Both the position numbers and the translations under genes were made by a program. The notes beneath the pieces were generated by a model. That model was given only the letters and a program-made list of their open reading frames with translations. It searched no databases and was not told where the DNA came from. Shown here in pieces: positions 1 to 64,000 of a DNA stretch of 64,000 bases. The stretch is from NCBI GenBank assembly GCA_902784585.1, contig CACZVM010000010.1, positions 1-64,000 of the forward strand, given 5' to 3'. The DNA is from an uncultured Bacteroidales bacterium (GTDB lineage Bacteria > Bacteroidota > Bacteroidia > Bacteroidales > Paludibacteraceae). The first letter of the stretch is position 1. Every line of letters begins with the position of its first letter.

Positions 1-164
1 TCTATATCTCGCCTTCGGCGCAGGGAGAGGATGTCCAACTGAAGTTCTACTCCCCGGACCTCAAGCGTATCTTTGTGGCCAAGCAGACCTTCAAGTACAC
101 CAACAACGACCGCCTCGGTTCCCCCGACTCCCCCTACACCCCGGAGTGGACCGTAGCGAAATAG
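1..164 (+). CDS. C-terminal end of an unrecognised protein (5' end outside window)
   Basis: An open frame (codons from base 3) runs in from the left edge and stops with TAG at 162-164. It encodes about 53 residues, including LKFYSPDLKRIF and a tail with GSPDSPYTPEW, hydrophilic and rich in aromatic residues, as in the last beta-strands of a secreted protein. A strong terminator follows 24 bases after the stop, which supports a genuine gene end. I do not recognise the family and assign no function. Confidence 0.55.
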   Translation, partial: YISPSAQGEDVQLKFYSPDLKRIFVAKQTFKYTNNDRLGSPDSPYTPEWTVAK

Positions 165-187
165 CATCCCCGCACGGACTATTGAGC

Positions 188-220
188 AAAAAGGAGAAGC
201 ATCGAACTTCTCCTTTTTGT
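188..220 (+). terminator. Rho-independent terminator
   Basis: A 12-base arm AAAAAGGAGAAG pairs perfectly with CTTCTCCTTTTT across a 7-base loop and ends in a T tract. It closes the gene ending at 164. Confidence 0.85.
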
Positions 221-258
221 TTGGTTTTGGTTTGTATGGTGGGGGGCTCGCGGTGTAG

Positions 259-432
259 GCAGATTACCTCGAAGGCATGAAGGAGAACGTTATCTGTGGT
301 AACCTCATCCCGGCCGGAACCGGTCTGCCTGAGTTCCAGAAGATAGCTGTTCACAACCAGGAGGAGTATGCTGCTATCCAGGCTGCACGCGAAGCAGCTG
401 AGGCTGCCCTCAGTGGTGAGGACTACGCATAA
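259..432 (+). pseudogene. rpoC: Detached 3' end of rpoC (RNA polymerase beta' C-terminus)
   Basis: This frame encodes 57 residues starting [14 protein letters not shown] and continuing [12 protein letters not shown], matching the conserved C-terminal block of RNA polymerase beta' (E. coli: LRGLKENVIVGRLIPAGTG). An in-frame TAG lies immediately upstream at 256-258, so the homology begins abruptly at base 259. The stop is TAA at 430-432 and the gene's normal kind of terminator hairpin follows. The remaining 1,300 or more codons of rpoC are absent: upstream is another gene's terminator. An ATG at 277 could in principle start a 51-residue peptide. It is either a genomic remnant or duplication, or a join made in assembly. 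The identity of the fragment is secure; its origin is not. Confidence 0.85.
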
Positions 433-450
433 GCATACTGCTGATAAACC

Positions 451-483
451 AAGAAAAGGAAGCTCACAGGCTTCCTTTTCTTG
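451..483 (+). terminator. Rho-independent terminator after the rpoC fragment
   Basis: The 13-base arm AAGAAAAGGAAGC pairs with GCTTCCTTTTCTT across a 6-base loop, 18 bases after the rpoC stop codon. It looks like the original terminator of the rpoC operon carried along with the fragment. Confidence 0.85.
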
Positions 484-498
484 TAGGTATATACAACG

Positions 499-524
499 AA
501 AAAAGGTGCTCATCGCACCTTTTT
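499..524 (-). terminator. Terminator of tRNA-Lys (minus strand)
   Basis: AAAAAAGGTGC and GCACCTTTTT form a hairpin with a 5-base loop. Read on the minus strand it ends in a T tract directly after the tRNA 3' end. It is symmetrical enough to act in both directions. Confidence 0.8.
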
Positions 525-527
525 CTG

Positions 528-600
528 TGTCCCCCGAGAGGCTCGAACTCTCGACCCACTGATTAAGAGTCAGTTGCTCTACCAACTGAGCTAGGGAGAC
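528..600 (-). tRNA. tRNA-Lys (anticodon CTT)
   Basis: The minus strand folds as a 73-base tRNA. The acceptor stem GTCTCCC pairs with GGGGGAC with one G-T pair. The D arm contains AGCTCAGTTGGTAGAGC. The anticodon stem ACTGA/TCAGT encloses the loop CTCTTAA, giving anticodon CTT for lysine AAG codons. The T arm contains GGTTCGA-type sequence (GAGTTCGAGCC). No CCA is encoded. It has its own promoter just upstream and a hairpin terminator just downstream, so it is a single-gene unit. Confidence 0.95.
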
Positions 601-634
601 TCATGTCTGGCATGCTTTTTTTCAAAAGCGGGTG

Positions 635-666
635 CAAAATTACTGCTTTTTTTTGATATATGCAAA
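635..666 (-). promoter_or_regulatory. Promoter for tRNA-Lys
   Basis: On the minus strand, TTTG (666-663) and TAATTTTG (642-635) are separated by exactly 20 bases, the Bacteroidota housekeeping -33/-7 pair. It points at the tRNA 35 bases downstream. Confidence 0.85.
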
Positions 667-681
667 TTTTTATGCATTTTT

Positions 682-713
682 TTTGTATATTTGAGAAAAA
701 AGCAGTAATTTTG
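682..713 (+). promoter_or_regulatory. Promoter for rpiB operon
   Basis: TTTG at 682-685 and TAATTTTG at 706-713 are 20 bases apart. Transcription should start near 720, which makes the ATG at 784 the natural rpiB start and excludes a start as early as 739. Confidence 0.85.
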
Positions 714-783
714 CAGCGTTTAAGACGAAAAAGGCCGTTTGGCAGTATTTGCGAGAACATTGTTATTTAAATTCTATAATTCT

Positions 784-1230
784 ATGAAACCAATCAATGA
801 ATTGACCATTGCGCTGGCAAGTGACCACGCAGGTTTTGGTCTGAAATCGATGATTCAGCTCTACCTGGAGCGCGAAGGCGCCAAGGTGGTGGATTTCGGT
901 TGTAACTCGATGGAGAAATGTGACTTTCCTGATTTCGCCCATCCGATGGCCGAGGCCGTAGGAAAAGGCGAATGTGATTTTGGTATCGGTTGTTGCTATA
1001 CCGGTAACGGCATGGCAATGGCGGCTAACCGGCACGATGACGTACGTGCTGCTATTTGTTGGGAACCCCGTTTGGCGAAGAATGTACGTCGTTTCTTCGA
1101 TGCAAACATATTGTGTCTGCCTGCCGGATGCGTTGCTCCGGATAAGGCGATTGATATCATTGGCGCGTTCTTCTCCTTTGATTTTGAAGGTGGACATTAT
1201 GAGAAACGTATGCAGAAAGTAAATAAATAA
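784..1230 (+). CDS. rpiB: Ribose 5-phosphate isomerase B (RpiB/LacA/LacB family)
   Basis: A 148-residue cytoplasmic enzyme of the family that interconverts ribose 5-phosphate and ribulose 5-phosphate (some members act on allose or galactose phosphates). The family's N-terminal SDHAGF is at residues 13-18. GIGCCYTGNGMAMAAN near residues 68-82 matches the active-site loop, with C71 in the position of the catalytic cysteine of E. coli RpiB. WEPRLAKNVRRFFDANIL is the usual C-terminal block. The start at 784 is chosen because homology begins there and the promoter ends at 713; an upstream extension to 739 lies almost at the transcription start. It is 5 bases from the next gene, so it probably shares an operon with the symporter and porin that follow. 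The exact sugar phosphate is unknown. Confidence 0.9.
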   Translation: MKPINELTIALASDHAGFGLKSMIQLYLEREGAKVVDFGCNSMEKCDFPDFAHPMAEAVGKGECDFGIGCCYTGNGMAMAANRHDDVRAAICWEPRLAKNVRRFFDANILCLPAGCVAPDKAIDIIGAFFSFDFEGGHYEKRMQKVNK

Positions 1231-1235
1231 TAGCG

Positions 1236-2651
1236 ATGAAAAATACAGGTTTTAACGTAAAAATGCACATCCTGACGCCGATCACGTTGCTGATGGTGCT
1301 GTTTTTGTGGTTCGTGCCGAGTTCGTTCTACGGCATTGAGGGTTTGACGGTGGTGCAGCAGCGTACTATTGCCGTGTTCGTCTACGCCGCACTGATGTGG
1401 ATGTTTGAGATCATCCCTGCCTGGTCTACCTCTGTGACGACTATTGTCTTCTTGCTGTTGGCAGTCTCCAACAAGGGTTTTACGAACCCGGAAATGGGCA
1501 ACTTGGTCAACTTCAAGGAATTGATGGCGGCTTTTGCTGACCCCATCATCATGCTGTTCTTGGGTGGCTTCGTATTAGCTATCTGCGCCAGCAAGGTTGG
1601 CTTGGATGTTGTCTTAGCTCGCGTAATGCTCAAGCCCTTTGGTACCAACCCTAAATGGGTGCTGCTCGGTTTCTTGACACTTATCAGCGTCATGTCTATG
1701 TTCATGAGCAATACTGCTACGGCGGCTATGATGCTTGCTTTCCTGGCTCCGGTACTCCGTACGCTGCCGGCAGACGGCGGTGGTCGTGTGAGTCTCGCGA
1801 TGGCTATTCCAATCGCCGCTAACATCGGTGGTCTGGGTACGCCTATCGGAACGCCTCCTAATGCCATCGCTATAGGTCAGTTGTCCGCGATGGACATCAA
1901 CATAGGCTTCGGTGCATGGATGATCCGTATGGTTCCGGTAGTGATCATCATGATCCTTTTTGCATGGTGGTTGTTGCAATTCCTCTTCCCCTTCAAGGCA
2001 AAGGATGTGAAGATCGTCATCGAGCCGGACGAGCATCATGAGATTACCTGGAAATTCTGGGTAGTTACCATCACCTTTATCGGTACGATCCTCCTCTGGA
2101 TGACGGGTGAGATCACCCACCTGAACTCCAACGTGGTCGCTCTGATACCGTTTGCGGTCTTCTCGCTGGTAGGTATCTTCAAGCGTGATGACTTCGCCAA
2201 GATCGACTGGCATGTACTCTGGATGGTAGCCGGTGGTTTCGCTATCGGTACAGCGCTCAACAAGACGGGTCTGGCCGCTGCGCTCGTAGAGGCTATTCCG
2301 TTTGGCAGCTGGTCCGCTATCGCGGTGCTCGTCATCGCCGGTCTGCTCGGATGGTTGCTGTCTAACTTCATCGCTAACTCGTCGGCAGCCAACCTGCTTG
2401 TGCCGATTCTGGCCGTTGTTGGTACAGCTATGAGTGAGCAGTTGGGTGCTTTCGGCGGTGTGACGACACTACTCGTTTGCGTAGCGGCTTCCACTTCGTT
2501 TGCGATGCTGCTGCCTATCTCTACGCCGCCGAATGCAATCGCTTGTTCGACAGGTTTGATCAAGACCAACGACATGGCAAAGGTCGGCCTGATCATCGGT
2601 CTGGTAGGTATTGCATTGGCATATGCCGTAATCCTGATATTCCCCTTCTGA
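1236..2651 (+). CDS. SLC13/DASS-family anion symporter
   Basis: A 471-residue inner-membrane protein with about 11-13 hydrophobic segments, of the divalent anion:sodium symporter family (dicarboxylates or sulfate). Both internal repeats are visible: SNTATAAMM at 158-166, followed by GTPIGTPPNAIA, and in the second half SNFIANSSAANLL around 376-388, followed by ISTPPNAIA. In well-studied members each repeat carries an SNT motif that binds sodium and substrate carboxylate; here the second one reads ANS (380-382), a conservative departure. The gene lies 5 bases after rpiB and its stop is one base before the next ATG, so the three genes are probably cotranscribed. The substrate cannot be read from sequence. 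Confidence 0.9.
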   Translation: MKNTGFNVKMHILTPITLLMVLFLWFVPSSFYGIEGLTVVQQRTIAVFVYAALMWMFEIIPAWSTSVTTIVFLLLAVSNKGFTNPEMGNLVNFKELMAAFADPIIMLFLGGFVLAICASKVGLDVVLARVMLKPFGTNPKWVLLGFLTLISVMSMFMSNTATAAMMLAFLAPVLRTLPADGGGRVSLAMAIPIAANIGGLGTPIGTPPNAIAIGQLSAMDINIGFGAWMIRMVPVVIIMILFAWWLLQFLFPFKAKDVKIVIEPDEHHEITWKFWVVTITFIGTILLWMTGEITHLNSNVVALIPFAVFSLVGIFKRDDFAKIDWHVLWMVAGGFAIGTALNKTGLAAALVEAIPFGSWSAIAVLVIAGLLGWLLSNFIANSSAANLLVPILAVVGTAMSEQLGAFGGVTTLLVCVAASTSFAMLLPISTPPNAIACSTGLIKTNDMAKVGLIIGLVGIALAYAVILIFPF

Positions 2652-2652
2652 T

Positions 2653-4083
2653 ATGAAACGAATAGTAACTATAACGCTTCTTTGTGCTCTTCTCGGAGTT
2701 CCTGCTTTTGCGCAGGACTCCGTCAAGGTGGCCAGACGTGCGGCGGTCAAGTCGCATCTGAAGCAACACTTCAAGCCCTACGGATTTATCCGTAATTACT
2801 TCACCTTTGACAGCCGTGAGTCATACTCCGGTACGGCTGACTTCTACAACTACCAGCCGAAGGATGTCAATTGGAATCAGACGGAGGCAGAGGCCGCAAC
2901 GTCCGGCGTAGAGCCTCAGGACATGAATGCGCAGTCCACCTTCCGTTTCCTCTCGCTCACTACGCGTATGGGCCTCAATATCGTGGGCTACAAGTGGCGT
3001 GGAACGGAGTTCAGCGGTAAGATCGAGGCGGATTTCTATGCCGGCTTGAGTACGAAGACTTCGACGGTCGACAAAAATATCAAGGAAACCCACATCGTGA
3101 GTGGCGTGGCGCAGTTCCGCCTTCGTCAGGCGTATGTTGCCCTGGGTTGGGATAGTCTGCCTATCCTCAATGGCAAGGACTATGCCCGCGTTGATCTGAC
3201 TATCGGTCAGGCATGGCATCCTATGGCGGCTGATCTTTGCGATGTCATTGCCCTGGCTTCCGGTGCACCTTTCGGTCCGTTCAACCGCAGTCCGCAGGTA
3301 CGTATGGATGCCCGTCTGGGCAAGTATGTCACCCTGACAGCTGCTGGCCTTTGGCAGATGCAGTATCTCTCCATAGGTCCGGGTAATCTGCAGTCGGCTG
3401 AGTATATGCTGTATAGCAAGACTCCCGAGGCTTATCTGGGACTCTCCTTCCATGATAAGGGATTCCTGATGCGTGTCGGTGCAGACGTGCTTAGCATCTG
3501 TCCGCGTCATGAGGGAACGCTCAATGGCGTCAAGGTGAAGGTCAACGACCGTATCACCACCGCTTCGCCTTTCCTCTATCTGCAGTATAAGAAGGGTGAG
3601 TTCTCCATCAAGGCGAAGTCCATCTTCGCCGAGGCAGGCGAGCATATGAACCTCAATGGCGGTTATGGTGTGAAGGCTGTCAATCCTGACGGATCGTACA
3701 GCTATACCCCGACGCGTAGCAGCGCCAGCTGGATCAGCATCGTCTATGGCGGTAAGGTAGGCGCGCAGGAGGACAAGCACCCGCAGAAACTGCAGGGTAT
3801 ACTCTTCGGCGGTTACGTACAGAATTTCGGTACCAAAGAGGCACTGGCCAACGCAAGCGACTTCTACTACCCGCGTGCCAACAACATGAATCGTATGTGG
3901 CGTCTGTCGCCTACCTTGCTCTATACGGTAGGTAAGTTCCAGATAGGTTGCGAATACGAGATCACGTCGGTGCAGTACGGTGACAAGGCGCAGGGCATCA
4001 ACCTCGCCAACGGACTGTTCGACAAAGGACTGCACTGGGTGACGAACCACCGTGTGCAGATCATGACTAAATTCAATTTCTAA
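2653..4083 (+). CDS. Predicted outer-membrane porin-like beta-barrel
   Basis: 476 residues with a clear signal peptide (MKRIVTITLLCALLGVPAFA, cleaved before Q). The mature part is rich in alternating aromatic and polar stretches and ends in FNF, the terminal phenylalanine typical of Gram-negative barrels. Strand-like segments such as TRMGLNIVGYKW and FQIGCEYEITSVQYG recur. It begins one base after the symporter stop, which suggests it brings the symporter's substrate across the outer membrane (inference from context). It resembles the DcaP/OmpL-like porins of Bacteroidales in layout, but I cannot name the family with certainty. It is convergent with tamB, 18 bases away, with no clear hairpin terminator between them. 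Confidence 0.75.
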   Translation: MKRIVTITLLCALLGVPAFAQDSVKVARRAAVKSHLKQHFKPYGFIRNYFTFDSRESYSGTADFYNYQPKDVNWNQTEAEAATSGVEPQDMNAQSTFRFLSLTTRMGLNIVGYKWRGTEFSGKIEADFYAGLSTKTSTVDKNIKETHIVSGVAQFRLRQAYVALGWDSLPILNGKDYARVDLTIGQAWHPMAADLCDVIALASGAPFGPFNRSPQVRMDARLGKYVTLTAAGLWQMQYLSIGPGNLQSAEYMLYSKTPEAYLGLSFHDKGFLMRVGADVLSICPRHEGTLNGVKVKVNDRITTASPFLYLQYKKGEFSIKAKSIFAEAGEHMNLNGGYGVKAVNPDGSYSYTPTRSSASWISIVYGGKVGAQEDKHPQKLQGILFGGYVQNFGTKEALANASDFYYPRANNMNRMWRLSPTLLYTVGKFQIGCEYEITSVQYGDKAQGINLANGLFDKGLHWVTNHRVQIMTKFNF

Positions 4084-4101
4084 GAAGCGGGATTTGCGGA
4101 A

Positions 4102-7100
4102 TTAGAAATCTTTCTTCCACTGGATACCCACACCCTGGATGGTCGAGGCTTGGCGCAGCGAATACTTATCCACGGTGTGGGTATATCCTTTCAGTCGCCA
4201 CTGACCGTCTTCGGTCAGCAGCAGTTCTACGTCCAGATCTCCGAAGAAAGGCTGGTTGGATACGTCGTTGTAGCGGTATCCTACGTTACCGTTGATGATA
4301 AGGCGGTCCACTGGCTGCAGTTGGAACTGCGCCTCATATTCTTGCCTTGAGTTGCTTCCTTCGCCATCGGTACGGATGGCTACACCCAGTGTCAGCACAT
4401 TCGTCAGTTTGCTCAGCCATGCGTTGATCTGACCGGTCACCGTGCTGCTCAGCAGCGAGTAGGTGGAGTTGATGCTGGTGGCATACTGCGTCTTGTTCAT
4501 GTAGTCGGGCGTGAAGAAGCGGCCGAAGACGAGCAGATAGATCACCTGGCGCATCAGCATCTCGTCGGTGTTGATGATCTGCCTTACCTGTTGCTGGATG
4601 GCCTGATCGCTCATCGGCATCTCCAGCGAGAAACTCAGTATGGGATTGTTGAGCGGACCGGTCAGATGCAGACAGGTCAGTACAGGTATGTTGGTGCGCG
4701 AGGTGGCCAATTGGTCGATGTCGTCGCCGAACAGGTCTTTCAGGTTGGCTGTCACGCGGTATTTGGCTGTCACATCCAGTTGTGGATTACTTGGGTCGCC
4801 TGAGAAGGCGATGGTGGATCCTTCGCCTACGGTGAACACCTTGCGGATCATGTTACCCACCGTATAGCTGAGTGTACCATGGTCGATGTCATAGGTGCCC
4901 AGCAGGCGTACGTCTCCCGAGCGGGTGTCGTAGGTCAGACGGAGTGCGCCATTGCCATAGGCCTGTATCATGTCGCCGTTGCGTTCACCGATGATCAGCT
5001 GGAACTGCAGCAGCGGGTTCACCTCCATATTCAGTGCCAGCAGGCATCGTCCGGCCCGTTGATACAGACTGTTGGTGTCTTTCTGTGCCGTATAGGCGAT
5101 GTCTATGTTATCCAGGTCGGTCTCCACCACTGTGTCTGCTTCCGCTGTCAGTTTGGGCGGCAGGAAATGGATGAAGTTCGACTCATAGGCCGATGAGGTC
5201 TTGTCGATGCTCAGGCGGAAGGAGGACTTGGCGGAGGTGCGCATGTCGGCTGCCACCACCAGGTCGTCGTCCGGACCCGTCACGTCCACATGCCCCGTGG
5301 CATAAACCTTGCCTTGCAGCATCTCTCCTTCACCGCTCTTAGCGAACACAAGGGCATCGTTGGCATCTACGTGCAGGTCGAGCACGAAGTCGCGGAACTG
5401 GTCGTGACCGATGCTGCCGTTCACACTCACGGGGTGACCTTCAGCGTCACTCAGGTGTACGTCGGGGAAGAGGATGGCGGTAGTGTCCATCACAATTGTG
5501 TCACTTGCAATGGTGTAACGTGCACCCGTCCATGGCAGGGTGAACGAGGCGTTCTGTGCCGCGGCACGCAGCAGTACGTAGGTCAGTCCTTTGCGGCCTC
5601 CCACGCATACGCGTCCGGTGGCATTGCCGTCCAGACGCTGCAGCACGTTGGCCGTCCAGTGATTGACGAAGGCCAAGGGCACTGAGTCGGCCTCCATATC
5701 CAGTTCCCACCGGCCCGAACCGTCGAACAGTGCCTTGCCGTCCAGATCCACCACCTTGCGCGTGGGGCGCATCACGTCGGCGTGGAAACGCAGGCTGTCG
5801 TGTATATGCAGGTCCACTTCCGCATCGCCGAAATAACAATTGTTCAGTCCCATCGAGTCGATGTGAATCTGCGTGTCTATCGTCGGATGGCTGAATACAG
5901 AGGCTATGTTGGCACGTCCGGTCAGCAGGCCGTTGAACATGATGGTCTGTACGGGCAGGAAGAACGGTACGACATACGAGGCATCGATGCGCTGCATGTC
6001 CACCATCAGCGTGTCTTCCGCGCGTGCCGAACCCACGCCGTGCGCCAGGATATGCTGGCCTCCTCCCTCAAAACTGAAGTGGTCCACTTGCAGCGACTGT
6101 TCGGCCATCGTATAGGTGATACGGCTCTCTCCGATGGTGTATATCGAGTCGCGTAGCGTCAGCGTACTCGGACGTATATGCAAATCTATCAGGGGGCGGT
6201 CGGCATAGCGGTCAAAGGTGGTCAGCAGGCGTATGTCGCCGCCGTACGAACCTGCACGCTGTGCGGTCATCAGGGCATTACGCCGTTCGCGCCAGCTCAG
6301 GTCACTCAGGGCACGTTGCAGCTGACGGGGGGTCAGCTCACGCCATCCCTCGGGCAACTGCTCGTCCAGCATCGCCTGCTGACGGAGCGTCAGATGGGTC
6401 ATCATCGTGTCGTGGAAAGCCAGACAGGAGAGCACTGTGTGCATCTGCATCGCTTCGGCCGACACACTCAGTTGCATACCCGAACCGGCGGTGCCCGATG
6501 TGTGACGCAGGGTGTCCACCGTGCCGGCGGTGATAGTCAGGTCGTGCAGCGGAGTGTTAGCCGCACGTACCCCGGGGGCGTAGAATCGCATGTCCATCCA
6601 CGGCTCGCCTGTCAACGGCACCTCTATGGAGGCGCGCAGGGTGGGGTGGTCGCTCAGCGTTAGCGGTGCGGTGAAGAGCCGCTGCAGGTCACGCAGACGG
6701 TGACCGTCGGCCTGTACGTTCATCTGCATCGCTTCCGGCATGCGCTCGGGTTGAGGTATCAGCGAGGGCAGGTAGTGGTGTGCCATCTTCTGCATCGACG
6801 GCACCACGTCACGATAGCGGAACACCCCGTCGGCCCTGGCGGTCAGATAGTCGCTCTGCAGCGCAAACGACTTGCCGTAGTCGTCTGTCGCCGACACCTC
6901 AAACGCCATCTGGCGCATCAGGATAGAGTCCTGCGCTGTGGCCAGGAAGAGCGAGTCGATCACGAAGCCGCCGTTCATGCGGTCGGGGTTGACACCTTTC
7001 AGGTCCACCGAGAGGCGGAAGCGGGTACGTAGTTGGTCACCTATCGAGGCGATGTCCAGGGGCGAGCTGTCGAAATGATAACATACCAGTTCGCAGTTGA

Positions 7101-8646
7101 CAGCTGGATCTTGTTCGTGCGTATCCACCAGTCCGTTGAATGCCAGTCGCATATGTGCGTCGTCTATGGCCATACGTCCTTCGTAGCGCTTGGGGGCGTA
7201 GCTGCCGTCCATCGTCAGGGCGTTATAGGTGTAGTCGTTATAGGTCAATTGGCTCACTTCGCCTTTGATCGCACCGCTCAGACCCTCGCCGCGGGCCGTC
7301 AGGTCCACCGTCACGCTGCTCAACTTCGGTACGTTCAGCATCTTGCCTATACGGAAATCGCGTGCCGCTACATGGGCGTCATATTCTATCCGCTCAAAGA
7401 GCGAGTCGGCGTGATACTTTCCGTCGGTGGTGATGCTACCCAGCGCCGTGCGGAAGGCTCCGTGCAGCGTCAGGTCATGCAGTCGTCCTTCCATCGTTCC
7501 GCGATAGTGCACATCGCCCAGGCGGTGCAGCGGATCGGGCAGTACTGTCGGACGGTTGTTCAGCTGGGAGAGGAAGTCCTGCAGCAGCGGGGCGTTGACG
7601 TATACGTCCTGAAAATTGGCCCGCAGCCATGGGTTGCTCAGGTCGGGCAGTCCGAGTAGGGTGAGGTCGCCCAGGAAGATGGGACGGCCGGAGTACTGCA
7701 CTGACAGCCCTTTCGCACGCAGCGAGTCCAGACTGCCGCCTACCTCACCCGTCATGCATACCTCGCTATGCATATGTGCCAGCTGCTGACTCAGCATCGT
7801 CAGGTCCGACGGCCGCACGCAGGCTTCGTGCAGGTGGACACGGAAATTGATCTCGTGGGCAGATCGGCTCAGATAGAGCGTGTCGCCCATCGGATAACGT
7901 ATCTCTATCCCGCTCATGTCGGCATGCGAATGCGGCAGTCCTACGGTCAGCGTCGGTACACTCAGCATCGTGTCATTCACGATCAGGTGGGCGCACATTG
8001 ACTCCACTTTCAGCGGTGCGCCGGCCTTGCCGTTATGCGGATGCTGGAGGACGTGTCCGCTCAGCTCGCGTATCTCCGCGTCTATCTCCTCTTCGCTCAG
8101 GTGGTGCAGGTCCATGCGGGCGCGTGTGACGGCGCTACGCCATTCGTCGTAGCGGAAACGCAGCGAGTCCACCTGTATGTCCTCCACGCTCACCAGACTC
8201 TCCATCTTGCTCCGCTGCTCCGGCTCGTCCTGCTTCTCTTTGCGGAAAGCGTCTGCCAGGAAGCGGTAGTTCCACTCGCTCGTGCTGTCCGACGGATTGA
8301 TCGGATAGAGGTTCAGATAGGTGTTACGCAGTTGTACGTGTGAAAAACGGATGGCGTTCTCGCGCAGCGCCAGCGGACGGAAGTGTGCATAGACCTCGCC
8401 CACATACGCCAGCGTATCACCCTGACGGTCTTCTATGTAGATGTCGGTGATACGCAGTCGGGCGGGAAAACGGTACGCCACCCTGCCCACACTCGCCTTC
8501 GTACCCAGCGCACGCGCCAGCTCCTGCGTGGCGAGCCGCACAGCAGCTGTCTCCACCGTGTCGCTCATCAGGGCGCATACCAGTGCACCGCTCATCAGCA
8601 ACAGGCTGAGCAGCACTACTCCTACTATGTACAAGACGCGTTTCAT
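4102..8646 (-). CDS. tamB: TamB-family translocation and assembly protein (DUF490 C-terminus)
   Basis: A 1,514-residue protein with one N-terminal transmembrane anchor (residues 4-28) followed by a very long beta-rich periplasmic part. The start matches AsmA/TamB proteins: a stretch with RYRFPARLRITDIYIEDRQG-like content near residues 58-77 and repeated descriptions of layered strands throughout. The C-terminal 400 residues carry the TamB/DUF490 signature (LTGPLNNPILSFSLEMP, TYSLLSSTVTGQINAWLSK, a terminal barrel-like QPVDRLIINGNVGYRY). Such proteins bridge inner and outer membrane and move lipids or help insert barrels. No tamA partner is adjacent in this window. It has its own promoter at 8730-8761, divergent from the ABC gene. 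Confidence 0.88.
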   Translation of the reverse strand: MKRVLYIVGVVLLSLLLMSGALVCALMSDTVETAAVRLATQELARALGTKASVGRVAYRFPARLRITDIYIEDRQGDTLAYVGEVYAHFRPLALRENAIRFSHVQLRNTYLNLYPINPSDSTSEWNYRFLADAFRKEKQDEPEQRSKMESLVSVEDIQVDSLRFRYDEWRSAVTRARMDLHHLSEEEIDAEIRELSGHVLQHPHNGKAGAPLKVESMCAHLIVNDTMLSVPTLTVGLPHSHADMSGIEIRYPMGDTLYLSRSAHEINFRVHLHEACVRPSDLTMLSQQLAHMHSEVCMTGEVGGSLDSLRAKGLSVQYSGRPIFLGDLTLLGLPDLSNPWLRANFQDVYVNAPLLQDFLSQLNNRPTVLPDPLHRLGDVHYRGTMEGRLHDLTLHGAFRTALGSITTDGKYHADSLFERIEYDAHVAARDFRIGKMLNVPKLSSVTVDLTARGEGLSGAIKGEVSQLTYNDYTYNALTMDGSYAPKRYEGRMAIDDAHMRLAFNGLVDTHEQDPAVNCELVCYHFDSSPLDIASIGDQLRTRFRLSVDLKGVNPDRMNGGFVIDSLFLATAQDSILMRQMAFEVSATDDYGKSFALQSDYLTARADGVFRYRDVVPSMQKMAHHYLPSLIPQPERMPEAMQMNVQADGHRLRDLQRLFTAPLTLSDHPTLRASIEVPLTGEPWMDMRFYAPGVRAANTPLHDLTITAGTVDTLRHTSGTAGSGMQLSVSAEAMQMHTVLSCLAFHDTMMTHLTLRQQAMLDEQLPEGWRELTPRQLQRALSDLSWRERRNALMTAQRAGSYGGDIRLLTTFDRYADRPLIDLHIRPSTLTLRDSIYTIGESRITYTMAEQSLQVDHFSFEGGGQHILAHGVGSARAEDTLMVDMQRIDASYVVPFFLPVQTIMFNGLLTGRANIASVFSHPTIDTQIHIDSMGLNNCYFGDAEVDLHIHDSLRFHADVMRPTRKVVDLDGKALFDGSGRWELDMEADSVPLAFVNHWTANVLQRLDGNATGRVCVGGRKGLTYVLLRAAAQNASFTLPWTGARYTIASDTIVMDTTAILFPDVHLSDAEGHPVSVNGSIGHDQFRDFVLDLHVDANDALVFAKSGEGEMLQGKVYATGHVDVTGPDDDLVVAADMRTSAKSSFRLSIDKTSSAYESNFIHFLPPKLTAEADTVVETDLDNIDIAYTAQKDTNSLYQRAGRCLLALNMEVNPLLQFQLIIGERNGDMIQAYGNGALRLTYDTRSGDVRLLGTYDIDHGTLSYTVGNMIRKVFTVGEGSTIAFSGDPSNPQLDVTAKYRVTANLKDLFGDDIDQLATSRTNIPVLTCLHLTGPLNNPILSFSLEMPMSDQAIQQQVRQIINTDEMLMRQVIYLLVFGRFFTPDYMNKTQYATSINSTYSLLSSTVTGQINAWLSKLTNVLTLGVAIRTDGEGSNSRQEYEAQFQLQPVDRLIINGNVGYRYNDVSNQPFFGDLDVELLLTEDGQWRLKGYTHTVDKYSLRQASTIQGVGIQWKKDF

Positions 8647-8729
8647 CGACTCTTTGGTGCCGCACTTGATATCCCCGTTTGCCAGTGAAAACTGTACGGG
8701 GGATGGAGTATACGGGACCTTTGCGACTG

Positions 8730-8761
8730 CAAAGGTACAGCTTTTTTTTTATATATGCAAA
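8730..8761 (-). promoter_or_regulatory. Promoter for tamB
   Basis: On the minus strand TTTG (8761-8758) and TACCTTTG (8737-8730) are 20 bases apart. The -7 element is one arm of the inverted repeat ACCTTTGC-GACT-GCAAAGGT at 8718-8737, so the promoter and first transcribed bases form a palindrome. The same palindrome recurs at 59041 and 59138. Confidence 0.85.
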
Positions 8762-8766
8762 TTTTA

Positions 8767-8798
8767 TTTGTGTATGTCAAATTTTTTGTGTAATTTTG
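8767..8798 (+). promoter_or_regulatory. Promoter for ABC ATPase-ruvB
   Basis: TTTG at 8767-8770 and TAATTTTG at 8791-8798, 20 bases apart. The leader before the ATG at 8812 is only a few bases. Confidence 0.85.
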
Positions 8799-8811
8799 CA
8801 GCGTTTTTCAT

Positions 8812-9537
8812 ATGGCAGTACAACTAACGCATATCAACAAGTCATTCGGACGGCAGCCGGTGTTGCGCGATGTGACCCTCACCATCCCCGACGGACAGAT
8901 CCTTGGTCTGCTGGGTCCGAACGGTGCCGGCAAGTCTACGCTGATGAAAATTCTGATCGGTCTATGGCGTGCCGACAGCGGCGAGGTGAAGGCTCCGCTC
9001 CGCATTGGCTACCTGCCGGAGAACAACCCGCTCTACGACGAGATGTACGTGGCTGAGTATCTTCGCTTTATGGCCCAAATGACCAATGACCAATTACCAA
9101 TTACCAATGTCGACGCGCTTATCGACCGTGTGGGCCTCACGCCCGAGCGGCACAAGCATATACGCGAACTGAGCAAGGGCTATCGCCAGCGCGTGGGACT
9201 GGCGCAAGCCTTGTTGGGCGACCCGGAACTCCTCATTCTCGACGAACCCACTACCGGACTTGACCCTAACCAGCTGGTGGAGATACGTGCGCTGATACGG
9301 GATATAACCAAATCACCACTCACCAAAAACGAAGTTAATCGCGCCCTTGCGGCAGAGAATGACCAATCACCAATGACAAAATCGCCTATTGTGATCTTGT
9401 CCACTCATATCATGCAGGAGGTACGAGAGATGTGCGATCGCGTCGTCATCCTCCATCATGGCCAGCTGCAAGCCGACAGGCTTATCAACGAAATAGAGGA
9501 CTTGGAAACACTCTTCAGACAAACGACTAACGACTAA
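8812..9537 (+). CDS. ABC transporter ATP-binding protein, GldA-like
   Basis: 241 residues with a complete ATPase core: Walker A GPNGAGKST, an IGYLPENNPLYDEMYV block typical of the GldA/CcmA-like ATPases of Bacteroidota, signature LSKGYRQRVGLAQ, Walker B LLILDEPTTGLDP and H-loop STHIMQEV. No permease gene is adjacent. Two segments are unusual: after Walker A (MTNDQLPITN) and between Walker B and the H-loop (KSPLTKNEVNR to QSPMTKSP) the protein is encoded by 7-base tandem arrays inserted in frame. The 3' end, including the TAA, lies in a third array that runs up to the ruvB start 6 bases later. Substrate unknown. Confidence 0.85.
   Translation: MAVQLTHINKSFGRQPVLRDVTLTIPDGQILGLLGPNGAGKSTLMKILIGLWRADSGEVKAPLRIGYLPENNPLYDEMYVAEYLRFMAQMTNDQLPITNVDALIDRVGLTPERHKHIRELSKGYRQRVGLAQALLGDPELLILDEPTTGLDPNQLVEIRALIRDITKSPLTKNEVNRALAAENDQSPMTKSPIVILSTHIMQEVREMCDRVVILHHGQLQADRLINEIEDLETLFRQTTND
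9080..9107 (+). repeat. 7-base array inside the ABC ATPase
   Basis: Four contiguous units: TGACCAA twice, then TTACCAA twice. 28 bases, in frame, in a surface loop of the ATPase. Confidence 0.9.
9360..9380 (+). repeat. Second 7-base array inside the ABC ATPase
   Basis: Units TGACCAA, TCACCAA, TGACAAA. A more degenerate stretch of the same kind (ACC at 7-8 base spacing) precedes it at 9305-9330. It lies between Walker B and the H-loop, where GldA-like proteins vary. Confidence 0.75.
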
Positions 9538-9543
9538 CGACCA
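9516..9543 (+). repeat. 7-base array at the ABC-ruvB junction
   Basis: Units CAGACAA, then ACGACTA twice and ACGACCA. It contains the stop codon of the ABC gene (9535-9537) and ends at the ruvB ATG. Confidence 0.85.
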
Positions 9544-10557
9544 ATGGAATTTGATATTCGACAACAGATGTCCGAGAAGGAGCAGGACAATGCCTTGCGT
9601 CCGTTGTGCTTTGCCGACTTCGCGGGGCAGAGCAAGGTGACCTCCAACCTCAAGATCTTCGTGGAGGCGGCTAAGATGCGAGGCGAGAGTCTCGATCACG
9701 TGTTGCTGTTCGGTCCTCCGGGCCTGGGTAAGACCACCCTGAGCAATATCATCGCCAACGAACTGGGAGTGGGCTTCAAGGTTACCAGTGGGCCGGTGCT
9801 GGACAAACCCGGTGACCTGGCAGGTCTGCTCACCTCGCTCGAACCGAACGACGTGCTCTTTATCGACGAGATCCATCGTCTCAGCCCGATAGTGGAGGAG
9901 TACCTCTATTCCGCTATGGAGGACTATCGCATCGACATCATGATCGACAAAGGCCCTTCGGCGCGCACCATCCAGATCGACCTGAACCATTTCACCCTCA
10001 TCGGGGCCACCACCCGCAGCGGACTCCTTACCTCACCGCTCCGGGCTCGTTTTGGTATCAACTGCCATCTGGAGTACTACGATGCGGACATACTGGCCGG
10101 CATCGTCAAGCGTTCGGCACGTCTGCTGCAGGTGGAGATCAACGAGCAGGCGGCAGGCGAGATAGCCCGTCGCAGCCGCGGTACGCCCCGTATAGCCAAC
10201 GCCCTGCTGCGCCGTGTGCGCGACTTCGCACAGGTCAAGGGGGACGGACGTATCGACTTGGAGATAGCCCGGTATGCCCTTGAGGCACTCAACATAGACA
10301 CCTTCGGTCTCGACCAGATCGACAACAAACTGCTGCTCACTATCATCGATAAGTTCCGTGGCGGACCGGTGGGCTTGAACACCATCGCAACGGCTATGGG
10401 CGAAGATGCAGGCACCATCGAAGATGTCTACGAACCCTATCTGATCAAGGAGGGATTCATCAAGCGTACACCTCGCGGACGCGAGGCGACAGAACTGGCT
10501 TATCGTCATTTGGGAAAAACACCGCTGTCGGCCGATGGCCAGCAGTCAATATTCTGA
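9544..10557 (+). CDS. ruvB: Holliday junction branch migration ATPase RuvB
   Basis: 337 residues, normal length. It is the hexameric motor that drives branch migration with RuvA during recombination repair. AAA+ motifs are intact: Walker [10 protein letters not shown], Walker [10 protein letters not shown], sensor 1 [10 protein letters not shown], then the arginine-finger region and the C-terminal winged helix ([17 protein letters not shown]). The start at 9544 directly follows a 7-base array and lies 6 bases after the ABC stop, so it is cotranscribed with the ABC gene. ruvA and ruvC are not in the window. Confidence 0.97.
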
Positions 10558-10570
10558 TTTCTCCGAAGAA

Positions 10571-12094
10571 TCACATTTGTTCGGCTATCTTGAGGGCGGC
10601 ATTGATGCCGTCCAGTGCGCTGCTGGTGATGCCTCCTGCATAGCCGGCACCTTCGCCGCAGGGGTATAGGCCCGCCGTACTCACCGACTGCAGCGTCTCC
10701 GGATCACGCGGGATACGTACCGCACTACTGCTGCGGCTTTCTACGCCCAGCACCACCGCCTCGTTGGTCAGAAAACCCGGATATTTCTTGTCAAAATCTC
10801 TGAATCCTTGTTGCAGCCGCTTGCCTATTGGTGCTGGCAGCCACTGGTCCAGACGGCTGGCTACCAGGCCGGGCAGGTAGCTGCACGGCGGCAGGTCGCG
10901 ACTCGCCTTGCCTTCCACGAAATCCCGCATCCGCTGGGCCGGTGCCGCTGATGGCTGATGGCTGATGGCTGATTGCTCATAGGCAAGGTGCTCCAGCGCT
11001 TCTTGATACTCCAGACCTCTGAGCGGATCGTCCCCCGCTATGTCCTCCGGATTGATTTGCACCACCATGCCGCTGTTGGCGTAGGGCGAGTTGCGATGGC
11101 TGGCCGACATCCCGTTCACCACGCACCCATCCGGTTCACTCCCTGCCGGAACGATATGTCCGCCGGGGCACATACAGAACGAATAGACGCCACGTCCGTC
11201 CACTTGCGTCACTAACGAATAGGAGGCGTTGCCGACAAAGTCTATAACGGAATGCTGATGGCTGACGGCTGACGGCTTCAGATGGTACATCAATCGGTTG
11301 ATCAGCGCCTGCGGATGTTCTATTCGCACACCCATGGCAAAGCCCTTGGTCTCTAGCTTCACGCCTTCCTCCGCCAGCATCCGATACGTGTCATGTGCCG
11401 AGTGTCCTATCGCCAATATGATCGGCGTTCCCGTAACCTGTAACCCGTAACCCGTAACCTCTTTGAGGCTTGTCACGCAGGCCTCAAAGTGTATCTCTCC
11501 TCCATGTGCGAGGATGCACTCTCTCATGCGGCGGATGATGCCGGGCAGTTTGTCGCTGCCGATATGCGCGTGTGCCTCGTAGAGTACTGTGTCGGGCGCA
11601 CCGAAATAGTGGAACAGTTCCATCACACGCTGCATGTTGCCGCGTTTCTTCGAGCGGGAGAATAGTTTGCCGTCGGAGAAAGTACCCGCACCGCCTTCGC
11701 CGAAGCAGTAGTTCGACTCGGGGTTCAGTCCTTCGTTGCGGTTCAGGAGTGCTATGTCCTTCTTCCTCTCGCTTACTTCCTTTCCCCGCTCATAGATGAT
11801 GGGCTTGATGCCGTGCTCTATCAGAGTGAGAGCCGCGAACAGTCCTGCGGGGCCGGCGCCGATGATGACTACCGAACGCTTAGCCTCATGCACGTCCCGG
11901 AACACCGGCGGCGTATACAGTGGGATAGGAGCGTCTTTGGGTACGGGGCGGCCCTGATCGTCGCAGAGAACAGTAAGATGCACGCGCAACTCTCGCTGCC
12001 GTGCATCTACCGATCGTTTCACAACGCGCCATTTTTGCTCTGCGGCGTAGGCGTCCCGTGGCGAAAGAACATATTGCAGTGTTTGTAACTGCAT
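10571..12094 (-). CDS. FAD-dependent dehydrogenase, COG2509 family
   Basis: 507 residues. The dinucleotide-binding motif GAGPAGLFAALTL is near residue 78, and the family's NRNEGLNPESNYCFGEGGAGTF-type region and C-terminal GLYPCGEGAGYAGGITS block are present. These are soluble flavoproteins of unknown substrate. Three regions (LKEVTGYGLQVTG, LKPSAVSHQHS, QSAISHQPSAAPAQ in the protein) are encoded by separate 7-base arrays, all in frame and all in loops, making this the most array-rich gene in the window. It lies 27 bases after recA and probably shares its promoter. Confidence 0.85.
   Translation of the reverse strand: MQLQTLQYVLSPRDAYAAEQKWRVVKRSVDARQRELRVHLTVLCDDQGRPVPKDAPIPLYTPPVFRDVHEAKRSVVIIGAGPAGLFAALTLIEHGIKPIIYERGKEVSERKKDIALLNRNEGLNPESNYCFGEGGAGTFSDGKLFSRSKKRGNMQRVMELFHYFGAPDTVLYEAHAHIGSDKLPGIIRRMRECILAHGGEIHFEACVTSLKEVTGYGLQVTGTPIILAIGHSAHDTYRMLAEEGVKLETKGFAMGVRIEHPQALINRLMYHLKPSAVSHQHSVIDFVGNASYSLVTQVDGRGVYSFCMCPGGHIVPAGSEPDGCVVNGMSASHRNSPYANSGMVVQINPEDIAGDDPLRGLEYQEALEHLAYEQSAISHQPSAAPAQRMRDFVEGKASRDLPPCSYLPGLVASRLDQWLPAPIGKRLQQGFRDFDKKYPGFLTNEAVVLGVESRSSSAVRIPRDPETLQSVSTAGLYPCGEGAGYAGGITSSALDGINAALKIAEQM
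10947..10974 (-). repeat. 7-base array in the FAD dehydrogenase
   Basis: Four units on the plus strand: GCTGATG three times and GCTGATT. Confidence 0.9.
11254..11274 (-). repeat. 7-base array in the FAD dehydrogenase
   Basis: Units GCTGATG, GCTGACG, GCTGACG on the plus strand. Close in sequence to the array at 10947 and, in the opposite orientation, to that at 33977. Confidence 0.88.
11432..11459 (-). repeat. 7-base array in the FAD dehydrogenase
   Basis: Units CGTAACC, TGTAACC, CGTAACC, CGTAACC on the plus strand. Confidence 0.9.
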
Positions 12095-12121
12095 AGCTAT
12101 CCGGGTGTCGATCCGATCGAC

Positions 12122-13162
12122 TTATTTTCCGATCTTCGAGAGGATAGCCTCCAGTCCTTTCTCTTTCACCGCCTCTTGTATCTTCTGTTCCAGCTCGTCG
12201 CACAAGTCGGGGTTGTCCTGCAGCACCTCTTTCACTTTGTCGCGACCCTGACCCAGTTTGGTGTCGCCGTACGAGAAGAACGAACCGCTCTTTTTTACTA
12301 TCTCGGCGGCTACGGCGAAGTCGAGTATCTCGCCCACCTTGCTGATGCCCTGGTTGAACATCAGGTCAAATTCTGCTTTCTTGAAGGGCGGTGCCACTTT
12401 GTTCTTCACCACTTTCACGCGTACCTGGTTGCCCTTGACGTTCTCGCCGTCTTTGATCTGGCCCGTACGACGGATGTCCAGACGGACGGAGGCATAGAAC
12501 TTCAGTGCGTTACCGCCGGTGGTCGTCTCGGGGTTACCGAACATGATGCCTATCTTCTCGCGCAGTTGGTTGATGAAGATGACGGTGGTACCGGTCTTGT
12601 TCACCGATGCTGTCATCTTACGCAGCGCCTGACTCATCAGACGGGCTTGCAGACCCACTTTGTTGTCTCCCATCTCGCCGGTTATCTCTGCCTTCGGCGT
12701 GAGGGCGGCTACGGAGTCGATCACTATTAGGTCCACGGCCGACGAGTGGATCAGCTCTTCGGCGATGGCCAGTGCCTGTTCGCCGCTGTCGGGCTGTGCT
12801 ATCAGCAGATCGTTGACGTTCACACCCAGTTTCTCGGCATAGAAACGGTCGAAAGCATGCTCGGCATCTATTATCGCCGCGATGCCGCCGCTCTTCTGCA
12901 CCTCTGCCATCGCGTGGATGGCCAGCGTGGTCTTACCCGACGACTCCGGACCGTATATCTCTATGATACGTCCGCGCGGATAACCGCCCACACCTAGGGC
13001 GAGGTCCAGACCCAGACTGCCGGTGGGGATCACCGGTACGTTCTCGATGTTCTCTTCTCCCAGTTTCATGATGGCACCTTTGCCATACTCCTTGTCAATC
13101 TTCGCCATCGCGGCCTGCAGTGCTTTCAGTTTGTCGGCCGACGGTTTGTTCTCTGTTGCCAT
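12122..13162 (-). CDS. recA: Recombinase RecA
   Basis: 346 residues, full length. It forms filaments on single-stranded DNA for homologous recombination and triggers the SOS response where LexA exists. Walker [10 protein letters not shown], the IDAEHAFD block, IDSVAALTP (Walker B), [13 protein letters not shown] and the DNA-binding loop [21 protein letters not shown] are all intact. It is transcribed from the promoter at 13191-13222 and followed by the FAD dehydrogenase. No LexA-like operator was recognised upstream. Confidence 0.98.
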
Positions 13163-13190
13163 GTTTGTCTTGTCTTTTTGATTTAGCGTA

Positions 13191-13222
13191 CAAAAATACT
13201 ACAATTTTTTCATATATACAAA
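13191..13222 (-). promoter_or_regulatory. Promoter for recA
   Basis: On the minus strand TTTG (13222-13219), 20 bases, TATTTTTG (13198-13191). Divergent from the promoter at 13286. Confidence 0.8.
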
Positions 13223-13285
13223 TTTTTTGAAAAAAATAAATTTTTTTGTATTCATTTCCCTTTTTTATCTTTTTTCCCATTTTTT

Positions 13286-13317
13286 TTTGTATATGTCAAA
13301 TTATTGTTGTACCTTTG
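13286..13317 (+). promoter_or_regulatory. Promoter for the 13358 membrane protein
   Basis: TTTG at 13286-13289 and TACCTTTG at 13310-13317, 20 bases apart. Confidence 0.85.
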
Positions 13318-13357
13318 CATCGGTAATCGGATTATGAATCACTAAATCAATACAATT

Positions 13358-14131
13358 ATGATGGATTTTATTACAGATCTACTGATCCTCTTTGTGGTCA
13401 TCATTCTGCCAATCGGATTGGCTGTCTATTCTGTTTATCAGAACCTCTTCAAACCCAAATCGCCTGAGATTGCGGGATATATCTACGATGGAAGTAAGGT
13501 GTTCCGTTGGATGCTGATTGTGCTGGCGGTCTGCTGGTTGCTCCATCTTTTGGTTTGGTGTTTGGATATTTTCGATTCCGCAGTTATTCCTAATCAACTC
13601 AGTATCTTCTCCAATGGCGGAGTAGGCAGCGCGCTTAAGCTCCTCCTGATTGAACTGGTCTATACCCTCTGTTATGTGGCGGTAGCTTTCCGTCCGGCTA
13701 CGGCGGAGGAGTTGGCGGAGGCTAAGGCCAATAAGACGCTGACGATGGATCTTGGTTCGGCTGCTGTAGGCGTGGGTGCGGCTGTCTTCGCTACGATAGC
13801 GGCTATCGGCGGTGTCATACTGGCGGCGCTCAACCCGATCAACGTCGTCCGCGTGGTAGGTAACACGGTGTACTATACCGTCAAGTCGGCTTTCGCCTCG
13901 TTTGCGAGTCTGCTCTTCGGCCTGGCGCTCATCTTCGGCGTGGTGCTGTGTATTATCTTCGCCGCGTATATGTACATGATTTTGTATATCCTGTTCTGCG
14001 TAGTGGCTATCATCGTCCGCTTCTTCTGGCTGCGCAGGAAGAAAGCCGGCTCGTTCCAGGACGGCAACCGTTCCTTCTCCGAGGTCCTCGACCGCCTGAA
14101 AGCCCGCCTGACGAAGAAGAACGACGATTGA
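13358..14131 (+). CDS. Hypothetical membrane protein, about five helices
   Basis: 257 residues, family not recognised. Hydrophobic helices occur near residues 5-27, 50-70, 88-105, 127-150 and 183-222, the last long enough for two passes. A charged C-terminal tail (RRKKAGSFQDGNRSFSEV, then DRLKARLTKK) is probably cytoplasmic. It is a single-gene unit with its own promoter and a strong terminator. No motif gives a function. Confidence 0.75.
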   Translation: MMDFITDLLILFVVIILPIGLAVYSVYQNLFKPKSPEIAGYIYDGSKVFRWMLIVLAVCWLLHLLVWCLDIFDSAVIPNQLSIFSNGGVGSALKLLLIELVYTLCYVAVAFRPATAEELAEAKANKTLTMDLGSAAVGVGAAVFATIAAIGGVILAALNPINVVRVVGNTVYYTVKSAFASFASLLFGLALIFGVVLCIIFAAYMYMILYILFCVVAIIVRFFWLRRKKAGSFQDGNRSFSEVLDRLKARLTKKNDD

Positions 14132-14195
14132 TTTTGCAATAAGCCGAGTACCTTTGCTGTGCGTCTACAGGCGGCGTCTGTTGCTCCTGTCCCCT

Positions 14196-14231
14196 CCCTC
14201 ACTCCACCCATCGGAGTGAGGGATTTTTTTT
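14196..14231 (+). terminator. Rho-independent terminator
   Basis: The 10-base arm CCCTCACTCC pairs with GGAGTGAGGG across a 7-base loop, followed by eight T. It closes the 13358 gene. Confidence 0.9.
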
Positions 14232-14325
14232 GCCTGTTGACCCTGCAGCAATAAAAATGCAACCTCCTGCCGAAACGCCACCTGATTTCCATAGGCCAGG
14301 CATGAGACTGCAACAAGACTAAACA

Positions 14326-14380
14326 GGGTGATAACGGGGTGATAACGGGGTGATTACCGGGTGATTACCGGGTGATTACT
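14326..14380 (+). repeat. Five 11-base tandem repeats
   Basis: GGGTGATAACG twice, GGGTGATTACC twice, GGGTGATTACT once, without gaps. The period is about one helical turn, so each copy presents the same DNA face. Confidence 0.92.
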
Positions 14381-14599
14381 GCGTTATTAAGCCTCCGTCA
14401 GCGGCCTCTCAACGCCCCGATCGACCTTTTTTTGCCATTCTTATACTATATTATATATTATATATATAATATATATTTTGTTGACCATTTTTGGAGTCTA
14501 ACAAGCGAAAATATTTTTCCACATATGCTGGCATATGTCATTTTTGTTGTATCTTCGTACGCTTTTTAAACACGCCTACCTAGTGGTCGGAGTCAATTA

Positions 14600-14652
14600 A
14601 CAATACGTAAAACGAATTAACAATATGTAAAATTGATATACAATTCGTAAAG
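14600..14652 (+). repeat. Three phased direct repeats, ACAATNYGTAAAR
   Basis: Cores start at 14600, 14620 and 14640: ACAATACGTAAAA, ACAATATGTAAAA, ACAATTCGTAAAG. The last ends 45 bases before the -33 element of the fimbrial promoter, the position expected for binding sites of an activator or repressor. Confidence 0.8.
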
Positions 14653-14697
14653 AATAACATGTTTTTTTTAACTTTAATACAAATGGTGCACGTGTGT

Positions 14698-14729
14698 ATT
14701 GCGTATGTGCATAACTTTTTATACCTTTG
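14698..14729 (+). promoter_or_regulatory. Promoter for the fimbrial operon
   Basis: ATTG at 14698-14701 (one mismatch to TTTG) and TACCTTTG at 14722-14729, 20 bases apart. It sets the translation start at 14750 rather than at 14699. Confidence 0.8.
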
Positions 14730-14749
14730 CATTCAATTTTTTTGAATCG

Positions 14750-16159
14750 ATGATTTCAAGGCGAATTTTCAATAGCATCAATCGACGTTTAGCGGGCTTG
14801 ACAGTCATGCTGTTTGTGCTGTCGTCCTTTTCTAATTTTTGCGCGCAGGAGACGAGTGCGAATGTGCCGGATAGTATCACGGACGGAAAGACCAAGACCG
14901 AGTGGGTGGCGCTGAAGAACAACCTGCTCTACGACGCGATAGCCACGCCTAACCTGCAGATGGAGTTTCGTCTTACCCGGCAGTGGTCGCTCGAGATAGG
15001 CGCGGGCTTCAATCCCTTCCCGCTGGATGACACCAAGTTCCCCAAATGGCGTCATATAGAGGCGCACATCGCTCCCCGTTATTGGTTCTGCCATGTCTTC
15101 AACCGCGATTTTCTGTCGTTCAATGTGGCCTATGTGCACTACAATGTGGCCGGAGGTATGTATCCTATTGGATGGATGTACCGCCAGGTGCTTGACAACC
15201 GCTATGAGGGCGATGCGTTGATGGCGGGTCTGAGCTACGGTTGGCATTTCGCTATCTCACCGCATTTCAGCATCGAGCTGGAGGGTGGAGTGGATGCCGG
15301 TTACTCGTGGTACAAAGAGTACGAGTGTAAGCATTGCGGCGAGAAGAAGGATCAGGGCGGACGCTGGATGGTGCTGCCTAAGTTGGGTGTCAACCTCGTA
15401 GTACCTCTGGGTGGCGACGAGAGCTCGCTGGCACGTCGCTGCGACTGCGAGAAGGTGGAGGAGAAACCCGAGGAGCCCGCAGAGCCGCTGATGCCTGCCG
15501 AGCGTCTGGAGCCCGTCTGGGAGCAGCCTGCGCCGGTAGTGGCATGGGTGCCGCCTATGGAGGTGAAGGCCGACAACATGCGTCAGCTGCGTAGCCGTCT
15601 GCTGCGTGACGACGATGAGTATGAGACCTACGACGCGGGCATGGCCTTGAGCGCAGACCCGCGCAACGTGTTCCTTTTCTTCGATGTCAACGTCACGAAG
15701 ATGGACCGCTCGTTTATTCAGAACGACCTGCTCATGGATAGTATCATGCATATCCTGGGCGATGCCTGGAACGATCCCGACATTCGTATCACCCATATCC
15801 GTATCGTGGGCTTCGCGTCCTTCGACGGCCGTCTGAGCTACAACGAGCGTCTGGCTGCTAGTCGTGCTGAGACCATCAAGGAGTATATGCAGTCTATCTA
15901 CCCGCTGCCGGACAGCATATTCGATGTCTGCAACGGTGGCGAGAGCTGGGCAGAGCTCAAGTACGGCTTGCAGAACGTAGAGTTCGAGGGGCGTGATGAG
16001 GTGTTCGAGATCATCGACACCGAGCCCGATGCCGATACACGTGAGAAGAAGATCAAGGCGCTGCATAAGGGCGCTACCTACCGCTATATGCGCGACGAAC
16101 TGAAACATATACTTCGCAACCTTGGTTGCATTACCATCTATTGCGAAACGATTTATTAA
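14750..16159 (+). CDS. DUF3575 plus OmpA-like domain protein of the fimbrial locus
   Basis: 469 residues. A signal peptide ends near FSNFCA. The N-terminal half resembles DUF3575 barrel-like proteins (WVALKNNLLYDAIATPN, PRYWFCHVFNRDFLSFNVAY). After a Pro/Glu-rich linker (EKPEEPAEPLMPAERLEP) comes an OmpA-type peptidoglycan-binding domain with FFDVNVTKMD and GFASFDGRLSYNERLAASRA. Such genes commonly sit at the head of Bacteroidales fimbrial loci, presumably anchoring the assembly to outer membrane and cell wall (inference). The start at 14750 is chosen because it lies just after the promoter; the open frame upstream would begin inside it. It is first in an operon with the fimbrillin genes. Confidence 0.82.
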   Translation: MISRRIFNSINRRLAGLTVMLFVLSSFSNFCAQETSANVPDSITDGKTKTEWVALKNNLLYDAIATPNLQMEFRLTRQWSLEIGAGFNPFPLDDTKFPKWRHIEAHIAPRYWFCHVFNRDFLSFNVAYVHYNVAGGMYPIGWMYRQVLDNRYEGDALMAGLSYGWHFAISPHFSIELEGGVDAGYSWYKEYECKHCGEKKDQGGRWMVLPKLGVNLVVPLGGDESSLARRCDCEKVEEKPEEPAEPLMPAERLEPVWEQPAPVVAWVPPMEVKADNMRQLRSRLLRDDDEYETYDAGMALSADPRNVFLFFDVNVTKMDRSFIQNDLLMDSIMHILGDAWNDPDIRITHIRIVGFASFDGRLSYNERLAASRAETIKEYMQSIYPLPDSIFDVCNGGESWAELKYGLQNVEFEGRDEVFEIIDTEPDADTREKKIKALHKGATYRYMRDELKHILRNLGCITIYCETIY

Positions 16160-16198
16160 TCAACATAACACAACTAATTAACCCTATTTATTAACCAA

Positions 16199-17935
16199 AT
16201 GTTCAAACAAATGAAAAAAATGACATTTTTTGCTTGCGCAGCGATGCTGGCAAGTGTTGCCCTGACAGGATGTTCGGGTAACGACGCTAACGTACCCGCC
16301 AATGCTCCTCAGGTAACGACCGACATCGCGATCGCCCTGCCGAGCCAGGTAGGTGGTCCGAAACGTATGCCGGGTGCTACCGTTCAGACGGCCGGTGCTA
16401 CGGATTTTACTACCAACGGTATGAATCTCATCACCCTCGTTCCGTTTGGTCCTTCTGCTACAGTCACCACGTCTTCTGTACGTATTGGTGACAACATTGT
16501 ATTAGGTCAGATTGGTGCTACTCAGGCCTATACTTCTGATGCTAACGCTAAGGCTAAAGTATTTACAGGCAAGAGCGTGCCGCAGGGAACTTCGGCATTC
16601 TTGTTCTACGGTGTATCCGGCAAGACCGGTAGCGACTTTGAGATTGGTGCATTGACACAATCGCTGTCGGGTGAGCCTTCTGCTTTCACGTTTACGCTGA
16701 AGAAGATCAACTCCAATACAAGCACGATCGCTGCTGATGCTGCCTATACGGGCTTGATCGCTTATCTGAATGCAGTTGCCAATGCCAACGATGGTGTTAA
16801 GGCGTGGAAGAACTACACGGCCGGCGACAACGAGGGTCTCTATGAGTTGTTCCAGACCTACAAAACCGCTACAACGCTGAGTTCGTTTGGCGTACGTCGT
16901 ATGATGGAGGACCTCTACAAGTCGCTTATGCCTTCCACGGACGCTATGTCCGCGGCTATCAAAGATGCTATTGATGATCCAACTTATGCAACAGTCAACA
17001 CTACTACCGGCGAAGTAACGCTTGTAGCAGGCCTGCAAGGTTTCCCTGCTAGTTACAATCTGCCGGACGGTGCTATCGCAGTAGCTTATGCCGGAGGTGC
17101 TTTTGATGGAAATGCCGCTCACGCTTACGGTGGTTTGGAGCCTGCTCAGATTGACCGCTATGTATATCCGGCACAACTGTGGTACTATGCGAACAGCCAG
17201 ATCAAGACTTCCACTACTACGAAAGAGTCGGATTATACAGGGGCTGCTAACTGGACTGCTATTCTTGGCCAATACGAGAAGGACAATAGCTCGGTGAACA
17301 CCAAGACTCGTTCCGTAGCCATCAAAAATCCGGTGCAATATGGTGTCGCACGTCTGGATGTAAAAGTGAAGACGAAAGAGAATACCTATCTGGAGGATAA
17401 CAACCCTGTTACTTCTGCAAACCACATTGACAATCCTCTCACAGGATGGCCGCTGACAGCCGTATTGGTAGGCGGACAGAAGCATGTAGGTTTCGACTTC
17501 ACACCGGGTACTTACGCGGGTGGCGATGCAACCGCTTATACCATCTACGACAATACCATGTCTGGCACCATCTATGCAGTAACGGCTGATTACAGTGCAG
17601 CTAACTCGACGCTGGTGCTGGAGACCGCTGCTAATGAGAACGAGTATATCGCGTTGGAGTTTGAGAACGCCTCCGGTAAGGACTTCTATGGCTATGACGG
17701 TATCGTACCGGCAGGCGCTAAGTTCTATCTGGTGGGTCAACTCGCTGCTGATGCGGCAACCGAGACCGGCAAGAAAGTGTTCAAACAGGACTATACCACT
17801 ACGGCTCGCGTAGCTATCAAGGACCTGAAGAATGCCTACACCACGATTCCTGATCTGCGTGCTCCGTCGCTCGAAATCGGTCTGTCGATCGACCTTGAGT
17901 GGCAAGCCGGTCATACCTACGACCTCGAGTTGTAA
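16199..17935 (+). CDS. Major fimbrillin-like lipoprotein (Mfa1/FimA superfamily)
   Basis: 578 residues. The lipoprotein signal ends ASVALTGC with C25 as lipidated residue (an alternative ATG four codons on gives the same site). The mature protein is Ala/Thr/Gly-rich with few cysteines and beta-rich, as in major fimbrillins, which are exported as lipoproteins, trimmed by a protease at the surface and polymerise by strand exchange. A basic stretch GGPKRMPG near residues 53-60 is a plausible trimming site (inference). It ends LEWQAGHTYDLEL, a tail closely echoed by the next gene (VEWKDGGDHELEL). Position between a DUF3575-OmpA gene and a FimB/Mfa2-like gene supports the call. The call rests on layout and context, since sequence conservation in the family is low. 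Confidence 0.75.
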   Translation: MFKQMKKMTFFACAAMLASVALTGCSGNDANVPANAPQVTTDIAIALPSQVGGPKRMPGATVQTAGATDFTTNGMNLITLVPFGPSATVTTSSVRIGDNIVLGQIGATQAYTSDANAKAKVFTGKSVPQGTSAFLFYGVSGKTGSDFEIGALTQSLSGEPSAFTFTLKKINSNTSTIAADAAYTGLIAYLNAVANANDGVKAWKNYTAGDNEGLYELFQTYKTATTLSSFGVRRMMEDLYKSLMPSTDAMSAAIKDAIDDPTYATVNTTTGEVTLVAGLQGFPASYNLPDGAIAVAYAGGAFDGNAAHAYGGLEPAQIDRYVYPAQLWYYANSQIKTSTTTKESDYTGAANWTAILGQYEKDNSSVNTKTRSVAIKNPVQYGVARLDVKVKTKENTYLEDNNPVTSANHIDNPLTGWPLTAVLVGGQKHVGFDFTPGTYAGGDATAYTIYDNTMSGTIYAVTADYSAANSTLVLETAANENEYIALEFENASGKDFYGYDGIVPAGAKFYLVGQLAADAATETGKKVFKQDYTTTARVAIKDLKNAYTTIPDLRAPSLEIGLSIDLEWQAGHTYDLEL

Positions 17936-17960
17936 TATCCTAAAAAACTAAACGCATAAC

Positions 17961-18971
17961 TTGAAACGGTTATTCGTCATATTATTACCTTTGTTCTTCG
18001 TCGCATGCAACCTGATTGACGACAATCTGAGTGTGTGCGGTGAGGAACTGGTGATCGACTATCAGCTGCAGCTGCGTACCGAACTGAGTACGCAGTTGCA
18101 GACTGAGTTGTCGGAAGAGACGGATAGCGTGGTACGTGAGGCTTTGCGCGAGTGGTTGTCGCCGGTGTTTACCGATAAGGCGAAAGATATCGATCTGCAT
18201 TTTTTTAACAAAGAGACCGATGAGCTTCGCCGCCGGATACTGGATATTATCAACGCAAGCCAGACCAGTTATTCGCTTAAGTTGCCGAAAGAGAACTACA
18301 CCCATCTGGCCTTGGCGAATATCGCGGACAACAACCAGATGTCGCTGGCTAATCGCGACCACTCGGCTACGATGTGCTTGAGCCTACCGACCTCGTCGGC
18401 CCTTAAGTCGATGAACACCGGAGTGTTCTCGGCGCGATTGGATATGACGGTGGACGACAGCTCCAAGCAATTCAATGTGTATCTGTATATGGTGAATGCC
18501 GCCGTGGCGCTGGTGATCGACACTACTGCGTGCGACTCGCTGGTCTCGCTGAGCGGAACGCTGAACAACATAGCATGCGGCTTCTCCATGCGCGACAGCG
18601 CGTACCGCTTTGATCGCGCCTGCGCCTTCGAACTGGAGAATGTGCCTATCAGTCGTGCAGCCGGTGCTCCGGCAGCGCAGGGACGTGCGAAAGCAGCAGA
18701 CGAACCGGCTACGACGGCTTGTCTGGCTACAGTAGGTATGCCTACGCGTGATGATGCACCCTGGACGCTGACGGTCACCTCTAAGCTGCTCAACAACAAA
18801 TCGGCGACGAGTACGCTGACGATAGACGACCCGCTGAAAGCAGGAGAACTGCGTATCTTCCGCTTGCGGCTGAATCAAGACGGTAGTCTGGATGAGAGCA
18901 ACGAGCACGAAATAGGTATCGGCATTACCGTGGAATGGAAAGACGGAGGAGATCATGAGCTGGAACTGTAA
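17961..18971 (+). CDS. FimB/Mfa2-family fimbrial anchor lipoprotein
   Basis: 336 residues with lipobox LFFVAC (C16) and the family-typical start NLIDDNLSVCGEEL that follows the lipidated cysteine in FimB/Mfa2 proteins. These stay attached to the outer membrane, terminate the fimbrial shaft and set its length. The start codon is TTG at 17961; no ATG gives a signal peptide. It lies 25 bases after the fimbrillin and overlaps the next gene by 17 bases. The C-terminus VEWKDGGDHELEL mirrors the fimbrillin tail, consistent with a shared final beta-strand. Confidence 0.85.
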   Translation: MKRLFVILLPLFFVACNLIDDNLSVCGEELVIDYQLQLRTELSTQLQTELSEETDSVVREALREWLSPVFTDKAKDIDLHFFNKETDELRRRILDIINASQTSYSLKLPKENYTHLALANIADNNQMSLANRDHSATMCLSLPTSSALKSMNTGVFSARLDMTVDDSSKQFNVYLYMVNAAVALVIDTTACDSLVSLSGTLNNIACGFSMRDSAYRFDRACAFELENVPISRAAGAPAAQGRAKAADEPATTACLATVGMPTRDDAPWTLTVTSKLLNNKSATSTLTIDDPLKAGELRIFRLRLNQDGSLDESNEHEIGIGITVEWKDGGDHELEL

Positions 18972-20025
18972 GGGATACATATGGCTGTTGGCTTTGTTGC
19001 TGACCATGACGGGGTGTCGCGATGAGGTGCTGGGAGAGTCGGCACAGTTGCGTCTGTCTATATGCTTGCCCGATAAAGAACAGACTGCCTCGGCGCCGCG
19101 TAAGGTAATGGGAGATCCCGGTATAACCGAGATGTTCGAGTTGCCGAAGTATGCTTATATATTTGTGATGAAAGATAATGGGGACGGAACATGGAGTGTG
19201 TGGAGACGTGAAGAGCGAAAACTGGCTGCGGAAGACTGGACCCGCACACGCTACAACGGCTCGAATAACACCCGTGAAGATAGTATTTTTAAATACGACA
19301 AAGATATCCAGTTTTTGTTGAACGGAGAGCAACTTACCGGTCGGGTCTATGCTATCTGCAGCAATAAGAAACTGACGTTCAATACGGCCTTCAATTCCGT
19401 ATCGAACATGACACAACTTTTAGATTGGAAATTCGACAGTTCTCCCGATAGTATTCAGGAGAATCTGAAAAATATATATTCAACTCCGTATAACTACAAG
19501 CGTGGAGGGCAATACTATTGTTCCTTCGACTGTAGCGCGGGAAATGTATTTACTCTGGATCTGCTGATGTACCACGTTGCGTCCAAAGTAGATATCAAAT
19601 GGAATGTGGCAGAAAACAAACGTATCAACCGCTTGCACCCGGAGGAGGCGGTACGTCTTACTTATATGGAGGCGCGTCGTCTCTACAACGGCCCGGCCTA
19701 CTGCTTCAAGCCGCTGAAGAATGAGGTGGCCACGCTGCCGACCACCGGGTATGATATTACCAATATCGTCACCCCAAGCGACGAGGGCCTCTGGTGGGAA
19801 GGACGAACCTATTTCTACACCATTCCGTATTATGTGGCGGGAGAGGCGAATTATTTTCCCGTTCAAATGGTGCTTTGTACGAATAGCACTGCCAAAGCGG
19901 ATGGGTATAAGCTTACGCTGAAACAACCATTTGATACAACGGCAGTTTTTGTGCCGTGGCTGAGAGGAAACTTTACTCTCACGCAGCCCCTGGCGAATAC
20001 AGAGGAAACTAAGACTTGGGATTGA
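18955..20025 (+). CDS. Fimbrial accessory lipoprotein (Mfa3/Mfa4-like position)
   Basis: 356 residues with lipobox LTMTGC (C21). Beta-rich, with no motif I can tie to a reaction. It overlaps the anchor gene by 17 bases and precedes the giant adhesin, the place occupied by minor fimbrial subunits (mfa3, mfa4) in the Porphyromonas mfa locus. It may link the shaft to the tip adhesin. Role from position only; the family could be one of the DUF groups of fimbrillin-like proteins. Confidence 0.65.
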   Translation: MSWNCKGYIWLLALLLTMTGCRDEVLGESAQLRLSICLPDKEQTASAPRKVMGDPGITEMFELPKYAYIFVMKDNGDGTWSVWRREERKLAAEDWTRTRYNGSNNTREDSIFKYDKDIQFLLNGEQLTGRVYAICSNKKLTFNTAFNSVSNMTQLLDWKFDSSPDSIQENLKNIYSTPYNYKRGGQYYCSFDCSAGNVFTLDLLMYHVASKVDIKWNVAENKRINRLHPEEAVRLTYMEARRLYNGPAYCFKPLKNEVATLPTTGYDITNIVTPSDEGLWWEGRTYFYTIPYYVAGEANYFPVQMVLCTNSTAKADGYKLTLKQPFDTTAVFVPWLRGNFTLTQPLANTEETKTWD

Positions 20026-20027
20026 GA

Positions 20028-20051
20028 ATTTGTAGATTTGAAGATTTGAAG
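20028..20051 (+). repeat. 8-base array over the start of the giant adhesin gene
   Basis: Units ATTTGTAG, ATTTGAAG, ATTTGAAG, then ATA. The likely TTG start (20046-20048) lies in the third unit. This is the only clear array with an 8-base period. Confidence 0.85.
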
Positions 20052-23000
20052 ATAAGACGCTACACAATATTATTAGTATTGTTCGTGTGGGCATGCGCAT
20101 GTGCGTATGCGCAAACGGATACTATCCGCTACGTGCGGACGACAGGTGCATATAACAACGACGGACGCAGTTGGGCGAACGCCAAGAACCGTGTCCAGGA
20201 CGCTATCAACGACCTCAAGGAATATCTGGCTGATAACCACCTTACTTCCGGTTCGGTCTATATCGCAGCGGGCACCTATGTGCCGACGGAGTCCACGGAG
20301 ACTTCCGGCGGTTCGATGCTTAACACCTCCTTTAAGATTTACGCCGGTATTCACGTCTATGGTGGTTTTAACCCCGATGATCCCGAAGAGAAACCGGGTG
20401 ACCGTATCATGGTGAACGGCAAGAAAGTAAGTGAGAACTGGGCGGACCAGTCGGGTATCGGTACCGTCTCCGGCACGGAGATCGCTTCCCAATGGGATTT
20501 TCGATACAAGACCATTCTGACAGGAAACCACTCCTCTACGCCTCCTACCTTTACCTTCGACTCCATCCGCGGAAAATACACGACCGCGTATGTTGCGAAC
20601 TCGTACCACGTCGTTTGGTTCGCTACCAACGGCATCTGGCCGACTACCGATGATCTGTTAAAGAACCACTATAAGCCTTTGGAATATCCGGCATCGCTGG
20701 ACGGTTGCGTCATCTCGTCGGGTAACGCCTCCAGCCGTAATATTAACCTCCGTGAGCATACAGGCTACGGCGGCGGCGTGTATATGGTAGGTAACTCCAG
20801 CATGCGTGGCTGTATCGTGGAGCGCTGCTCGGCGAACATGCGAGGCGGCGGTATCTATGCGGATGGCGGCGGTACGATCGACTTCTGCTATATCCATACA
20901 TGTCAGTCCGCAGGTATCGGTGTATCTCAAGGTTACGGCGGCGGTGTATGTATCGACCATGAGGGCTCTATCGGGCATAGTCAGATCACTTCCTGTGCGT
21001 CGCGATGCGGTGGCGGTATCTTTATCAGCCATGTTCCCGAGGATTATCCTACTACCGGCAATCCGGCTATCGATAATATTAGCAATTATTCCCCGTTCGC
21101 AACGGCTTGCGTAGTCAATAATAATACGACCAACGCCGAAGGCGCCGGTATCTATCTGGCAGAAGGAGGTACGGTCAACCACTGTACCGTCACGGCGAAT
21201 AACTGTATGGGTCCGGATGTGACTTATTACGGTCGTCGTCACGGACGTACGGGCGGTATCTATGTGCGCAACTGCGGTCAGATCTTCAACTCCGTTTTCT
21301 GGGGTAACCGCTGCGCGGTCAACAACGATATTCAGTTTGCCTCCGTGCGCCAGAAGACCGGTGTCGCGGGCTATGAGACCTTCGTCTATCACACGGCGTT
21401 CATGAATCACGATATCACGGACTGGACGGGTGTGCGCAAGGAGGCGGTTTATTCGCTGGATAAGCGTAACTTGCCGGTAGAGGGCGGATCGGATAACTTC
21501 CCTTGTTTCTTCAGTCCTACGGTCGTGCCGCTGAATTGGGATTCAGTGAACACCTCGGCAGGAATCTACGGCGCGGGTGTATTGGCACACATGCGTCCGG
21601 TGGATTATCCGGGTCCGCGTATCTGGCACTTGACTTCCCACTCTTATCTGGATCAGAAGGGCGTTCAATGGTCTTCGGCGATGGTAGATCCTCCGACATG
21701 GCTCATCCATGCGCATACGGACTATGGCGTCGTATCGAACCCGTACGAGCCGGCTTCGACGCTGGGTGCGTTGGTGCGCAAACCGGATAACATGCGTCAT
21801 GCGCTGCAGCCCCAGCAGGGTCTGGAGGGCAGAAAGGATCCGGCAACCTTGATTCCTACGGTCTTCGTCGATCTGCACCACGAAGGTGACTACGACGGGG
21901 AAGGTCATTTCGTTACGCCGGACCACTCCGGCGATAGTTGGGACGCTCCGCTGCACTCCATCGGCGATGCGCTGATGTATTATCGTACCTATTTGGTAGA
22001 AGAACCGACAAAAGCCATCGGTAAGCGTGCGCATTACCATCTGCCTTCGGCGTGGGATGGAGAAGGTAATCCGACGGCTTATACCGACTACGACTATGTC
22101 CAGTTGCTTGTCAAAGAAGGCGAGCAGAGTACCGCTGGACCGAATAACTACTTAGGTAAAGACATGCGTACCGCATCTATCCGTACGCTGTCGCACATGC
22201 GTCTGTATGGCGGTTATCCGAAGACTCTGACAGGCACGAATACGGAGGGACGTGACCCGATGACTTTGACCACTATCATCACGGCGAATATCGCGGACGA
22301 GAAAGGAGTGACAGCTTATGCGAATAACTCCGCTCACGTGCTTACGTATGTAAATGCCGAATATACGATCGTCGATGGCTTCCATCTTCTCAACGGTAAT
22401 GCTCATAATTTGTCGGGCACTCGCGCGGTAATGGCAGGTGGCGGTGTGCTGGTAAGCAATGAGATCATTACTGATCAATCCAAGCGTATCGACATGGTAG
22501 GTAATGAGCTGCGTAACTGCCGCCTCGCGAATAACTCCGCGCCGAAAGGTGCCGCGATCTATGTTACAGGTGATGGTAAGAAAAATCCCTTTGAGTTGTG
22601 TTATGCCGAGCTGAAGGTAGTCAACTGTATTATCCGTAATAATACGGCGGATTACGCCTCGGGGAACAACGGCGTTATTACCGCGAACGGCCGTGCTTTC
22701 ATCGATATCGACCACTGCGATATCGTCAATAATGTCGGCTATCCGCTTCAATCGGATAATAGGAATTGGAAATATAGCTATATAACATTACCCGAAAATG
22801 GCTATATCCGTGTAGATAATTCGCTTATCTATTGCAATGGAACAGAGGTATTAAACGACCGTTCAACGCTGGCATCGAGCAATGTGCTGTCTGTGAATCC
22901 AGAGGGGCAGGAATATGTATTCGGCACCTATAACATGTTCGATGCCGATATTCAACTCCATACCGCCGATGCCACCCAGCCGCATGGTTTCTTCAAGAGT

Positions 23001-26000
23001 GATTTTGTAGTTCCGAGTATGGTCTGGGGCTTACCATCCGGCATGCCGGATGCAGCCAACCATCCTCTGAAGTTAGTGATGCCGGCGGAGAAATATAACC
23101 AATGTAACCTCACGCGTACAGACCGTAATGCTGCGACATACCCTGTTTTTGTCAACCCGTCTCGTAATATCGGTCACTCGGTAGAGGGCGATAGACCGTT
23201 GTTCGGAGGTAAGATTTTGTTCATCCCGCTGAACAACAACCCGTGCGTCAATGCAGCATCCGTTTCTGCCTACGGAGCGAACAATGTGCCGCGTCCGGAA
23301 GCAGAAGATTTTGATATGACCGATGTGAAGCGCCGTAACTTTGGCGGCGAGCCGGATATTGGTGCGATAGAGGACACCGACCTGCCTGTGAGCGGTTCGG
23401 TCATCTATGTCACGCCGGAAGGTGCCGGTAAACGCGATGGTTCGAGCTGGGCAAACGCCATCGCCGGAAATACGGTCTATGTACTGAATGACATCGCCGG
23501 TCCCGCCCTTGCAGACGGCGACCAGATTGACCCGGAACCGACTTGCAACCGTGTCCTCGACAGCGAAGGAAACCCGATTCTCACCACCAATGAGAAATAC
23601 AATGGTGGTTGGGGTAGAGTATGGTACACCGATAAACGGACGGGAGCGACATCCACCACAACTACCACTACGGCTTGGATTACGGAGAAAAATACGTATG
23701 TCGGAGGTCCCCAAGCAGGTCAGACTATAGTAGTACAGGACGGTACTACGCCGGTAGAGACAACCGAAACAAGAATAAATAGTAGCGGTTCTGTCATGCC
23801 CGGCTTTATCGCGGGTTATGATTATGATCCGCGCTACCCATATGGAGAAATCTCCGGTGCTTCACGTTCTTTCTGGCGAGCGAATCCTTATCATAACGGC
23901 ACAGACTGGAATAATGCAGCCGATTATGCAGACAGGTTTGCTTTTATCGCGGCGTGCAATACTAACGGATGGATTAAGAACACTCGTGCAGAGCGTTATG
24001 TGGGCGGTCTGCAGTATGCCGTAGAGAAAGCGTCTGCGGCGAACAAAACTTATCATAGCGACTCCGTACAAGTATGGGTTGGTGCCGGCACGTATAACGA
24101 CTATAAGGGATTCATTATGCGTGATTCGGTCACGGTATTAGGTGGTTTCCCGGCTAGCAAATATAGTTCCCCCGGCTTGACAGAACGTCAGGCATTGATG
24201 TCGGATGTGATAAATATTCCTAAATCCAAACCGGCAGAGAAATTAGATGCTACGGACTATGAGTCGATTCTGCAGATATCGGAAGTCAACCCGATCATTG
24301 GACACGACTCGCTGATGAATAAGGATGCTGTTAAGTATTGGGACGATGACTATGCCTATTCCGAGACAACAGATACGCACAATTATGCCTATAAGACACG
24401 CAATATAACCAATACTTGGAGATACACCTCCGTGGAAACGGATGTGACCAGTAGTTGTATTTTCTATCCGAATTTTAGCAATACGCCATCGACTTCGATA
24501 CAAGATATAAGTGTTGGTACCGAAGGGCATTGTATATATGGCGATTCTGTAGCCGCGAAAGAAGCGAATAAAGATTGCTGGCATTTTACGTATCCTAAAG
24601 AACAGGAATACTACAATGTAGATCTATCTGTACAGACAGGTACTTTACATATATTTGACTATGATTCAGGGGCGACAATAGAGAATAAATCTTCTCGATG
24701 GTGTCGTTCCGCCAATGGTTCTTTGACAGGTATGCATATGTACCAAGAAATGAAGAATGTAGAGGCTGGAACTTATAAACTGACCCTTGATATGATGGGC
24801 GGCTACCGTAACGGTGATCCGTTTGATGTTACCACTCCATCCAACATATGGCTTCATATTGTCGATGGAGAGGGGAATGAATTAATCGACTCGATACAGC
24901 TTAAATGCCGTGATTATAATAATCCATCCGGCACAAACAAGAATAATGTCCGTAATACGGCCTTCCGTAAGACGATAGAGTTCACTACGTCCCAAGTCGA
25001 TAATATTACCATATTAGTCAAGGTGTTAGATGGTACACGGAATACAAAAGCACGCAATGCTACTTACGGCACTCCCGATGGTCGCGACCCTAACCCAATA
25101 CCTTGTGATTATGTGTGGGATAACAAAAAATGTAATGGCACAGGAAACAACTGGGGAACGAATAATCCGAACCGCCGTGAGTTCTTTATCACCAACTTGA
25201 ACTTGAAGAAGGTGGATGAGACACAATCGTCTTATACGCTTGCCGATGAGGATATAGATGTTGTTGAAAATGATACTATTGTACCAGACCCGCATGCATC
25301 GGAAATCAATGCCTCTACTGTTTATCAGTCGAAAAAGCACCGTGTCACGCTCCGCAAACGTGTATTGACGATGCCGGATGTGTGTGTACCTACTTATGGT
25401 GCCGGTTCAGTGGGAGACCCGGCTGGTATTGGTAATGGTAAATTAGCCGACGGTTTGGCGCACACCGACCGTGTATTCGGTCCAACGAAAGCTCTGCGTA
25501 CTGCTGCAACTCTTGCAAAAGAAGAGGATCCGCACTATGTAGAATATAACGAAGCCAATTGGGATGGTTTCACGATTCGTCACGGCTTCCTCACCGACGA
25601 AGCTATGGCGCACGGAGGAGGTGCTGGTGTGAATATGTACGAAGGTGCACACCTCAAAAACTGTATTGTGATTAACAATATATCCCATTGCCCGCGTGTG
25701 AAGGGTGGCGGACTATTCTGTGATGGTGCCACATCGACTATTGAGGGTTGCTTCGTCCTCAACAACCAATCTACACTGAGTTCGAAACTGACAGCCAGCC
25801 AAAATCAGATTTTTGCCGGTGGACTGTTTATGTACGAGGGTACGTGTTTCAACTCCCTCTTCGCCAATAACTATTCTTACGGTTCGTCAGGCGGTGTAGG
25901 ATTCTGCGTAGGACGTTTCTTCAACAACACCATTGCGTATAACACGGCTACTCTTGTAGAAGGAAGTATCAGCGGTGGCGCTATCTCGTTAGCCACGGAA

Positions 26001-29000
26001 TCCAATCCGAACCTCTTTGTGGCAAACACCATCGTCTTCGGTAATAACGGTATTGCCATCCGTGACCGTGACGAAAAAGGAGATAAGGTAAATAAGGTGA
26101 ACCCCTTCCTGTATTGTTATATCCAGTCGGCAGTGGCACAGCCGCATAATGCTACCAAAAAGAATGTAACCAACTGGACAGAGTCTGCAACAGGCAACTA
26201 TGGTACCGGTAATACCTTCCTGAATGGTGTTGCTCCTTCAGCAGCCAATACGCCTTTTGCGGCGGACTTTGATGAGAACGGCAACTATGTTGAAGGTCGT
26301 GCCGCTTCGCTCAACGACTTCCGTCTGCGCGACGGTATAGGTTGCGTCAACCATGGTACTGAGGAATTCGCCGGAGAATTCTTTACGGCGTTGATACATA
26401 AAGGCAAGACAGACAGCCAGATCCGAAACTCCTTCATCTATAAGAGTGTAGAGGCGGCGCAACTGCCGGATAACGATGTGGCATTTGCCAAACGTGTGCA
26501 GGACTGCCAGATTGATATGGGTGCGTACGAGTTCAACGCGGCGTACTCTATCAAACCGGATACGACGACTCATCCGGGTCAGGCGATCTTCTACGTGACC
26601 TTCAATGCGCACGGAGGTGACGCTTCGGCTGATTCGCCGGAGAACGCAGCTTGTAAGCAGAAGTTGCAGTTGGTTCTTGATGCCGCGGGACGATACAAAT
26701 ACAACCTGATGACCTTGGCTAAATATGACAAGGGCGAGGCGGGTACGTATGTAGCGGATCAGCCGAATAAACACTGGTCAGTAGAGGTTTGGCTCGAGGG
26801 CGATAATACGAACAGCACCGTCAGCGGCGAGTATGCCGAATGGTACACGGCGACGCGTTCGACTAAACATAACATAGATAACTACGTCGATAACACCCTC
26901 GACTATTCGTTCATCATCCCACACGGCGTGCAGGTGAAGGGCGGATATACTTCGGATTTCACGGGACGCGACCCGCTGACCTATCGTACCGTCCTCTCCG
27001 GTAGAATCAAATCGTCCACCGGTGCCGAAGGAAATATATTCCACGTAGTGACCTTCACGAACGACCTCTTTACGCCGGATGAGACCTTCTATATGGATGA
27101 CGGAGAGCCGAGCGAGGCGATACGTGATCAGCTGGCATTTATGACCGATGAGAAAGACCGCGCCGTGGTGGATGGTATCTTCATCATGGACGGTCATGCC
27201 AACTCGCCGGAATACGTGGACCGTATCGGTGCTGCGGCCGTGGTGACCGAGTATGCGCATATTCGTAACTGCGTCATTCAGAATAACACCGCCGAAGCAG
27301 ACGGAGGAGGTCTGTACCTCAAACCGTTCGCCCTCGTCAGCGGTACGATCATCAAGAATAATACGGCGGAGACCGGTGGCGGTATCTATGTCGAGACACC
27401 TCCTACAACCATCAATCCGGATTCTCTGGCACGTGTCTATGCATCTACGATATGCGAGAACACAGCTCGTATGAGCGCCGGCGGTATGTATTTCAATAAC
27501 ACCTATGCCCGCATCAATTCGACTGCACTATGGCATAATGAGGCAAACGACAACGCCAACATCTCCGGTGTCTTCTCGCGTTCCAGCGAAGAGACGGACT
27601 ACCCGCTGACGTTCTGCGCCGTAGAATCCCGTCGTCTGGAAGGACAAGGAAACGTCGAACTCTCGCCGACCGAGACGGAGGGTGTCCGCTGGGATAGGCA
27701 GGATCCGTTCAACGCTATCCTCTATTACCCGATAGAGATGTCCTCTACGCTCTCCCGCGCCGGTATGACGTATAACCAGTGGTATAATACCATGAGTACC
27801 TTTAAGACCCTCGATTCCGTAGATATAGCCGGCGTGAGCCGTACCAAATGGACTTCGCCGGGTACGAATGTGCCGCGTGGCTACGCGTGGGGTTCGGATA
27901 CCTTGATAACAAAGAATAACGACTTCATCGAGATCGGCGCCCGCGCGATCAATAAGAACTTCGCCATCAACGTAGATCAGAAATATGTGATGAACCGTCT
28001 GTACGTCATGCATACCGACCTCATCAATTCCGAAGCGGCGCGTGCGCTTCAGGATAATACCCTCAATAACGATACCGCGAATATGTACCGCCAGATGGGT
28101 TCCTGTATCCTGAACCCCTTCCACCGTCTCGGTGATGCGTTTGACTATATCATCGCGGCGCGTAAGGCGAACCCTGCCCTCTATCGTAACCGTGTCTTCT
28201 CGGTCTTTATCGAGGCGGGTACGTATTATCCGTATCATAATGCGTACGGCGAGCAGGACGAGGTACGAAACAACACCTTCCTTGTGCCCGAGGGTATCTA
28301 TGTCATCGGCGGTGTCGATTCGCGTCCTGATGACCACCATTACGGTCAGGAGGGCTATTTCGATATGTTCACCGGTGCGGCTTACGGTGATCCGAACAGA
28401 GATGTAGATGTACGGATCAAACTGCCGAGCGGCGCCACCACATCCTATACTATCAACGCCTCATCGCTGGACTCTATCCGTCTGCGTGATGACCGTCACC
28501 GCCCCATGCGCGATAACAACCTCAACTCCGTCATCGAGCCGTGGGAGTTAGAGAGGCAGACGATTCTCTCGGGTAATGCCGTAGCAGGTGAGAACTTCAC
28601 CCACGTCTATCACGTCATTACGATGCACGCCGACTCTACCCATGTCGGCCCGCAGCCGCTAAAGTTCCGCCATATGAATCCGGAGTTTGACCGGAATAAT
28701 CTTCGTCCGGGCATCCCGATGCTGATCGATCCGATTCCGATGAATCAGCCGGATCTATTCGTCGATGAGTTAGACCAGTCTATACTCGGCCGTACCGTTG
28801 AGTTCGACGGTATCCAGATTACCGGTGGGTATGCGAACCACCTTAATCCGGAGGATACGCTTCGTCACCCGTACGTCAAGAAGACCTATTTCCGCGGAGG
28901 CGGTATCTTCGTCGATGGTAACTGGACCAGCGACTTCGATGAACCGGGAGATGTATTGCCGAACGTGACCGAACCGCTTGGACCGCCGGAGGATGTATCG

Positions 29001-29135
29001 CTACCAACGCCGTTTGCGATGTGGCTAACACCCTGTTCGATAACAACGAAGCGCGCCGTGGACTTTTCCCGATTACCGCCTCCGGCGATGAGTATATCCC
29101 ATATGCGGATGCCCGCCAGGGATTTGCAGGTGTGA
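20046..29135 (+). CDS. Giant modular beta-helix adhesin, N-terminal part (frameshifted)
   Basis: About 3,030 codons. The likely start is TTG at 20046, giving the signal peptide MKIRRYTILLVLFVWACACA; the frame also allows TTG at 20016. The protein is a chain of right-handed beta-helix modules like choice-of-anchor Q proteins: each opens with a DGxSWxxA...QxAI type segment (DGRSWANAKNRVQDAIN at the N-terminus, GDSWDAP near 21940, DGSSWANA near 23445) and closes with a DxGAxE type phrase (PDIGAIED near 23360, IDMGAYEF near 26520). Between them are Gly- and Asn-rich rungs such as GGGIYADGGG. True coding in this frame ends near 28985; the last 50 residues are out of frame. The product continues in the frame that starts about 28982. 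It is last in the fimbrial operon, in the position of a tip adhesin such as Mfa5. Confidence 0.82.
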   Translation: MKIRRYTILLVLFVWACACAYAQTDTIRYVRTTGAYNNDGRSWANAKNRVQDAINDLKEYLADNHLTSGSVYIAAGTYVPTESTETSGGSMLNTSFKIYAGIHVYGGFNPDDPEEKPGDRIMVNGKKVSENWADQSGIGTVSGTEIASQWDFRYKTILTGNHSSTPPTFTFDSIRGKYTTAYVANSYHVVWFATNGIWPTTDDLLKNHYKPLEYPASLDGCVISSGNASSRNINLREHTGYGGGVYMVGNSSMRGCIVERCSANMRGGGIYADGGGTIDFCYIHTCQSAGIGVSQGYGGGVCIDHEGSIGHSQITSCASRCGGGIFISHVPEDYPTTGNPAIDNISNYSPFATACVVNNNTTNAEGAGIYLAEGGTVNHCTVTANNCMGPDVTYYGRRHGRTGGIYVRNCGQIFNSVFWGNRCAVNNDIQFASVRQKTGVAGYETFVYHTAFMNHDITDWTGVRKEAVYSLDKRNLPVEGGSDNFPCFFSPTVVPLNWDSVNTSAGIYGAGVLAHMRPVDYPGPRIWHLTSHSYLDQKGVQWSSAMVDPPTWLIHAHTDYGVVSNPYEPASTLGALVRKPDNMRHALQPQQGLEGRKDPATLIPTVFVDLHHEGDYDGEGHFVTPDHSGDSWDAPLHSIGDALMYYRTYLVEEPTKAIGKRAHYHLPSAWDGEGNPTAYTDYDYVQLLVKEGEQSTAGPNNYLGKDMRTASIRTLSHMRLYGGYPKTLTGTNTEGRDPMTLTTIITANIADEKGVTAYANNSAHVLTYVNAEYTIVDGFHLLNGNAHNLSGTRAVMAGGGVLVSNEIITDQSKRIDMVGNELRNCRLANNSAPKGAAIYVTGDGKKNPFELCYAELKVVNCIIRNNTADYASGNNGVITANGRAFIDIDHCDIVNNVGYPLQSDNRNWKYSYITLPENGYIRVDNSLIYCNGTEVLNDRSTLASSNVLSVNPEGQEYVFGTYNMFDADIQLHTADATQPHGFFKSDFVVPSMVWGLPSGMPDAANHPLKLVMPAEKYNQCNLTRTDRNAATYPVFVNPSRNIGHSVEGDRPLFGGKILFIPLNNNPCVNAASVSAYGANNVPRPEAEDFDMTDVKRRNFGGEPDIGAIEDTDLPVSGSVIYVTPEGAGKRDGSSWANAIAGNTVYVLNDIAGPALADGDQIDPEPTCNRVLDSEGNPILTTNEKYNGGWGRVWYTDKRTGATSTTTTTTAWITEKNTYVGGPQAGQTIVVQDGTTPVETTETRINSSGSVMPGFIAGYDYDPRYPYGEISGASRSFWRANPYHNGTDWNNAADYADRFAFIAACNTNGWIKNTRAERYVGGLQYAVEKASAANKTYHSDSVQVWVGAGTYNDYKGFIMRDSVTVLGGFPASKYSSPGLTERQALMSDVINIPKSKPAEKLDATDYESILQISEVNPIIGHDSLMNKDAVKYWDDDYAYSETTDTHNYAYKTRNITNTWRYTSVETDVTSSCIFYPNFSNTPSTSIQDISVGTEGHCIYGDSVAAKEANKDCWHFTYPKEQEYYNVDLSVQTGTLHIFDYDSGATIENKSSRWCRSANGSLTGMHMYQEMKNVEAGTYKLTLDMMGGYRNGDPFDVTTPSNIWLHIVDGEGNELIDSIQLKCRDYNNPSGTNKNNVRNTAFRKTIEFTTSQVDNITILVKVLDGTRNTKARNATYGTPDGRDPNPIPCDYVWDNKKCNGTGNNWGTNNPNRREFFITNLNLKKVDETQSSYTLADEDIDVVENDTIVPDPHASEINASTVYQSKKHRVTLRKRVLTMPDVCVPTYGAGSVGDPAGIGNGKLADGLAHTDRVFGPTKALRTAATLAKEEDPHYVEYNEANWDGFTIRHGFLTDEAMAHGGGAGVNMYEGAHLKNCIVINNISHCPRVKGGGLFCDGATSTIEGCFVLNNQSTLSSKLTASQNQIFAGGLFMYEGTCFNSLFANNYSYGSSGGVGFCVGRFFNNTIAYNTATLVEGSISGGAISLATESNPNLFVANTIVFGNNGIAIRDRDEKGDKVNKVNPFLYCYIQSAVAQPHNATKKNVTNWTESATGNYGTGNTFLNGVAPSAANTPFAADFDENGNYVEGRAASLNDFRLRDGIGCVNHGTEEFAGEFFTALIHKGKTDSQIRNSFIYKSVEAAQLPDNDVAFAKRVQDCQIDMGAYEFNAAYSIKPDTTTHPGQAIFYVTFNAHGGDASADSPENAACKQKLQLVLDAAGRYKYNLMTLAKYDKGEAGTYVADQPNKHWSVEVWLEGDNTNSTVSGEYAEWYTATRSTKHNIDNYVDNTLDYSFIIPHGVQVKGGYTSDFTGRDPLTYRTVLSGRIKSSTGAEGNIFHVVTFTNDLFTPDETFYMDDGEPSEAIRDQLAFMTDEKDRAVVDGIFIMDGHANSPEYVDRIGAAAVVTEYAHIRNCVIQNNTAEADGGGLYLKPFALVSGTIIKNNTAETGGGIYVETPPTTINPDSLARVYASTICENTARMSAGGMYFNNTYARINSTALWHNEANDNANISGVFSRSSEETDYPLTFCAVESRRLEGQGNVELSPTETEGVRWDRQDPFNAILYYPIEMSSTLSRAGMTYNQWYNTMSTFKTLDSVDIAGVSRTKWTSPGTNVPRGYAWGSDTLITKNNDFIEIGARAINKNFAINVDQKYVMNRLYVMHTDLINSEAARALQDNTLNNDTANMYRQMGSCILNPFHRLGDAFDYIIAARKANPALYRNRVFSVFIEAGTYYPYHNAYGEQDEVRNNTFLVPEGIYVIGGVDSRPDDHHYGQEGYFDMFTGAAYGDPNRDVDVRIKLPSGATTSYTINASSLDSIRLRDDRHRPMRDNNLNSVIEPWELERQTILSGNAVAGENFTHVYHVITMHADSTHVGPQPLKFRHMNPEFDRNNLRPGIPMLIDPIPMNQPDLFVDELDQSILGRTVEFDGIQITGGYANHLNPEDTLRHPYVKKTYFRGGGIFVDGNWTSDFDEPGDVLPNVTEPLGPPEDVSLPTPFAMWLTPCSITTKRAVDFSRLPPPAMSISHMRMPARDLQV

Positions 29136-32100
29136 TATCGGCTGCTACCCAGAGTTATTTGCGTGTGGTCAACTGCCACTTTATGAAGAACAAGGCGGTG
29201 GCGTACCCTGCTATCTATAACTTCACCCCTAATAATGAATATGGAGACGACGCGAAAGAGAAGCAGTTTGCGTTCAATACCATCTTCTGGGGTAATGAGG
29301 TATTCGAGGTGGATAATCTGGATGAATTGGATTATATCGTACCGCCTTCGGCACAAACGATTAATGACTTCAATACCCGCTACAAAGGTTCTCGCAAGGG
29401 TGTCTTCCACTACGACCCGGTAGAATGGGATAAATACGAGAAACTTTTCCATGAGTACGACAGCCTCTATACCCATTATGCAGCCAAGAACGATACCTTT
29501 AATGTTAAGGTAACGGATAAGTTAGCCGAACTGCGTGCGCAGGGTGACTTGGTGGAGGGACTCTATTTCTGCTCCTATCGTAAGACCTATGGTCCTACCG
29601 GTATGAAACCGACGCAGGAAGGATACCTGTTGACGAGAGACGAACAACGCCACTTCGTTGATCCGCGAAAGAAACCGGTTCGTACAAAGACAGTGCATGA
29701 TTTCCCGGTGGAGATATACGATAGTCTCTTTACCTACGTCCATGGCAATAACAACACGCTGATCAACCCGATCAATACCGCAACCGACGGTCCGAACTTC
29801 AAGCAACCTACCTTCATCGCCGGTATCGACGGCTACATGCAGAACGCCGACTGGCTGCTCGCCCGTATGAACCTGACGACCGACCAAGGTTGGGGGCACC
29901 TCAAGCAGACCGTTACCCGTGGAGTAGGGTACTTCCTGACCCGCTATACCGAGAAAACGCAATACGAGACGTTCGAAGAAGCTCTTGCGGCTGCGAACGC
30001 CGAGTTGGGCACCGATACCTGTACCGCGTGGAGCGTACTCCCTGTCCGCGGTCTGCCGATCGCTACCTTTGATGATGTACAGCATCCGCTCGGATCCATC
30101 TATAACTGGTACTCCAAGCGATATGGCACCTATATGTCAGATGTCAGCGCCCCGCTGCCTCTCAAGGACCAGTATTACATGGCGTACTCCCGTACAATCA
30201 GCGATGATGAGGTATCCGGCAACATGGATCGTATCTCCAAACACCCGAAAACCGGTGAGACCGACGTCTATATCGACATAGGTATCTACGAGTACCAATA
30301 TGTGCAACTGGATATCAAAGGTCAGGAAATCGATACAATGTGGGTGGCTACCAAGACCAAAGACCCGATCCGTCACGATGGTCTGACGTGGGAGACACCT
30401 ACTACCGACATCCAGACGGCTATCGACGTGCTGATGTCGTCCCATAACAACCATGATAAATATATCTGCCTCATGGGCGACGACGAGGGAGGCACCTTCT
30501 CGCCGAGCAATGTGATTGACAACCGCCGTTCGTTCATCATCACCTCCAATACGCTCGAGCCGCTGCTGCCGGATAGCGCCGAAGCGGACTATGACTACGG
30601 AGTGAATAGCCTTACCTTCCTCGGCGGATACAGCTTTGACGTCAAGGACGCACCGCGCGACCCGCAAGCGCACCCGACCATCATCGAGATGCCCAATACC
30701 GGTACGATGGCGCAACGCAACCAGCTCTTCGTCGTCGAAGATATGACCCGCCAGATGGTACAGGCGAACTGGCAGGGTGAATATACCTCCCGTGACTCCG
30801 TCGTCATACCTATCGTCTTTGACGGTATCACCTTCATCAACCCGTATTCGACGAAAGACCCGTCTTCCGATGAGGGCGGCTATAACAACCAGGGAGGTCT
30901 GATGTCCAAGAAGGGTGGCGCCGCTATCTATTATCGCTGGCAGCGTCGCTACGAGGGTGTAGATGGTGTCTATTCGCCGGACTTCACCAGGGCGCTGCAC
31001 CCTGACTCCGCACTGATCGACGGGCGGAAAGTGACCCTGCCTAAGCTTACGCTCTCCAATTGTATCTTCATGGATAACGGCGCACGTGACGGCGTGTCCC
31101 GGGAGGAGCGTTCTCCTGCGGTGCGTATTGATCACGGAGGCGGTTCATCCCTTATTGTCAACACGCTCTTCCACTCCAATGCCGGAGCACCTGTGTATGC
31201 ACGTACCTTCGATATCATAGAGGAAGAAAACGACTTGGCGATGGTGCCCAACAATGTAACGATCATCAACTGTACCTCCGCGCTCAACGACGGACATATC
31301 CGTCTGGAGTCCGACAACAGTGAGGTGCATAACTCCCTCATCTGGCTTGATGACCTGTATAACGACACGACAGTCCAACTCCAGATGGGAACCAACCAAT
31401 GGGACAAGACCACCAACAAGAATCGTGCAGGTATCGACGGCCAAATGTCCTATAATGCCGTATGGGGATGCTTCCAGGTACCGGCATGGGGTGAAGAGAA
31501 TAGTACCGGTGATCCGGTGGGCTTTAACCACCCGCTGTCTTCTGACAATAACGACGTTTATAAGGGTCCGGGCTTCCTGTCGCCTTACGTCACGGCTACT
31601 ACTTCCGAGCAACGGCGCGAGCGCTCGTTCCGCCTCAACCCGTCTATCCGTACCCACGAGAAAGCCAATCGGGAGATATACCTCAGCCGTGTCTTCTTCC
31701 GCGTCTATCCGGACACCTGTGCCGAAACGCATAATAAGTACTGGCGTCGCTCCAACGGATTCAAGTCGCTCTCGTTTACGGGTATAGTCGACGAGCTGGC
31801 TAACGACTCCGACCTCGCCTCCAAACCGCGTGTGTCCGGTGAAGGCATGGAGCGTGGTGCGTATGAGTGTCTGGCTGTCCTCCAGCGTGTGCTCTACGTC
31901 CGTCCGGAACTGCCTGCCTCCAGCGCTGGCGACGGCTCGTCCTGGGAGAACGCCTTCGGACAAGGACAACTCCAGAACGCCATCGATGCCGCCGCGGTAT
32001 ATACCTATATGTACCAGAATCTGCCGCGGGAGGACAGAAAAGCCTATGTCTTCGTCAAAGGTACCGGTAGTTCCACCGAGCACTACGATATCGTGGCGCG

Positions 32101-34615
32101 TGACGGCGTCTATGTATACGGCTCCTTGCCCGGCTACTTCCTCGACGAGGCTTGGAAGGATGAGGGAAAATTTACCAACGAGGAGTGCCACCGCTATGTC
32201 AACTACGTCCGTGCCACAACACCGGGTGTAGCGGCCCCGAATGCACCGCAGACCAAGATCAACTCTATCCGCATCACCGGTGATGAATTCAAGACAGGCT
32301 TCCTGCTGGACGGATTTGTCATCACCAACCCCACCCGCGAGTTGACGATGTCGCCCGTGCTGATCAACAACGATAGTGCGGCTGTGCGCAACTGTCTCAT
32401 CGTCGACAACCGCATCGCCGGTCCCGACCACCCGATAGCCAATGTGAAGCACGGCTTGCTCTACAACTGCCTCTTCTACAACGACTCCGCAGCGGTGATG
32501 GTCAAGGTGGGCGCCGACGGACTGGTGCTCAACAATACCATTGTGACGAATAGTTCGGATGTGACTCCCATGGACGATACCGAGGCAACAGCCGGAGCCG
32601 TGCAGAACAACATCAGCGGACGACTGTCGTCGCTCACCTGCTTCGCGCCATACATGACCGCCAACAACCCCTACACGCTGCCCGCATACCTGACCAACCA
32701 CGAGCCGCTCGCCTTCCAGCTCCATGAGCAGAGTACGATGCTCAATAGCGGAACAATGGATACCGCACTGCCGTCCCTCTTCGACGACTATAAGGCGGAT
32801 AATATCATCAACTTCAAGTGGGACCGCGATGTGCTCGGCAACCCGCGTAAGATCAGCTCGTCGGTCGACAAGGGTGCACTCGAGACCTGGTATGTGGCGA
32901 AGAACCAGGCACAGGAGATCACGGCTATCACCAACAGGGTACCATATACCTCCACTGCGCCTCTGGAGCGTGACACCGCCTTTACCAAGAACTACGGCGG
33001 TCACCGCTATCCGCATCCGGGTTCGGTGGTCTATCTGATGGATAGCAGTGCGATGTCGATGCAGTATGCGAATCCCGACTTTGAGGATTTCCGCGGCCAG
33101 GATATCATCTTCTCGCCCGGCTATATGATGCTCAAGCCCGAAGCCTCCTTCTACGGCAACGGCTATAACGTGCAGCTCGGTTATGTGGCTGCCGAGAAAC
33201 GCTTTGTCAACCAGCGTTACTCTATGACCGCCTTCCCCTTCACTTATTCGAAAGGCAACATTACGGTCACGGGCTATAACAAGTCCACCGACGCGTTGAT
33301 CTGTGCCCTCTCGCCGTTTGACTTCAGCACCTACCAGTACAGCGGTGCCGCCCGCTCGCAGAAAGACTATGTCTTCCAGCCGACCAACTCGTCGCTCTGG
33401 CTACCGGTTGATACGCTCAACCGCACTGCTACCGAGGGTTACCTCATGGACTTCGGTGCCACCACCGACACCGTTCTCCGCTTCACGGCTTTTGCGTCTG
33501 TTGCAGGACGCTATGTCTATACCGAGGAAGAAGGTGCGGAAGACAAGATAGTCTATCTGACCCAGTATGACAACCGTACAGCCGGTATAGGCGAAGAACT
33601 CAATTTCACCCGTCAGGAGGATATGGGATGGAATATGAAGGGATTGCCGTGGCTCGTCAGCAACTACCGTACCGATACGGTGCTGGAGGAGGGTAACTAC
33701 CAGCGTCAGATGTTCATCCCGCATGTGTTCTACCATATGGACGGTGCGGGTGATGATGTCTCTGCCGGCGACCAGATGCTCACAGCCCGCTCGTGGGATA
33801 AGAATGCAATGATGTCGATGGGCAAGGCGTTCTTCACCCAGACGGCCACCACCGCCGACCGCGAGGCCGTAGCCTTCCATCTGCCATACTACGGCATGAA
33901 CGAGAAAGCCTCTCGACCCATTCTCCGTCTCTCCGCCAAGCGCTCCGGTCCCACCCAGATCAGCCATCGTTCGGCTGTCAGCCGTCAGGGGTCAGCCGTC
34001 ACCAGCGACTACCTCACCGTGATCCCCGATCAGGAGGCTGACAAATATGTATCCTACACCTATGGCCGTGACGGTATGAAATGGATCACCAATGACAGCA
34101 TGCCGTATGTCTATCTGATGGATAGCAGATGCCAGTCGCGTATCTCGCTGCTGGATGCCGCTCCTACCGAGGTAGATATACCGCTCGGAGTACAGATACC
34201 CGCGTCCTATCCGGGTGGAGCCTTCTGCTTCAGCCTGCCGGAGAAAGAGGCCTTCGCCGGTTATAGTTATGTATGGCTCATCGACCGTGTCAAAGGCCGC
34301 ACCGTCAACCTCATGGAGGAGGACTACGAGACCGATATAGCTGTCGGCCAGCAGAACAACCGCTTTGCCGTGCGTATCGGCGGCTTCCCCATGACCGACT
34401 CCAACAACCGCCGCACCTATCTCGTCTTTACCAAAGAGGGCAGTCTCTTCATCCGCGGCCTCATCGCCGGTGACCGAATCGATGTGTATACTTCGTCCGG
34501 CCAACTCGTTTATTCGGGTACTGCCGCCGCCACCGAGTGGTCACGACCGCTGCCTATCCAGCTCGGCTATGTCATCAAGATTAACGACAAACCCTACAAG
34601 ATACTCAATATCTGA
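28982..34615 (+). CDS. Giant modular beta-helix adhesin, C-terminal part (same gene after a -1 shift)
   Basis: About 1,877 codons continuing the previous frame. Beta-helix modules go on: GLTWETPTTDIQTAIDVL near 30385, GDGSSWENAFGQGQLQNAI near 31930, closing phrases VDIGIYEYQ near 30280, ERGAYECL near 31850, VDKGALETW near 32868. After about 33000 the character changes to non-helical domains. The last 60 residues (GDRIDVYTSSGQLVYSG, then GYVIKINDKPYKILNI) resemble a type IX secretion C-terminal sorting domain, as in Mfa5 (inference). The homologous sequence upstream of the first start-like codon (GGCIATNAVCDVANTLF) shows that the frame was entered by continuing translation, so this is not a separate gene. 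One missing base near 28980-28990 explains the break. A hairpin terminator follows at 34653. Confidence 0.82.
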   Translation, partial: TAGGCIATNAVCDVANTLFDNNEARRGLFPITASGDEYIPYADARQGFAGVISAATQSYLRVVNCHFMKNKAVAYPAIYNFTPNNEYGDDAKEKQFAFNTIFWGNEVFEVDNLDELDYIVPPSAQTINDFNTRYKGSRKGVFHYDPVEWDKYEKLFHEYDSLYTHYAAKNDTFNVKVTDKLAELRAQGDLVEGLYFCSYRKTYGPTGMKPTQEGYLLTRDEQRHFVDPRKKPVRTKTVHDFPVEIYDSLFTYVHGNNNTLINPINTATDGPNFKQPTFIAGIDGYMQNADWLLARMNLTTDQGWGHLKQTVTRGVGYFLTRYTEKTQYETFEEALAAANAELGTDTCTAWSVLPVRGLPIATFDDVQHPLGSIYNWYSKRYGTYMSDVSAPLPLKDQYYMAYSRTISDDEVSGNMDRISKHPKTGETDVYIDIGIYEYQYVQLDIKGQEIDTMWVATKTKDPIRHDGLTWETPTTDIQTAIDVLMSSHNNHDKYICLMGDDEGGTFSPSNVIDNRRSFIITSNTLEPLLPDSAEADYDYGVNSLTFLGGYSFDVKDAPRDPQAHPTIIEMPNTGTMAQRNQLFVVEDMTRQMVQANWQGEYTSRDSVVIPIVFDGITFINPYSTKDPSSDEGGYNNQGGLMSKKGGAAIYYRWQRRYEGVDGVYSPDFTRALHPDSALIDGRKVTLPKLTLSNCIFMDNGARDGVSREERSPAVRIDHGGGSSLIVNTLFHSNAGAPVYARTFDIIEEENDLAMVPNNVTIINCTSALNDGHIRLESDNSEVHNSLIWLDDLYNDTTVQLQMGTNQWDKTTNKNRAGIDGQMSYNAVWGCFQVPAWGEENSTGDPVGFNHPLSSDNNDVYKGPGFLSPYVTATTSEQRRERSFRLNPSIRTHEKANREIYLSRVFFRVYPDTCAETHNKYWRRSNGFKSLSFTGIVDELANDSDLASKPRVSGEGMERGAYECLAVLQRVLYVRPELPASSAGDGSSWENAFGQGQLQNAIDAAAVYTYMYQNLPREDRKAYVFVKGTGSSTEHYDIVARDGVYVYGSLPGYFLDEAWKDEGKFTNEECHRYVNYVRATTPGVAAPNAPQTKINSIRITGDEFKTGFLLDGFVITNPTRELTMSPVLINNDSAAVRNCLIVDNRIAGPDHPIANVKHGLLYNCLFYNDSAAVMVKVGADGLVLNNTIVTNSSDVTPMDDTEATAGAVQNNISGRLSSLTCFAPYMTANNPYTLPAYLTNHEPLAFQLHEQSTMLNSGTMDTALPSLFDDYKADNIINFKWDRDVLGNPRKISSSVDKGALETWYVAKNQAQEITAITNRVPYTSTAPLERDTAFTKNYGGHRYPHPGSVVYLMDSSAMSMQYANPDFEDFRGQDIIFSPGYMMLKPEASFYGNGYNVQLGYVAAEKRFVNQRYSMTAFPFTYSKGNITVTGYNKSTDALICALSPFDFSTYQYSGAARSQKDYVFQPTNSSLWLPVDTLNRTATEGYLMDFGATTDTVLRFTAFASVAGRYVYTEEEGAEDKIVYLTQYDNRTAGIGEELNFTRQEDMGWNMKGLPWLVSNYRTDTVLEEGNYQRQMFIPHVFYHMDGAGDDVSAGDQMLTARSWDKNAMMSMGKAFFTQTATTADREAVAFHLPYYGMNEKASRPILRLSAKRSGPTQISHRSAVSRQGSAVTSDYLTVIPDQEADKYVSYTYGRDGMKWITNDSMPYVYLMDSRCQSRISLLDAAPTEVDIPLGVQIPASYPGGAFCFSLPEKEAFAGYSYVWLIDRVKGRTVNLMEEDYETDIAVGQQNNRFAVRIGGFPMTDSNNRRTYLVFTKEGSLFIRGLIAGDRIDVYTSSGQLVYSGTAAATEWSRPLPIQLGYVIKINDKPYKILNI
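33977..34003 (+). repeat. 7-base array in the giant adhesin
   Basis: Units GTCAGCC, GTCAGGG, GTCAGCC, GTCACC. Near-complement of the GCTGACG units at 11254. In frame, encoding SAVSRQGSAVT. Confidence 0.85.
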
Positions 34616-34652
34616 CGTCAGAAGCAAGAGGTTAAGCATTGCGAAAGAAAGC

Positions 34653-34693
34653 AAAAAAAAAATGACGTGCGCGCTTGCGTATGTCATTTTTTT
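34653..34693 (+). terminator. Terminator of the fimbrial operon, nested in the murC promoter
   Basis: ATGACGTGCGC (34662-34672) pairs along its whole length with GCGTATGTCAT (34677-34687), including two G-T pairs, across a GCTT loop. Nine A precede it and six more T follow. The -33 element of murC lies in its loop and 3' arm. Confidence 0.85.
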
Positions 34694-34705
34694 GTAGTAC
34701 CTTTG
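34674..34705 (+). promoter_or_regulatory. Promoter for murC-ftsQAZ
   Basis: CTTG at 34674-34677 and TACCTTTG at 34698-34705, 20 bases apart. Transcription should start near 34712. Confidence 0.82.
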
Positions 34706-34733
34706 CACCCGATTTAATTTGGCTAAGTACGCA

Positions 34734-36131
34734 ATGATTCGGTTGGAAGATATCAAGACCCTGTTTTTCTTGGGTATTGGCGGCATCGGAATGAGTGCTC
34801 TGGCTCGCTATTTTCATAGCCGAGGCTACCACGTATGCGGTTACGACCGTACCCCCTCCGACCTGACTCGCGAACTGGAAGCCGAGGGCCTCGCCGTCAT
34901 CTATGACGACGACCCGGAGATCATCGCTCATCAATCCGACATCATCAATCCGCACACCACGCTGGTAGTGCGTACTCCGGCCGTGCCGGAAGACAACCGT
35001 ATCTACACCCGTTTGCGCGAACAGGGCTTCGACATCCGCAAGCGCGCGGAAGTGCTTGGGCTCGTGACGCGTGCACAGAAAGCGCTCTGCGTGGCCGGTA
35101 CGCACGGCAAGACCACTACCAGCACGATGATTGCCTATGTGACCGCCAATACGCCATCGGCAGATACTTCATCAACGGGCATCAATGCCTTTCTGGGCGG
35201 CATCAGTCTGAACTACAACACCAATGTGCTGATAGACCCGCAGAACGAGTATGTGGTGGTGGAGGCCGACGAATACGACCGCTCGTTCCATCATCTTACG
35301 CCCTATATATCCGTGATTACAGCCGTCGATCCCGACCATCTGGATATCTACGGAACGGCTGAGGCTTATCGCGAGGCTTTCGCACACTATACGAGCCTCA
35401 TCAGCGGTGCCCTCGTCATGAAACAAGGCATTGCCCTGGAGCCCCGTCTGCAACCCGGCGTCAAATGCTACACCTACGGATGGGATAATGCGCATAATAT
35501 CCGCATCGGCGACGGTCAGTTGATGTTCGACTATGTATCCCCCTTGGCCACTATCCGCGACATCCGTCTGGGTGTGCCCGTCTGGGTGAATATAGAGAAT
35601 GCCGTGGCTGCCATCACGGTGGCGCTGTTGGTGGGAGTGCCGGAAGAGCAGATCAAGGAGCGTATGGCCTCTTTCCGCGGCGTACTGCGGCGTTTCAACA
35701 TCCATGTCAATACGCCACGCGTGGCATATGTGGACGACTATGCCCACCATCCCGAGGAGATAGCTACGGCTATCGACTCTATACGCCGTCTCTATCCCGA
35801 GCGCCGGCTGATAGGTGTCTTTCAGCCGCACCTTTATACTCGCACACGCGATTTCGCGGACGGTTTCCGCCGTGTGCTTGCCACCCTGGACGAATGTATG
35901 CTGCTGCCTATCTATCCGGCGCGTGAACTGCCTATCCCGGGCGTCACGAGCGAGATGCTGATTGAAAAGACGAGGGAGGGAGATGAAAGGATGAAGGTGG
36001 TGGAGAAAACTGCGCTGATAAACGAACTGAAAAAACATGTGGCAGAGAGTCCGTCGCCCGTTGTTATCCTCACTGTGGGTGCCGGCGACATCGACCGCCT
36101 CGTACCGGCTATAACCGAAGCCCTGAAATGA
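34734..36131 (+). CDS. murC: UDP-N-acetylmuramate--L-alanine ligase
   Basis: 466 residues. It adds L-alanine to UDP-MurNAc with ATP, the first peptide step of peptidoglycan synthesis, in the cytoplasm. The N-terminal nucleotide-sugar fold has GIGGIGMS (residues 14-21), the central ATPase has GTHGKTTT (122-129), and VVEADEYDRSFHHL and VDDYAHHPEEI are the expected later motifs. The ATG at 34734 is preferred over a TTG at 34719, which is only some 7 bases from the predicted transcription start. It overlaps ftsQ by 4 bases (ATGA) at the head of a division operon. Confidence 0.97.
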   Translation: MIRLEDIKTLFFLGIGGIGMSALARYFHSRGYHVCGYDRTPSDLTRELEAEGLAVIYDDDPEIIAHQSDIINPHTTLVVRTPAVPEDNRIYTRLREQGFDIRKRAEVLGLVTRAQKALCVAGTHGKTTTSTMIAYVTANTPSADTSSTGINAFLGGISLNYNTNVLIDPQNEYVVVEADEYDRSFHHLTPYISVITAVDPDHLDIYGTAEAYREAFAHYTSLISGALVMKQGIALEPRLQPGVKCYTYGWDNAHNIRIGDGQLMFDYVSPLATIRDIRLGVPVWVNIENAVAAITVALLVGVPEEQIKERMASFRGVLRRFNIHVNTPRVAYVDDYAHHPEEIATAIDSIRRLYPERRLIGVFQPHLYTRTRDFADGFRRVLATLDECMLLPIYPARELPIPGVTSEMLIEKTREGDERMKVVEKTALINELKKHVAESPSPVVILTVGAGDIDRLVPAITEALK

Positions 36132-36868
36132 GCCCTCTGACCCGCATACTGCTCCGGACACTCGGCATCGTGCTGACGCTCGTCCTGTTCGCTCTGGCCA
36201 TAGCTTGGGGCTACCGCCGTGCAGGAGAACCCGAGGCATGCCGCTCGATCACGTATATACTGGCCGACGGCGACGAACGGGTGTATGTGTTCCGCAACGA
36301 ACTCGAGGGCATGCTGCATAGCCTCGACATCCATCCCGTGGGACGCCGCGTTGACCAGCTCTCGCTGCAGCGCATAGAGAACACCGTACGCCAACATCCC
36401 ATGGTGCGCACAGCCGAGTGCTATATCACGCCTTGGCACGACGTACGGGTGGTGATCACCCAGCGTGTTCCGCTGCTGCGTGTGCAGAACGCCGATGGCA
36501 CCTATCTGATCGACACCGACAGACGGCTCATGCAGGCGCGTCCTGCCGTCAAGGACTCCGTGCTGCGTGTCACCGGACAGGTGGAAATGACGATGGCGGC
36601 CGGACAGCTGGCCGACTTTGCCTTCTGGCTTCGCGACAACCGCTACTGGCGTCCGCGCATCGATCATGTGCATATACGCAGCGCCGAGATGGCCGTCGTC
36701 CTCCTGCGCGACAAGCGGCTGCCGCATGTGCTGATCGGACGAATGGACGACTATGAGAAGAAACTACACAAGCTGCAACTGTTCCTCGACAAGGGCAGAG
36801 AGGCTACACGGGATAAACAATATACCGAACTTGACCTGCGCTACGCAGGACAAGTGGTAGCAAGATAA
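36128..36868 (+). CDS. ftsQ: Cell division protein FtsQ
   Basis: 246 residues: a single transmembrane helix near residues 8-28, then a periplasmic part with the POTRA/FtsQ beta domain (VYVFRNELEGMLHSLDIHPVG, the conserved RIENTVRQHPMVRTAECY, and VVITQRVPLLRV). FtsQ links the division ring to septal wall enzymes. It overlaps murC by 4 bases and ends 3 bases before ftsA, the standard order in Bacteroidales. Sequence conservation is low in this family, so context carries part of the call. Confidence 0.9.
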   Translation: MSPLTRILLRTLGIVLTLVLFALAIAWGYRRAGEPEACRSITYILADGDERVYVFRNELEGMLHSLDIHPVGRRVDQLSLQRIENTVRQHPMVRTAECYITPWHDVRVVITQRVPLLRVQNADGTYLIDTDRRLMQARPAVKDSVLRVTGQVEMTMAAGQLADFAFWLRDNRYWRPRIDHVHIRSAEMAVVLLRDKRLPHVLIGRMDDYEKKLHKLQLFLDKGREATRDKQYTELDLRYAGQVVAR

Positions 36869-36871
36869 GTC

Positions 36872-38155
36872 ATGGCAAGAAAAAAGACACAGACAGCTGA
36901 TTCCCTTCCACTCGTAGCTATCGAACTGGGTAGCGACAGCATCCGTGCGATGGCAGCACGCCAACTCGCCCCTGACCTCTTCCAGGTGCTCGGGGTGGAG
37001 CAGCGTGCACAGCGACTGGGTAACATATGCGTGGAGCAGGGTATCGTCACGCAGTCGAGCAATGCCGGCTTTGCCGTGGCCGAGGTACTCAAGCTGCTGG
37101 CCAACCGTATCGGCCTGCGTGAGCTGCCTACAGCCTTCGTCGCACTCGGCGGTCAGTCGATGCAGATTGTGGCCGTGCATAGCAAGCGCGATCAGGCTCG
37201 ACGCAAAGAGATCACGCAGCAGCTGCTCGACGAGATGCAGGCTGAGTGCAAGACCAAGATCGAACGGCACAACCCCGAAGTGGCGGTGCTCGGACTCGTA
37301 CCCAGCTATTTCATCCTCGACGGCGTGGAGCAGGACGAGGTGCCTTCCTCCGACCAGCGTGCCGCGATAGTGGAGGCGCATTATATCGCTTTCTACGGTC
37401 GCAAGGTGATTGACAGCCAGCTCCAGAAGGCCTTCTCCCAGGCTGCGAAGAGTATCGAGCAGACCTTCGTCCGCCCTGAGGCGCTACTCTCCGCCTTCGC
37501 CACCTGCGATGGCAATCATGTGCTGATGAATGGCTGCGCCGTGCTTGACATGGGCGCACAGACCACCACACTCACCGTTTACAAGGGAGGGCAATACCTC
37601 GCCAATCGCGTTGTGCCCAAGGGGGGTTATCATATCACCCGCATGCTCGAGCAGCAGGGTATGAGTTTCCGTACGGCAGAGGTGCTCAAGTGCCGTTACG
37701 GCATCGCCTCGCCTGCCTTGGTAGAGAGGAACGTGCGCCTGCGCGTACCCGCCGCACCCGGCATGGAGACACAGGAGATGGTGATCACCACCGAACAACT
37801 GGCGGAGGCTATCGAGATGAAACTGCGCGAGATACTCGCACCCCTCATCGACGAACTCAAGAAAGCCGAGAGCCGCATTCAGACTCTCTATATCACCGGC
37901 GGAGCCAGTATGCTCACCGGCATGGTGGAGTACCTCCAGCAGCAGACACGCGTACGCGTCCAGTACGGCGCGCACAATCTGCTCCTCCATCGCGATACGG
38001 ACGAGCAGTATCTCTCGCCCGAATATAGCTCGCTCGTCGGTACTCTCTTGCTCGGACAGGACTACCGCGACAGCCATAAGAACCAACCCATACGTACGCC
38101 CAACCTGCTTGAACGTATGAAGAACGGTACACTCGAGATATTCTTGGAAGAATAA
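36872..38155 (+). CDS. ftsA: Cell division protein FtsA
   Basis: 427 residues, actin-like ATPase that tethers FtsZ to the membrane. VAIELGSDSIRAMAARQ near the N-terminus is the phosphate-1 motif, the SHS2 insertion follows, CAVLDMGAQTTTLTVYKGG is phosphate-2 and YITGGASMLTGMVEYL the adenosine motif. The C-terminal amphipathic end (NLLERMKNGTLEIFLEE) is acidic rather than strongly basic, so its membrane affinity may differ from E. coli. It is 33 bases from ftsZ, a gap filled by a 7-base array. Confidence 0.95.
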   Translation: MARKKTQTADSLPLVAIELGSDSIRAMAARQLAPDLFQVLGVEQRAQRLGNICVEQGIVTQSSNAGFAVAEVLKLLANRIGLRELPTAFVALGGQSMQIVAVHSKRDQARRKEITQQLLDEMQAECKTKIERHNPEVAVLGLVPSYFILDGVEQDEVPSSDQRAAIVEAHYIAFYGRKVIDSQLQKAFSQAAKSIEQTFVRPEALLSAFATCDGNHVLMNGCAVLDMGAQTTTLTVYKGGQYLANRVVPKGGYHITRMLEQQGMSFRTAEVLKCRYGIASPALVERNVRLRVPAAPGMETQEMVITTEQLAEAIEMKLREILAPLIDELKKAESRIQTLYITGGASMLTGMVEYLQQQTRVRVQYGAHNLLLHRDTDEQYLSPEYSSLVGTLLLGQDYRDSHKNQPIRTPNLLERMKNGTLEIFLEE

Positions 38156-38160
38156 TTATT

Positions 38161-38188
38161 CAACAATAACAAATCACAACTCACCATT
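38161..38188 (+). repeat. 7-base array between ftsA and ftsZ
   Basis: Four degenerate units CAACAAT, AACAAAT, CACAACT, CACCATT fill the gap exactly up to the ftsZ ATG. It belongs to the same A/C-rich sequence family as 9080 and 59709 (complement). Confidence 0.7.
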
Positions 38189-39427
38189 ATGGATGAAGAA
38201 ATGATTACTCTGCCCCTCGAGGGCTTGACCGAAGATAGTATCATCAAGGTCATCGGCGTAGGCGGCGGCGGATGCAATGCCGTCAACTACATGCATCGTC
38301 AGGGACTCAAAGACGTCTCGTTCCTGGTATGTAACACCGATCGTCAGGTGCTCATCAAGTCGTCTGTCCCCTGCAAGCTGCAGTTGGGCCCGGGACTGGG
38401 TGCCGGTGGCGATCCCGAGACCGCACGTCAGTACGCCGAGGAGAGCCGCGAACATATACGCGAGGCACTCAACGACGGCACGCAGATGCTCTTCCTGGCT
38501 GCAGGTATGGGCGGCGGCACCGGTACGGGTGCTTCGTCTGTCGTAGCCGAAGTGGCTCAAGAGATGGGTATCCTCACTGTAGGTATCGTCACTATCCCCT
38601 TTGCCTTCGAGGGCAAGCGTAAGATCGTCAAGGCGATGACCGGCGTGGCACGACTCGCCAAGCATGTGGATGCACTGCTCATCATCAACAATGAGAAACT
38701 CAAGCAGATATATCCGGGCCTGAACCTCCTGAACGCCTTCTCCAAGTCCGATGACGTGGTGGCCAATGCCGCACGTGCCATCGCGGAGATCATCACCGTA
38801 CCGGGATATATCAACACCGACTTCGCCGATGTACGCAACACGCTCCGCAAGGGTGGGGTGGCTATCATGAACGTGGGACGCGCCTCGGGTGAAAACCGTA
38901 TCACCCAGGCCATCAACGATGCCCTCAACTCTCCGCTGGTCAACACCAACGACGTACATGGTGCCGAGCGTATCCTGCTGCAGTTCTACTGCTCCACCGA
39001 ACATGCTATCGTCATGGAGGAGATCGACCAGATCAATGAGTTCGTACAGGAGGTGGGCGACGACATAGAGGTGCAATGGGGTGCGTCTATCGACGAGAGC
39101 CTGGGCGAAGACGTACGCGTCACCATCATCGCCACGGGCTACAAGGTGGACGGACTGCCTACCGAGGACGAAGAGGCCATCAACGAGGCTATTGACAGCA
39201 ATTATCCGCCGCAGGTGGACACGCCGCGTGAGGACGAACCCACACAGACGATCGACCTGAGCGGCACGCTCTTCCCGCTTGACGATGACGAACCGGCCAA
39301 GCCTGCACGCGAACATACGGCATCGCCTTCCGCCGACGAGGTGGTCATCACCATTGACGACGAACCCGCACAGGCAGAAGAACCCAAACCTGCTCACCGT
39401 ACCTTCGGATGGATACGGAGAAAATGA
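38189..39427 (+). CDS. ftsZ: Cell division GTPase FtsZ
   Basis: 412 residues. Tubulin-like GTPase that forms the division ring. VIGVGGGGCNAVNYM is the N-terminal nucleotide loop, GGGTGTG (108-114) the tubulin signature, and NTDFADVRNTLRKGG the catalytic T7 loop region. An acidic, variable linker leads to a C-terminal HRTFGWIRRK peptide that would bind FtsA. Full length; last of murC-ftsQ-ftsA-ftsZ. The following gene starts 32 bases later across another 7-base array. Confidence 0.98.
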   Translation: MDEEMITLPLEGLTEDSIIKVIGVGGGGCNAVNYMHRQGLKDVSFLVCNTDRQVLIKSSVPCKLQLGPGLGAGGDPETARQYAEESREHIREALNDGTQMLFLAAGMGGGTGTGASSVVAEVAQEMGILTVGIVTIPFAFEGKRKIVKAMTGVARLAKHVDALLIINNEKLKQIYPGLNLLNAFSKSDDVVANAARAIAEIITVPGYINTDFADVRNTLRKGGVAIMNVGRASGENRITQAINDALNSPLVNTNDVHGAERILLQFYCSTEHAIVMEEIDQINEFVQEVGDDIEVQWGASIDESLGEDVRVTIIATGYKVDGLPTEDEEAINEAIDSNYPPQVDTPREDEPTQTIDLSGTLFPLDDDEPAKPAREHTASPSADEVVITIDDEPAQAEEPKPAHRTFGWIRRK

Positions 39428-39455
39428 TTTAGATGTAGGATTTTAGATTTTTGAT
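39428..39455 (+). repeat. 7-base array directly after ftsZ
   Basis: Units TTTAGAT, GTAGGAT, TTTAGAT, TTTTGAT. It begins at the base after the ftsZ stop and stops 4 bases short of the next ATG. Confidence 0.82.
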
Positions 39456-39459
39456 ATAT

Positions 39460-40410
39460 ATGGAAAGAGAGATGAATTTTTTTGACCTCTGCGTAGCCTG
39501 CTGGCATGCCTTAGGTCGCGCTTGTAAAGCCATTGGCTGCCTCTTGGCGCGCGCGTTACGACTTAGTTATCGCTACTGGTGGCTCGTCCTGCTCTGCGTC
39601 GCTCTCGGCGTGGCAGCTGCACTCTATTACACCCGTCGCGACAATGTCATCTATCGTGTCAATGCCGTAGCGGTGCTCAACGGACCTACCGTGCAGCAGT
39701 TCGAACAGGCCTTCATGCCCCTTCGCTCCGCTCAACAGCTGCCGCCTGAATCACCCCTCCAGTCTTGGTTGTATGAGAAGAAGCTCCGTTGCTTCGAGAC
39801 CTATCGCGTCATCGACTGTATGAACGACTCCGTGGCCGATTATATCGACTTCAAGAATAGTTCGTCGCCCACCGATACGGTCAATGTGCAGATGCAGGAC
39901 CGCCTCTGTCTGCAGTTCCGTATCAAGCATCGTGACTTGGATATGATACCTGCCGTAGAGCAGGAGGTGATGACCTTCCTCAACGCTAATCCCAGTATGC
40001 AGGGGGCTTACAAGACCTATATGATGAATATGCTTGAGCAGGTGCGCTTCAATCATGCGCAGGTGGAGAAACTCGACAGCCTGACCGACCAGTATTATTT
40101 CCATTCCAACCCGGGTTCGGAACCCCTCAACTCGGTGCGTAACGGACTGGTATTCATGGGCGATTGGCGTGTCCACCTCTTCCTCGGCGACATCTATGCC
40201 CACCAGAACCGTACCTTCAAAATGGACCAGCGCCTACAGTTAGCGACCGCTCCTGTCGTGCTGGAGAACCACTTTACCGTAGACTCCAAACCCGTGAACG
40301 GTCGCCGCAAGTTTGTGATATTGTTCTTCCTGTTGGGCTGGATAGGTGCCTGCGTACTGGCCGAACTCATCGACCGCCGCAAGGCTATCGCCGCTTGGTT
40401 CGCCCAATAA
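39460..40410 (+). CDS. Wzz-like two-helix inner-membrane protein
   Basis: 316 residues. A transmembrane helix near residues 43-60 (YWWLVLLCVALGVAAALYY), a periplasmic part of about 215 residues with coiled-coil-prone helices, and a second helix close to the C-terminus (FVILFFLLGWIGACVLAEL). This is the layout of Wzz/polysaccharide co-polymerases that set glycan chain length. No tyrosine-kinase domain is fused. The start is ATG 39460; ATG 39472 (MNFFDL) is equally possible. Its last 26 bases overlap the 3' end of the DedA gene on the other strand. It may be cotranscribed with ftsZ. Confidence 0.65.
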   Translation: MEREMNFFDLCVACWHALGRACKAIGCLLARALRLSYRYWWLVLLCVALGVAAALYYTRRDNVIYRVNAVAVLNGPTVQQFEQAFMPLRSAQQLPPESPLQSWLYEKKLRCFETYRVIDCMNDSVADYIDFKNSSSPTDTVNVQMQDRLCLQFRIKHRDLDMIPAVEQEVMTFLNANPSMQGAYKTYMMNMLEQVRFNHAQVEKLDSLTDQYYFHSNPGSEPLNSVRNGLVFMGDWRVHLFLGDIYAHQNRTFKMDQRLQLATAPVVLENHFTVDSKPVNGRRKFVILFFLLGWIGACVLAELIDRRKAIAAWFAQ

Positions 40411-41038
40411 GCCAGCGCACAGCATAGTAGCACGCCACTGCGCCAAGCAGTACCAGTATAGCCACGCTAAGTTCGTGGCTATATTTGTTGATTAGGTCTG
40501 CCTGACCCGCTGCCACGTATCCCACCAGCGCCAGGATGCAGTTCCATATGAATGCACCGAGAAACGTCCACCAGAGGAACGCACCGAAATGCATGCGGCT
40601 CAGGCCCGCAGGGATAGAGATGAGCTGGCGGATGCCGGGGATGAAACGGCCTACGAAGGTGGACACGTTGCCTTTCTCGCGGAAATAGGCTTCGGCACGC
40701 TCCAGCTTCTCGCTCGACAGCAGACACATGTGCCCCAGACGCGAGTCGGCGAACTTATAGATGATTAGTCGTCCCAGCCATACGCTCAGCGCGTAGTTGA
40801 TGATCGCACCGATCATAGCACCCAGCGTGCCGAAGAGCACGATCAGCAGTACGTCCACCGGATAGTTACCCGTGGCGCACAGCACACTCTCGGGGTTCTC
40901 CGCTACATACGCTGCAGGGGGGATCACTACTTCGCTCGGGAAGGGGATGAACGAACTCTCCACTGCCATCAACCCAGTAATCGACGCATAGTTCATATGC
41001 GCCGAATACCAGGCGATAATTTGATCTACCAGACTCAT
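40385..41038 (-). CDS. DedA-family membrane protein
   Basis: 217 residues, SNARE-associated/VTT domain with about five helices. The family motifs ESSFIPFPSEVVIPPAAYVA near residues 27-46 and FVGRFIPGIRQLISIPAGLSRM (split here as GRFIPGIRQLISIPAG) are intact. Members move phospholipid carriers such as undecaprenyl phosphate or phosphatidylethanolamine across the membrane. It starts inside the stop codon of nhaD (TGATG), so the two are translationally coupled. Its 3' end overlaps the Wzz-like gene by 26 bases. Confidence 0.9.
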   Translation of the reverse strand: MSLVDQIIAWYSAHMNYASITGLMAVESSFIPFPSEVVIPPAAYVAENPESVLCATGNYPVDVLLIVLFGTLGAMIGAIINYALSVWLGRLIIYKFADSRLGHMCLLSSEKLERAEAYFREKGNVSTFVGRFIPGIRQLISIPAGLSRMHFGAFLWWTFLGAFIWNCILALVGYVAAGQADLINKYSHELSVAILVLLGAVACYYAVRWLIGRTKRR

Positions 41039-42339
41039 CAGATAAACAGTATTTGTACGATGATGTAAACCGGCAGCAGCACGATCAAGCTGAACTTAAT
41101 CATGTAGCCGAAGAACGACGGCATCGAGATACCCTCTTGTTCCGCTATCGACTTCACCATGAAGTTCGGACCGTTACCGATATAGGTCAGAGCACCGAAG
41201 AAGACGGCACCCATCGAGATAGCTTTCAGGTACACATCCGAAGCCAGACCGGCAATGTCTCCGCACGGAGCCATCGAGTTGAAGACCATGGCTGTAGGCG
41301 CGTTGTCCAGGAACGCACTGAGCGAACCGGTCATATAGACGTATTGCCACGGCTCGCTGATGACCTGCTGAATCGTCTCTTTCATGTTCTCCAGGAACAT
41401 CAACGCCGGCGTCATCGTCGCAAAGATGCCGAGGAACACGCAGGCTACCTCCATAATCGGCGTCCAACTGTAGTTGTTCTTCACGCGCACCTCTTTCTTC
41501 GTCGTCAGCCACGATGCCGCGATGATCAGGATAAACGCCCACTCGCGCAGCAGCTTCAGGTACCACGGTGCACTGGGATCACCCATCGACGGGATATACT
41601 TCGGATTGATGAACATCGTGCTGGCTATCACGCAGAGCAACCAAACGATATTGATCAGTCCGCTCATGCTCAGCTTCTTGGCTTCACGCACGTCGGCCAT
41701 GAGGTTAGCCGTCGGCTCTTTGCGGTAGTAATACATATCCGCCAGGAAATAGATACCCAGCAGCAGCGCACCCGTTACAGCCCATTCGGGCAACATGTTC
41801 TGCATCCACCACATAAAGTCCGCACCCTTCTGGAACAGCAGGAACAAAGGAGGATCACCCAGCGGCGAGAGCAAACCGCCGCAGTTAGCCACAATGGCGA
41901 TAAAGAACAGGATGGTGTGTGCGCGATACTGACGCTGCTGGTTGGTAGCAATCAGCAGACGAATCAGCAACATCGCCGCACCCGTCGTTCCCATAAACGA
42001 AGCCAGAAGCCAGCCCAGACCCATGATCTTGGTGTTGGTAAAAGGCGTAGCCTTCAGGTCTCCACGGATACAGATACCGCCGGTGGTCACAAACAGCGCC
42101 ATCAGCAACAGAATAAACGGCACGTAGTCGTAAATCATCTGGTGAATCAACTCGTGGCTCATGCCGTGTACGCACAGCCAGACACCTACCGGTACACCCA
42201 GAATCAGCGAGACATACAACTTGTGCATGTTGTGTTCCCACCACTCGCCTACATGCGGAATAAGAGGAAGCACCGCAATGCACAACAACATCACCACAAA
42301 CGGGATTAACATCCACGCGGGAATTAAATGTTCAATCAT
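41038..42339 (-). CDS. nhaD: NhaD-type sodium:proton antiporter
   Basis: 433 residues with about 11-12 hydrophobic helices of the ion transporter superfamily. LLSPLGDPPLFLLF and GNGPNFMVKSIAEQ are the paired hairpin motifs of NhaD, and LDNAPTAMVFNSMAPCG lies in the second repeat. It exchanges sodium or lithium for protons in the inner membrane. It has its own promoter at 42373-42404 and is followed by the DedA gene. Confidence 0.9.
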   Translation of the reverse strand: MIEHLIPAWMLIPFVVMLLCIAVLPLIPHVGEWWEHNMHKLYVSLILGVPVGVWLCVHGMSHELIHQMIYDYVPFILLLMALFVTTGGICIRGDLKATPFTNTKIMGLGWLLASFMGTTGAAMLLIRLLIATNQQRQYRAHTILFFIAIVANCGGLLSPLGDPPLFLLFQKGADFMWWMQNMLPEWAVTGALLLGIYFLADMYYYRKEPTANLMADVREAKKLSMSGLINIVWLLCVIASTMFINPKYIPSMGDPSAPWYLKLLREWAFILIIAASWLTTKKEVRVKNNYSWTPIMEVACVFLGIFATMTPALMFLENMKETIQQVISEPWQYVYMTGSLSAFLDNAPTAMVFNSMAPCGDIAGLASDVYLKAISMGAVFFGALTYIGNGPNFMVKSIAEQEGISMPSFFGYMIKFSLIVLLPVYIIVQILFI

Positions 42340-42372
42340 GATTTATAAGAATATTGGTTTGTTTTCCGGCTG

Positions 42373-42404
42373 CAAAATTACTTCTTTTTTCTGATATGTG
42401 CAAA
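42373..42404 (-). promoter_or_regulatory. Promoter for nhaD
   Basis: On the minus strand TTTG (42404-42401), 20 bases, TAATTTTG (42380-42373). Confidence 0.85.
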
Positions 42405-42433
42405 TAAAAAAATGCAAAAAAAACGCAAAAATA

Positions 42434-42465
42434 TTTGGTCAATTGAAAAAAAAGTAGTAATTTTG
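42434..42465 (+). promoter_or_regulatory. Promoter for rpmB-rpmG-DUF4295
   Basis: TTTG at 42434-42437 and TAATTTTG at 42458-42465, 20 bases apart. It leaves a leader of about 108 bases before rpmB (42472-42579), long for this genome; the leader contains TAGAC and GTCTA arms (42487-42511) that could pair. Confidence 0.82.
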
Positions 42466-42579
42466 CACGATTTTTTTCGTGGAATAGACTGCATTTTGCG
42501 CGTGGTCTATCTGTATTGTGCTGAGGATGAATGGGTTAGAGCTTTTTGTTCGAGAGAAAAATATAAAATATATACTACA

Positions 42580-42816
42580 ATGTCAAAGATTTGTCAAATT
42601 ACAGGCAAGAAAGCCATGGGCGGCTGCAATGTCTCGCACTCGAAGCGCCACACAAAGCGCACCTTCGATGTGAACCTCTTCCGCCGCAAGTTCTACTGGG
42701 TAGAACAAGATGTATGGATCGAGCTGAACGTGAGTGCAGCCGGTCTGAGAACAATTAACAAGATCGGCCTCGACAACGCCTTGAAGCAGGCGGCTGAGAA
42801 GGGCTACCTCTATTAA
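42580..42816 (+). CDS. rpmB: 50S ribosomal protein L28
   Basis: 78 residues. [21 protein letters not shown] is the L28 start (here split: [10 protein letters not shown], then [12 protein letters not shown]), and TAGLRTINK-like sequence ([16 protein letters not shown]) closes it. The ATG at 42580 is the homologous start; the frame is open further upstream but that part is leader. First gene of a ribosomal operon conserved in Bacteroidota. Confidence 0.97.
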
Positions 42817-42834
42817 ACGAAAGGAGCAAGAACA

Positions 42835-43023
42835 ATGGCAAAGAAAGTTAAAGAAGCACGCGTACAGGTTATCCTCGAGTGCACAGAGCAAAAAGCCAGC
42901 GGTGTTCCGGGAATGTCTCGCTACATTACTACCAAGAACCGCAAGAACACTCCGGATCGTTTGGAGTTGAAGAAGTACAATCCTTATTTGAAGAAGTACA
43001 CGATTCATAAGGAGATTAAGTAA
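42835..43023 (+). CDS. rpmG: 50S ribosomal protein L33
   Basis: 62 residues with the L33 core [22 protein letters not shown]. Only one cysteine (C17 region, LECTEQ) is present rather than two CxxC pairs, so this is the zinc-free type. 18 bases after rpmB, preceded by an AAGGAG-like stretch. Confidence 0.97.
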
Positions 43024-43051
43024 TTAACCCTAATTAGAAAGGCTTAGAACT

Positions 43052-43204
43052 ATGGCAAAGAAAGCGGTCGCAACACTGCAAACCGGTAATTCCGGACGTG
43101 CGCACTCTAAGTGCATCAAGATGGTGAAGTCGCCTAAGACGGGTGCTTACATCTTCCAAGAGGAAATCGTTCTGAACGAGAAAGTTCAAGAGTTCTTCAA
43201 GTAA
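43052..43204 (+). CDS. DUF4295 small protein
   Basis: 50 residues, MAKKAVATLQTGNSGRAHSK to a C-terminal EKVQEFFK. This short basic protein follows rpmB-rpmG in Bacteroidota genomes generally and is presumed ribosome-associated; its role is not established. A terminator follows 11 bases after the stop. Confidence 0.9.
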   Translation: MAKKAVATLQTGNSGRAHSKCIKMVKSPKTGAYIFQEEIVLNEKVQEFFK

Positions 43205-43215
43205 ACAATCACCAG

Positions 43216-43246
43216 AAAATCCCACCGCAACAACGTGGGATTTTTT
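43216..43246 (+). terminator. Terminator of the rpmB operon
   Basis: AAAATCCCAC pairs with GTGGGATTTT across a 9-base loop, with a continuing T run. Confidence 0.9.
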
Positions 43247-43250
43247 GTAT

Positions 43251-43301
43251 CTGCCAAAATGGCAGTAAATTGACTTATGGCATGCAATTTGTCATAAGAC
43301 A
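43251..43301 (+). promoter_or_regulatory. Two palindromes upstream of grpE-dnaJ (candidate heat-shock control)
   Basis: A perfect 15-base palindrome CTGCC-AAAAT-GGCAG at 43251-43265 is followed by an inverted repeat TGACTTATG (43271-43279), 13 bases, CATAAGACA (43293-43301), with one mismatch per arm. No standard TTTG/TAnnTTTG promoter is present before grpE, unlike at most other transcription units here. The element is not the CIRCE (HrcA) sequence. It is a good candidate for a heat-shock operator or alternative promoter. Confidence 0.5.
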
Positions 43302-43322
43302 AGTGTATTTAACTATGCAATT

Positions 43323-43880
43323 ATGAAGAAAGAAGAGAAAGATAGTTTAGAGATGAGAGATGAGCGTCTGGAGGACGCTACGCTTAATGAGGAGGCTACG
43401 CAGACTGAAGCGCCCGAAGAGGAGAAGGAAGTAGCCGATGTGCAGCAGCTGGAGGCACGTATCGCCGAACTGGAGGATAAGAACCTGCGTATGATGGCGG
43501 AGTTCGACAACTACCGTCGTCGTACCAACAAGGAGAAACTCGAACTCATGGCGACTGCCGGAGAGCGTATCTTCCGCGAGATGCTGCCGCTGGTGGATGA
43601 CTTCGAGCGTGCCACCGATGCCATGGCCAAGACCGACGACATCGATGCCCTGCGCGAAGGCGTACGCCTCATACAGCAGAAGTTCATCGCATTCCTCGAC
43701 AAGGAGGATGTACATGCCATCGAGACCAAGGACGTGGATTTCAATACCGACGAACATGAGGCCGTGACCACCTTCGCTGCCGGTGAGGACAAGAAAGGCA
43801 AGGTGATCGACTGCACGCAAAAGGGATATAAACTCGGCGATAAGGTCATCCGCTTCGCCAAAGTGGTTGTCGGCGACTGA
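43323..43880 (+). CDS. grpE: Nucleotide exchange factor GrpE
   Basis: 185 residues. An acidic, low-complexity N-terminal part leads into a long coiled coil (ARIAELEDKNLRMMAEFDNY) and then the conserved beta domain (LPLVDDFERA, GVRLIQQKF, VIDCTQKGYKLGDKVIRFAKV). It releases ADP from DnaK. The N-terminus includes two AGAGATG units (about 43350-43365), again a 7-base period. It is 36 bases ahead of dnaJ; dnaK is not in the window. Confidence 0.95.
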   Translation: MKKEEKDSLEMRDERLEDATLNEEATQTEAPEEEKEVADVQQLEARIAELEDKNLRMMAEFDNYRRRTNKEKLELMATAGERIFREMLPLVDDFERATDAMAKTDDIDALREGVRLIQQKFIAFLDKEDVHAIETKDVDFNTDEHEAVTTFAAGEDKKGKVIDCTQKGYKLGDKVIRFAKVVVGD

Positions 43881-43883
43881 CCC

Positions 43884-43911
43884 CTAAACCCAAAACGCTA
43901 AACACTAAACG
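43884..43911 (+). repeat. 7-base array between grpE and dnaJ
   Basis: Units CTAAACC, CAAAACG, CTAAACA, CTAAACG, filling most of the 36-base gap. Confidence 0.85.
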
Positions 43912-43916
43912 AACAT

Positions 43917-45083
43917 ATGGCAGAGAAACGTGATTACTATGAAGTGCTGGGGGTGGAGAAAACCGCCAGTGCAGAAGACATAAAGAAGGCCTACCGCAAG
44001 AAGGCGATCCAGTATCACCCGGACAAAAACCCGGGCGATAAGGAAGCTGAGGAGAAATTCAAGGAAGCGGCTGAGGCTTATGAGGTGCTGAGTGATCCGC
44101 AGAAGCGTCAGCGTTATGACCAATACGGCTTTGCCGGCATGGGTGGCGCAAGCGGCTTCAGTGGAGGCGGCATGTCGATGGAAGACATCTTCTCCCATTT
44201 CGGTGACATCTTCGAGGGCGCAGGCTTCGACCTGGGCGACCTGGGCAACATGTTCATGGGCGGCAGCGGTCGCAGTCGCGGTCACCGTGTACGCCGTGGC
44301 AGTGACATGCGCGTCAAGGTGCGTCTGACGCTGGAGGAGATAGCCAACGGTTGCGAGAAGAAGATCAAGGTACGCAAACTCGTGCAATGCAAAGACTGCA
44401 ACGGTACGGGTAGCAAAGACGGTTCCACCGAGACTTGTCCCACCTGTAAGGGTTCAGGACGCGTCATCCGTCAGCAGCGCGGTATCTTCGGCATGATGCA
44501 GGTGCAAAGCGACTGCGACACCTGTGGCGGTGAAGGACGTATTATCAAGAACAAATGTCCGAAATGCAACGGCGAGGGTGTCATTCGCGACGAAGAGATC
44601 ATTCCTATCACTATCCCGGCCGGCGTGATGGGTGGTATGCAACTCACCGTTCCCGGTAAGGGTAACGCAGCGCCGCACGGCGGTGTGAACGGAGATCTGC
44701 TGGTTCTGATCGAAGAAGAGGAACATAAGGATTTCGTTCGTCAGGACAGCGACCTGATCTATAACCTGTTGTTGGACATGCCGACGGCGGTGCTGGGTGG
44801 ACAAGTGCAGATCCCGACATTGACGGGCGACGTGAAGATCACCATCACACCGGGTACGCAGCCGGGTAAGGTGCTCCGCATGCGCGGAAAAGGTCTGCCG
44901 CGGATTGACCAATACGGTCGCAGTTACGGGGTAGGTGACCTGCTGATCAACGTAGGCGTTTATATCCCGGAGAAACTGAACAAGGACGAGCGGGCGCTGA
45001 TCGAGAAATTGCAGAACAGTCCGAATATCGCGCCGGGTTCGGCCGACAAGAAGAATTTCTTCCGTAACCTATTCGGAATATGA
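43917..45083 (+). CDS. dnaJ: Chaperone DnaJ
   Basis: 388 residues. J domain with HPD at 34-36, Gly/Phe/Met-rich linker, four zinc-binding CxxCxGxG repeats ([32 protein letters not shown]) and the two C-terminal substrate-binding beta domains. It delivers unfolded proteins to DnaK. It overlaps the next gene by 4 bases, so the downstream envelope gene is translationally coupled to a heat-shock gene. Confidence 0.97.
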
Positions 45084-45973
45084 ACATAAAACGGTACATA
45101 CTACTCTGTACTTTGTACTTTGTATTCTGTGCTCCTCTATTTGCTTTGACGCCGATAGAGAAGCCCAACTTGAAGGAGCCGACGGGAATAGCGCCGGCTT
45201 TCTTCGGTCCTAATGCGTTCCCTGTGCCGGATATGTTAGACGGTTTGACGCAAAGCGAGTTGCATTTGGAATTAGCGGGTGAAGGATATTTCGGGTATGA
45301 CGGTAGTCGTACAGGAGATATCTTCGCGCGCGTGCACGTTCCTTTATTCACGCGTTGGGCGAACATCAGTCTATGGATGCCGGTGTACGGATGGTATAAC
45401 CAGTATGACGGGCGTGGCAGCGGTGCCGGCGACGTATATATATCCGCGGATATCCAGATATTACATAACGAATGGTTCAAGACGCCGAATGCCAAATATA
45501 TCCCGCAGATGACGCTTCGGGCGGCATTGAAAACGGCGAGCGGGGAACAGATGGAGCGTAGGCGCCATTATGACTGTCCGGGTTATTTCTTCGACCTCAG
45601 TATGGGTCAGTCGATTCCGATGAAGCATGTGACGCTTCGTTTGGCGGGTTCGGCAGGATTCTTGTGCTGGCAAACCGATAACGGGCGTCAGAACGATGCC
45701 TTCATGTACGGCCTGCAAGCTAAGTTGCGCCATGAGTACTTCTCAGTGCAAGCTACATGGGGCGGTTACGTAGGCTGGGAACACTACGGCGATGCGCCGA
45801 TGACCATCAAGGCACGCGTGGCCGGCCATGTCAAGGGCTTCGAACCCTACGTGCAGTATCAGTACGGCATCCACGACTATCCGTTCCACCAACTCCGTAT
45901 CGGACTGGTCTATCATATCGATATATTAGGTCGCTTTGCTAAAAGAGCAAAGACCGCTAAAGCAGAAAGCTAA
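45080..45973 (+). CDS. Putative envelope beta-barrel protein
   Basis: 297 residues with signal peptide ([17 protein letters not shown]). The mature protein has alternating aromatic strands ([46 protein letters not shown]), consistent with an outer-membrane barrel. Family not recognised. It starts inside the dnaJ stop (ATGA) and is followed 12 bases later by another barrel gene. The signal-peptide region is built from a 7-base array. Confidence 0.65.
45095..45129 (+). repeat. 7-base array in a signal peptide (45080 gene)
   Basis: Five units: TACATAC, TACTCTG, TACTTTG, TACTTTG, TATTCTG. It encodes the hydrophobic core [11 protein letters not shown]. Confidence 0.88.
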
Positions 45974-45985
45974 AAGCCCCCTCCC

Positions 45986-48442
45986 ATGTGTCGCCGAATT
46001 GTAATCTGTCTATTGTCCATTGTCCTTCTTCCATTGTCCCTCACGGCTGCGGCGAATATGGGGATGGATACCGTGCGCAGCGAGTGGTTTCGCGAGTGGT
46101 ATCAGTGGAACGAACTGAGCCACTATCTGGATAACTACTGCGACGTGACTACCTATCTGTCGGAGACCACGGGCGAGTGGACAACTCCTGAGCCTTATCT
46201 CTTTTCTATCAACGGCAACTCTTATCGTTGGAATAAATATTACCTGAACGGTTTTCGTGTGGACAGTCGTGTGGACGCCGGCGGTGCCTATTATCGGCCG
46301 GATATGTTTGCCCACTCGATGGCTATCGACTACAACCGCGGAGCGGTCTATTGGACGGTAGATAGTGTCCGTCCGCAACAGGTTGTGTTGTCCGGGCAGG
46401 CAGGTAACATAGGCGGCTACGGACCTTTGGCAAAGAAACTGCTGGATTTGCAACCCGGCGGCTCTGCTGTCAGCAGGCTGGCCGACGACCGGCCTATCCA
46501 CCACCGTCGGCACATCGTGGGTGCGGGCCATGTCGATGTGGTCTTTGTCCTTCCCGTCAAGGGAATCGGCTACACCCAACATGTATATGCCGACTATGGC
46601 GTACGCCGCCAGTTGCAGTGGGACTACACGGGTATTGCCGGCACGTATGATGCCGATTATTATCATGTGCAGCTGGATGGCCAATTGCCGGTGAAACCGA
46701 ACCGCGCTTTCGACCGTCTGCACTATATCATCCGTGCCGGTTATCGCGCCGACGCCTATAGGGAGTGGGGCTATAACGCCAACGAAGTGGCGCAACGCAC
46801 CGACCACTCGTTTTCGTTCTACGGCACCAAGTCGTTTGGCCGCTCGGGACAACTGACGACAGGTCTGACTTATGCGCTCCATCGTGATCAGCATCGTGAC
46901 TTGCAGTTCAGCCGTAACATCATCGACGTGGACGGCGAGTCGCTCAACCCGTGGTATCCCGACGGACACACCCACGCACTCAACTGGGCGGTCGACTATC
47001 GCTATCGGATACTGCCGTGGCTCCAACTGCATATAGACAGCTACAACTCGTTTCTGGCTTTCCGTCCCTCTCAGTCGGCGTGGACCAACACCGTGTATCT
47101 GCAGGGCGACAACATGTCGGCTCCCGTCTCTCTGTACGACTATCGTTGGCAGTCAGCCGCGTTTTGTTCCGGCCTGCTGGAGAATGCCGTCTCGCTGGAA
47201 GCCGACTATCAGGTGCTGCCCTGGATGCGCCTGCGCGCCAGTCTCTCCGCGACGCTCGACGGCGTGCTCCTTGGCGGGAAATCGAAGGTGACGCCGTGCT
47301 GGGAAGCGAAGGCAGACGTGCATATCGAGCCGGTCAAATGGTTTCGCGTGGACCTCATCGCCGCCAACTACCGGATACCCTATACCTACGAGCAGATACA
47401 GTTCATGAGCAACAGCTATCTGAACGGCGAGGTCTATTATGCCGGCACCAACACGCTGCTGACAACTACCGGCGGACAGTATCACCGGTGGGGCAAAAAC
47501 CTCTGGCAGCCTCAATACGTGGCAGTAGATATACCTATCGTCTTCACCATCGGTCGCCACGAGATCAGTATCCTCTCCAGTTTCAAGAAATACTACAACA
47601 CCTGGTCGGTCGGTATGGCGGAGGGTTATACCGATTCGTTCTATCCCATCACGGTGCAACAGGACGGTGGCAGTATCGCCTACGACATCTACGCGATGAA
47701 ACCGCAGGAGCGCTATTACGAGGTTACGAAAGAGCCTCGGACCGGCAGCGGCGTCTTCGGCTCACCGGTCTTTGCCTCCAACGTCATCAAGTATACCTAC
47801 AACGGCAAGAAAGTGTTCTTCTCGTTCAGCTGGCAGAGTTACGTGGAGTCCGGCACTTCGGCTCTGGGCAACGGCGTGCAGACCCAAGATGTCAATATGC
47901 TGAGCGAATCGCTGGCGAGTCCGAACCACGTGCTCGTGGATGCTAATATGCAGCAGACGGATCCCGCTATCCGTTCATTAGGACGGCTCAATCAGGATCG
48001 CGCCTATATCGCCCGTCTGCAGTTGGGCGTCAACATCACCGAGAATTGGCAGTTGAGTCTGAGTGGTAAGTTCCGCGACGGTATCGCTTTCTCGTCCTAT
48101 CGCACCTATCTGACGACCGACAATGCCGGTCACTCGCAGGCCGTCATCTGGAGTGCCAATACACGCGGTATCAACGTGCGCGATGCCAATTTCGGCAAGC
48201 GCACCGACTCGTTTTTCAATTTCGACCTGCGTCTGAAGTACCGCGGCGCCATCAAGGGTGTGCCCTTCTCGGTACAGGCAGTCTGCTATAACATCTGGGA
48301 TTTTGCTACCGAACTTAACGAATACTGCTTCTCTTACGACGGCGCTACCGGCAAGGATCAGAAAACCGGTCGTACGCCGCTTAGTCTGTGCACCCCTCGC
48401 GGTCTGATACTGAGTTTTGCGGTTGGCTTTGAGCGAAGATAA
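45986..48442 (+). CDS. Large outer-membrane barrel, TonB-dependent-receptor-like
   Basis: 818 residues. A signal peptide (VICLLSIVLLPLSLTA) is followed by about 150 residues that could be a plug domain (FRVDSRVDAGGAYYRPDMF to SGQAGNIGGYG), then about 600 residues of aromatic barrel strands, ending PRGLILSFAVGFERR, the closing strand typical of Bacteroidota TonB-dependent receptors. I see no carboxypeptidase-like extension and no clear TonB box, so it may not be TonB-coupled. It follows the 45080 barrel by 12 bases. Its last 62 bases are antisense to the end of the O-antigen-ligase-like gene. Confidence 0.68.
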   Translation: MCRRIVICLLSIVLLPLSLTAAANMGMDTVRSEWFREWYQWNELSHYLDNYCDVTTYLSETTGEWTTPEPYLFSINGNSYRWNKYYLNGFRVDSRVDAGGAYYRPDMFAHSMAIDYNRGAVYWTVDSVRPQQVVLSGQAGNIGGYGPLAKKLLDLQPGGSAVSRLADDRPIHHRRHIVGAGHVDVVFVLPVKGIGYTQHVYADYGVRRQLQWDYTGIAGTYDADYYHVQLDGQLPVKPNRAFDRLHYIIRAGYRADAYREWGYNANEVAQRTDHSFSFYGTKSFGRSGQLTTGLTYALHRDQHRDLQFSRNIIDVDGESLNPWYPDGHTHALNWAVDYRYRILPWLQLHIDSYNSFLAFRPSQSAWTNTVYLQGDNMSAPVSLYDYRWQSAAFCSGLLENAVSLEADYQVLPWMRLRASLSATLDGVLLGGKSKVTPCWEAKADVHIEPVKWFRVDLIAANYRIPYTYEQIQFMSNSYLNGEVYYAGTNTLLTTTGGQYHRWGKNLWQPQYVAVDIPIVFTIGRHEISILSSFKKYYNTWSVGMAEGYTDSFYPITVQQDGGSIAYDIYAMKPQERYYEVTKEPRTGSGVFGSPVFASNVIKYTYNGKKVFFSFSWQSYVESGTSALGNGVQTQDVNMLSESLASPNHVLVDANMQQTDPAIRSLGRLNQDRAYIARLQLGVNITENWQLSLSGKFRDGIAFSSYRTYLTTDNAGHSQAVIWSANTRGINVRDANFGKRTDSFFNFDLRLKYRGAIKGVPFSVQAVCYNIWDFATELNEYCFSYDGATGKDQKTGRTPLSLCTPRGLILSFAVGFERR
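46009..46043 (+). repeat. 7-base array in a signal peptide (45986 gene)
   Basis: Units TCTATTG, TCCATTG, TCCTTCT, TCCATTG, TCCCTCA. It encodes CLLSIVLLPLSLT. Confidence 0.85.
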
Positions 48443-49628
48443 AGACTATCGCAACGGCCCATAACGCGATACCGCAGTACAAACCGAACATACAATCGGT
48501 GAGCATATTGCAGACATATAGGACGGTGAATAAGATGGCTATTCGCCGTTTTTCGTTCGGTGCGCAGAGGGGAATAGAAAGCCATGCCAGCACAAAGAGA
48601 ATCAATCCGAAGATACCCAGTTCTATCAATTCCTGCAGGTATTGGTTGTGACAATGACCGAGTTGACCGAAATATTCAGGCACCTCGTTTTCCGGGAACA
48701 TCGACAGCATATAGACGCCATCTTGTCCGCATCCCAATCCCGTCCAGAAATAGTCCTCGGGTTGTTGCATCGCCGTTTCCCATAGCTGCGTACGCACTTC
48801 GGATTGTACCTCCATCGAGTGCAAACGCGGATGGAGGGAGAGCAGACCTGCACTCAGTACGATAGCGCCAATTACCATGCCGGCACTGAGGTACCATTTA
48901 TACCGTTGGCTTAACCACCAGTATAGGGCAATAAGGGTGATGATGGCCAGGCTGATAGCAGCTTGTCGTGAACCGGTAAGCACTACGCTGACCGCCATGA
49001 TCGAAGAGGTAATACCCCAGAGCCAACGACGATTGAACCATAGTTTGGTAGCAACGACGATACCCATCGTCTCCACCGCACCTAAGAAAAGGCGATGTTT
49101 GAGATGCGACAGATTGGAGGTGTAGAAATGCAACCATTCGAAGGTGCTGTAATCCCACAACGCATGCAGACATGGATGGGAATCGATGATCTCGCGGTGG
49201 TATAAAAGCAGCGTCATCGCGGCCGGATAGAAGAATGCGGCGCAGAGACAGGAAATAACGAATACTTTGCCTATCAGCCGCCAATCATATTGTTCATTTA
49301 CTCCCCATATACCTACCGGAACGAGTACCCCGAACGCGATATACCGCTCTATCTGCCATGACCACGCGGTGTGATCTCCGGCCCACAAACCGGAGAGTAA
49401 GTTCCAGCCGAACCATAGACCGAAGAGCCAGAAGGGGATTTGATATTTGATACCGGATATTTGATAGTTGCTATTTGGCCGGGGTAGCCATCTCAGTTCC
49501 AGGAACCAGGCGATGATCCATGCCACGCAAGCGTACCGCAGAAAAATCTGCGGGAATGGCAGTAGCACGACAGCTACTATGTATAGCGCATAGTTCACGC
49601 GTCCCATGAGGGCTCTATAGTTGTTCAT
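48381..49628 (-). CDS. O-antigen ligase/polymerase-like membrane protein
   Basis: 415 residues with about 10-11 hydrophobic helices and a large periplasmic loop holding FWTGLGCGQDGVYMLSM and LGHCHNQYLQELIELGIFG, the Wzy_C motif region of O-antigen ligases (GxGxG..., HNxYL...). Such proteins join or polymerise surface glycans at the periplasmic face. It ends an 11-gene operon, overlaps the gene before it by 14 bases and the convergent barrel gene by 62 bases. A 42-base 7-mer array encodes the short loop after the second helix. Ligase and polymerase cannot be told apart from sequence. Confidence 0.82.
   Translation of the reverse strand: MNNYRALMGRVNYALYIVAVVLLPFPQIFLRYACVAWIIAWFLELRWLPRPNSNYQISGIKYQIPFWLFGLWFGWNLLSGLWAGDHTAWSWQIERYIAFGVLVPVGIWGVNEQYDWRLIGKVFVISCLCAAFFYPAAMTLLLYHREIIDSHPCLHALWDYSTFEWLHFYTSNLSHLKHRLFLGAVETMGIVVATKLWFNRRWLWGITSSIMAVSVVLTGSRQAAISLAIITLIALYWWLSQRYKWYLSAGMVIGAIVLSAGLLSLHPRLHSMEVQSEVRTQLWETAMQQPEDYFWTGLGCGQDGVYMLSMFPENEVPEYFGQLGHCHNQYLQELIELGIFGLILFVLAWLSIPLCAPNEKRRIAILFTVLYVCNMLTDCMFGLYCGIALWAVAIVFIFAQSQPQNSVSDREGCTD
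49434..49475 (-). repeat. 7-base array in the O-antigen-ligase-like gene
   Basis: Six units on the plus strand: GGGGATT, TGATATT, TGATACC, GGATATT, TGATAGT, TGCTATT. 42 bases equals 14 codons, encoding NSNYQISGIKYQIP. Confidence 0.85.
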
Positions 49629-50928
49629 AACCTTCGTTCAGTAGTTTCAGTCCCTCTTCCCCGATACGCTCCAGTCGTTCAAACGGTTTGCCCGGCACGT
49701 GTCTGCGCCAGCGGATACGATTCAGGTCAACAATCTCTATCCGGCTACCGTCTTCATTAAACAGGATATTGCCCTGCGAATAGTCGCGATGCCATACACC
49801 CATCCGGCGCAGCTTGGCGGTAAAGCGACCTATGGCGCGCAGTAACTCTGCGCGGCGTGGGAAGGCGGGTTGCTCTATCAGTTCTTGGAACGTGTGTTTG
49901 CACTCCGACAGGCGGCAGGCGTACCAACTCTCGCGTAGGATACCGCAGATGCGTACTTCGCGGTAGGCGATAGGTTGCGGCGTCAGTCCTTCCAGACGCA
50001 GCGCGTTCTCATAACTGCGGCGCGCTTTGCTGGTGCCGAACCAGCCATACCAGAGTCCACGCAGTAGCCCCGGTGTGCGGAAACGCTTGACGACGACACC
50101 GTCCGTCAGGCGCAGTATGTTACGCCGTGCATCAATCACTTCGCCTTCTTCCCATCGGTCGAAATCGCCTACCTGCTTCACGCTGCGCAGGCGGTTGAGC
50201 AACCTGCTCCACGTGCGGTGGTAGTGCAACGGCCCGCCCAGATAGGTTTGCATATACGTCGGATGCCGACGGTTGAGTTCGTCAATCAGTTTATGTTTCA
50301 GCGCCCTGTCTTGCATTCGCTTTGACCCTTTGCGCACACGGTAGTGCAGCCGTATCTCCGGCAGTCGCACGAACTCGCCGCCCTGTTCGAAGAGCGATAT
50401 CCACATATCCCAGTCTTCGCGCGCCGCACAAGTCTCCATATAACCCGCTGTCTTGTCCCAGTCGGCACGACGGTACATTGAACAGGTGTCTATCATGTTC
50501 TTGCGCGCCAGCAACGCTTTGCTGAACGGCGGAAAACGCCATTCGCCAGTTCGGTCTCCGAAGAACTCCGCTCGACAACTGACTACGCGCACTTCCGCTT
50601 GGCTCTCCAGGATCTGCTCCGCCTCTTCGATATACAAAGGATGGATACGGTTGTCGGCATCGACGGGCAGGATATACTCGCCGTGACTGGCACGGATAGC
50701 TACGTTGCGGGCCGCTGAGGCGCCACGGTTAGGCTGACTCAGCACCTGCACTTCCGGATGGGCTTTCGCAAAAGTCTCTGCCACCGCGAGACTGTCGTCC
50801 GTACTGCCGTCGTTTACGACGATGACTTCCAGCGGACGATACGTACTGCTGAGCACACTCTCCAGCGTCTCACCGATATACGGTGCGGCGTTGTACAGGG
50901 GCACTATGACGGATACCAGCGGTTTCAT
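49615..50928 (-). CDS. Fusion: GT2 glycosyltransferase plus LPS-core-type kinase
   Basis: 437 residues with two complete domains. Residues 1-230: family 2 glycosyltransferase (VSVIVPLYNAAPYI, VVNDGSTDDS, catalytic DAD at 90-92, a later EDWDMWISLFEQGG). Residues 255-437: a protein-kinase-like domain of the Kdo/WaaP type with K281 (VVVKRF), E307, HRD at 380-382, N387 and D401 (in DLNR), so every key residue is kept. The kinase probably phosphorylates a lipid A-core or surface sugar, possibly one added by the transferase (inference). Fused forms are unusual; the two domains are normally separate genes. It overlaps both neighbours (4 and 14 bases). Confidence 0.85.
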   Translation of the reverse strand: MKPLVSVIVPLYNAAPYIGETLESVLSSTYRPLEVIVVNDGSTDDSLAVAETFAKAHPEVQVLSQPNRGASAARNVAIRASHGEYILPVDADNRIHPLYIEEAEQILESQAEVRVVSCRAEFFGDRTGEWRFPPFSKALLARKNMIDTCSMYRRADWDKTAGYMETCAAREDWDMWISLFEQGGEFVRLPEIRLHYRVRKGSKRMQDRALKHKLIDELNRRHPTYMQTYLGGPLHYHRTWSRLLNRLRSVKQVGDFDRWEEGEVIDARRNILRLTDGVVVKRFRTPGLLRGLWYGWFGTSKARRSYENALRLEGLTPQPIAYREVRICGILRESWYACRLSECKHTFQELIEQPAFPRRAELLRAIGRFTAKLRRMGVWHRDYSQGNILFNEDGSRIEIVDLNRIRWRRHVPGKPFERLERIGEEGLKLLNEGYEQL

Positions 50929-51626
50929 ATCTTGTCGAGTCCTTGCGTCAGCTTACGCCAGTAGTAGAGCAAGGGGTTCGTGTATTTCAGTTGTTTCCAA
51001 GGTCGACTGGAGTGGGGGCGATGCAGCACGGTATTGCTGATTTGCAGGATGTTCTCCAGCCCCAGCTGTTGCGACAGATGGCTAATCGTCACGTCGTACC
51101 AGTTCTTCTTCTCGTCCAGTTGCGCGAAGTCGTATGCGTGGAGCAGCTCGTTGGTCAGCAGCGTACAGCAGAACGACAGTCGCTTGCGGCAAACGCCGTC
51201 TGCGGTCCAGCCCCGTGCGTAGTCGTAGGGGAAATTGATCTGCCCTTTCTCATCCGTCGTCACGGCAGCTATCAGGCCTCTGCCCGGCCGAACGGCTTCT
51301 GCCAGTCGGTCTATCGTCTTGGCCTTGACGACCACATCGCTCTCTACGATGACGAGGTGTGCTCCTCGCCGGAGGCACTCACGCTGCGCATCTATTAGCA
51401 CCGTGCGGTAGTTAGGCGAAGGATGGTCGGTTTGTTCGCTCAGGTGAATAACCGCTATACCCAGTTCGTCCTTTAGCTGGTCCAGCAGGGCAGCATTCTC
51501 CGGCGCAGAGAAATCGTCGTACACACACAGCGTATGACCGCTCTCCACGATGGCGCGGATAGCCTCCTCAGTCGTCAGCGGCGAGTTCTTCACAGGCATG
51601 ATGATATATACCGAATCTTTTACCAT
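50925..51626 (-). CDS. Glycosyltransferase-like protein, GT2/GT-A fold
   Basis: 233 residues. The start VYIIMPVKNSPLTTEEAIRA and VYDDFSAPENAALL match family 2 transferases; ESDVVVK near residue 99 stands where a DxD metal-binding motif is expected. The C-terminal third is short. It probably adds a sugar to surface glycan in the cytoplasm; donor unknown. It overlaps the fusion gene by 4 bases and the Wzi-like gene by 7. Confidence 0.75.
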   Translation of the reverse strand: MVKDSVYIIMPVKNSPLTTEEAIRAIVESGHTLCVYDDFSAPENAALLDQLKDELGIAVIHLSEQTDHPSPNYRTVLIDAQRECLRRGAHLVIVESDVVVKAKTIDRLAEAVRPGRGLIAAVTTDEKGQINFPYDYARGWTADGVCRKRLSFCCTLLTNELLHAYDFAQLDEKKNWYDVTISHLSQQLGLENILQISNTVLHRPHSSRPWKQLKYTNPLLYYWRKLTQGLDKI

Positions 51627-53101
51627 TGTGTGATGATACCTCTTTTGCTGACGGTGAGTTGTGCACCGAACGTGTTACCCCACTGGCTTCCGGCGTCGCC
51701 GGCCAGTTTCAGACCGAAGTCCAGCCCCCAGGCCCGTTCCACATGTTTGTTTATCTCTACCATCCACGCCACATTGCTACTCAGCAGTTGGCGGCTGGTG
51801 TTGTCGTTGCCGTAGTTACGCGCATGGCTGACCAGCACACGATACCGATAGCCGTAGATGTTACCTCTTACGCCTACGTGGTGTACGCGCACACGGCTGT
51901 TGAGCGTGTATATCGTCCCGTCGGCGTTGTACAGCGGCGAGGTGATAAAAGGCGTACCTATCGAGCGATAGTAGGTGTTCCAGCCGTTGCGGAACACGCT
52001 GTTCTGGTAGTACTGGTCATTGCCGGCGTAGCAGAGTCCGTCGCGATCATGCCAAGGACCACTCTGGTCCGTAGTGTTCATATACTCGATCGTCACGCCT
52101 TCTATAAACGGCCAGCGGCTCTGCTTGAGGCTGATACCCCACAGACCGTCCGTACGGTTCTGTCCCAGCCCCAGCATGGCGAAGTTGTCCTCAAAGAAAT
52201 TCTGCCAGTACGCACTCACTTCCCATCCGCGTCCTTTGCCGGTCAACATCAACTGCTGGCTTCCCACGTGGTTGCCTTGTGCATTCGCTTGGTCGTTACG
52301 CATCACGCCTCCGCCTTGCGCCATCAGTACGTGCAGGAAATCGGTCCAGCCGCTGCCTATGTCGCCGTATACGGGACTCACGCCGCCCCATTGAGCTGCG
52401 TGGTGGAACTCATAGCTGATATTCACCGGCAGCCGGCCGCCAAAACGAACGGCCGCCCATTTATGATGCAGATAGCTGCCACGCATATAGATCTTGTCTG
52501 TCAGCCAGGCGTGTGTGATACCGCCTTTCAGTTCGAAATAACCATAACAGCCGGGGAAGGGTACATAATGGTCGATACCGATGGTGATACGCGGCAGCGG
52601 GTGACTATTGCCGGAGAAAAGCAGGCTGCCGGCCGACAGCAGGGTGTCCTGCGTCTCGTAGATCATCGGTTTGATACCTATCGTGAGGTCGAACAGGTAG
52701 AGTCGCACGTGCGCGTAGGCCATGTTCAGATAGCCTGCCGCCACACGTTGCTGGATGCCGAAAGCGCTGCCGGCTATGCGTGACTGCAGACGCAGCGTGG
52801 CTTGCAGCGCGAAGTCGTAGTCCCACCACCGTTCGGGATGTTGGGCTGTCTTGTAGATACCGGCACTCAGGTTACCGCTATAGGGGCTACTGCTGATGTC
52901 GCCCAGGGTGTTACTCTGCAGCCAGAACGGCGCGAAGCGACCTCTCGAAGCTACGGCGTATACATGTCCGTCGTAACGCAAGGTGTCACCGCCTGCCGGT
53001 ACGCTGTCGCGGATGCCTGTGGGCCACCATTCCCAACTCAACTGACGGGCACTCATCGCCGCGCTGAGCAACAGTAATATGCCGAGTAGCTTAGTCCTCA
53101 A
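51620..53101 (-). CDS. Wzi-like capsule assembly outer-membrane barrel
   Basis: 493 residues with a signal peptide (LLGILLLLSAAMSA). Features fit the Bacteroidota Wzi/capsule assembly family: RGRFAPFWLQSNTLGDIS near the N-terminus, many barrel strands, and GVTIEYMNTTDQSGPWHD in the later part. Wzi proteins bind capsule or polysaccharide at the cell surface. It sits between the Kelch lipoprotein and the glycosyltransferases in the envelope operon. Confidence 0.82.
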   Translation of the reverse strand: MRTKLLGILLLLSAAMSARQLSWEWWPTGIRDSVPAGGDTLRYDGHVYAVASRGRFAPFWLQSNTLGDISSSPYSGNLSAGIYKTAQHPERWWDYDFALQATLRLQSRIAGSAFGIQQRVAAGYLNMAYAHVRLYLFDLTIGIKPMIYETQDTLLSAGSLLFSGNSHPLPRITIGIDHYVPFPGCYGYFELKGGITHAWLTDKIYMRGSYLHHKWAAVRFGGRLPVNISYEFHHAAQWGGVSPVYGDIGSGWTDFLHVLMAQGGGVMRNDQANAQGNHVGSQQLMLTGKGRGWEVSAYWQNFFEDNFAMLGLGQNRTDGLWGISLKQSRWPFIEGVTIEYMNTTDQSGPWHDRDGLCYAGNDQYYQNSVFRNGWNTYYRSIGTPFITSPLYNADGTIYTLNSRVRVHHVGVRGNIYGYRYRVLVSHARNYGNDNTSRQLLSSNVAWMVEINKHVERAWGLDFGLKLAGDAGSQWGNTFGAQLTVSKRGIITQW

Positions 53102-54074
53102 GATAGTAGAGTTTGTCGTTCAGTCGCCATTCGTCGTCTTCGCCAAGTCCGAAATAGACGCGGTCACCGATGGCAAAACAGATATGATTCATCAGCCGCT
53201 TAGGCATGACGGCGATATAGTGCCAGCGATCTTCCTGCGGGTTGTAACGCAACATGTCTTGCAGCACTTCGCCCGTCGTGGTCACACCGCCGTAGTGGAA
53301 GCCGCCGCAGAGATAGATAGCGTCGGCTGAGGCGCCTGAGGCGGCTGTCGTGCGTGTGCGGCCGGGCACTGCGGCACGTGCCTCCCAGTGGGTGCCGTCC
53401 ACCAGTTCCGCCCACCAGTCGAGACTGAAACGGTGGTAACCCGTTCCCATGAAATGTCGTCCGGCGCAGGTGCAACCTGTGCCGCCGAACGAACGGGTAG
53501 GGTAGCCCGAGAAGCTGACACCCACGTCTATCGAGTCCCAGCGGTTGTCGGTGATGGTATAACGAAACATGTCGCGGCGGTAGTTCCCGCAGAAGCCGAA
53601 ACCGACGTACAATTCTCCCTGTCCTACAAACGACGTAGCCGCGTCGGTATAAGCATTGGGGTAGTCTTGCAGTTGCTGCCAACTGTCGGTAGAAGGAGTG
53701 TAGGCCCACCAGTCTTGCAGATAGCTGGTGTCTTGACCGTAGTGGCCGCCGTTGTAGCCGAGTCCCAGATAGACGATGTCGCCGTCCACACACGCTGTGG
53801 CATTGACACGCGGCACGAGCGGTGTGCTGCCCAGGTTCTCCCATTGGTCGGTAGCCGGCGTATAACGCCAGAGGTCATTATGATAGATGCCTGCCGAGTC
53901 GCGCCCCGCGAAGACATACGCACGGTCGTTCACTACAAAACAGGTCGCACTGGCTCTGCCGCCTCCGGGCATCGATGCTGCCTCGTGTATCGGCAACTCT
54001 ACCTCCGGCCTGTATGGGCTGCAGCCAATGAGCAACAGCGCCAGCACTCCAATGATGTACTTTTCAGTCTTCAC
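53091..54074 (-). CDS. Kelch-repeat lipoprotein
   Basis: 327 residues. Lipobox LLIGC is followed by a beta-propeller of Kelch-type repeats: RAYVFAGRDSAGIYHNDLWRY, IVYLGLGYNGG, ELYVGFGFCGNYRRDMFRY, AIYLCGGFHYGG, RVYFGLGEDDEW. Such lipoproteins usually bind glycans or proteins at the surface. The start codon is GTG at 54074 and lies in a 7-base array; no ATG gives a signal peptide. It is 10 bases from lptB and overlaps the Wzi-like gene by 11. Confidence 0.82.
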   Translation of the reverse strand: MKTEKYIIGVLALLLIGCSPYRPEVELPIHEAASMPGGGRASATCFVVNDRAYVFAGRDSAGIYHNDLWRYTPATDQWENLGSTPLVPRVNATACVDGDIVYLGLGYNGGHYGQDTSYLQDWWAYTPSTDSWQQLQDYPNAYTDAATSFVGQGELYVGFGFCGNYRRDMFRYTITDNRWDSIDVGVSFSGYPTRSFGGTGCTCAGRHFMGTGYHRFSLDWWAELVDGTHWEARAAVPGRTRTTAASGASADAIYLCGGFHYGGVTTTGEVLQDMLRYNPQEDRWHYIAVMPKRLMNHICFAIGDRVYFGLGEDDEWRLNDKLYYLED

Positions 54075-54090
54075 TCTTCACTTTCTACTC
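54063..54090 (-). repeat. 7-base array at the lptB-Kelch junction
   Basis: Plus-strand units TTCAGTC, TTCACTC, TTCACTT, TCTACTC. It covers both the stop codon of lptB and the GTG start of the Kelch lipoprotein. Confidence 0.85.
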
Positions 54091-54825
54091 CCTCGTCTTG
54101 CGTTTCAGCTCAAAATCCCGTCCCAGGTAGTTCTGCCGTACTACCGGATTGGCGGCCAACTCTTCCGGCGTGCCGTGGAACAGGATCTTGCCCTCAAAAA
54201 GCAGATAGGCGCGGTCGGTAATCATCAGCGTCTCATCTACGTTATGGTCGGTAATCAGTATGCCGATGTTCTTGTCCTTCAGTCGCCAAACGACGTCCTG
54301 TATCTCCTGCACGGCAATAGGGTCTACACCTGCAAAAGGTTCGTCCAGCATGACGAACTTCGGTTCGATAGCCAGACAGCGTGCTATCTCCGTACGGCGT
54401 CGCTCGCCACCACTCAGGCGGTCGCCCAGGTTGTGACGCACGTGTGCCAGGTTGAACTCTTTGATGAGTTGCTCCAGTTTCTCGGCTTGGTACTCCTTGC
54501 TGAAATCGGTCAACTCCAGCACCGACCGAAGGTTGTCCTCTACGGTCATCTTGCGGAACACACTTGCCTCCTGCGGCAGATAGCCGATACCCATCTTCGC
54601 ACGGCGGTACATAGGGTAGGAGGTTATCTCCTGGTCGTTGAGGAAGATGCGTCCGTGGTTGGCAGCCACCAGTCCGGTTGTCATGTAGAAAGTCGTTGTC
54701 TTGCCGGCTCCGTTAGGACCCAGCAAACCCACTATCTCGCCTTGCGTCAACTCTATCGACACATCGTCGACCACCGTACGCTTGCCGTACCGTTTTACCA
54801 GATGTTCTGTTCTTAACGTATCCAT
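54085..54825 (-). CDS. lptB: LPS export ABC ATPase LptB
   Basis: 246 residues. It powers extraction of lipopolysaccharide from the inner membrane with LptFG. Walker [10 protein letters not shown] (36-44), the LptB-specific [20 protein letters not shown], signature [16 protein letters not shown], Walker [14 protein letters not shown] and H-loop [10 protein letters not shown] are all standard. It overlaps the exonuclease III gene by 13 bases. Confidence 0.95.
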
Positions 54826-55574
54826 AGTGCCACGGGACAGTGATCGCTATGCACTGCCTCTGTTAGTATTTTTCCGTCTTGCAGTCGGTCTCTCAGCGGT
54901 TCGCTCACCCAGAGGTAGTCAATACGCCAGCCTACGTTGCGTGCGCGTGCACCGGCACGCCAGCTCCACCAGCTGTAGCGTTCAGCACTCTGGTCGAACA
55001 CACGGAAACTGTCTATCATGCCTGTGGCTTCCCAGCGATCCATCCACTCGCGCTCTTCCGGCAAGAAGCCCGACACGCCTATCTGGCGTTCCGGGTGGTT
55101 GATGTCGATAGGCTTATGGCAGATGTTGTAGTCGCCGCAGACAATCACGTTCGGCCGCTCTTTGCGCAGCTCTTGGGTCCACCCGAGCAACTCCTCCAGA
55201 AAGGCCATCTTCACCGTTTGACGTATGTCGCCCGTCGTACCGCTGGGTATGTAGGCATCTACTATCGTCAGGTCGCCAAAGTCCGCACGCAACACGCGGC
55301 CCTCACGGTCAAACTCCGGATTGCCGATACCTACTACTACGCGGTCCGGCTCCTGTTTGCAGAAGATACATACGCCCGAGTAGCCTTTCTTCTCCGCCGA
55401 GTGGATATAACTGTGGTAGCCCAGTTCCTGCAGCGCCAGCACATCGATCTGCTCGGGCTGAGCCTTGCTCTCCTGGATGCAGAACACATCGGGGTTCTCC
55501 TCGCACAGCCAGTCAAGCAGTCCCTTGTTGATAGCCGAACGAATGCCGTTGAGGTTGTAACTGATTATTTTCAT
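54813..55574 (-). CDS. xth: Exodeoxyribonuclease III (AP endonuclease family)
   Basis: 253 residues. It cuts DNA at abasic sites and trims 3' ends in base excision repair. Motifs: [27 protein letters not shown] (metal-binding Glu), [33 protein letters not shown] and the final [10 protein letters not shown] with the catalytic Asp-His. An odd cytoplasmic DNA-repair gene in an envelope operon; overlaps both neighbours (4 and 13 bases). Confidence 0.95.
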
Positions 55575-57169
55575 CGTCCTAAAATATCGTATTCCGTGCC
55601 GTTACGCACGATGATGATGTGTCCGTTGCGCAGCACCTTACGGGCAGCCTGCCCGTCTTCTACCTTGTCAATGGCCGTCTTTTCTGCACCTCGGTAACTG
55701 AAGGTGATGGCTCCGGTGGACTCCAGCACGATGTCGGTTATCTCATGGTTCGCAAAACCTGTATAGGCGGTTGCTCCGGCGGGATAAGCATCGGTGGCGC
55801 GGCCGTAGCGGCTACGGTTGGCTTTGGCCTCTATGATGTCCACGCCCATGTTGGTGGAGTCGTTGTTGACACTGTTGGTGGCCCATAGGTACTCGCTGAA
55901 CTTAATCTTGGTGATGAGCAGTCCTGCTCCGGGCAGATAGGTGTCCCAATCCGTCTGCTTACGGTTCTCCAGCAGGTAGAATGTTGAGGGACTCGGATGG
56001 AGTGCGTCCATGTTATGCTGATTGCCCTCGCACATCAGCAGTGCCTGTTGGTCACTATTGAGTGGACCTAGCCATACCGATTCGGGATGGGTCAGCACGC
56101 GCGGCGTGAGCCAACCCATGAAGAAGCGCTCATAGGCCGAGTAGGCGGGAGGCGTATTACCGTCGTTGTTGTACGGACCATAATCCATGATGTCCCACTC
56201 GTTGAGGGTGTTCAATCCCAGCGGCGATTCGTTGGTCTCGTAGAAATCCGGCAGACCGAGTACGTGACCGAACTCATGGGTGAACGTACCGACGCCGGCG
56301 TAGGTCTTCGCGGTGTAACTCAACTCGTTGGAGCAGGCGTAGTTGCGGATGTACTTTCCGTCCACCTTGCAGCTGATGCCCCATGCGCTTAGGTCATAGT
56401 TGTGCGGCCAGATGGTGTTGGCTTCAGGGCTGTCCGCCCTGCCGTAGCCTGCATAGATGACATAGACGAAGTCCACCCGGTTGTCATGATCGTTGTCGTA
56501 GAGGCTGAAGTCCACACCGTCATTGTCGGCGGCCTGGCAGGCCTCCTTGATCATCACGCCCACCTCATAGCTATAGCCGCTACTGCTGCCGCCGTAGTAA
56601 GATTGTGTCTTGCTCAGCGTGTAGGGACCTACTACATCAAACTGCGGGTTGTATTGTCCCCAACTCTGGTCGTGAAAATACTGACGGGCGCTGCCGCTCG
56701 CAGATATATTGTGCGTTCGTGTCCGTTGTCGACCCAGAAGATCGGTGTATTTCTCGGTGTACGAGTAGCTGCGGTGAAAATCCTCACCGTTGAGCATGTT
56801 GCGCATCGTGTCAGGCGAGGTGACAAAACTCAGGTCAGAGAAATTGACCAGGATGATCAATCCGCGTGGCGCGAGGTTGAGTTCGCCTATGCCCTGCTTC
56901 TGTCGTTGCACACGGCGTGCTTGCTGACGCGCGATGCCCTCGTCTATACGGGCTAGGCGTGCCTCGTCCGTCATGGGCAGCAGCGTCTGCTCGTCCAACC
57001 ACTGTCCCTCGCTGTCAGTCAGGTAGTGGAAGGCTGCATCGCCATGCAGATACACCGTCTTCTCCGTGCCGTCATCCGCCGTGCGTAGCACCGGACGACG
57101 CGAAGCCGGTACGGCTAATAAGAGAGATGTTACCGCACAAGCTAGCAACAATGTGATGGTGCGGCGCAT
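55571..57169 (-). CDS. M6-family secreted metalloprotease
   Basis: 532 residues: signal peptide (residues 1-22), a propeptide-like segment ([15 protein letters not shown], then [16 protein letters not shown], 20-56), and an M6 (immune inhibitor A-like) catalytic domain with zinc motif [13 protein letters not shown] (HExxH at 298-302). [21 protein letters not shown] is the conserved calcium-site region (shown in part). The C-terminal part is short, with no recognised sorting domain, although the end ([25 protein letters not shown]) resembles a truncated type IX tail. The gene starts one base after the stop of the propeptide-like gene and overlaps exonuclease III by 4 bases. Confidence 0.88.
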
Positions 57170-57170
57170 A

Positions 57171-57536
57171 TCAGATCTTGTTGGTTAATGAAATGCCTTT
57201 TCTGCGTAGCCAGCATTTCTCGCAGCGACTGCGGTTGGCTTCGTTATGCGCTTTGCGACGGCTGGTCACCACCTCTCCCTTGCGGTTCTTCTTGGCGTAC
57301 ACGAGCCATCCCTTGTTGTTCTCACGGATCTGCCATCCGTCGATGGTCATCATCCAGTGCATATGCTCATCGCCGCGCAGATAGGTCTGCAGGGTGTCGC
57401 CGTTAGGTTGTACACGATCAATGATGCCGCGATAGGCGGGTACACCACGTTTACCGGGCACCTTGTTAGCTTCTTGAGCTTGGACACCGAGGGTTACGAT
57501 AGTCGCGAGGACTACCAATAAAAAAAGTTTTCTCAT
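57171..57536 (-). CDS. Free-standing M6-protease propeptide-like protein
   Basis: 121 residues: signal peptide (residues 1-20), then one domain that matches the N-terminal propeptide of M6 proteases, including that of the adjacent protease: VPAYRGIIDRVQPNGDTLQT and YLRGDEHMHWMMTIDGWQI versus [10 protein letters not shown], then [16 protein letters not shown]. It stops where a catalytic domain would begin. An unusual CEKC pair (C105, C108) lies in the tail. It overlaps mlaF by 4 bases and ends one base before the protease ATG. Options: a separate inhibitor or folding helper for the protease, or the remnant of a second protease gene. The intact signal and tight coupling favour function. Confidence 0.75.
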   Translation of the reverse strand: MRKLFLLVVLATIVTLGVQAQEANKVPGKRGVPAYRGIIDRVQPNGDTLQTYLRGDEHMHWMMTIDGWQIRENNKGWLVYAKKNRKGEVVTSRRKAHNEANRSRCEKCWLRRKGISLTNKI

Positions 57537-58297
57537 ACGTTTCTATTGTTTTGCTTGATTTTCTTGAATAGTTCACTGGCGAAGACGAAGTCGTTGAGTG
57601 CTTCGTTGTCACTTGTCATGATCTCATGACGACTGCCTTGCCACTCTTTCTTGCCGTTTTTCAGGAATAGGATGTTATCACCTATCTCCATGATAGAGTT
57701 CATGTCATGACTGTTGACAATCGTGCAGATGTTGTACTCGCGGGTGATGTCTTGTATCAGGGCGTCTATCACGAGGCTGGTCTTGGGGTCCAGTCCTGAA
57801 TTGGGTTCATCGCAGAACAGGTACTTCGGTTCCAACACAATCGCACGGGCGATCGCCACACGTTTCTGCTGTCCACCACTTATCTCGCTGGGCATCAGAT
57901 TCCAAACCCGCTCAGGCATCTCCACGCGCCGCAGGCAGAATTCTGCGCGGGCACGCATCTGTGTAGTGCTCTGGCGCGCGAACATCTCCATCGGAAACAG
58001 CACGTTCTCCATCACTGTCATACTATCGAACAACGCACTGCCCTGGAACAGCATACCCACCTCGCGGTGTAGTTCACGGATCTCTTTCTCTTTCATCCGG
58101 GCCAGGTCACGTCCGTCGTATAAGATCTGTCCGCAGTCCACCTGATGCAGTCCTATCAGGCTCTTCATCAGCACGGTCTTGCCGCTACCCGACTGACCGA
58201 TGATCATATTCACCTCGCCGTCGTGCATCTCTGTGCTGATGTGATCGAGTACTACGTTCCCATCAAAACTCTTGACTACGTCTTTCACTTCAATCAT
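57533..58297 (-). CDS. mlaF: Phospholipid transport ABC ATPase MlaF
   Basis: 254 residues. Walker A GQSGSGKTVL, the Mla-type GMLFQGSALFDSMTV Q-loop, signature EISGGQQKRVAIARA, Walker B YLFCDEPNSGLDP and H-loop VNSHDMNSIMEIGD. It powers lipid movement between inner and outer membrane with MlaE. It overlaps mlaE by 4 bases. The substrate-binding mlaD gene is not in the window. Confidence 0.93.
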   Translation of the reverse strand: MIEVKDVVKSFDGNVVLDHISTEMHDGEVNMIIGQSGSGKTVLMKSLIGLHQVDCGQILYDGRDLARMKEKEIRELHREVGMLFQGSALFDSMTVMENVLFPMEMFARQSTTQMRARAEFCLRRVEMPERVWNLMPSEISGGQQKRVAIARAIVLEPKYLFCDEPNSGLDPKTSLVIDALIQDITREYNICTIVNSHDMNSIMEIGDNILFLKNGKKEWQGSRHEIMTSDNEALNDFVFASELFKKIKQNNRNV

Positions 58298-59031
58298 AAC
58301 AACAGCTTACTTAAAATGAGGTCCAGAAATAGTATCATGATATTGCTATTCACCACCGCATTGGTTGATGCGCGTCCGACATCGAGTGCTCCACCGCGTA
58401 CATAGAAACCGTAGTAGCTGGACATACTGGTGATGACAAAGGCGAAGACCAGACTCTTGATGATAGCGTACCATACGTAGTAGGGATTGAAGGCGTATTG
58501 CACGCCTATCAGGTAGTCGTGTATCGTGATGATGTCTGTGAAGGCGCCTACCGCCCAACCGCCCACTAGTCCGATAGCTGTGGAGATGATGACCAGCATC
58601 GGCATCATGCTTACAAACGCCATGATCTTTGGCAGGATCAGGTAGTTGGCACTGTTCACACCCATGATCTCCATAGCGTCTATCTGCTCGGTGATGCGCA
58701 TTGTGCCAATCTCTGACGCTATATTCGAACCTACTTTACCCGCCAGTATCAGACAGAGGATCGTGCTGGAGAACTCCAGCAGCAAGGTCTCACGCGTCAA
58801 CAAGCCTACTGTGTAGGTCGGCAGTAACGGGTTCTCGGTGTTGATTTTCGCCTGAATAGTCAGAATAGCACCGATAAAGACAGAGATGATAAGCACAATG
58901 GGTAAGGATTGCAATCCCTGTTTCTCCAACTCGCGGCTGTATTGCCGCCAGAACATACTTTGCCTATCCGGCAGACGAAGCACGCGCCCCATCAGCAGTG
59001 TATATTCGCCTATGTGTCTAAGTATCTGCAT
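58294..59031 (-). CDS. mlaE: Phospholipid transport permease MlaE
   Basis: 245 residues, five or six helices, with LEFSSTILCLILAGKVGSNIASEIGTM-type content (conserved GKVGSNIASEIGTMRI) and DAMEIMGVNSANYLILPKIM, both diagnostic of MlaE. First gene of the 11-gene envelope operon; promoter at 59054-59085 leaves a leader of about 16 bases. Confidence 0.95.
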   Translation of the reverse strand: MQILRHIGEYTLLMGRVLRLPDRQSMFWRQYSRELEKQGLQSLPIVLIISVFIGAILTIQAKINTENPLLPTYTVGLLTRETLLLEFSSTILCLILAGKVGSNIASEIGTMRITEQIDAMEIMGVNSANYLILPKIMAFVSMMPMLVIISTAIGLVGGWAVGAFTDIITIHDYLIGVQYAFNPYYVWYAIIKSLVFAFVITSMSSYYGFYVRGGALDVGRASTNAVVNSNIMILFLDLILSKLLL

Positions 59032-59040
59032 CCCTAACTA

Positions 59041-59060
59041 ACCTTTGCGGCTGCAAAGGT
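59041..59060. repeat. Promoter palindrome ACCTTTGC-N4-GCAAAGGT
   Basis: Perfect 8-base arms around GGCT. One arm is the -7 element of the mlaE promoter. Identical arms occur at 59138-59157 (spacer GCTA) and 8718-8737 (spacer GACT). Confidence 0.8.
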
Positions 59061-59085
59061 ACAAATAAATTTTGACATACGCAAA
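59054..59085 (-). promoter_or_regulatory. Promoter of the envelope operon (mlaE onward)
   Basis: On the minus strand TTTG (59085-59082), 20 bases, TACCTTTG (59061-59054). Confidence 0.85.
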
Positions 59086-59113
59086 TAAAAAGCATTTTTA
59101 TTTCGCTCTTTCT

Positions 59114-59144
59114 CTTGTGTAGGTCCCAAAAAGCAGTACCTTTG
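59114..59144 (+). promoter_or_regulatory. Orphan promoter facing prmA
   Basis: CTTG at 59114-59117, 19 bases, TACCTTTG at 59137-59144. No normal gene lies downstream on this strand before the convergent prmA. Confidence 0.65.
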
Positions 59145-59294
59145 CGCTAGCAAAGGTTTCGAATACTAAAATGGACCTTGGAAAGAAGGAGACAACCAGC
59201 GATGGCTATAGTGCTCATGAGAATCTCATGAGATGTGTTTTGTAAAATACTTACAAATAAAGGAGTTATGAGTAAAAAGTGGAAATGCGATTAG
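59145..59294 (+). other. Transcribed region without a recognisable gene; two tiny ORFs
   Basis: Downstream of the orphan promoter lie a 24-codon ORF at 59171-59245 (MDLGKKETTSDGYSAHENL, then MRCVL), a perfect 17-base palindrome TCATGAGA-A-TCTCATGA at 59215-59231, and an 8-codon ORF at 59268-59294 (MSKKWKCD) with AAAGGAGTT 3 bases before its ATG, a Shine-Dalgarno site stronger than at most genes here. The last ends across the prmA stop codon. It could be a small RNA, a leader peptide or the 5' remnant of a deleted gene. Confidence 0.4.
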
Positions 59295-60085
59295 TTTATT
59301 TTCCTCAATTTCAGCATACACCAGTCGTTGACGGATCGTGAGTCAAGCAGCTGTAGTCCGCAGGCCTTTCCGGCAGCGATGAGGGTGGGCGCATCGGCGG
59401 TGTAGAAGCCGCTGAGCCAGAGTTGGCCTTCGTGTGCCAGGCAGGTCGCATACGCCTCCATGTTCTCAAGGAGGATATTGCGGTGGATATTGGCCAGGAT
59501 CAAATTGAAAGACGGAAGTTGAGAGGAGAACGGGGCTATATTGCCGCCTAATCGGACGTCAATGTCCACGCCGTTGAGAGTGGCGTTCTCGCGAGCATTG
59601 CTGACAGCTTTGTCATCAATGTCAAGCGCCAGTACGTAATCGGCTCCGAGATGCTTGGCGAAGATAGCTAGCACGCCTGTTCCGGTGCCGTGATCGAGAA
59701 CCTTAAAATTGTGATTTGTGATTTGCGATTTGTGATTTATAAGCGCGTCCGTCATCATTGAGGTGGTCTCGTGATGGCCTGCACCAAAGGCGCAATGAGG
59801 GATTATGCGGATGCCGAGCGGCAGTTCCTGCACCGGATGGTCGGCCTCCCAGGCTGCATTCCAGTTCTTATCCTCGCACTCCTTCGCTTGGATAAAACTC
59901 ACGCCTTCTGTAGCGGCACAAAAGACCTTGATCTCATCGGTGTTTTGTGTCCAGATTTCCGATGGGATATAATAATCTTCCCCATCGATTGTGTCCACCC
60001 CGAGATCGAATAACTGCTGTTCAAACAGATCCTTCTGCCACTCTTCGGCAAAACGGGTCTTAATGTGTAAAACGTGATAACGCAT
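59291..60085 (-). CDS. prmA: Ribosomal protein L11 methyltransferase
   Basis: 264 residues. It methylates L11 with S-adenosylmethionine. The SAM site VLDHGTGTGVLAIFAKHLGA lies at about 127-146, preceded by FGAGHHETTSMM, and the LILANIHRNILLENM motif follows. The stretch NHKSQITNHN just before the SAM motif is encoded by a 7-base array and appears to be an insertion. It overlaps folC by 26 bases. Confidence 0.93.
   Translation of the reverse strand: MRYHVLHIKTRFAEEWQKDLFEQQLFDLGVDTIDGEDYYIPSEIWTQNTDEIKVFCAATEGVSFIQAKECEDKNWNAAWEADHPVQELPLGIRIIPHCAFGAGHHETTSMMTDALINHKSQITNHNFKVLDHGTGTGVLAIFAKHLGADYVLALDIDDKAVSNARENATLNGVDIDVRLGGNIAPFSSQLPSFNLILANIHRNILLENMEAYATCLAHEGQLWLSGFYTADAPTLIAAGKACGLQLLDSRSVNDWCMLKLRKIN
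59709..59736 (-). repeat. 7-base array in prmA
   Basis: Plus-strand units TTGTGAT, TTGTGAT, TTGCGAT, TTGTGAT. Confidence 0.92.
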
Positions 60086-61310
60086 CGGATACTAGATAAT
60101 TGCTGCCCCCGATGAAGATGGCATCGTCTGCGGAAGCATGGGTGATAGCATACGTAATGGCCTCTTGCGGATCTTCTATGGCAATGCCGTTCTTGCTCCA
60201 CAGAGCGAGCATCTCTCGGGCTGAGCGGGCACGCTGGGTTGAGGGGCGCGTGAAGATATAATGGAAGCGTTCGCCATCCGGCAGCATCTGCATGACTATG
60301 TCGGTATCTTTGTCATTAACCATACCAAAGACGATGTAGATATGCGGATTAGGCAGGTTCTGTAGCTGTTGTGCCACATAACGGATGCCGTGGCTGTTAT
60401 GGCCGGTGTCGCAGAGGATGAGCGGTTGCTTCTGCAGCGTCTCCCATCGTCCGCGAAGACCTGTGAGTGTGCAGACATGTGCAAAGCCTTCGGCTATTTG
60501 TGAATGGTGAATTGTAAATTGTAAATTGTTCAGCGCCTTCAGTGCGACGTAGGCCGTCTGCAGGTTATGTTGCTGATAGATGCCGCGGAGTTCGCACTCT
60601 GGTACAAAGCGCATTCGGCAGCGGCGCAGATACTCACATTGGTCGGCAAACCAGATAGGTGCGTTGCACACCTTAGCGCGGGACAGGAAGACCGGCTCTG
60701 TCTCCGGTTGTGTCTCTCCGATGACGACGGGCACGCCTGGCTTGATGATACCGCTTTTCTCTGCTGCTATCTCCGCAAGGGTTGTACCGAGAAATTCCGT
60801 ATGATCCAATCCTATGTTTGTGATGACAGATAGGATAGGCGTGAGGATGTTGGTGCTGTCGAGTCGTCCGCCTAGTCCCACTTCAACGACGGCGATATCG
60901 ACCTGCTGCTTAACGAAATAGCAGAACGCCATCATGGTCATGGTCTCGAAGAATGAAGGTTGCACGTGGTCAAGCAGTTCCTTATGGCGCGTCACAAAGT
61001 CTGCCACATCGGCTTCGGGGATAGGTTGACCGTTGATGCGGATGCGTTCGCAAGGCGAGAGGAGGTGTGGACTGGTGTAAAGTCCCACACGCAAACCGGC
61101 TGCTTGAAGGGCGGCTGCCATCAGATGACATGTCGAACCCTTGCCGTTGGTGCCGGCGACGTGGATGGCACGCAGCTGTTGATGCGGATTACCAGCCTCC
61201 TCCATGAGCCGAAGCATGTTGTCCGGCCCCGGTTTGTAAGCCGCTGCGCCCACTTGATGAAACGGTGGACGAGAGGAGTACAAGTATTCTATCGCTTCGC
61301 TGTAATTCAT
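60060..61310 (-). CDS. folC: Folylpolyglutamate/dihydrofolate synthase
   Basis: 416 residues. It adds glutamate to folates with ATP. GTNGKGSTCHLMA is the P-loop, VEVGLGGRLDSTNI and ITNIGLDHTEFLG the family motifs, and CDTGHNSHGI the C-terminal one. The start at 61310 (MNYSEAIEYLYSSRPPF) is the homologous start; the frame extends upstream only into dnaE. Start and dnaE stop overlap (TAATG). A 7-base array encodes NLQFTIHHSQ. Confidence 0.93.
   Translation of the reverse strand: MNYSEAIEYLYSSRPPFHQVGAAAYKPGPDNMLRLMEEAGNPHQQLRAIHVAGTNGKGSTCHLMAAALQAAGLRVGLYTSPHLLSPCERIRINGQPIPEADVADFVTRHKELLDHVQPSFFETMTMMAFCYFVKQQVDIAVVEVGLGGRLDSTNILTPILSVITNIGLDHTEFLGTTLAEIAAEKSGIIKPGVPVVIGETQPETEPVFLSRAKVCNAPIWFADQCEYLRRCRMRFVPECELRGIYQQHNLQTAYVALKALNNLQFTIHHSQIAEGFAHVCTLTGLRGRWETLQKQPLILCDTGHNSHGIRYVAQQLQNLPNPHIYIVFGMVNDKDTDIVMQMLPDGERFHYIFTRPSTQRARSAREMLALWSKNGIAIEDPQEAITYAITHASADDAIFIGGSNYLVSDALSRFTH
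60500..60527 (-). repeat. 7-base array in folC
   Basis: Plus-strand units GTGAATG, GTGAATT, GTAAATT, GTAAATT. Confidence 0.9.
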
Positions 61311-64000
61311 TACGACTTTTCTACTACCGTGAAGTCCAGAACGCCCTCGGCGCGGTGCTGGCTGAGCCATTTATATAGTACTGGTGTCACGCGGATGGGC
61401 AGCGAGCGGCTGGTGAGTGCCACCTGCTGACGATTCATAGGGTTGTATATGGTCACGTGTAGTCGTCCTTCTCCCGGGTTGGCGTGGATGATGTCTGCCA
61501 GTTCGTCAATCATCTCCGGCGTGACGGTTTCAAGCGAGAGTCGCAAGTTGAGTCCCTCCGTACGTTTGGCTTGCGTCTCGTTGAGCATCTCCACCTGCTG
61601 TACTACAAACTCAAACTCTGCCTCTTCGTCTTTGGCTTCGCGGAACCATTTTTGTCCGGATCCTTTCTGTTGCACCACGCCGGAGACGAGCACGTAAAGA
61701 TCCTTGAGGATGAGGTGGCCGAATCGGCTGTATGCGTTGCCGAAGAGAGCAAACTCATAGCTTCCTGTGTAGTCTTCTATCGTGTAGCGGCCGTAGGGGT
61801 TGCCCTTCTGACTGATACGCTGTTCCGCAGAAGTGATGAGTCCGCCGATGAGGCAGGGTTGGTTCTTGTGCGCCGCAATGAACTCCGACGGTAGGATGGG
61901 TTTGGTTTCCAGGTCCTCACCGTTCTCGGCTATCTCGACGCGGATACGACGTTCGGCTTCCGCCCGTTCGTCGGCCTTGCGCCAGTGATCAAACTGGCTG
62001 AGTTCGGATGCCGTGACGTTGCATAGTTCGCGTATCTCATATTCGTACTCATCCAGTGGGTGGGCAGAGAGGTAGATACCTATGAGGTCTTTCTCACGGT
62101 TGAGTCGTTCGATGGTGTCCCAACGTGGCACGACGGGCAGGTCGGGGTGCTTGATCTCTATCGCATCATTCAGGTCGCCGAAGAGCGAATTGGTATTATT
62201 GGCTTTGTCGGCCTGCCATTTGTTGCCATAGTTCATAAGCAGATCAAGTCCGCTTGCACCCGTCTCATCGCAGCCGAAGAACTGCTCGCGATAGATGTCT
62301 GGGAAACATTCAAAGGCACCTGCCTGGGCGAGGCACTCGATGGTCTTACGGTTGCAGCTCTGAAGATTGACGCGCTCGAGGAAATCAAAGATGTTCTTAT
62401 ACTTGCCGTTATTCTCTCGTTCTACGATGATGGCTTCGGCGGCACCTTCACCCACACCCTTGATGCCACCTAGGCCGAAGCGGATGTCGCCCTGCTTGTT
62501 GACTGTGAAACTCAACTCTGACTCGTTGACGTCTGGTTCGAGTACGCTCAGTCCTAATGCACGACATTCGTCCATCAGTTTGGTCACCTCCTTGATGTCG
62601 TCTTTGTGCACAGTGAGATTGGCCGCCATGAATTCGGCCGGGTAATGGGCCTTGAGATAGCCGGTTTGGTAGGCTACCCAGGAGTAGCAAGCGGCGTGCG
62701 ACTTGTTGAAAGCGTATGAGGCGAACTTCTCCCAGTCTGCCCATATCTTCTGTAGCACTTTCTCGTCGTGGCCGTTCTTGCGGCCTCCCTCCATGAACTT
62801 GTCCTTGAGCGAAGCCAGTACGGCCATCTGCTTCTTTCCCATGGCCTTACGCAGTTTGTCACTCTCGCCGCGGGTGAAGTCGGCCAACAGGCGGCTCAAG
62901 AGCATGACCTGTTCCTGGTAGACTGTGACACCATAGGTGTCCTTCAGGTATTTCTCCATGACAGGTATGTCGTATGTCACGGGTTCGATGCCCTGTTTGC
63001 GGCGGATGAACTGCGGGATATAATCCATCGGGCCCGGGCGGTAGAGCGCATTCATGGCAATCAAGTCTCCGATGACGGTGGGCTTGAGTTCGCGCAGGTA
63101 TTTCTGCATTCCGCCTGACTCAAACTGAAAGACAGCGACGGTGCGGCCTTCCTGAAAGAGCTTGTAGGTCAGTTCGTCGTCGATGGGGATATGGTCGATA
63201 TCAATGTCGATGCCATGAGCGCGCTTGATATTACGCAGACACTCCTTGATGATCGTCAGGGTGATGAGGCCGAGGAAGTCCATCTTGATCAAGCCGACTG
63301 ACTCCACCACATGGCCGTCGTATTCAGTGACGAGCACGCGTTTCTTGGCATTCTTGTCTTCTACGGACGAAAGCGGTGCAAAATTGGTCAGATCGTCTGC
63401 GCCGATGATCACGCCGCAAGCGTGTACACCCACCTGTCGGATAGTACCTTCAAGCCGTGCAGCGTATTGGAGCATCGTGCGGGTGTTGGGATCGCCCTGC
63501 TCGTATTCGCGCTTGAGTTCGTCTATGTATTTATAGCAGTTGTTGAGATTGACCTTGGGCGACTTACCTTTGTCGTCCTTGATGTTACCGGGGAACTCGC
63601 GATCGGGTATGAGCGACTTCAGTTCATTGACACGCGCTAAGGGTATCTGTTGTACACGTCCTACATCGGCTAGAGCCGACTTGGTGGCCATCTTTCCGTA
63701 TGTGACTATGTGAGCCACGTGCGTCTCGCCGTACTTGCGGCTGACATAGTCGAGTACCTTGCCGCGTCCGCAGTCCTCAAAGTCGGTGTCGATATCCGGC
63801 AGTGAAATACGGTCGGGATTAAGGAAACGCTCAAACAGCAGGTCGTACTTGAGTGGGTCAAGATCGGTGATCTTCAGACAGTAGGCCACTACGCTTCCGG
63901 CCGCTGAACCACGACCCGGACCGACCGAAACATCCAGCTCTTCGCGTGCCGCACGGATGAAGTCCATCACGATAAGGAAATAGCCAGGAAAGCCCATCGA
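61310..64000 (-). CDS. dnaE: DNA polymerase III alpha subunit, C-terminal 896 codons
   Basis: The replicative polymerase, cut by the right edge of the window: the N-terminal PHP domain is outside. Visible are VSVGPGRGSAAGSVVAYC, the catalytic aspartates in SLPDIDTDFEDCGRG, the VGVHACGVIIG block, AMNALYRPGPMDYIPQFI, FNKSHAACYSWVAYQTGYLK, the helix-hairpin-helix region (GIKGVGEGAAEAI) and an OB-fold (LIGGLITSAEQRISQKGNPY). It overlaps folC by one base. Confidence 0.97.
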   Translation of the reverse strand, partial: SMGFPGYFLIVMDFIRAAREELDVSVGPGRGSAAGSVVAYCLKITDLDPLKYDLLFERFLNPDRISLPDIDTDFEDCGRGKVLDYVSRKYGETHVAHIVTYGKMATKSALADVGRVQQIPLARVNELKSLIPDREFPGNIKDDKGKSPKVNLNNCYKYIDELKREYEQGDPNTRTMLQYAARLEGTIRQVGVHACGVIIGADDLTNFAPLSSVEDKNAKKRVLVTEYDGHVVESVGLIKMDFLGLITLTIIKECLRNIKRAHGIDIDIDHIPIDDELTYKLFQEGRTVAVFQFESGGMQKYLRELKPTVIGDLIAMNALYRPGPMDYIPQFIRRKQGIEPVTYDIPVMEKYLKDTYGVTVYQEQVMLLSRLLADFTRGESDKLRKAMGKKQMAVLASLKDKFMEGGRKNGHDEKVLQKIWADWEKFASYAFNKSHAACYSWVAYQTGYLKAHYPAEFMAANLTVHKDDIKEVTKLMDECRALGLSVLEPDVNESELSFTVNKQGDIRFGLGGIKGVGEGAAEAIIVERENNGKYKNIFDFLERVNLQSCNRKTIECLAQAGAFECFPDIYREQFFGCDETGASGLDLLMNYGNKWQADKANNTNSLFGDLNDAIEIKHPDLPVVPRWDTIERLNREKDLIGIYLSAHPLDEYEYEIRELCNVTASELSQFDHWRKADERAEAERRIRVEIAENGEDLETKPILPSEFIAAHKNQPCLIGGLITSAEQRISQKGNPYGRYTIEDYTGSYEFALFGNAYSRFGHLILKDLYVLVSGVVQQKGSGQKWFREAKDEEAEFEFVVQQVEMLNETQAKRTEGLNLRLSLETVTPEMIDELADIIHANPGEGRLHVTIYNPMNRQQVALTSRSLPIRVTPVLYKWLSQHRAEGVLDFTVVEKS

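Follow-up and report, generated by a model that had tools for sequence, protein, structure and literature searches.

Heptanucleotide repeat arrays of many unit families in an uncultured Bacteroidales genome

The window analyzed here, the whole stretch of 64,000 nucleotides from an uncultured gut bacterium of the order Bacteroidales, family Paludibacteraceae, is dotted with short tandem arrays whose unit changes from place to place while the period stays at 7 bases (Table 1). An earlier note listed sixteen such places and suggested as their cause a process duplicating local sequence, not dispersal. What produces arrays of one period and many sequences, and do they arise where they stand or reach their sites from elsewhere in the genome?

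Table 1. Period-7 arrays and related sites of the window
Positions	Strand	Feature	Context
9078..9109	+	AATGACC/AATTACC array, 4.6 copies	in GldA-like ABC ATPase gene (8812-9537); encodes TNDQLPITN
9353..9380	+	weak AATGACC/AATCACC array	GldA-like gene 8812-9537; part of ENDQSPMTK; 13/21 lag matches, P 0.0088
9517..9541	+	AACGACT array, 3.4 copies	spans stop codon of GldA-like gene 8812-9537; next gene co-oriented
10947..10977	-	AGCCATC (sense) array, 4.4 copies	in FAD-dependent protein gene (10571-12094)
11254..11277	-	AGCCGTC (sense) array	in FAD-dependent protein gene 10571-12094
11430..11459	-	ACGGGTT (sense) array	in FAD-dependent protein gene 10571-12094; encodes EVTGYGLQVTG
33974..34001	+	weak GTCAGCC array	within ORF 29021-34615
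34916..34955	+	murC site	window without array; 13 relatives' loci with arrays; boundaries from flank mapping, varying among relatives
38157..38184	+	weak period-7 stretch	ftsA-ftsZ spacer
39432..39459	+	weak period-7 stretch	directly past ftsZ stop codon
43882..43911	+	weak CTAAACG array	spacer, ORF end 43880 to ORF start 43917
45102..45124	+	TACTTTG array	spacer of co-oriented genes (simple gene caller)
46007..46039	+	weak TGTCCAT array	spacer (simple gene caller)
49438..49477	-	weak ATTTGAT array	between called genes 46064-48442 and 49615-50928
54059..54082	-	weak ACTCTTC array	junction of two co-oriented minus-strand genes
59709..59738	-	AAATCAC (sense) array, 4.3 copies	in PrmA-like gene (59291-60085); encodes NHKSQITNH
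60498..60529	-	AATTTAC/AATTCAC (sense) array	in folC (60060-61370); encodes NLQFTIHHS

Period 7 in the window, the genome and its relatives

At each of the sixteen listed places the period-7 stretch outscores almost every 50-base neighbourhood of order-3 Markov sequence (P < 0.01 each, values that are flattering because the places had been picked by an earlier reader), the weakest being 9360 (P 0.0088) and 38161 (P 0.0025). Eight pass a strict scan (9080, 9516, 10947, 11254, 11432, 45095, 59709 and 60500), five are weak rows of Tandem Repeats Finder with scores of 34 to 45 (33977, 43884, 46009, 49434 and 54063), and three were detected by local lag matching only (9360, 38161 and 39428). The strict scan has a ninth hit in the window, at 14447, which is AT-rich and absent from the reader's list. 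For the window, Tandem Repeats Finder gave 17 rows of period 7, whereas 30 Markov sequences averaged 1.0 and never exceeded 4; period 9 was raised too (10 rows versus 1.3), and periods 5, 6 and 8 were not clearly raised (0, 0 and 3 rows). The sole passing match of the window to known RNA families was a tRNA, and an RNA family already described is rejected as an explanation of the arrays.

A genome-wide scan with a single threshold, covering 1,578,235 of the 1,634,244 bases of the window's genome (G000, a draft assembly in 21 contigs with a completeness of 79%), found 200 arrays of period 7 and 0, 5, 15 and 13 of periods 5, 6, 8 and 9; at the same threshold, periods 10, 11, 12, 14 and 21 gave 2, 39, 12, 17 and 19 arrays. 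The lack of period-7 enrichment that the earlier note had named as evidence against its view is thus not what the genome displays. Chance origin is rejected, since Markov controls (one sequence per contig) contained no array at period 7, with 0 to 2 per period overall, and 100 kb of Escherichia coli was without a period-7 peak. The peak recurs in 80 loci of relatives with separately recorded genomes, and the fixed period with changing sequence holds within this genus as well as in others. The heptamer arrays are confirmed as real. Their density differs widely among species within one genus, from 10 per Mb in G101 (200 kb) to 127 in G000, and reaches 263 in G013, a member of another genus (76 kb).

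Unit families and a hairpin core

The units, mostly AT-rich, fall into 52 classes among the 200 arrays, and five classes account for 110 of them; the earlier description of differing units under a fixed period stands, except that the units are not unrelated. Within G000 a unit is shared by 1403 of 19900 array pairs (7.1%), versus 316 of 32000 (1.0%) with relatives. G013 likewise shares units internally (22/190 pairs), and G167 is an exception, with one sharing pair out of 55 among its 11 arrays. Families thus recur more within than between genomes, G167 excepted, and one of them, ATTGGTN, took a hairpin core along as it spread, so that the earlier exclusion of dispersal is not supported.

Arrays of this family flank a dispersed hairpin, also within UvrB and an RlmI-like enzyme. 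The hairpin core was found at 11 places in the fetched sequence, 10 of which have a scored array at most 40 bases away, and it lies within three called genes, two of which were compared with solved structures. In UvrB, array and core together form a 30-residue (90-base) insert that is missing in the closest relative, G208, and the reading frame of the core differs from that in the RlmI-like gene. Copying between sites is directly indicated for the ATTGGTN family only. We reject a single mobile element as carrier of all arrays, as only 19/200 have a dispersed repeat, identified by self-comparison, at most 30 bases away, a rough figure because the largest repeat cluster chains unrelated pieces. 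Hairpins as general seeds are rejected as well, the excess being mild: 36% of arrays have a stem at most 50 bases away, compared with 25% of co-oriented spacer starts and 13% of random places.

Comparison of orthologous sites

Orthologous sites in different species carry unlike units, and arrays differ quickly between species. Because such sites are often array-less or bear other units, we discard the reading of the arrays as ordinary conserved coding sequence. At orthologous spacers the unit is not conserved and the array is missing in most relatives; at one site (L106 and L143) unlike units are swapped between flanks that are 95% identical. Close relatives differ in length by whole units, in line with the copy-number variation that the earlier note proposed to look for: 31 of 44 close comparisons differ by multiples of 7, 12 of them nonzero, pairs being counted from both sides. 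Taken modulo 7, length differences at the murC site show a mild peak (43/118), and those of the ftsA-ftsZ spacer are without a peak at multiples of 7 (65/396). In the ftsA-ftsZ group of 12 loci, L133 and L147 seem mislinked via repeat-like flanks and were excluded from unit naming. Directional array growth is rejected, mismatches within arrays being without polarity (mean position 0.50, n=357).

The view of the earlier note, that arrays are born only in place by 7-base slippage of the local sequence, without copying from site to site, is consistent with part of these data. Of 82 arrays, 15 have their own unit in an orthologous site that lacks an array, a modest excess over a mean of 4.9 and a maximum of 10 in 200 unit shuffles (at word length 9, 7 versus 1.2, a count of 7 that at least one shuffle reached). 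In addition, the ftsA end of L086, GATAACCAATAA, runs on as repeat, and arrays linked at 72-88% flank identity resemble each other more than unlinked ones. Yet families recurring within a genome, the hairpin composites and the swap of unlike units at the L106/L143 site argue against it, and we consider birth in place as the only source unlikely.

Placement relative to genes

According to a simple gene caller, 101 of the 200 arrays are intergenic, 29 lie at gene edges and 70 within genes, which amends genome-wide the earlier placement at junctions, gene ends and loops. Arrays closely adjoin upstream stop codons and favour short spacers of co-oriented genes: 103 of 608 co-oriented spacers bear one, versus 2 of 112 divergent ones, and convergent spacers are somewhat array-poor (3/59, P 0.015). 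Genic arrays are stop-free in the sense direction in 51 of 70 cases and in antisense in 4/70. The genes identified for a subset of these 70 include those of UvrB, FolC and a PrmA-like protein, and at the murC site 113/118 length differences are multiples of 3.

Could the intergenic arrays be functional spacers that serve as sites for an RNA-binding protein or adjust how the gene that follows is translated? Their position at stop codons and preference for short co-oriented spacers would fit, and translational regulation by TAACTGA repeats is suggested in the excerpted text of MacGregor (2015; PMC4679880). The unit, however, is not kept at orthologous spacers, where most relatives are array-less, and the 70 arrays within genes speak against such a role, which we regard as improbable.

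Proposed origin of the arrays

We consider it probable that the arrays are heptanucleotide repeats with many unit families, generated by slippage in 7-base steps and by copying between sites, and sieved by selection. The seed of an array would be drawn from the sequence at the site or be a copy of an array lying elsewhere in the genome, and would then grow or shrink by 7 bases, most simply through slipped-strand replication. New sites may be reached by ectopic copying, that is gene conversion or template switching, and one family would have been copied together with its hairpin core; with arrays copied to new sites, each genome would gain its own recurring families. Selection would keep arrays past stop codons, in co-oriented spacers and in protein loops, where they are in frame and mostly stop-free, and leave few between divergent genes; the arrays themselves would have no cellular function. 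Several observations count against this explanation: plain slippage should give a wider spread of periods than the single sharp peak, convergent spacers, which should tolerate arrays well, are somewhat poor in them, and the lack of a peak at multiples of 7 in the ftsA-ftsZ lengths, the scant sharing in G167 and the few arrays near dispersed repeats do not favour it either.

A dedicated writer, i.e. an enzyme whose step is fixed at 7 bases, such as a short-template polymerase or reverse transcriptase that makes and spreads arrays, would account for the sharp period, the families specific to genomes and the strong density differences between species of one genus, but heptamer excess elsewhere is ascribed to ordinary polymerase slippage in the available parts of PMC4692102 and PMC4679880, and we judge such a writer improbable. 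The same holds for a broader proposal, to which we give little credence, that a genome-wide fixed 7-base process with a postulated dedicated enzyme copies arrays, with or without hairpin cargo, overwriting gene spacers and loops of the essential enzymes UvrB, MurC, PrmA and FolC with heptamer sequence specific to the lineage, and acts also in cyanobacteria and other heptamer-rich bacteria. An artefact of metagenome assembly, conceivable since G000 is a fragmented draft and the named relatives were binned from metagenomes, is hardly credible given the same peak in the 80 separately recorded loci, the preserved reading frame at the murC site, and arrays in plasmid records from cyanobacteria and from Segatella copri DSM 18205.

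It has long been asked why 7-base units dominate the longer repeats of many bacteria (Mrazek and colleagues, 2007, as cited in parts of PMC4692102 and PMC4679880). The question becomes testable in the source genus, with 178 searchable genomes and densities spanning those of G101 and G000; orthologous sites that lack arrays, carry them or carry different units lend themselves to direct comparison. The inserts also reveal one way in which noncoding repeats get into conserved enzymes with the reading frame kept.

Relation to known repeats

Simple-sequence contingency loci, which underlie phase variation, such as the heptamers of Haemophilus hmw, resemble the present arrays in a unit length that is not a multiple of 3. 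By placement the arrays do not fit this class, where repeats occupy the promoter or the 5' end of a surface gene: here divergent spacers are nearly free of arrays, and the genes identified include housekeeping enzymes. The STRR sequences of heterocystous cyanobacteria comprise several heptanucleotide units per genome, as found here; the likeness, drawn by description in the earlier note, proved apt insofar as a search of 72,556 plasmids with (ATTGGTG)5 and (ATTGGTA)5 hit 7 distinct records, each of them cyanobacterial. An AATTCAC array matched three gammaproteobacteria and one cyanobacterium, an AATTAGC array one cyanobacterium, and of two scrambled units one matched two Segatella and one cyanobacterial record and the other three enterobacterial records. 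As other and scrambled units thus match varied records too, we do not retain ATTGGTN as a special tie to cyanobacteria, and limit our claim to the presence of the family in the two phyla.

Rickettsia palindromic elements are hairpin repeats lying in frame in unrelated housekeeping genes (excerpts of PMC10969869 and PMC2996958). The hairpin core is likewise a palindromic repeat in frame in ORFs; unlike those elements, as described there, it is embedded in heptamer arrays and its frames differ between genes. The UvrB insert has 90 bases versus about 150, and the hairpin inserts match neither this length nor the one conserved peptide.

Rehm (2015; PMC4692102, which also mentions Calothrix heptamers) describes G-rich heptameric repeats in Xanthomonas and Nostoc. 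From the accessible sections of that paper, they share with the present arrays an intergenic 7-base structure and fast change of length and sequence between close species, and differ in being G-rich and quadruplex-capable.

Closest are the TAACTGA direct repeats of cyanobacteria, Beggiatoaceae and Bacteroidetes (MacGregor, 2015; PMC4679880). The consulted part of that work lists five Bacteroidetes, among which Paludibacter propionicigenes has two sets, which makes the earlier statement that no characterized equivalent is known in Bacteroidales too strong. By the same account, both are 7-base direct repeats at many, mostly intergenic places, overlap the stop codons of upstream genes and run in the stop-free direction in ORFs. 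TAACTGA repeats proper are excluded, as this unit occurs in 0/200 arrays of G000 (1/20 in G013); that system, as excerpted, has a single dominant unit with similar heptamers rarely repeated, whereas here there are dozens of unit classes, lineage-specific families, a hairpin core and insertions amid conserved enzymes. Period 7 far above neighbouring periods at many dispersed places, with stops in the intergenic direction at gene ends and stop-free reading in ORFs, is what defines the heptanucleotide direct repeat class; the present arrays show both traits and are a many-unit form of these already known heptamer repeats.

Excess of Period-Seven Arrays

The source genome of the window (G000; the window being bases 1-64000 of its contig C10) comprises 1.63 Mb in 21 contigs and is 79% complete, and the named genomes closest to it, judged by FtsZ, are metagenome bins entitled Bacteroidales bacterium or Paludibacteraceae bacterium. 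To detect arrays, we compared each sequence with itself at a fixed lag and scored the runs of matches (+1 per match, -3 per mismatch, threshold 12), a scan that demands an equal number of matches at each period; arrays explicable by a shorter period were removed. In 1,578,235 bases of G000, we found 200 arrays of period 7 (67 with a score of at least 20) versus 0, 5, 15, and 13 of periods 5, 6, 8, and 9; period 11 forms a second, smaller peak (39 arrays). The regions around ftsZ of 80 relatives (1.43 Mb) hold 160 arrays of period 7, and 0, 10, 18, 14, and 35 of periods 5, 6, 8, 9, and 11. Within the window, nine period-7 arrays were found at threshold 11, versus none in 20 Markov sequences, and Tandem Repeats Finder returned 17 period-7 rows, whereas 30 Markov sequences averaged 1.0. 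The prevalence of period 7 over periods 5, 6, 8, and 9, raised in the earlier note, thus holds in the genome, and all 16 places that it had listed exceed chance, some of them weakly.

Per Mb, G000 has 127 arrays, loci of the same genus have 126, and those of other genera 59; the density reaches 263 per Mb in G013, a genome of another genus (from 76 kb), and falls to 55 in G167 (200 kb), 12 in G033 (80 kb), and 10 in G101 (200 kb). Two 50 kb stretches of Escherichia coli K-12 gave no arrays for periods 3 through 15.

Placement Relative to Genes

Using our own codon-usage caller (1124 genes, 85% coverage), we found arrays in 103 of 608 spacers between co-oriented genes, versus 3 of 59 convergent (Fisher P = 0.015) and 2 of 112 divergent ones (P = 1.7e-6). 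The shortest co-oriented spacers have the highest density, 4.5 per kb. Of the 43 arrays in co-oriented spacers 150 bases or longer, 22 start no more than 25 bases from the upstream stop codon, and 5 end no more than 25 bases from the next start.

The sense strand is free of stops in 51 of the 70 genic arrays and the antisense strand in 4; the corresponding sense count for intergenic arrays between co-oriented genes is 15 of 92. Because a 7-base unit passes through all three frames, a stop-free unit encodes a heptapeptide, NHQSPIT in the case of AATCACC. Window genes with such arrays encode a GldA-like ATPase, an FAD-dependent protein, a PrmA-like enzyme, and FolC, the assignments of GldA and PrmA, like that of MurC, being matches below the curated cut-offs of the NCBIfam models. 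The array stretch of FolC aligns to the structure 1o5z without gaps, and the PrmA-like protein has four extra residues at its array relative to 1ufk.

Turnover at Orthologous Sites

The spacer between ftsA and ftsZ lacks a clear array in most of the 61 relatives displayed, and units differ among the carriers (AACCAAT, AATTGAA, AAAGTCG, AAAATGG, AATTTTT, ATAATTG, AGCCAAA). Two relatives' loci with 95% identical flanks (L106 and L143) differ in unit at the same site, which is coding by our reading: one carries AAAGGTG, the other AATGGAC. Where arrays were present on both sides and flanks were at least 88% identical, length differences were multiples of 7 in 31 of 44 comparisons (12 of them non-zero), each pair being counted from both sides. 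The orthologous alignment proposed in the earlier note thus revealed arrays that are present or absent, differ in unit, and change in copy number. At the murC site, where 13 loci carry arrays of eight different units, length differences are multiples of 3 in 113 of 118 cases, as coding demands; in the ftsA-ftsZ spacer this holds for 154 of 396. At linked arrays, units were identical in 67% of 24 close pairs; the share was 6% among 126 pairs at greater distance, and 0.8% among 13,732 pairs of unlinked arrays.

Origin of the Units

The earlier note had proposed that units arise from local sequence rather than by dispersal of one element. A full unit was present at 15 of 82 orthologous sites devoid of an array; over 200 shuffles, shuffled units gave 4.9 such cases and never more than 10. 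Some of the arrays therefore probably arose from local sequence. For the ATTGGTN family, copying is indicated. Five unit classes (AATCACC, AAGAATT, AATTCAC, AATTACC, AAAAATT) account for 110 of the 200 arrays in G000, and units are shared in 1403 of 19900 array pairs within this genome versus 316 of 32000 between it and its relatives. Among relatives' loci, sharing occurs in 29 of 278 pairs within loci versus 221 of 12442 between them. A few adjacent arrays split by the scan inflate both of these within figures. G013 has its own unit set (AATTAGC in 6 of 20 arrays; sharing in 22 of 190 pairs), and units are seldom shared in G167 (1 of 55 pairs).

G000 contains 142 occurrences of the pattern (ATTGGTN)3, which is present in 30 of 200 genomes of the family, from 4 of 33 genera, and in 23 of 392 of the phylum. 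The reversed control pattern is likewise plentiful in certain other genomes, with 110 occurrences in G013, as expected if these favour other units. The units are rich in RATT (70% versus 22% for letter-shuffled units in G000, 42% versus 19% in relatives, and 45% versus 25% in G013), which may stem from a bias in the process itself or from a few families having spread.

Hairpin Composites and the UvrB Linker

ATTGGTN arrays at different loci have flanks in common, which contain a core starting CCCCTTCCGTCTAGGG with the hairpin CCCCG-TTTAA-CGGGG. Twelve copies of this core exist in the whole genome, 11 of them in the fetched sequence; a scored array lies within 40 bases of ten of the latter, the eleventh is accompanied by array remnants, and by eye at least one full ATTGGT unit also lies on the right side in 9 of 11. 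Within the genus, 26 of 178 genomes, counting G000, have the core; among 200 genomes of the family it was found in 5, every one from this genus. None of the 11 relatives' copies viewed has an ATTGGT array beside it; the core thus predates its union with ATTGGTN arrays, which is seen in G000. An RlmI-like gene carries the core in a frame other than that of UvrB, and a third gene has a diverged copy.

Another hairpin, TTAGCCCTAAAGGGCACGATTATTT, occurs 16 times in G000 and is present in 64 of 178 genus genomes; of its 13 copies within the fetched sequence, 4 have an array within 40 bases, and a period-7 score of at least 8 was seen nearby in 4 of 17 relatives' copies viewed. Its copies display paired stem changes (e.g., GTCC/GGAC and ACCC/GGGT).

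The UvrB linker, with its composite of array and hairpin, has 45 residues in G000 versus 15 in G208, the closest relative found (78% identical at the DNA level in part of the murC-ftsZ stretch). Alignment to the solved UvrB structure 2fdc runs to residue 385 and resumes at 417, with one residue in between. Among 29 relatives' loci, the linker is bare in 20, could not be resolved in one, and carries other insertions in eight, of various kinds and without a clear period-7 array; the linker is thus a general landing place. The linker of G252 (L222) holds an in-frame insert that looks by eye like an 11-base repeat, ACGAGACGACA. In G334 (L220), the linker has an inserted sequence similar to the GCCCCTCCCTGAAGGGAAGGG repeat.

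Eleven-base arrays form a second family in G000, 37 of the 39 lying between genes. Units recur, for example TAATCACCTAC, TCTCGATAATG, and ACTTATCACGC; these are possibly arrays of regulator binding sites.

Coordinates of further repeats and neighbouring features
Sequence	Position	Feature
Window	14326-14379	11-base-period array
Window	20016-34615	Two very long co-oriented ORFs upstream of murC (3039 and 1864 aa, 115-base overlap)
G000 C1	22874	59-base array of 11-base period, identical in C1, C2, and C4
G000 C2	46840	As in C1
G000 C4	49863	As in C1
G000 C2	99597-99741	Four tandem copies of hairpin TTAGCCCTAAAGGGCACGATTATTT, 40-base step
G000 C11	34886-34922	Dispersed hairpin-like repeat around GCCCCTCCCTGAAGGGAAGGG, plus 7 more copies; 7 of 8 within called genes
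Locus L097	14932-15034	Long composite array, several unrelated-looking heptamers in succession, 7-base register kept
Locus L097	15792-15890	As in the preceding row
L201 (plasmid of the cultured Bacteroidales strain Segatella copri DSM 18205)	19999-20037	7-base array filling the spacer between 'smalltalk protein' and amidase genes

Comparison with Known Repeats

The best account of these data combines three processes: arrays would grow by slippage in 7-base steps, would be copied from site to site, and would be subject to purifying selection. Copying is directly indicated only for the ATTGGTN family and its hairpin; for the other unit families, it is the recurrence of units that would argue for it.

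A limited literature search retrieved no description of many-unit heptamer arrays in this family. As cited in PMC4692102 and PMC4679880, heptamers were the top category of longer repeats in most genomes of an early survey by Mrazek et al. (2007), an excess for which polymerase contact width was proposed as the reason. In-frame palindromic elements are described for Rickettsia in PMC10969869 and PMC2996958. MacGregor (2015; PMC4679880) reports TAACTGA repeats from Beggiatoaceae, Cyanobacteria, and five Bacteroidetes, Paludibacter propionicigenes among them; some of the repeats overlap a stop codon and others lie within ORFs in a stop-free orientation. On that description, the G000 arrays have much the same anatomy at stop codons and in ORFs; they are of a known kind, heptanucleotide direct repeats, in a many-unit form.
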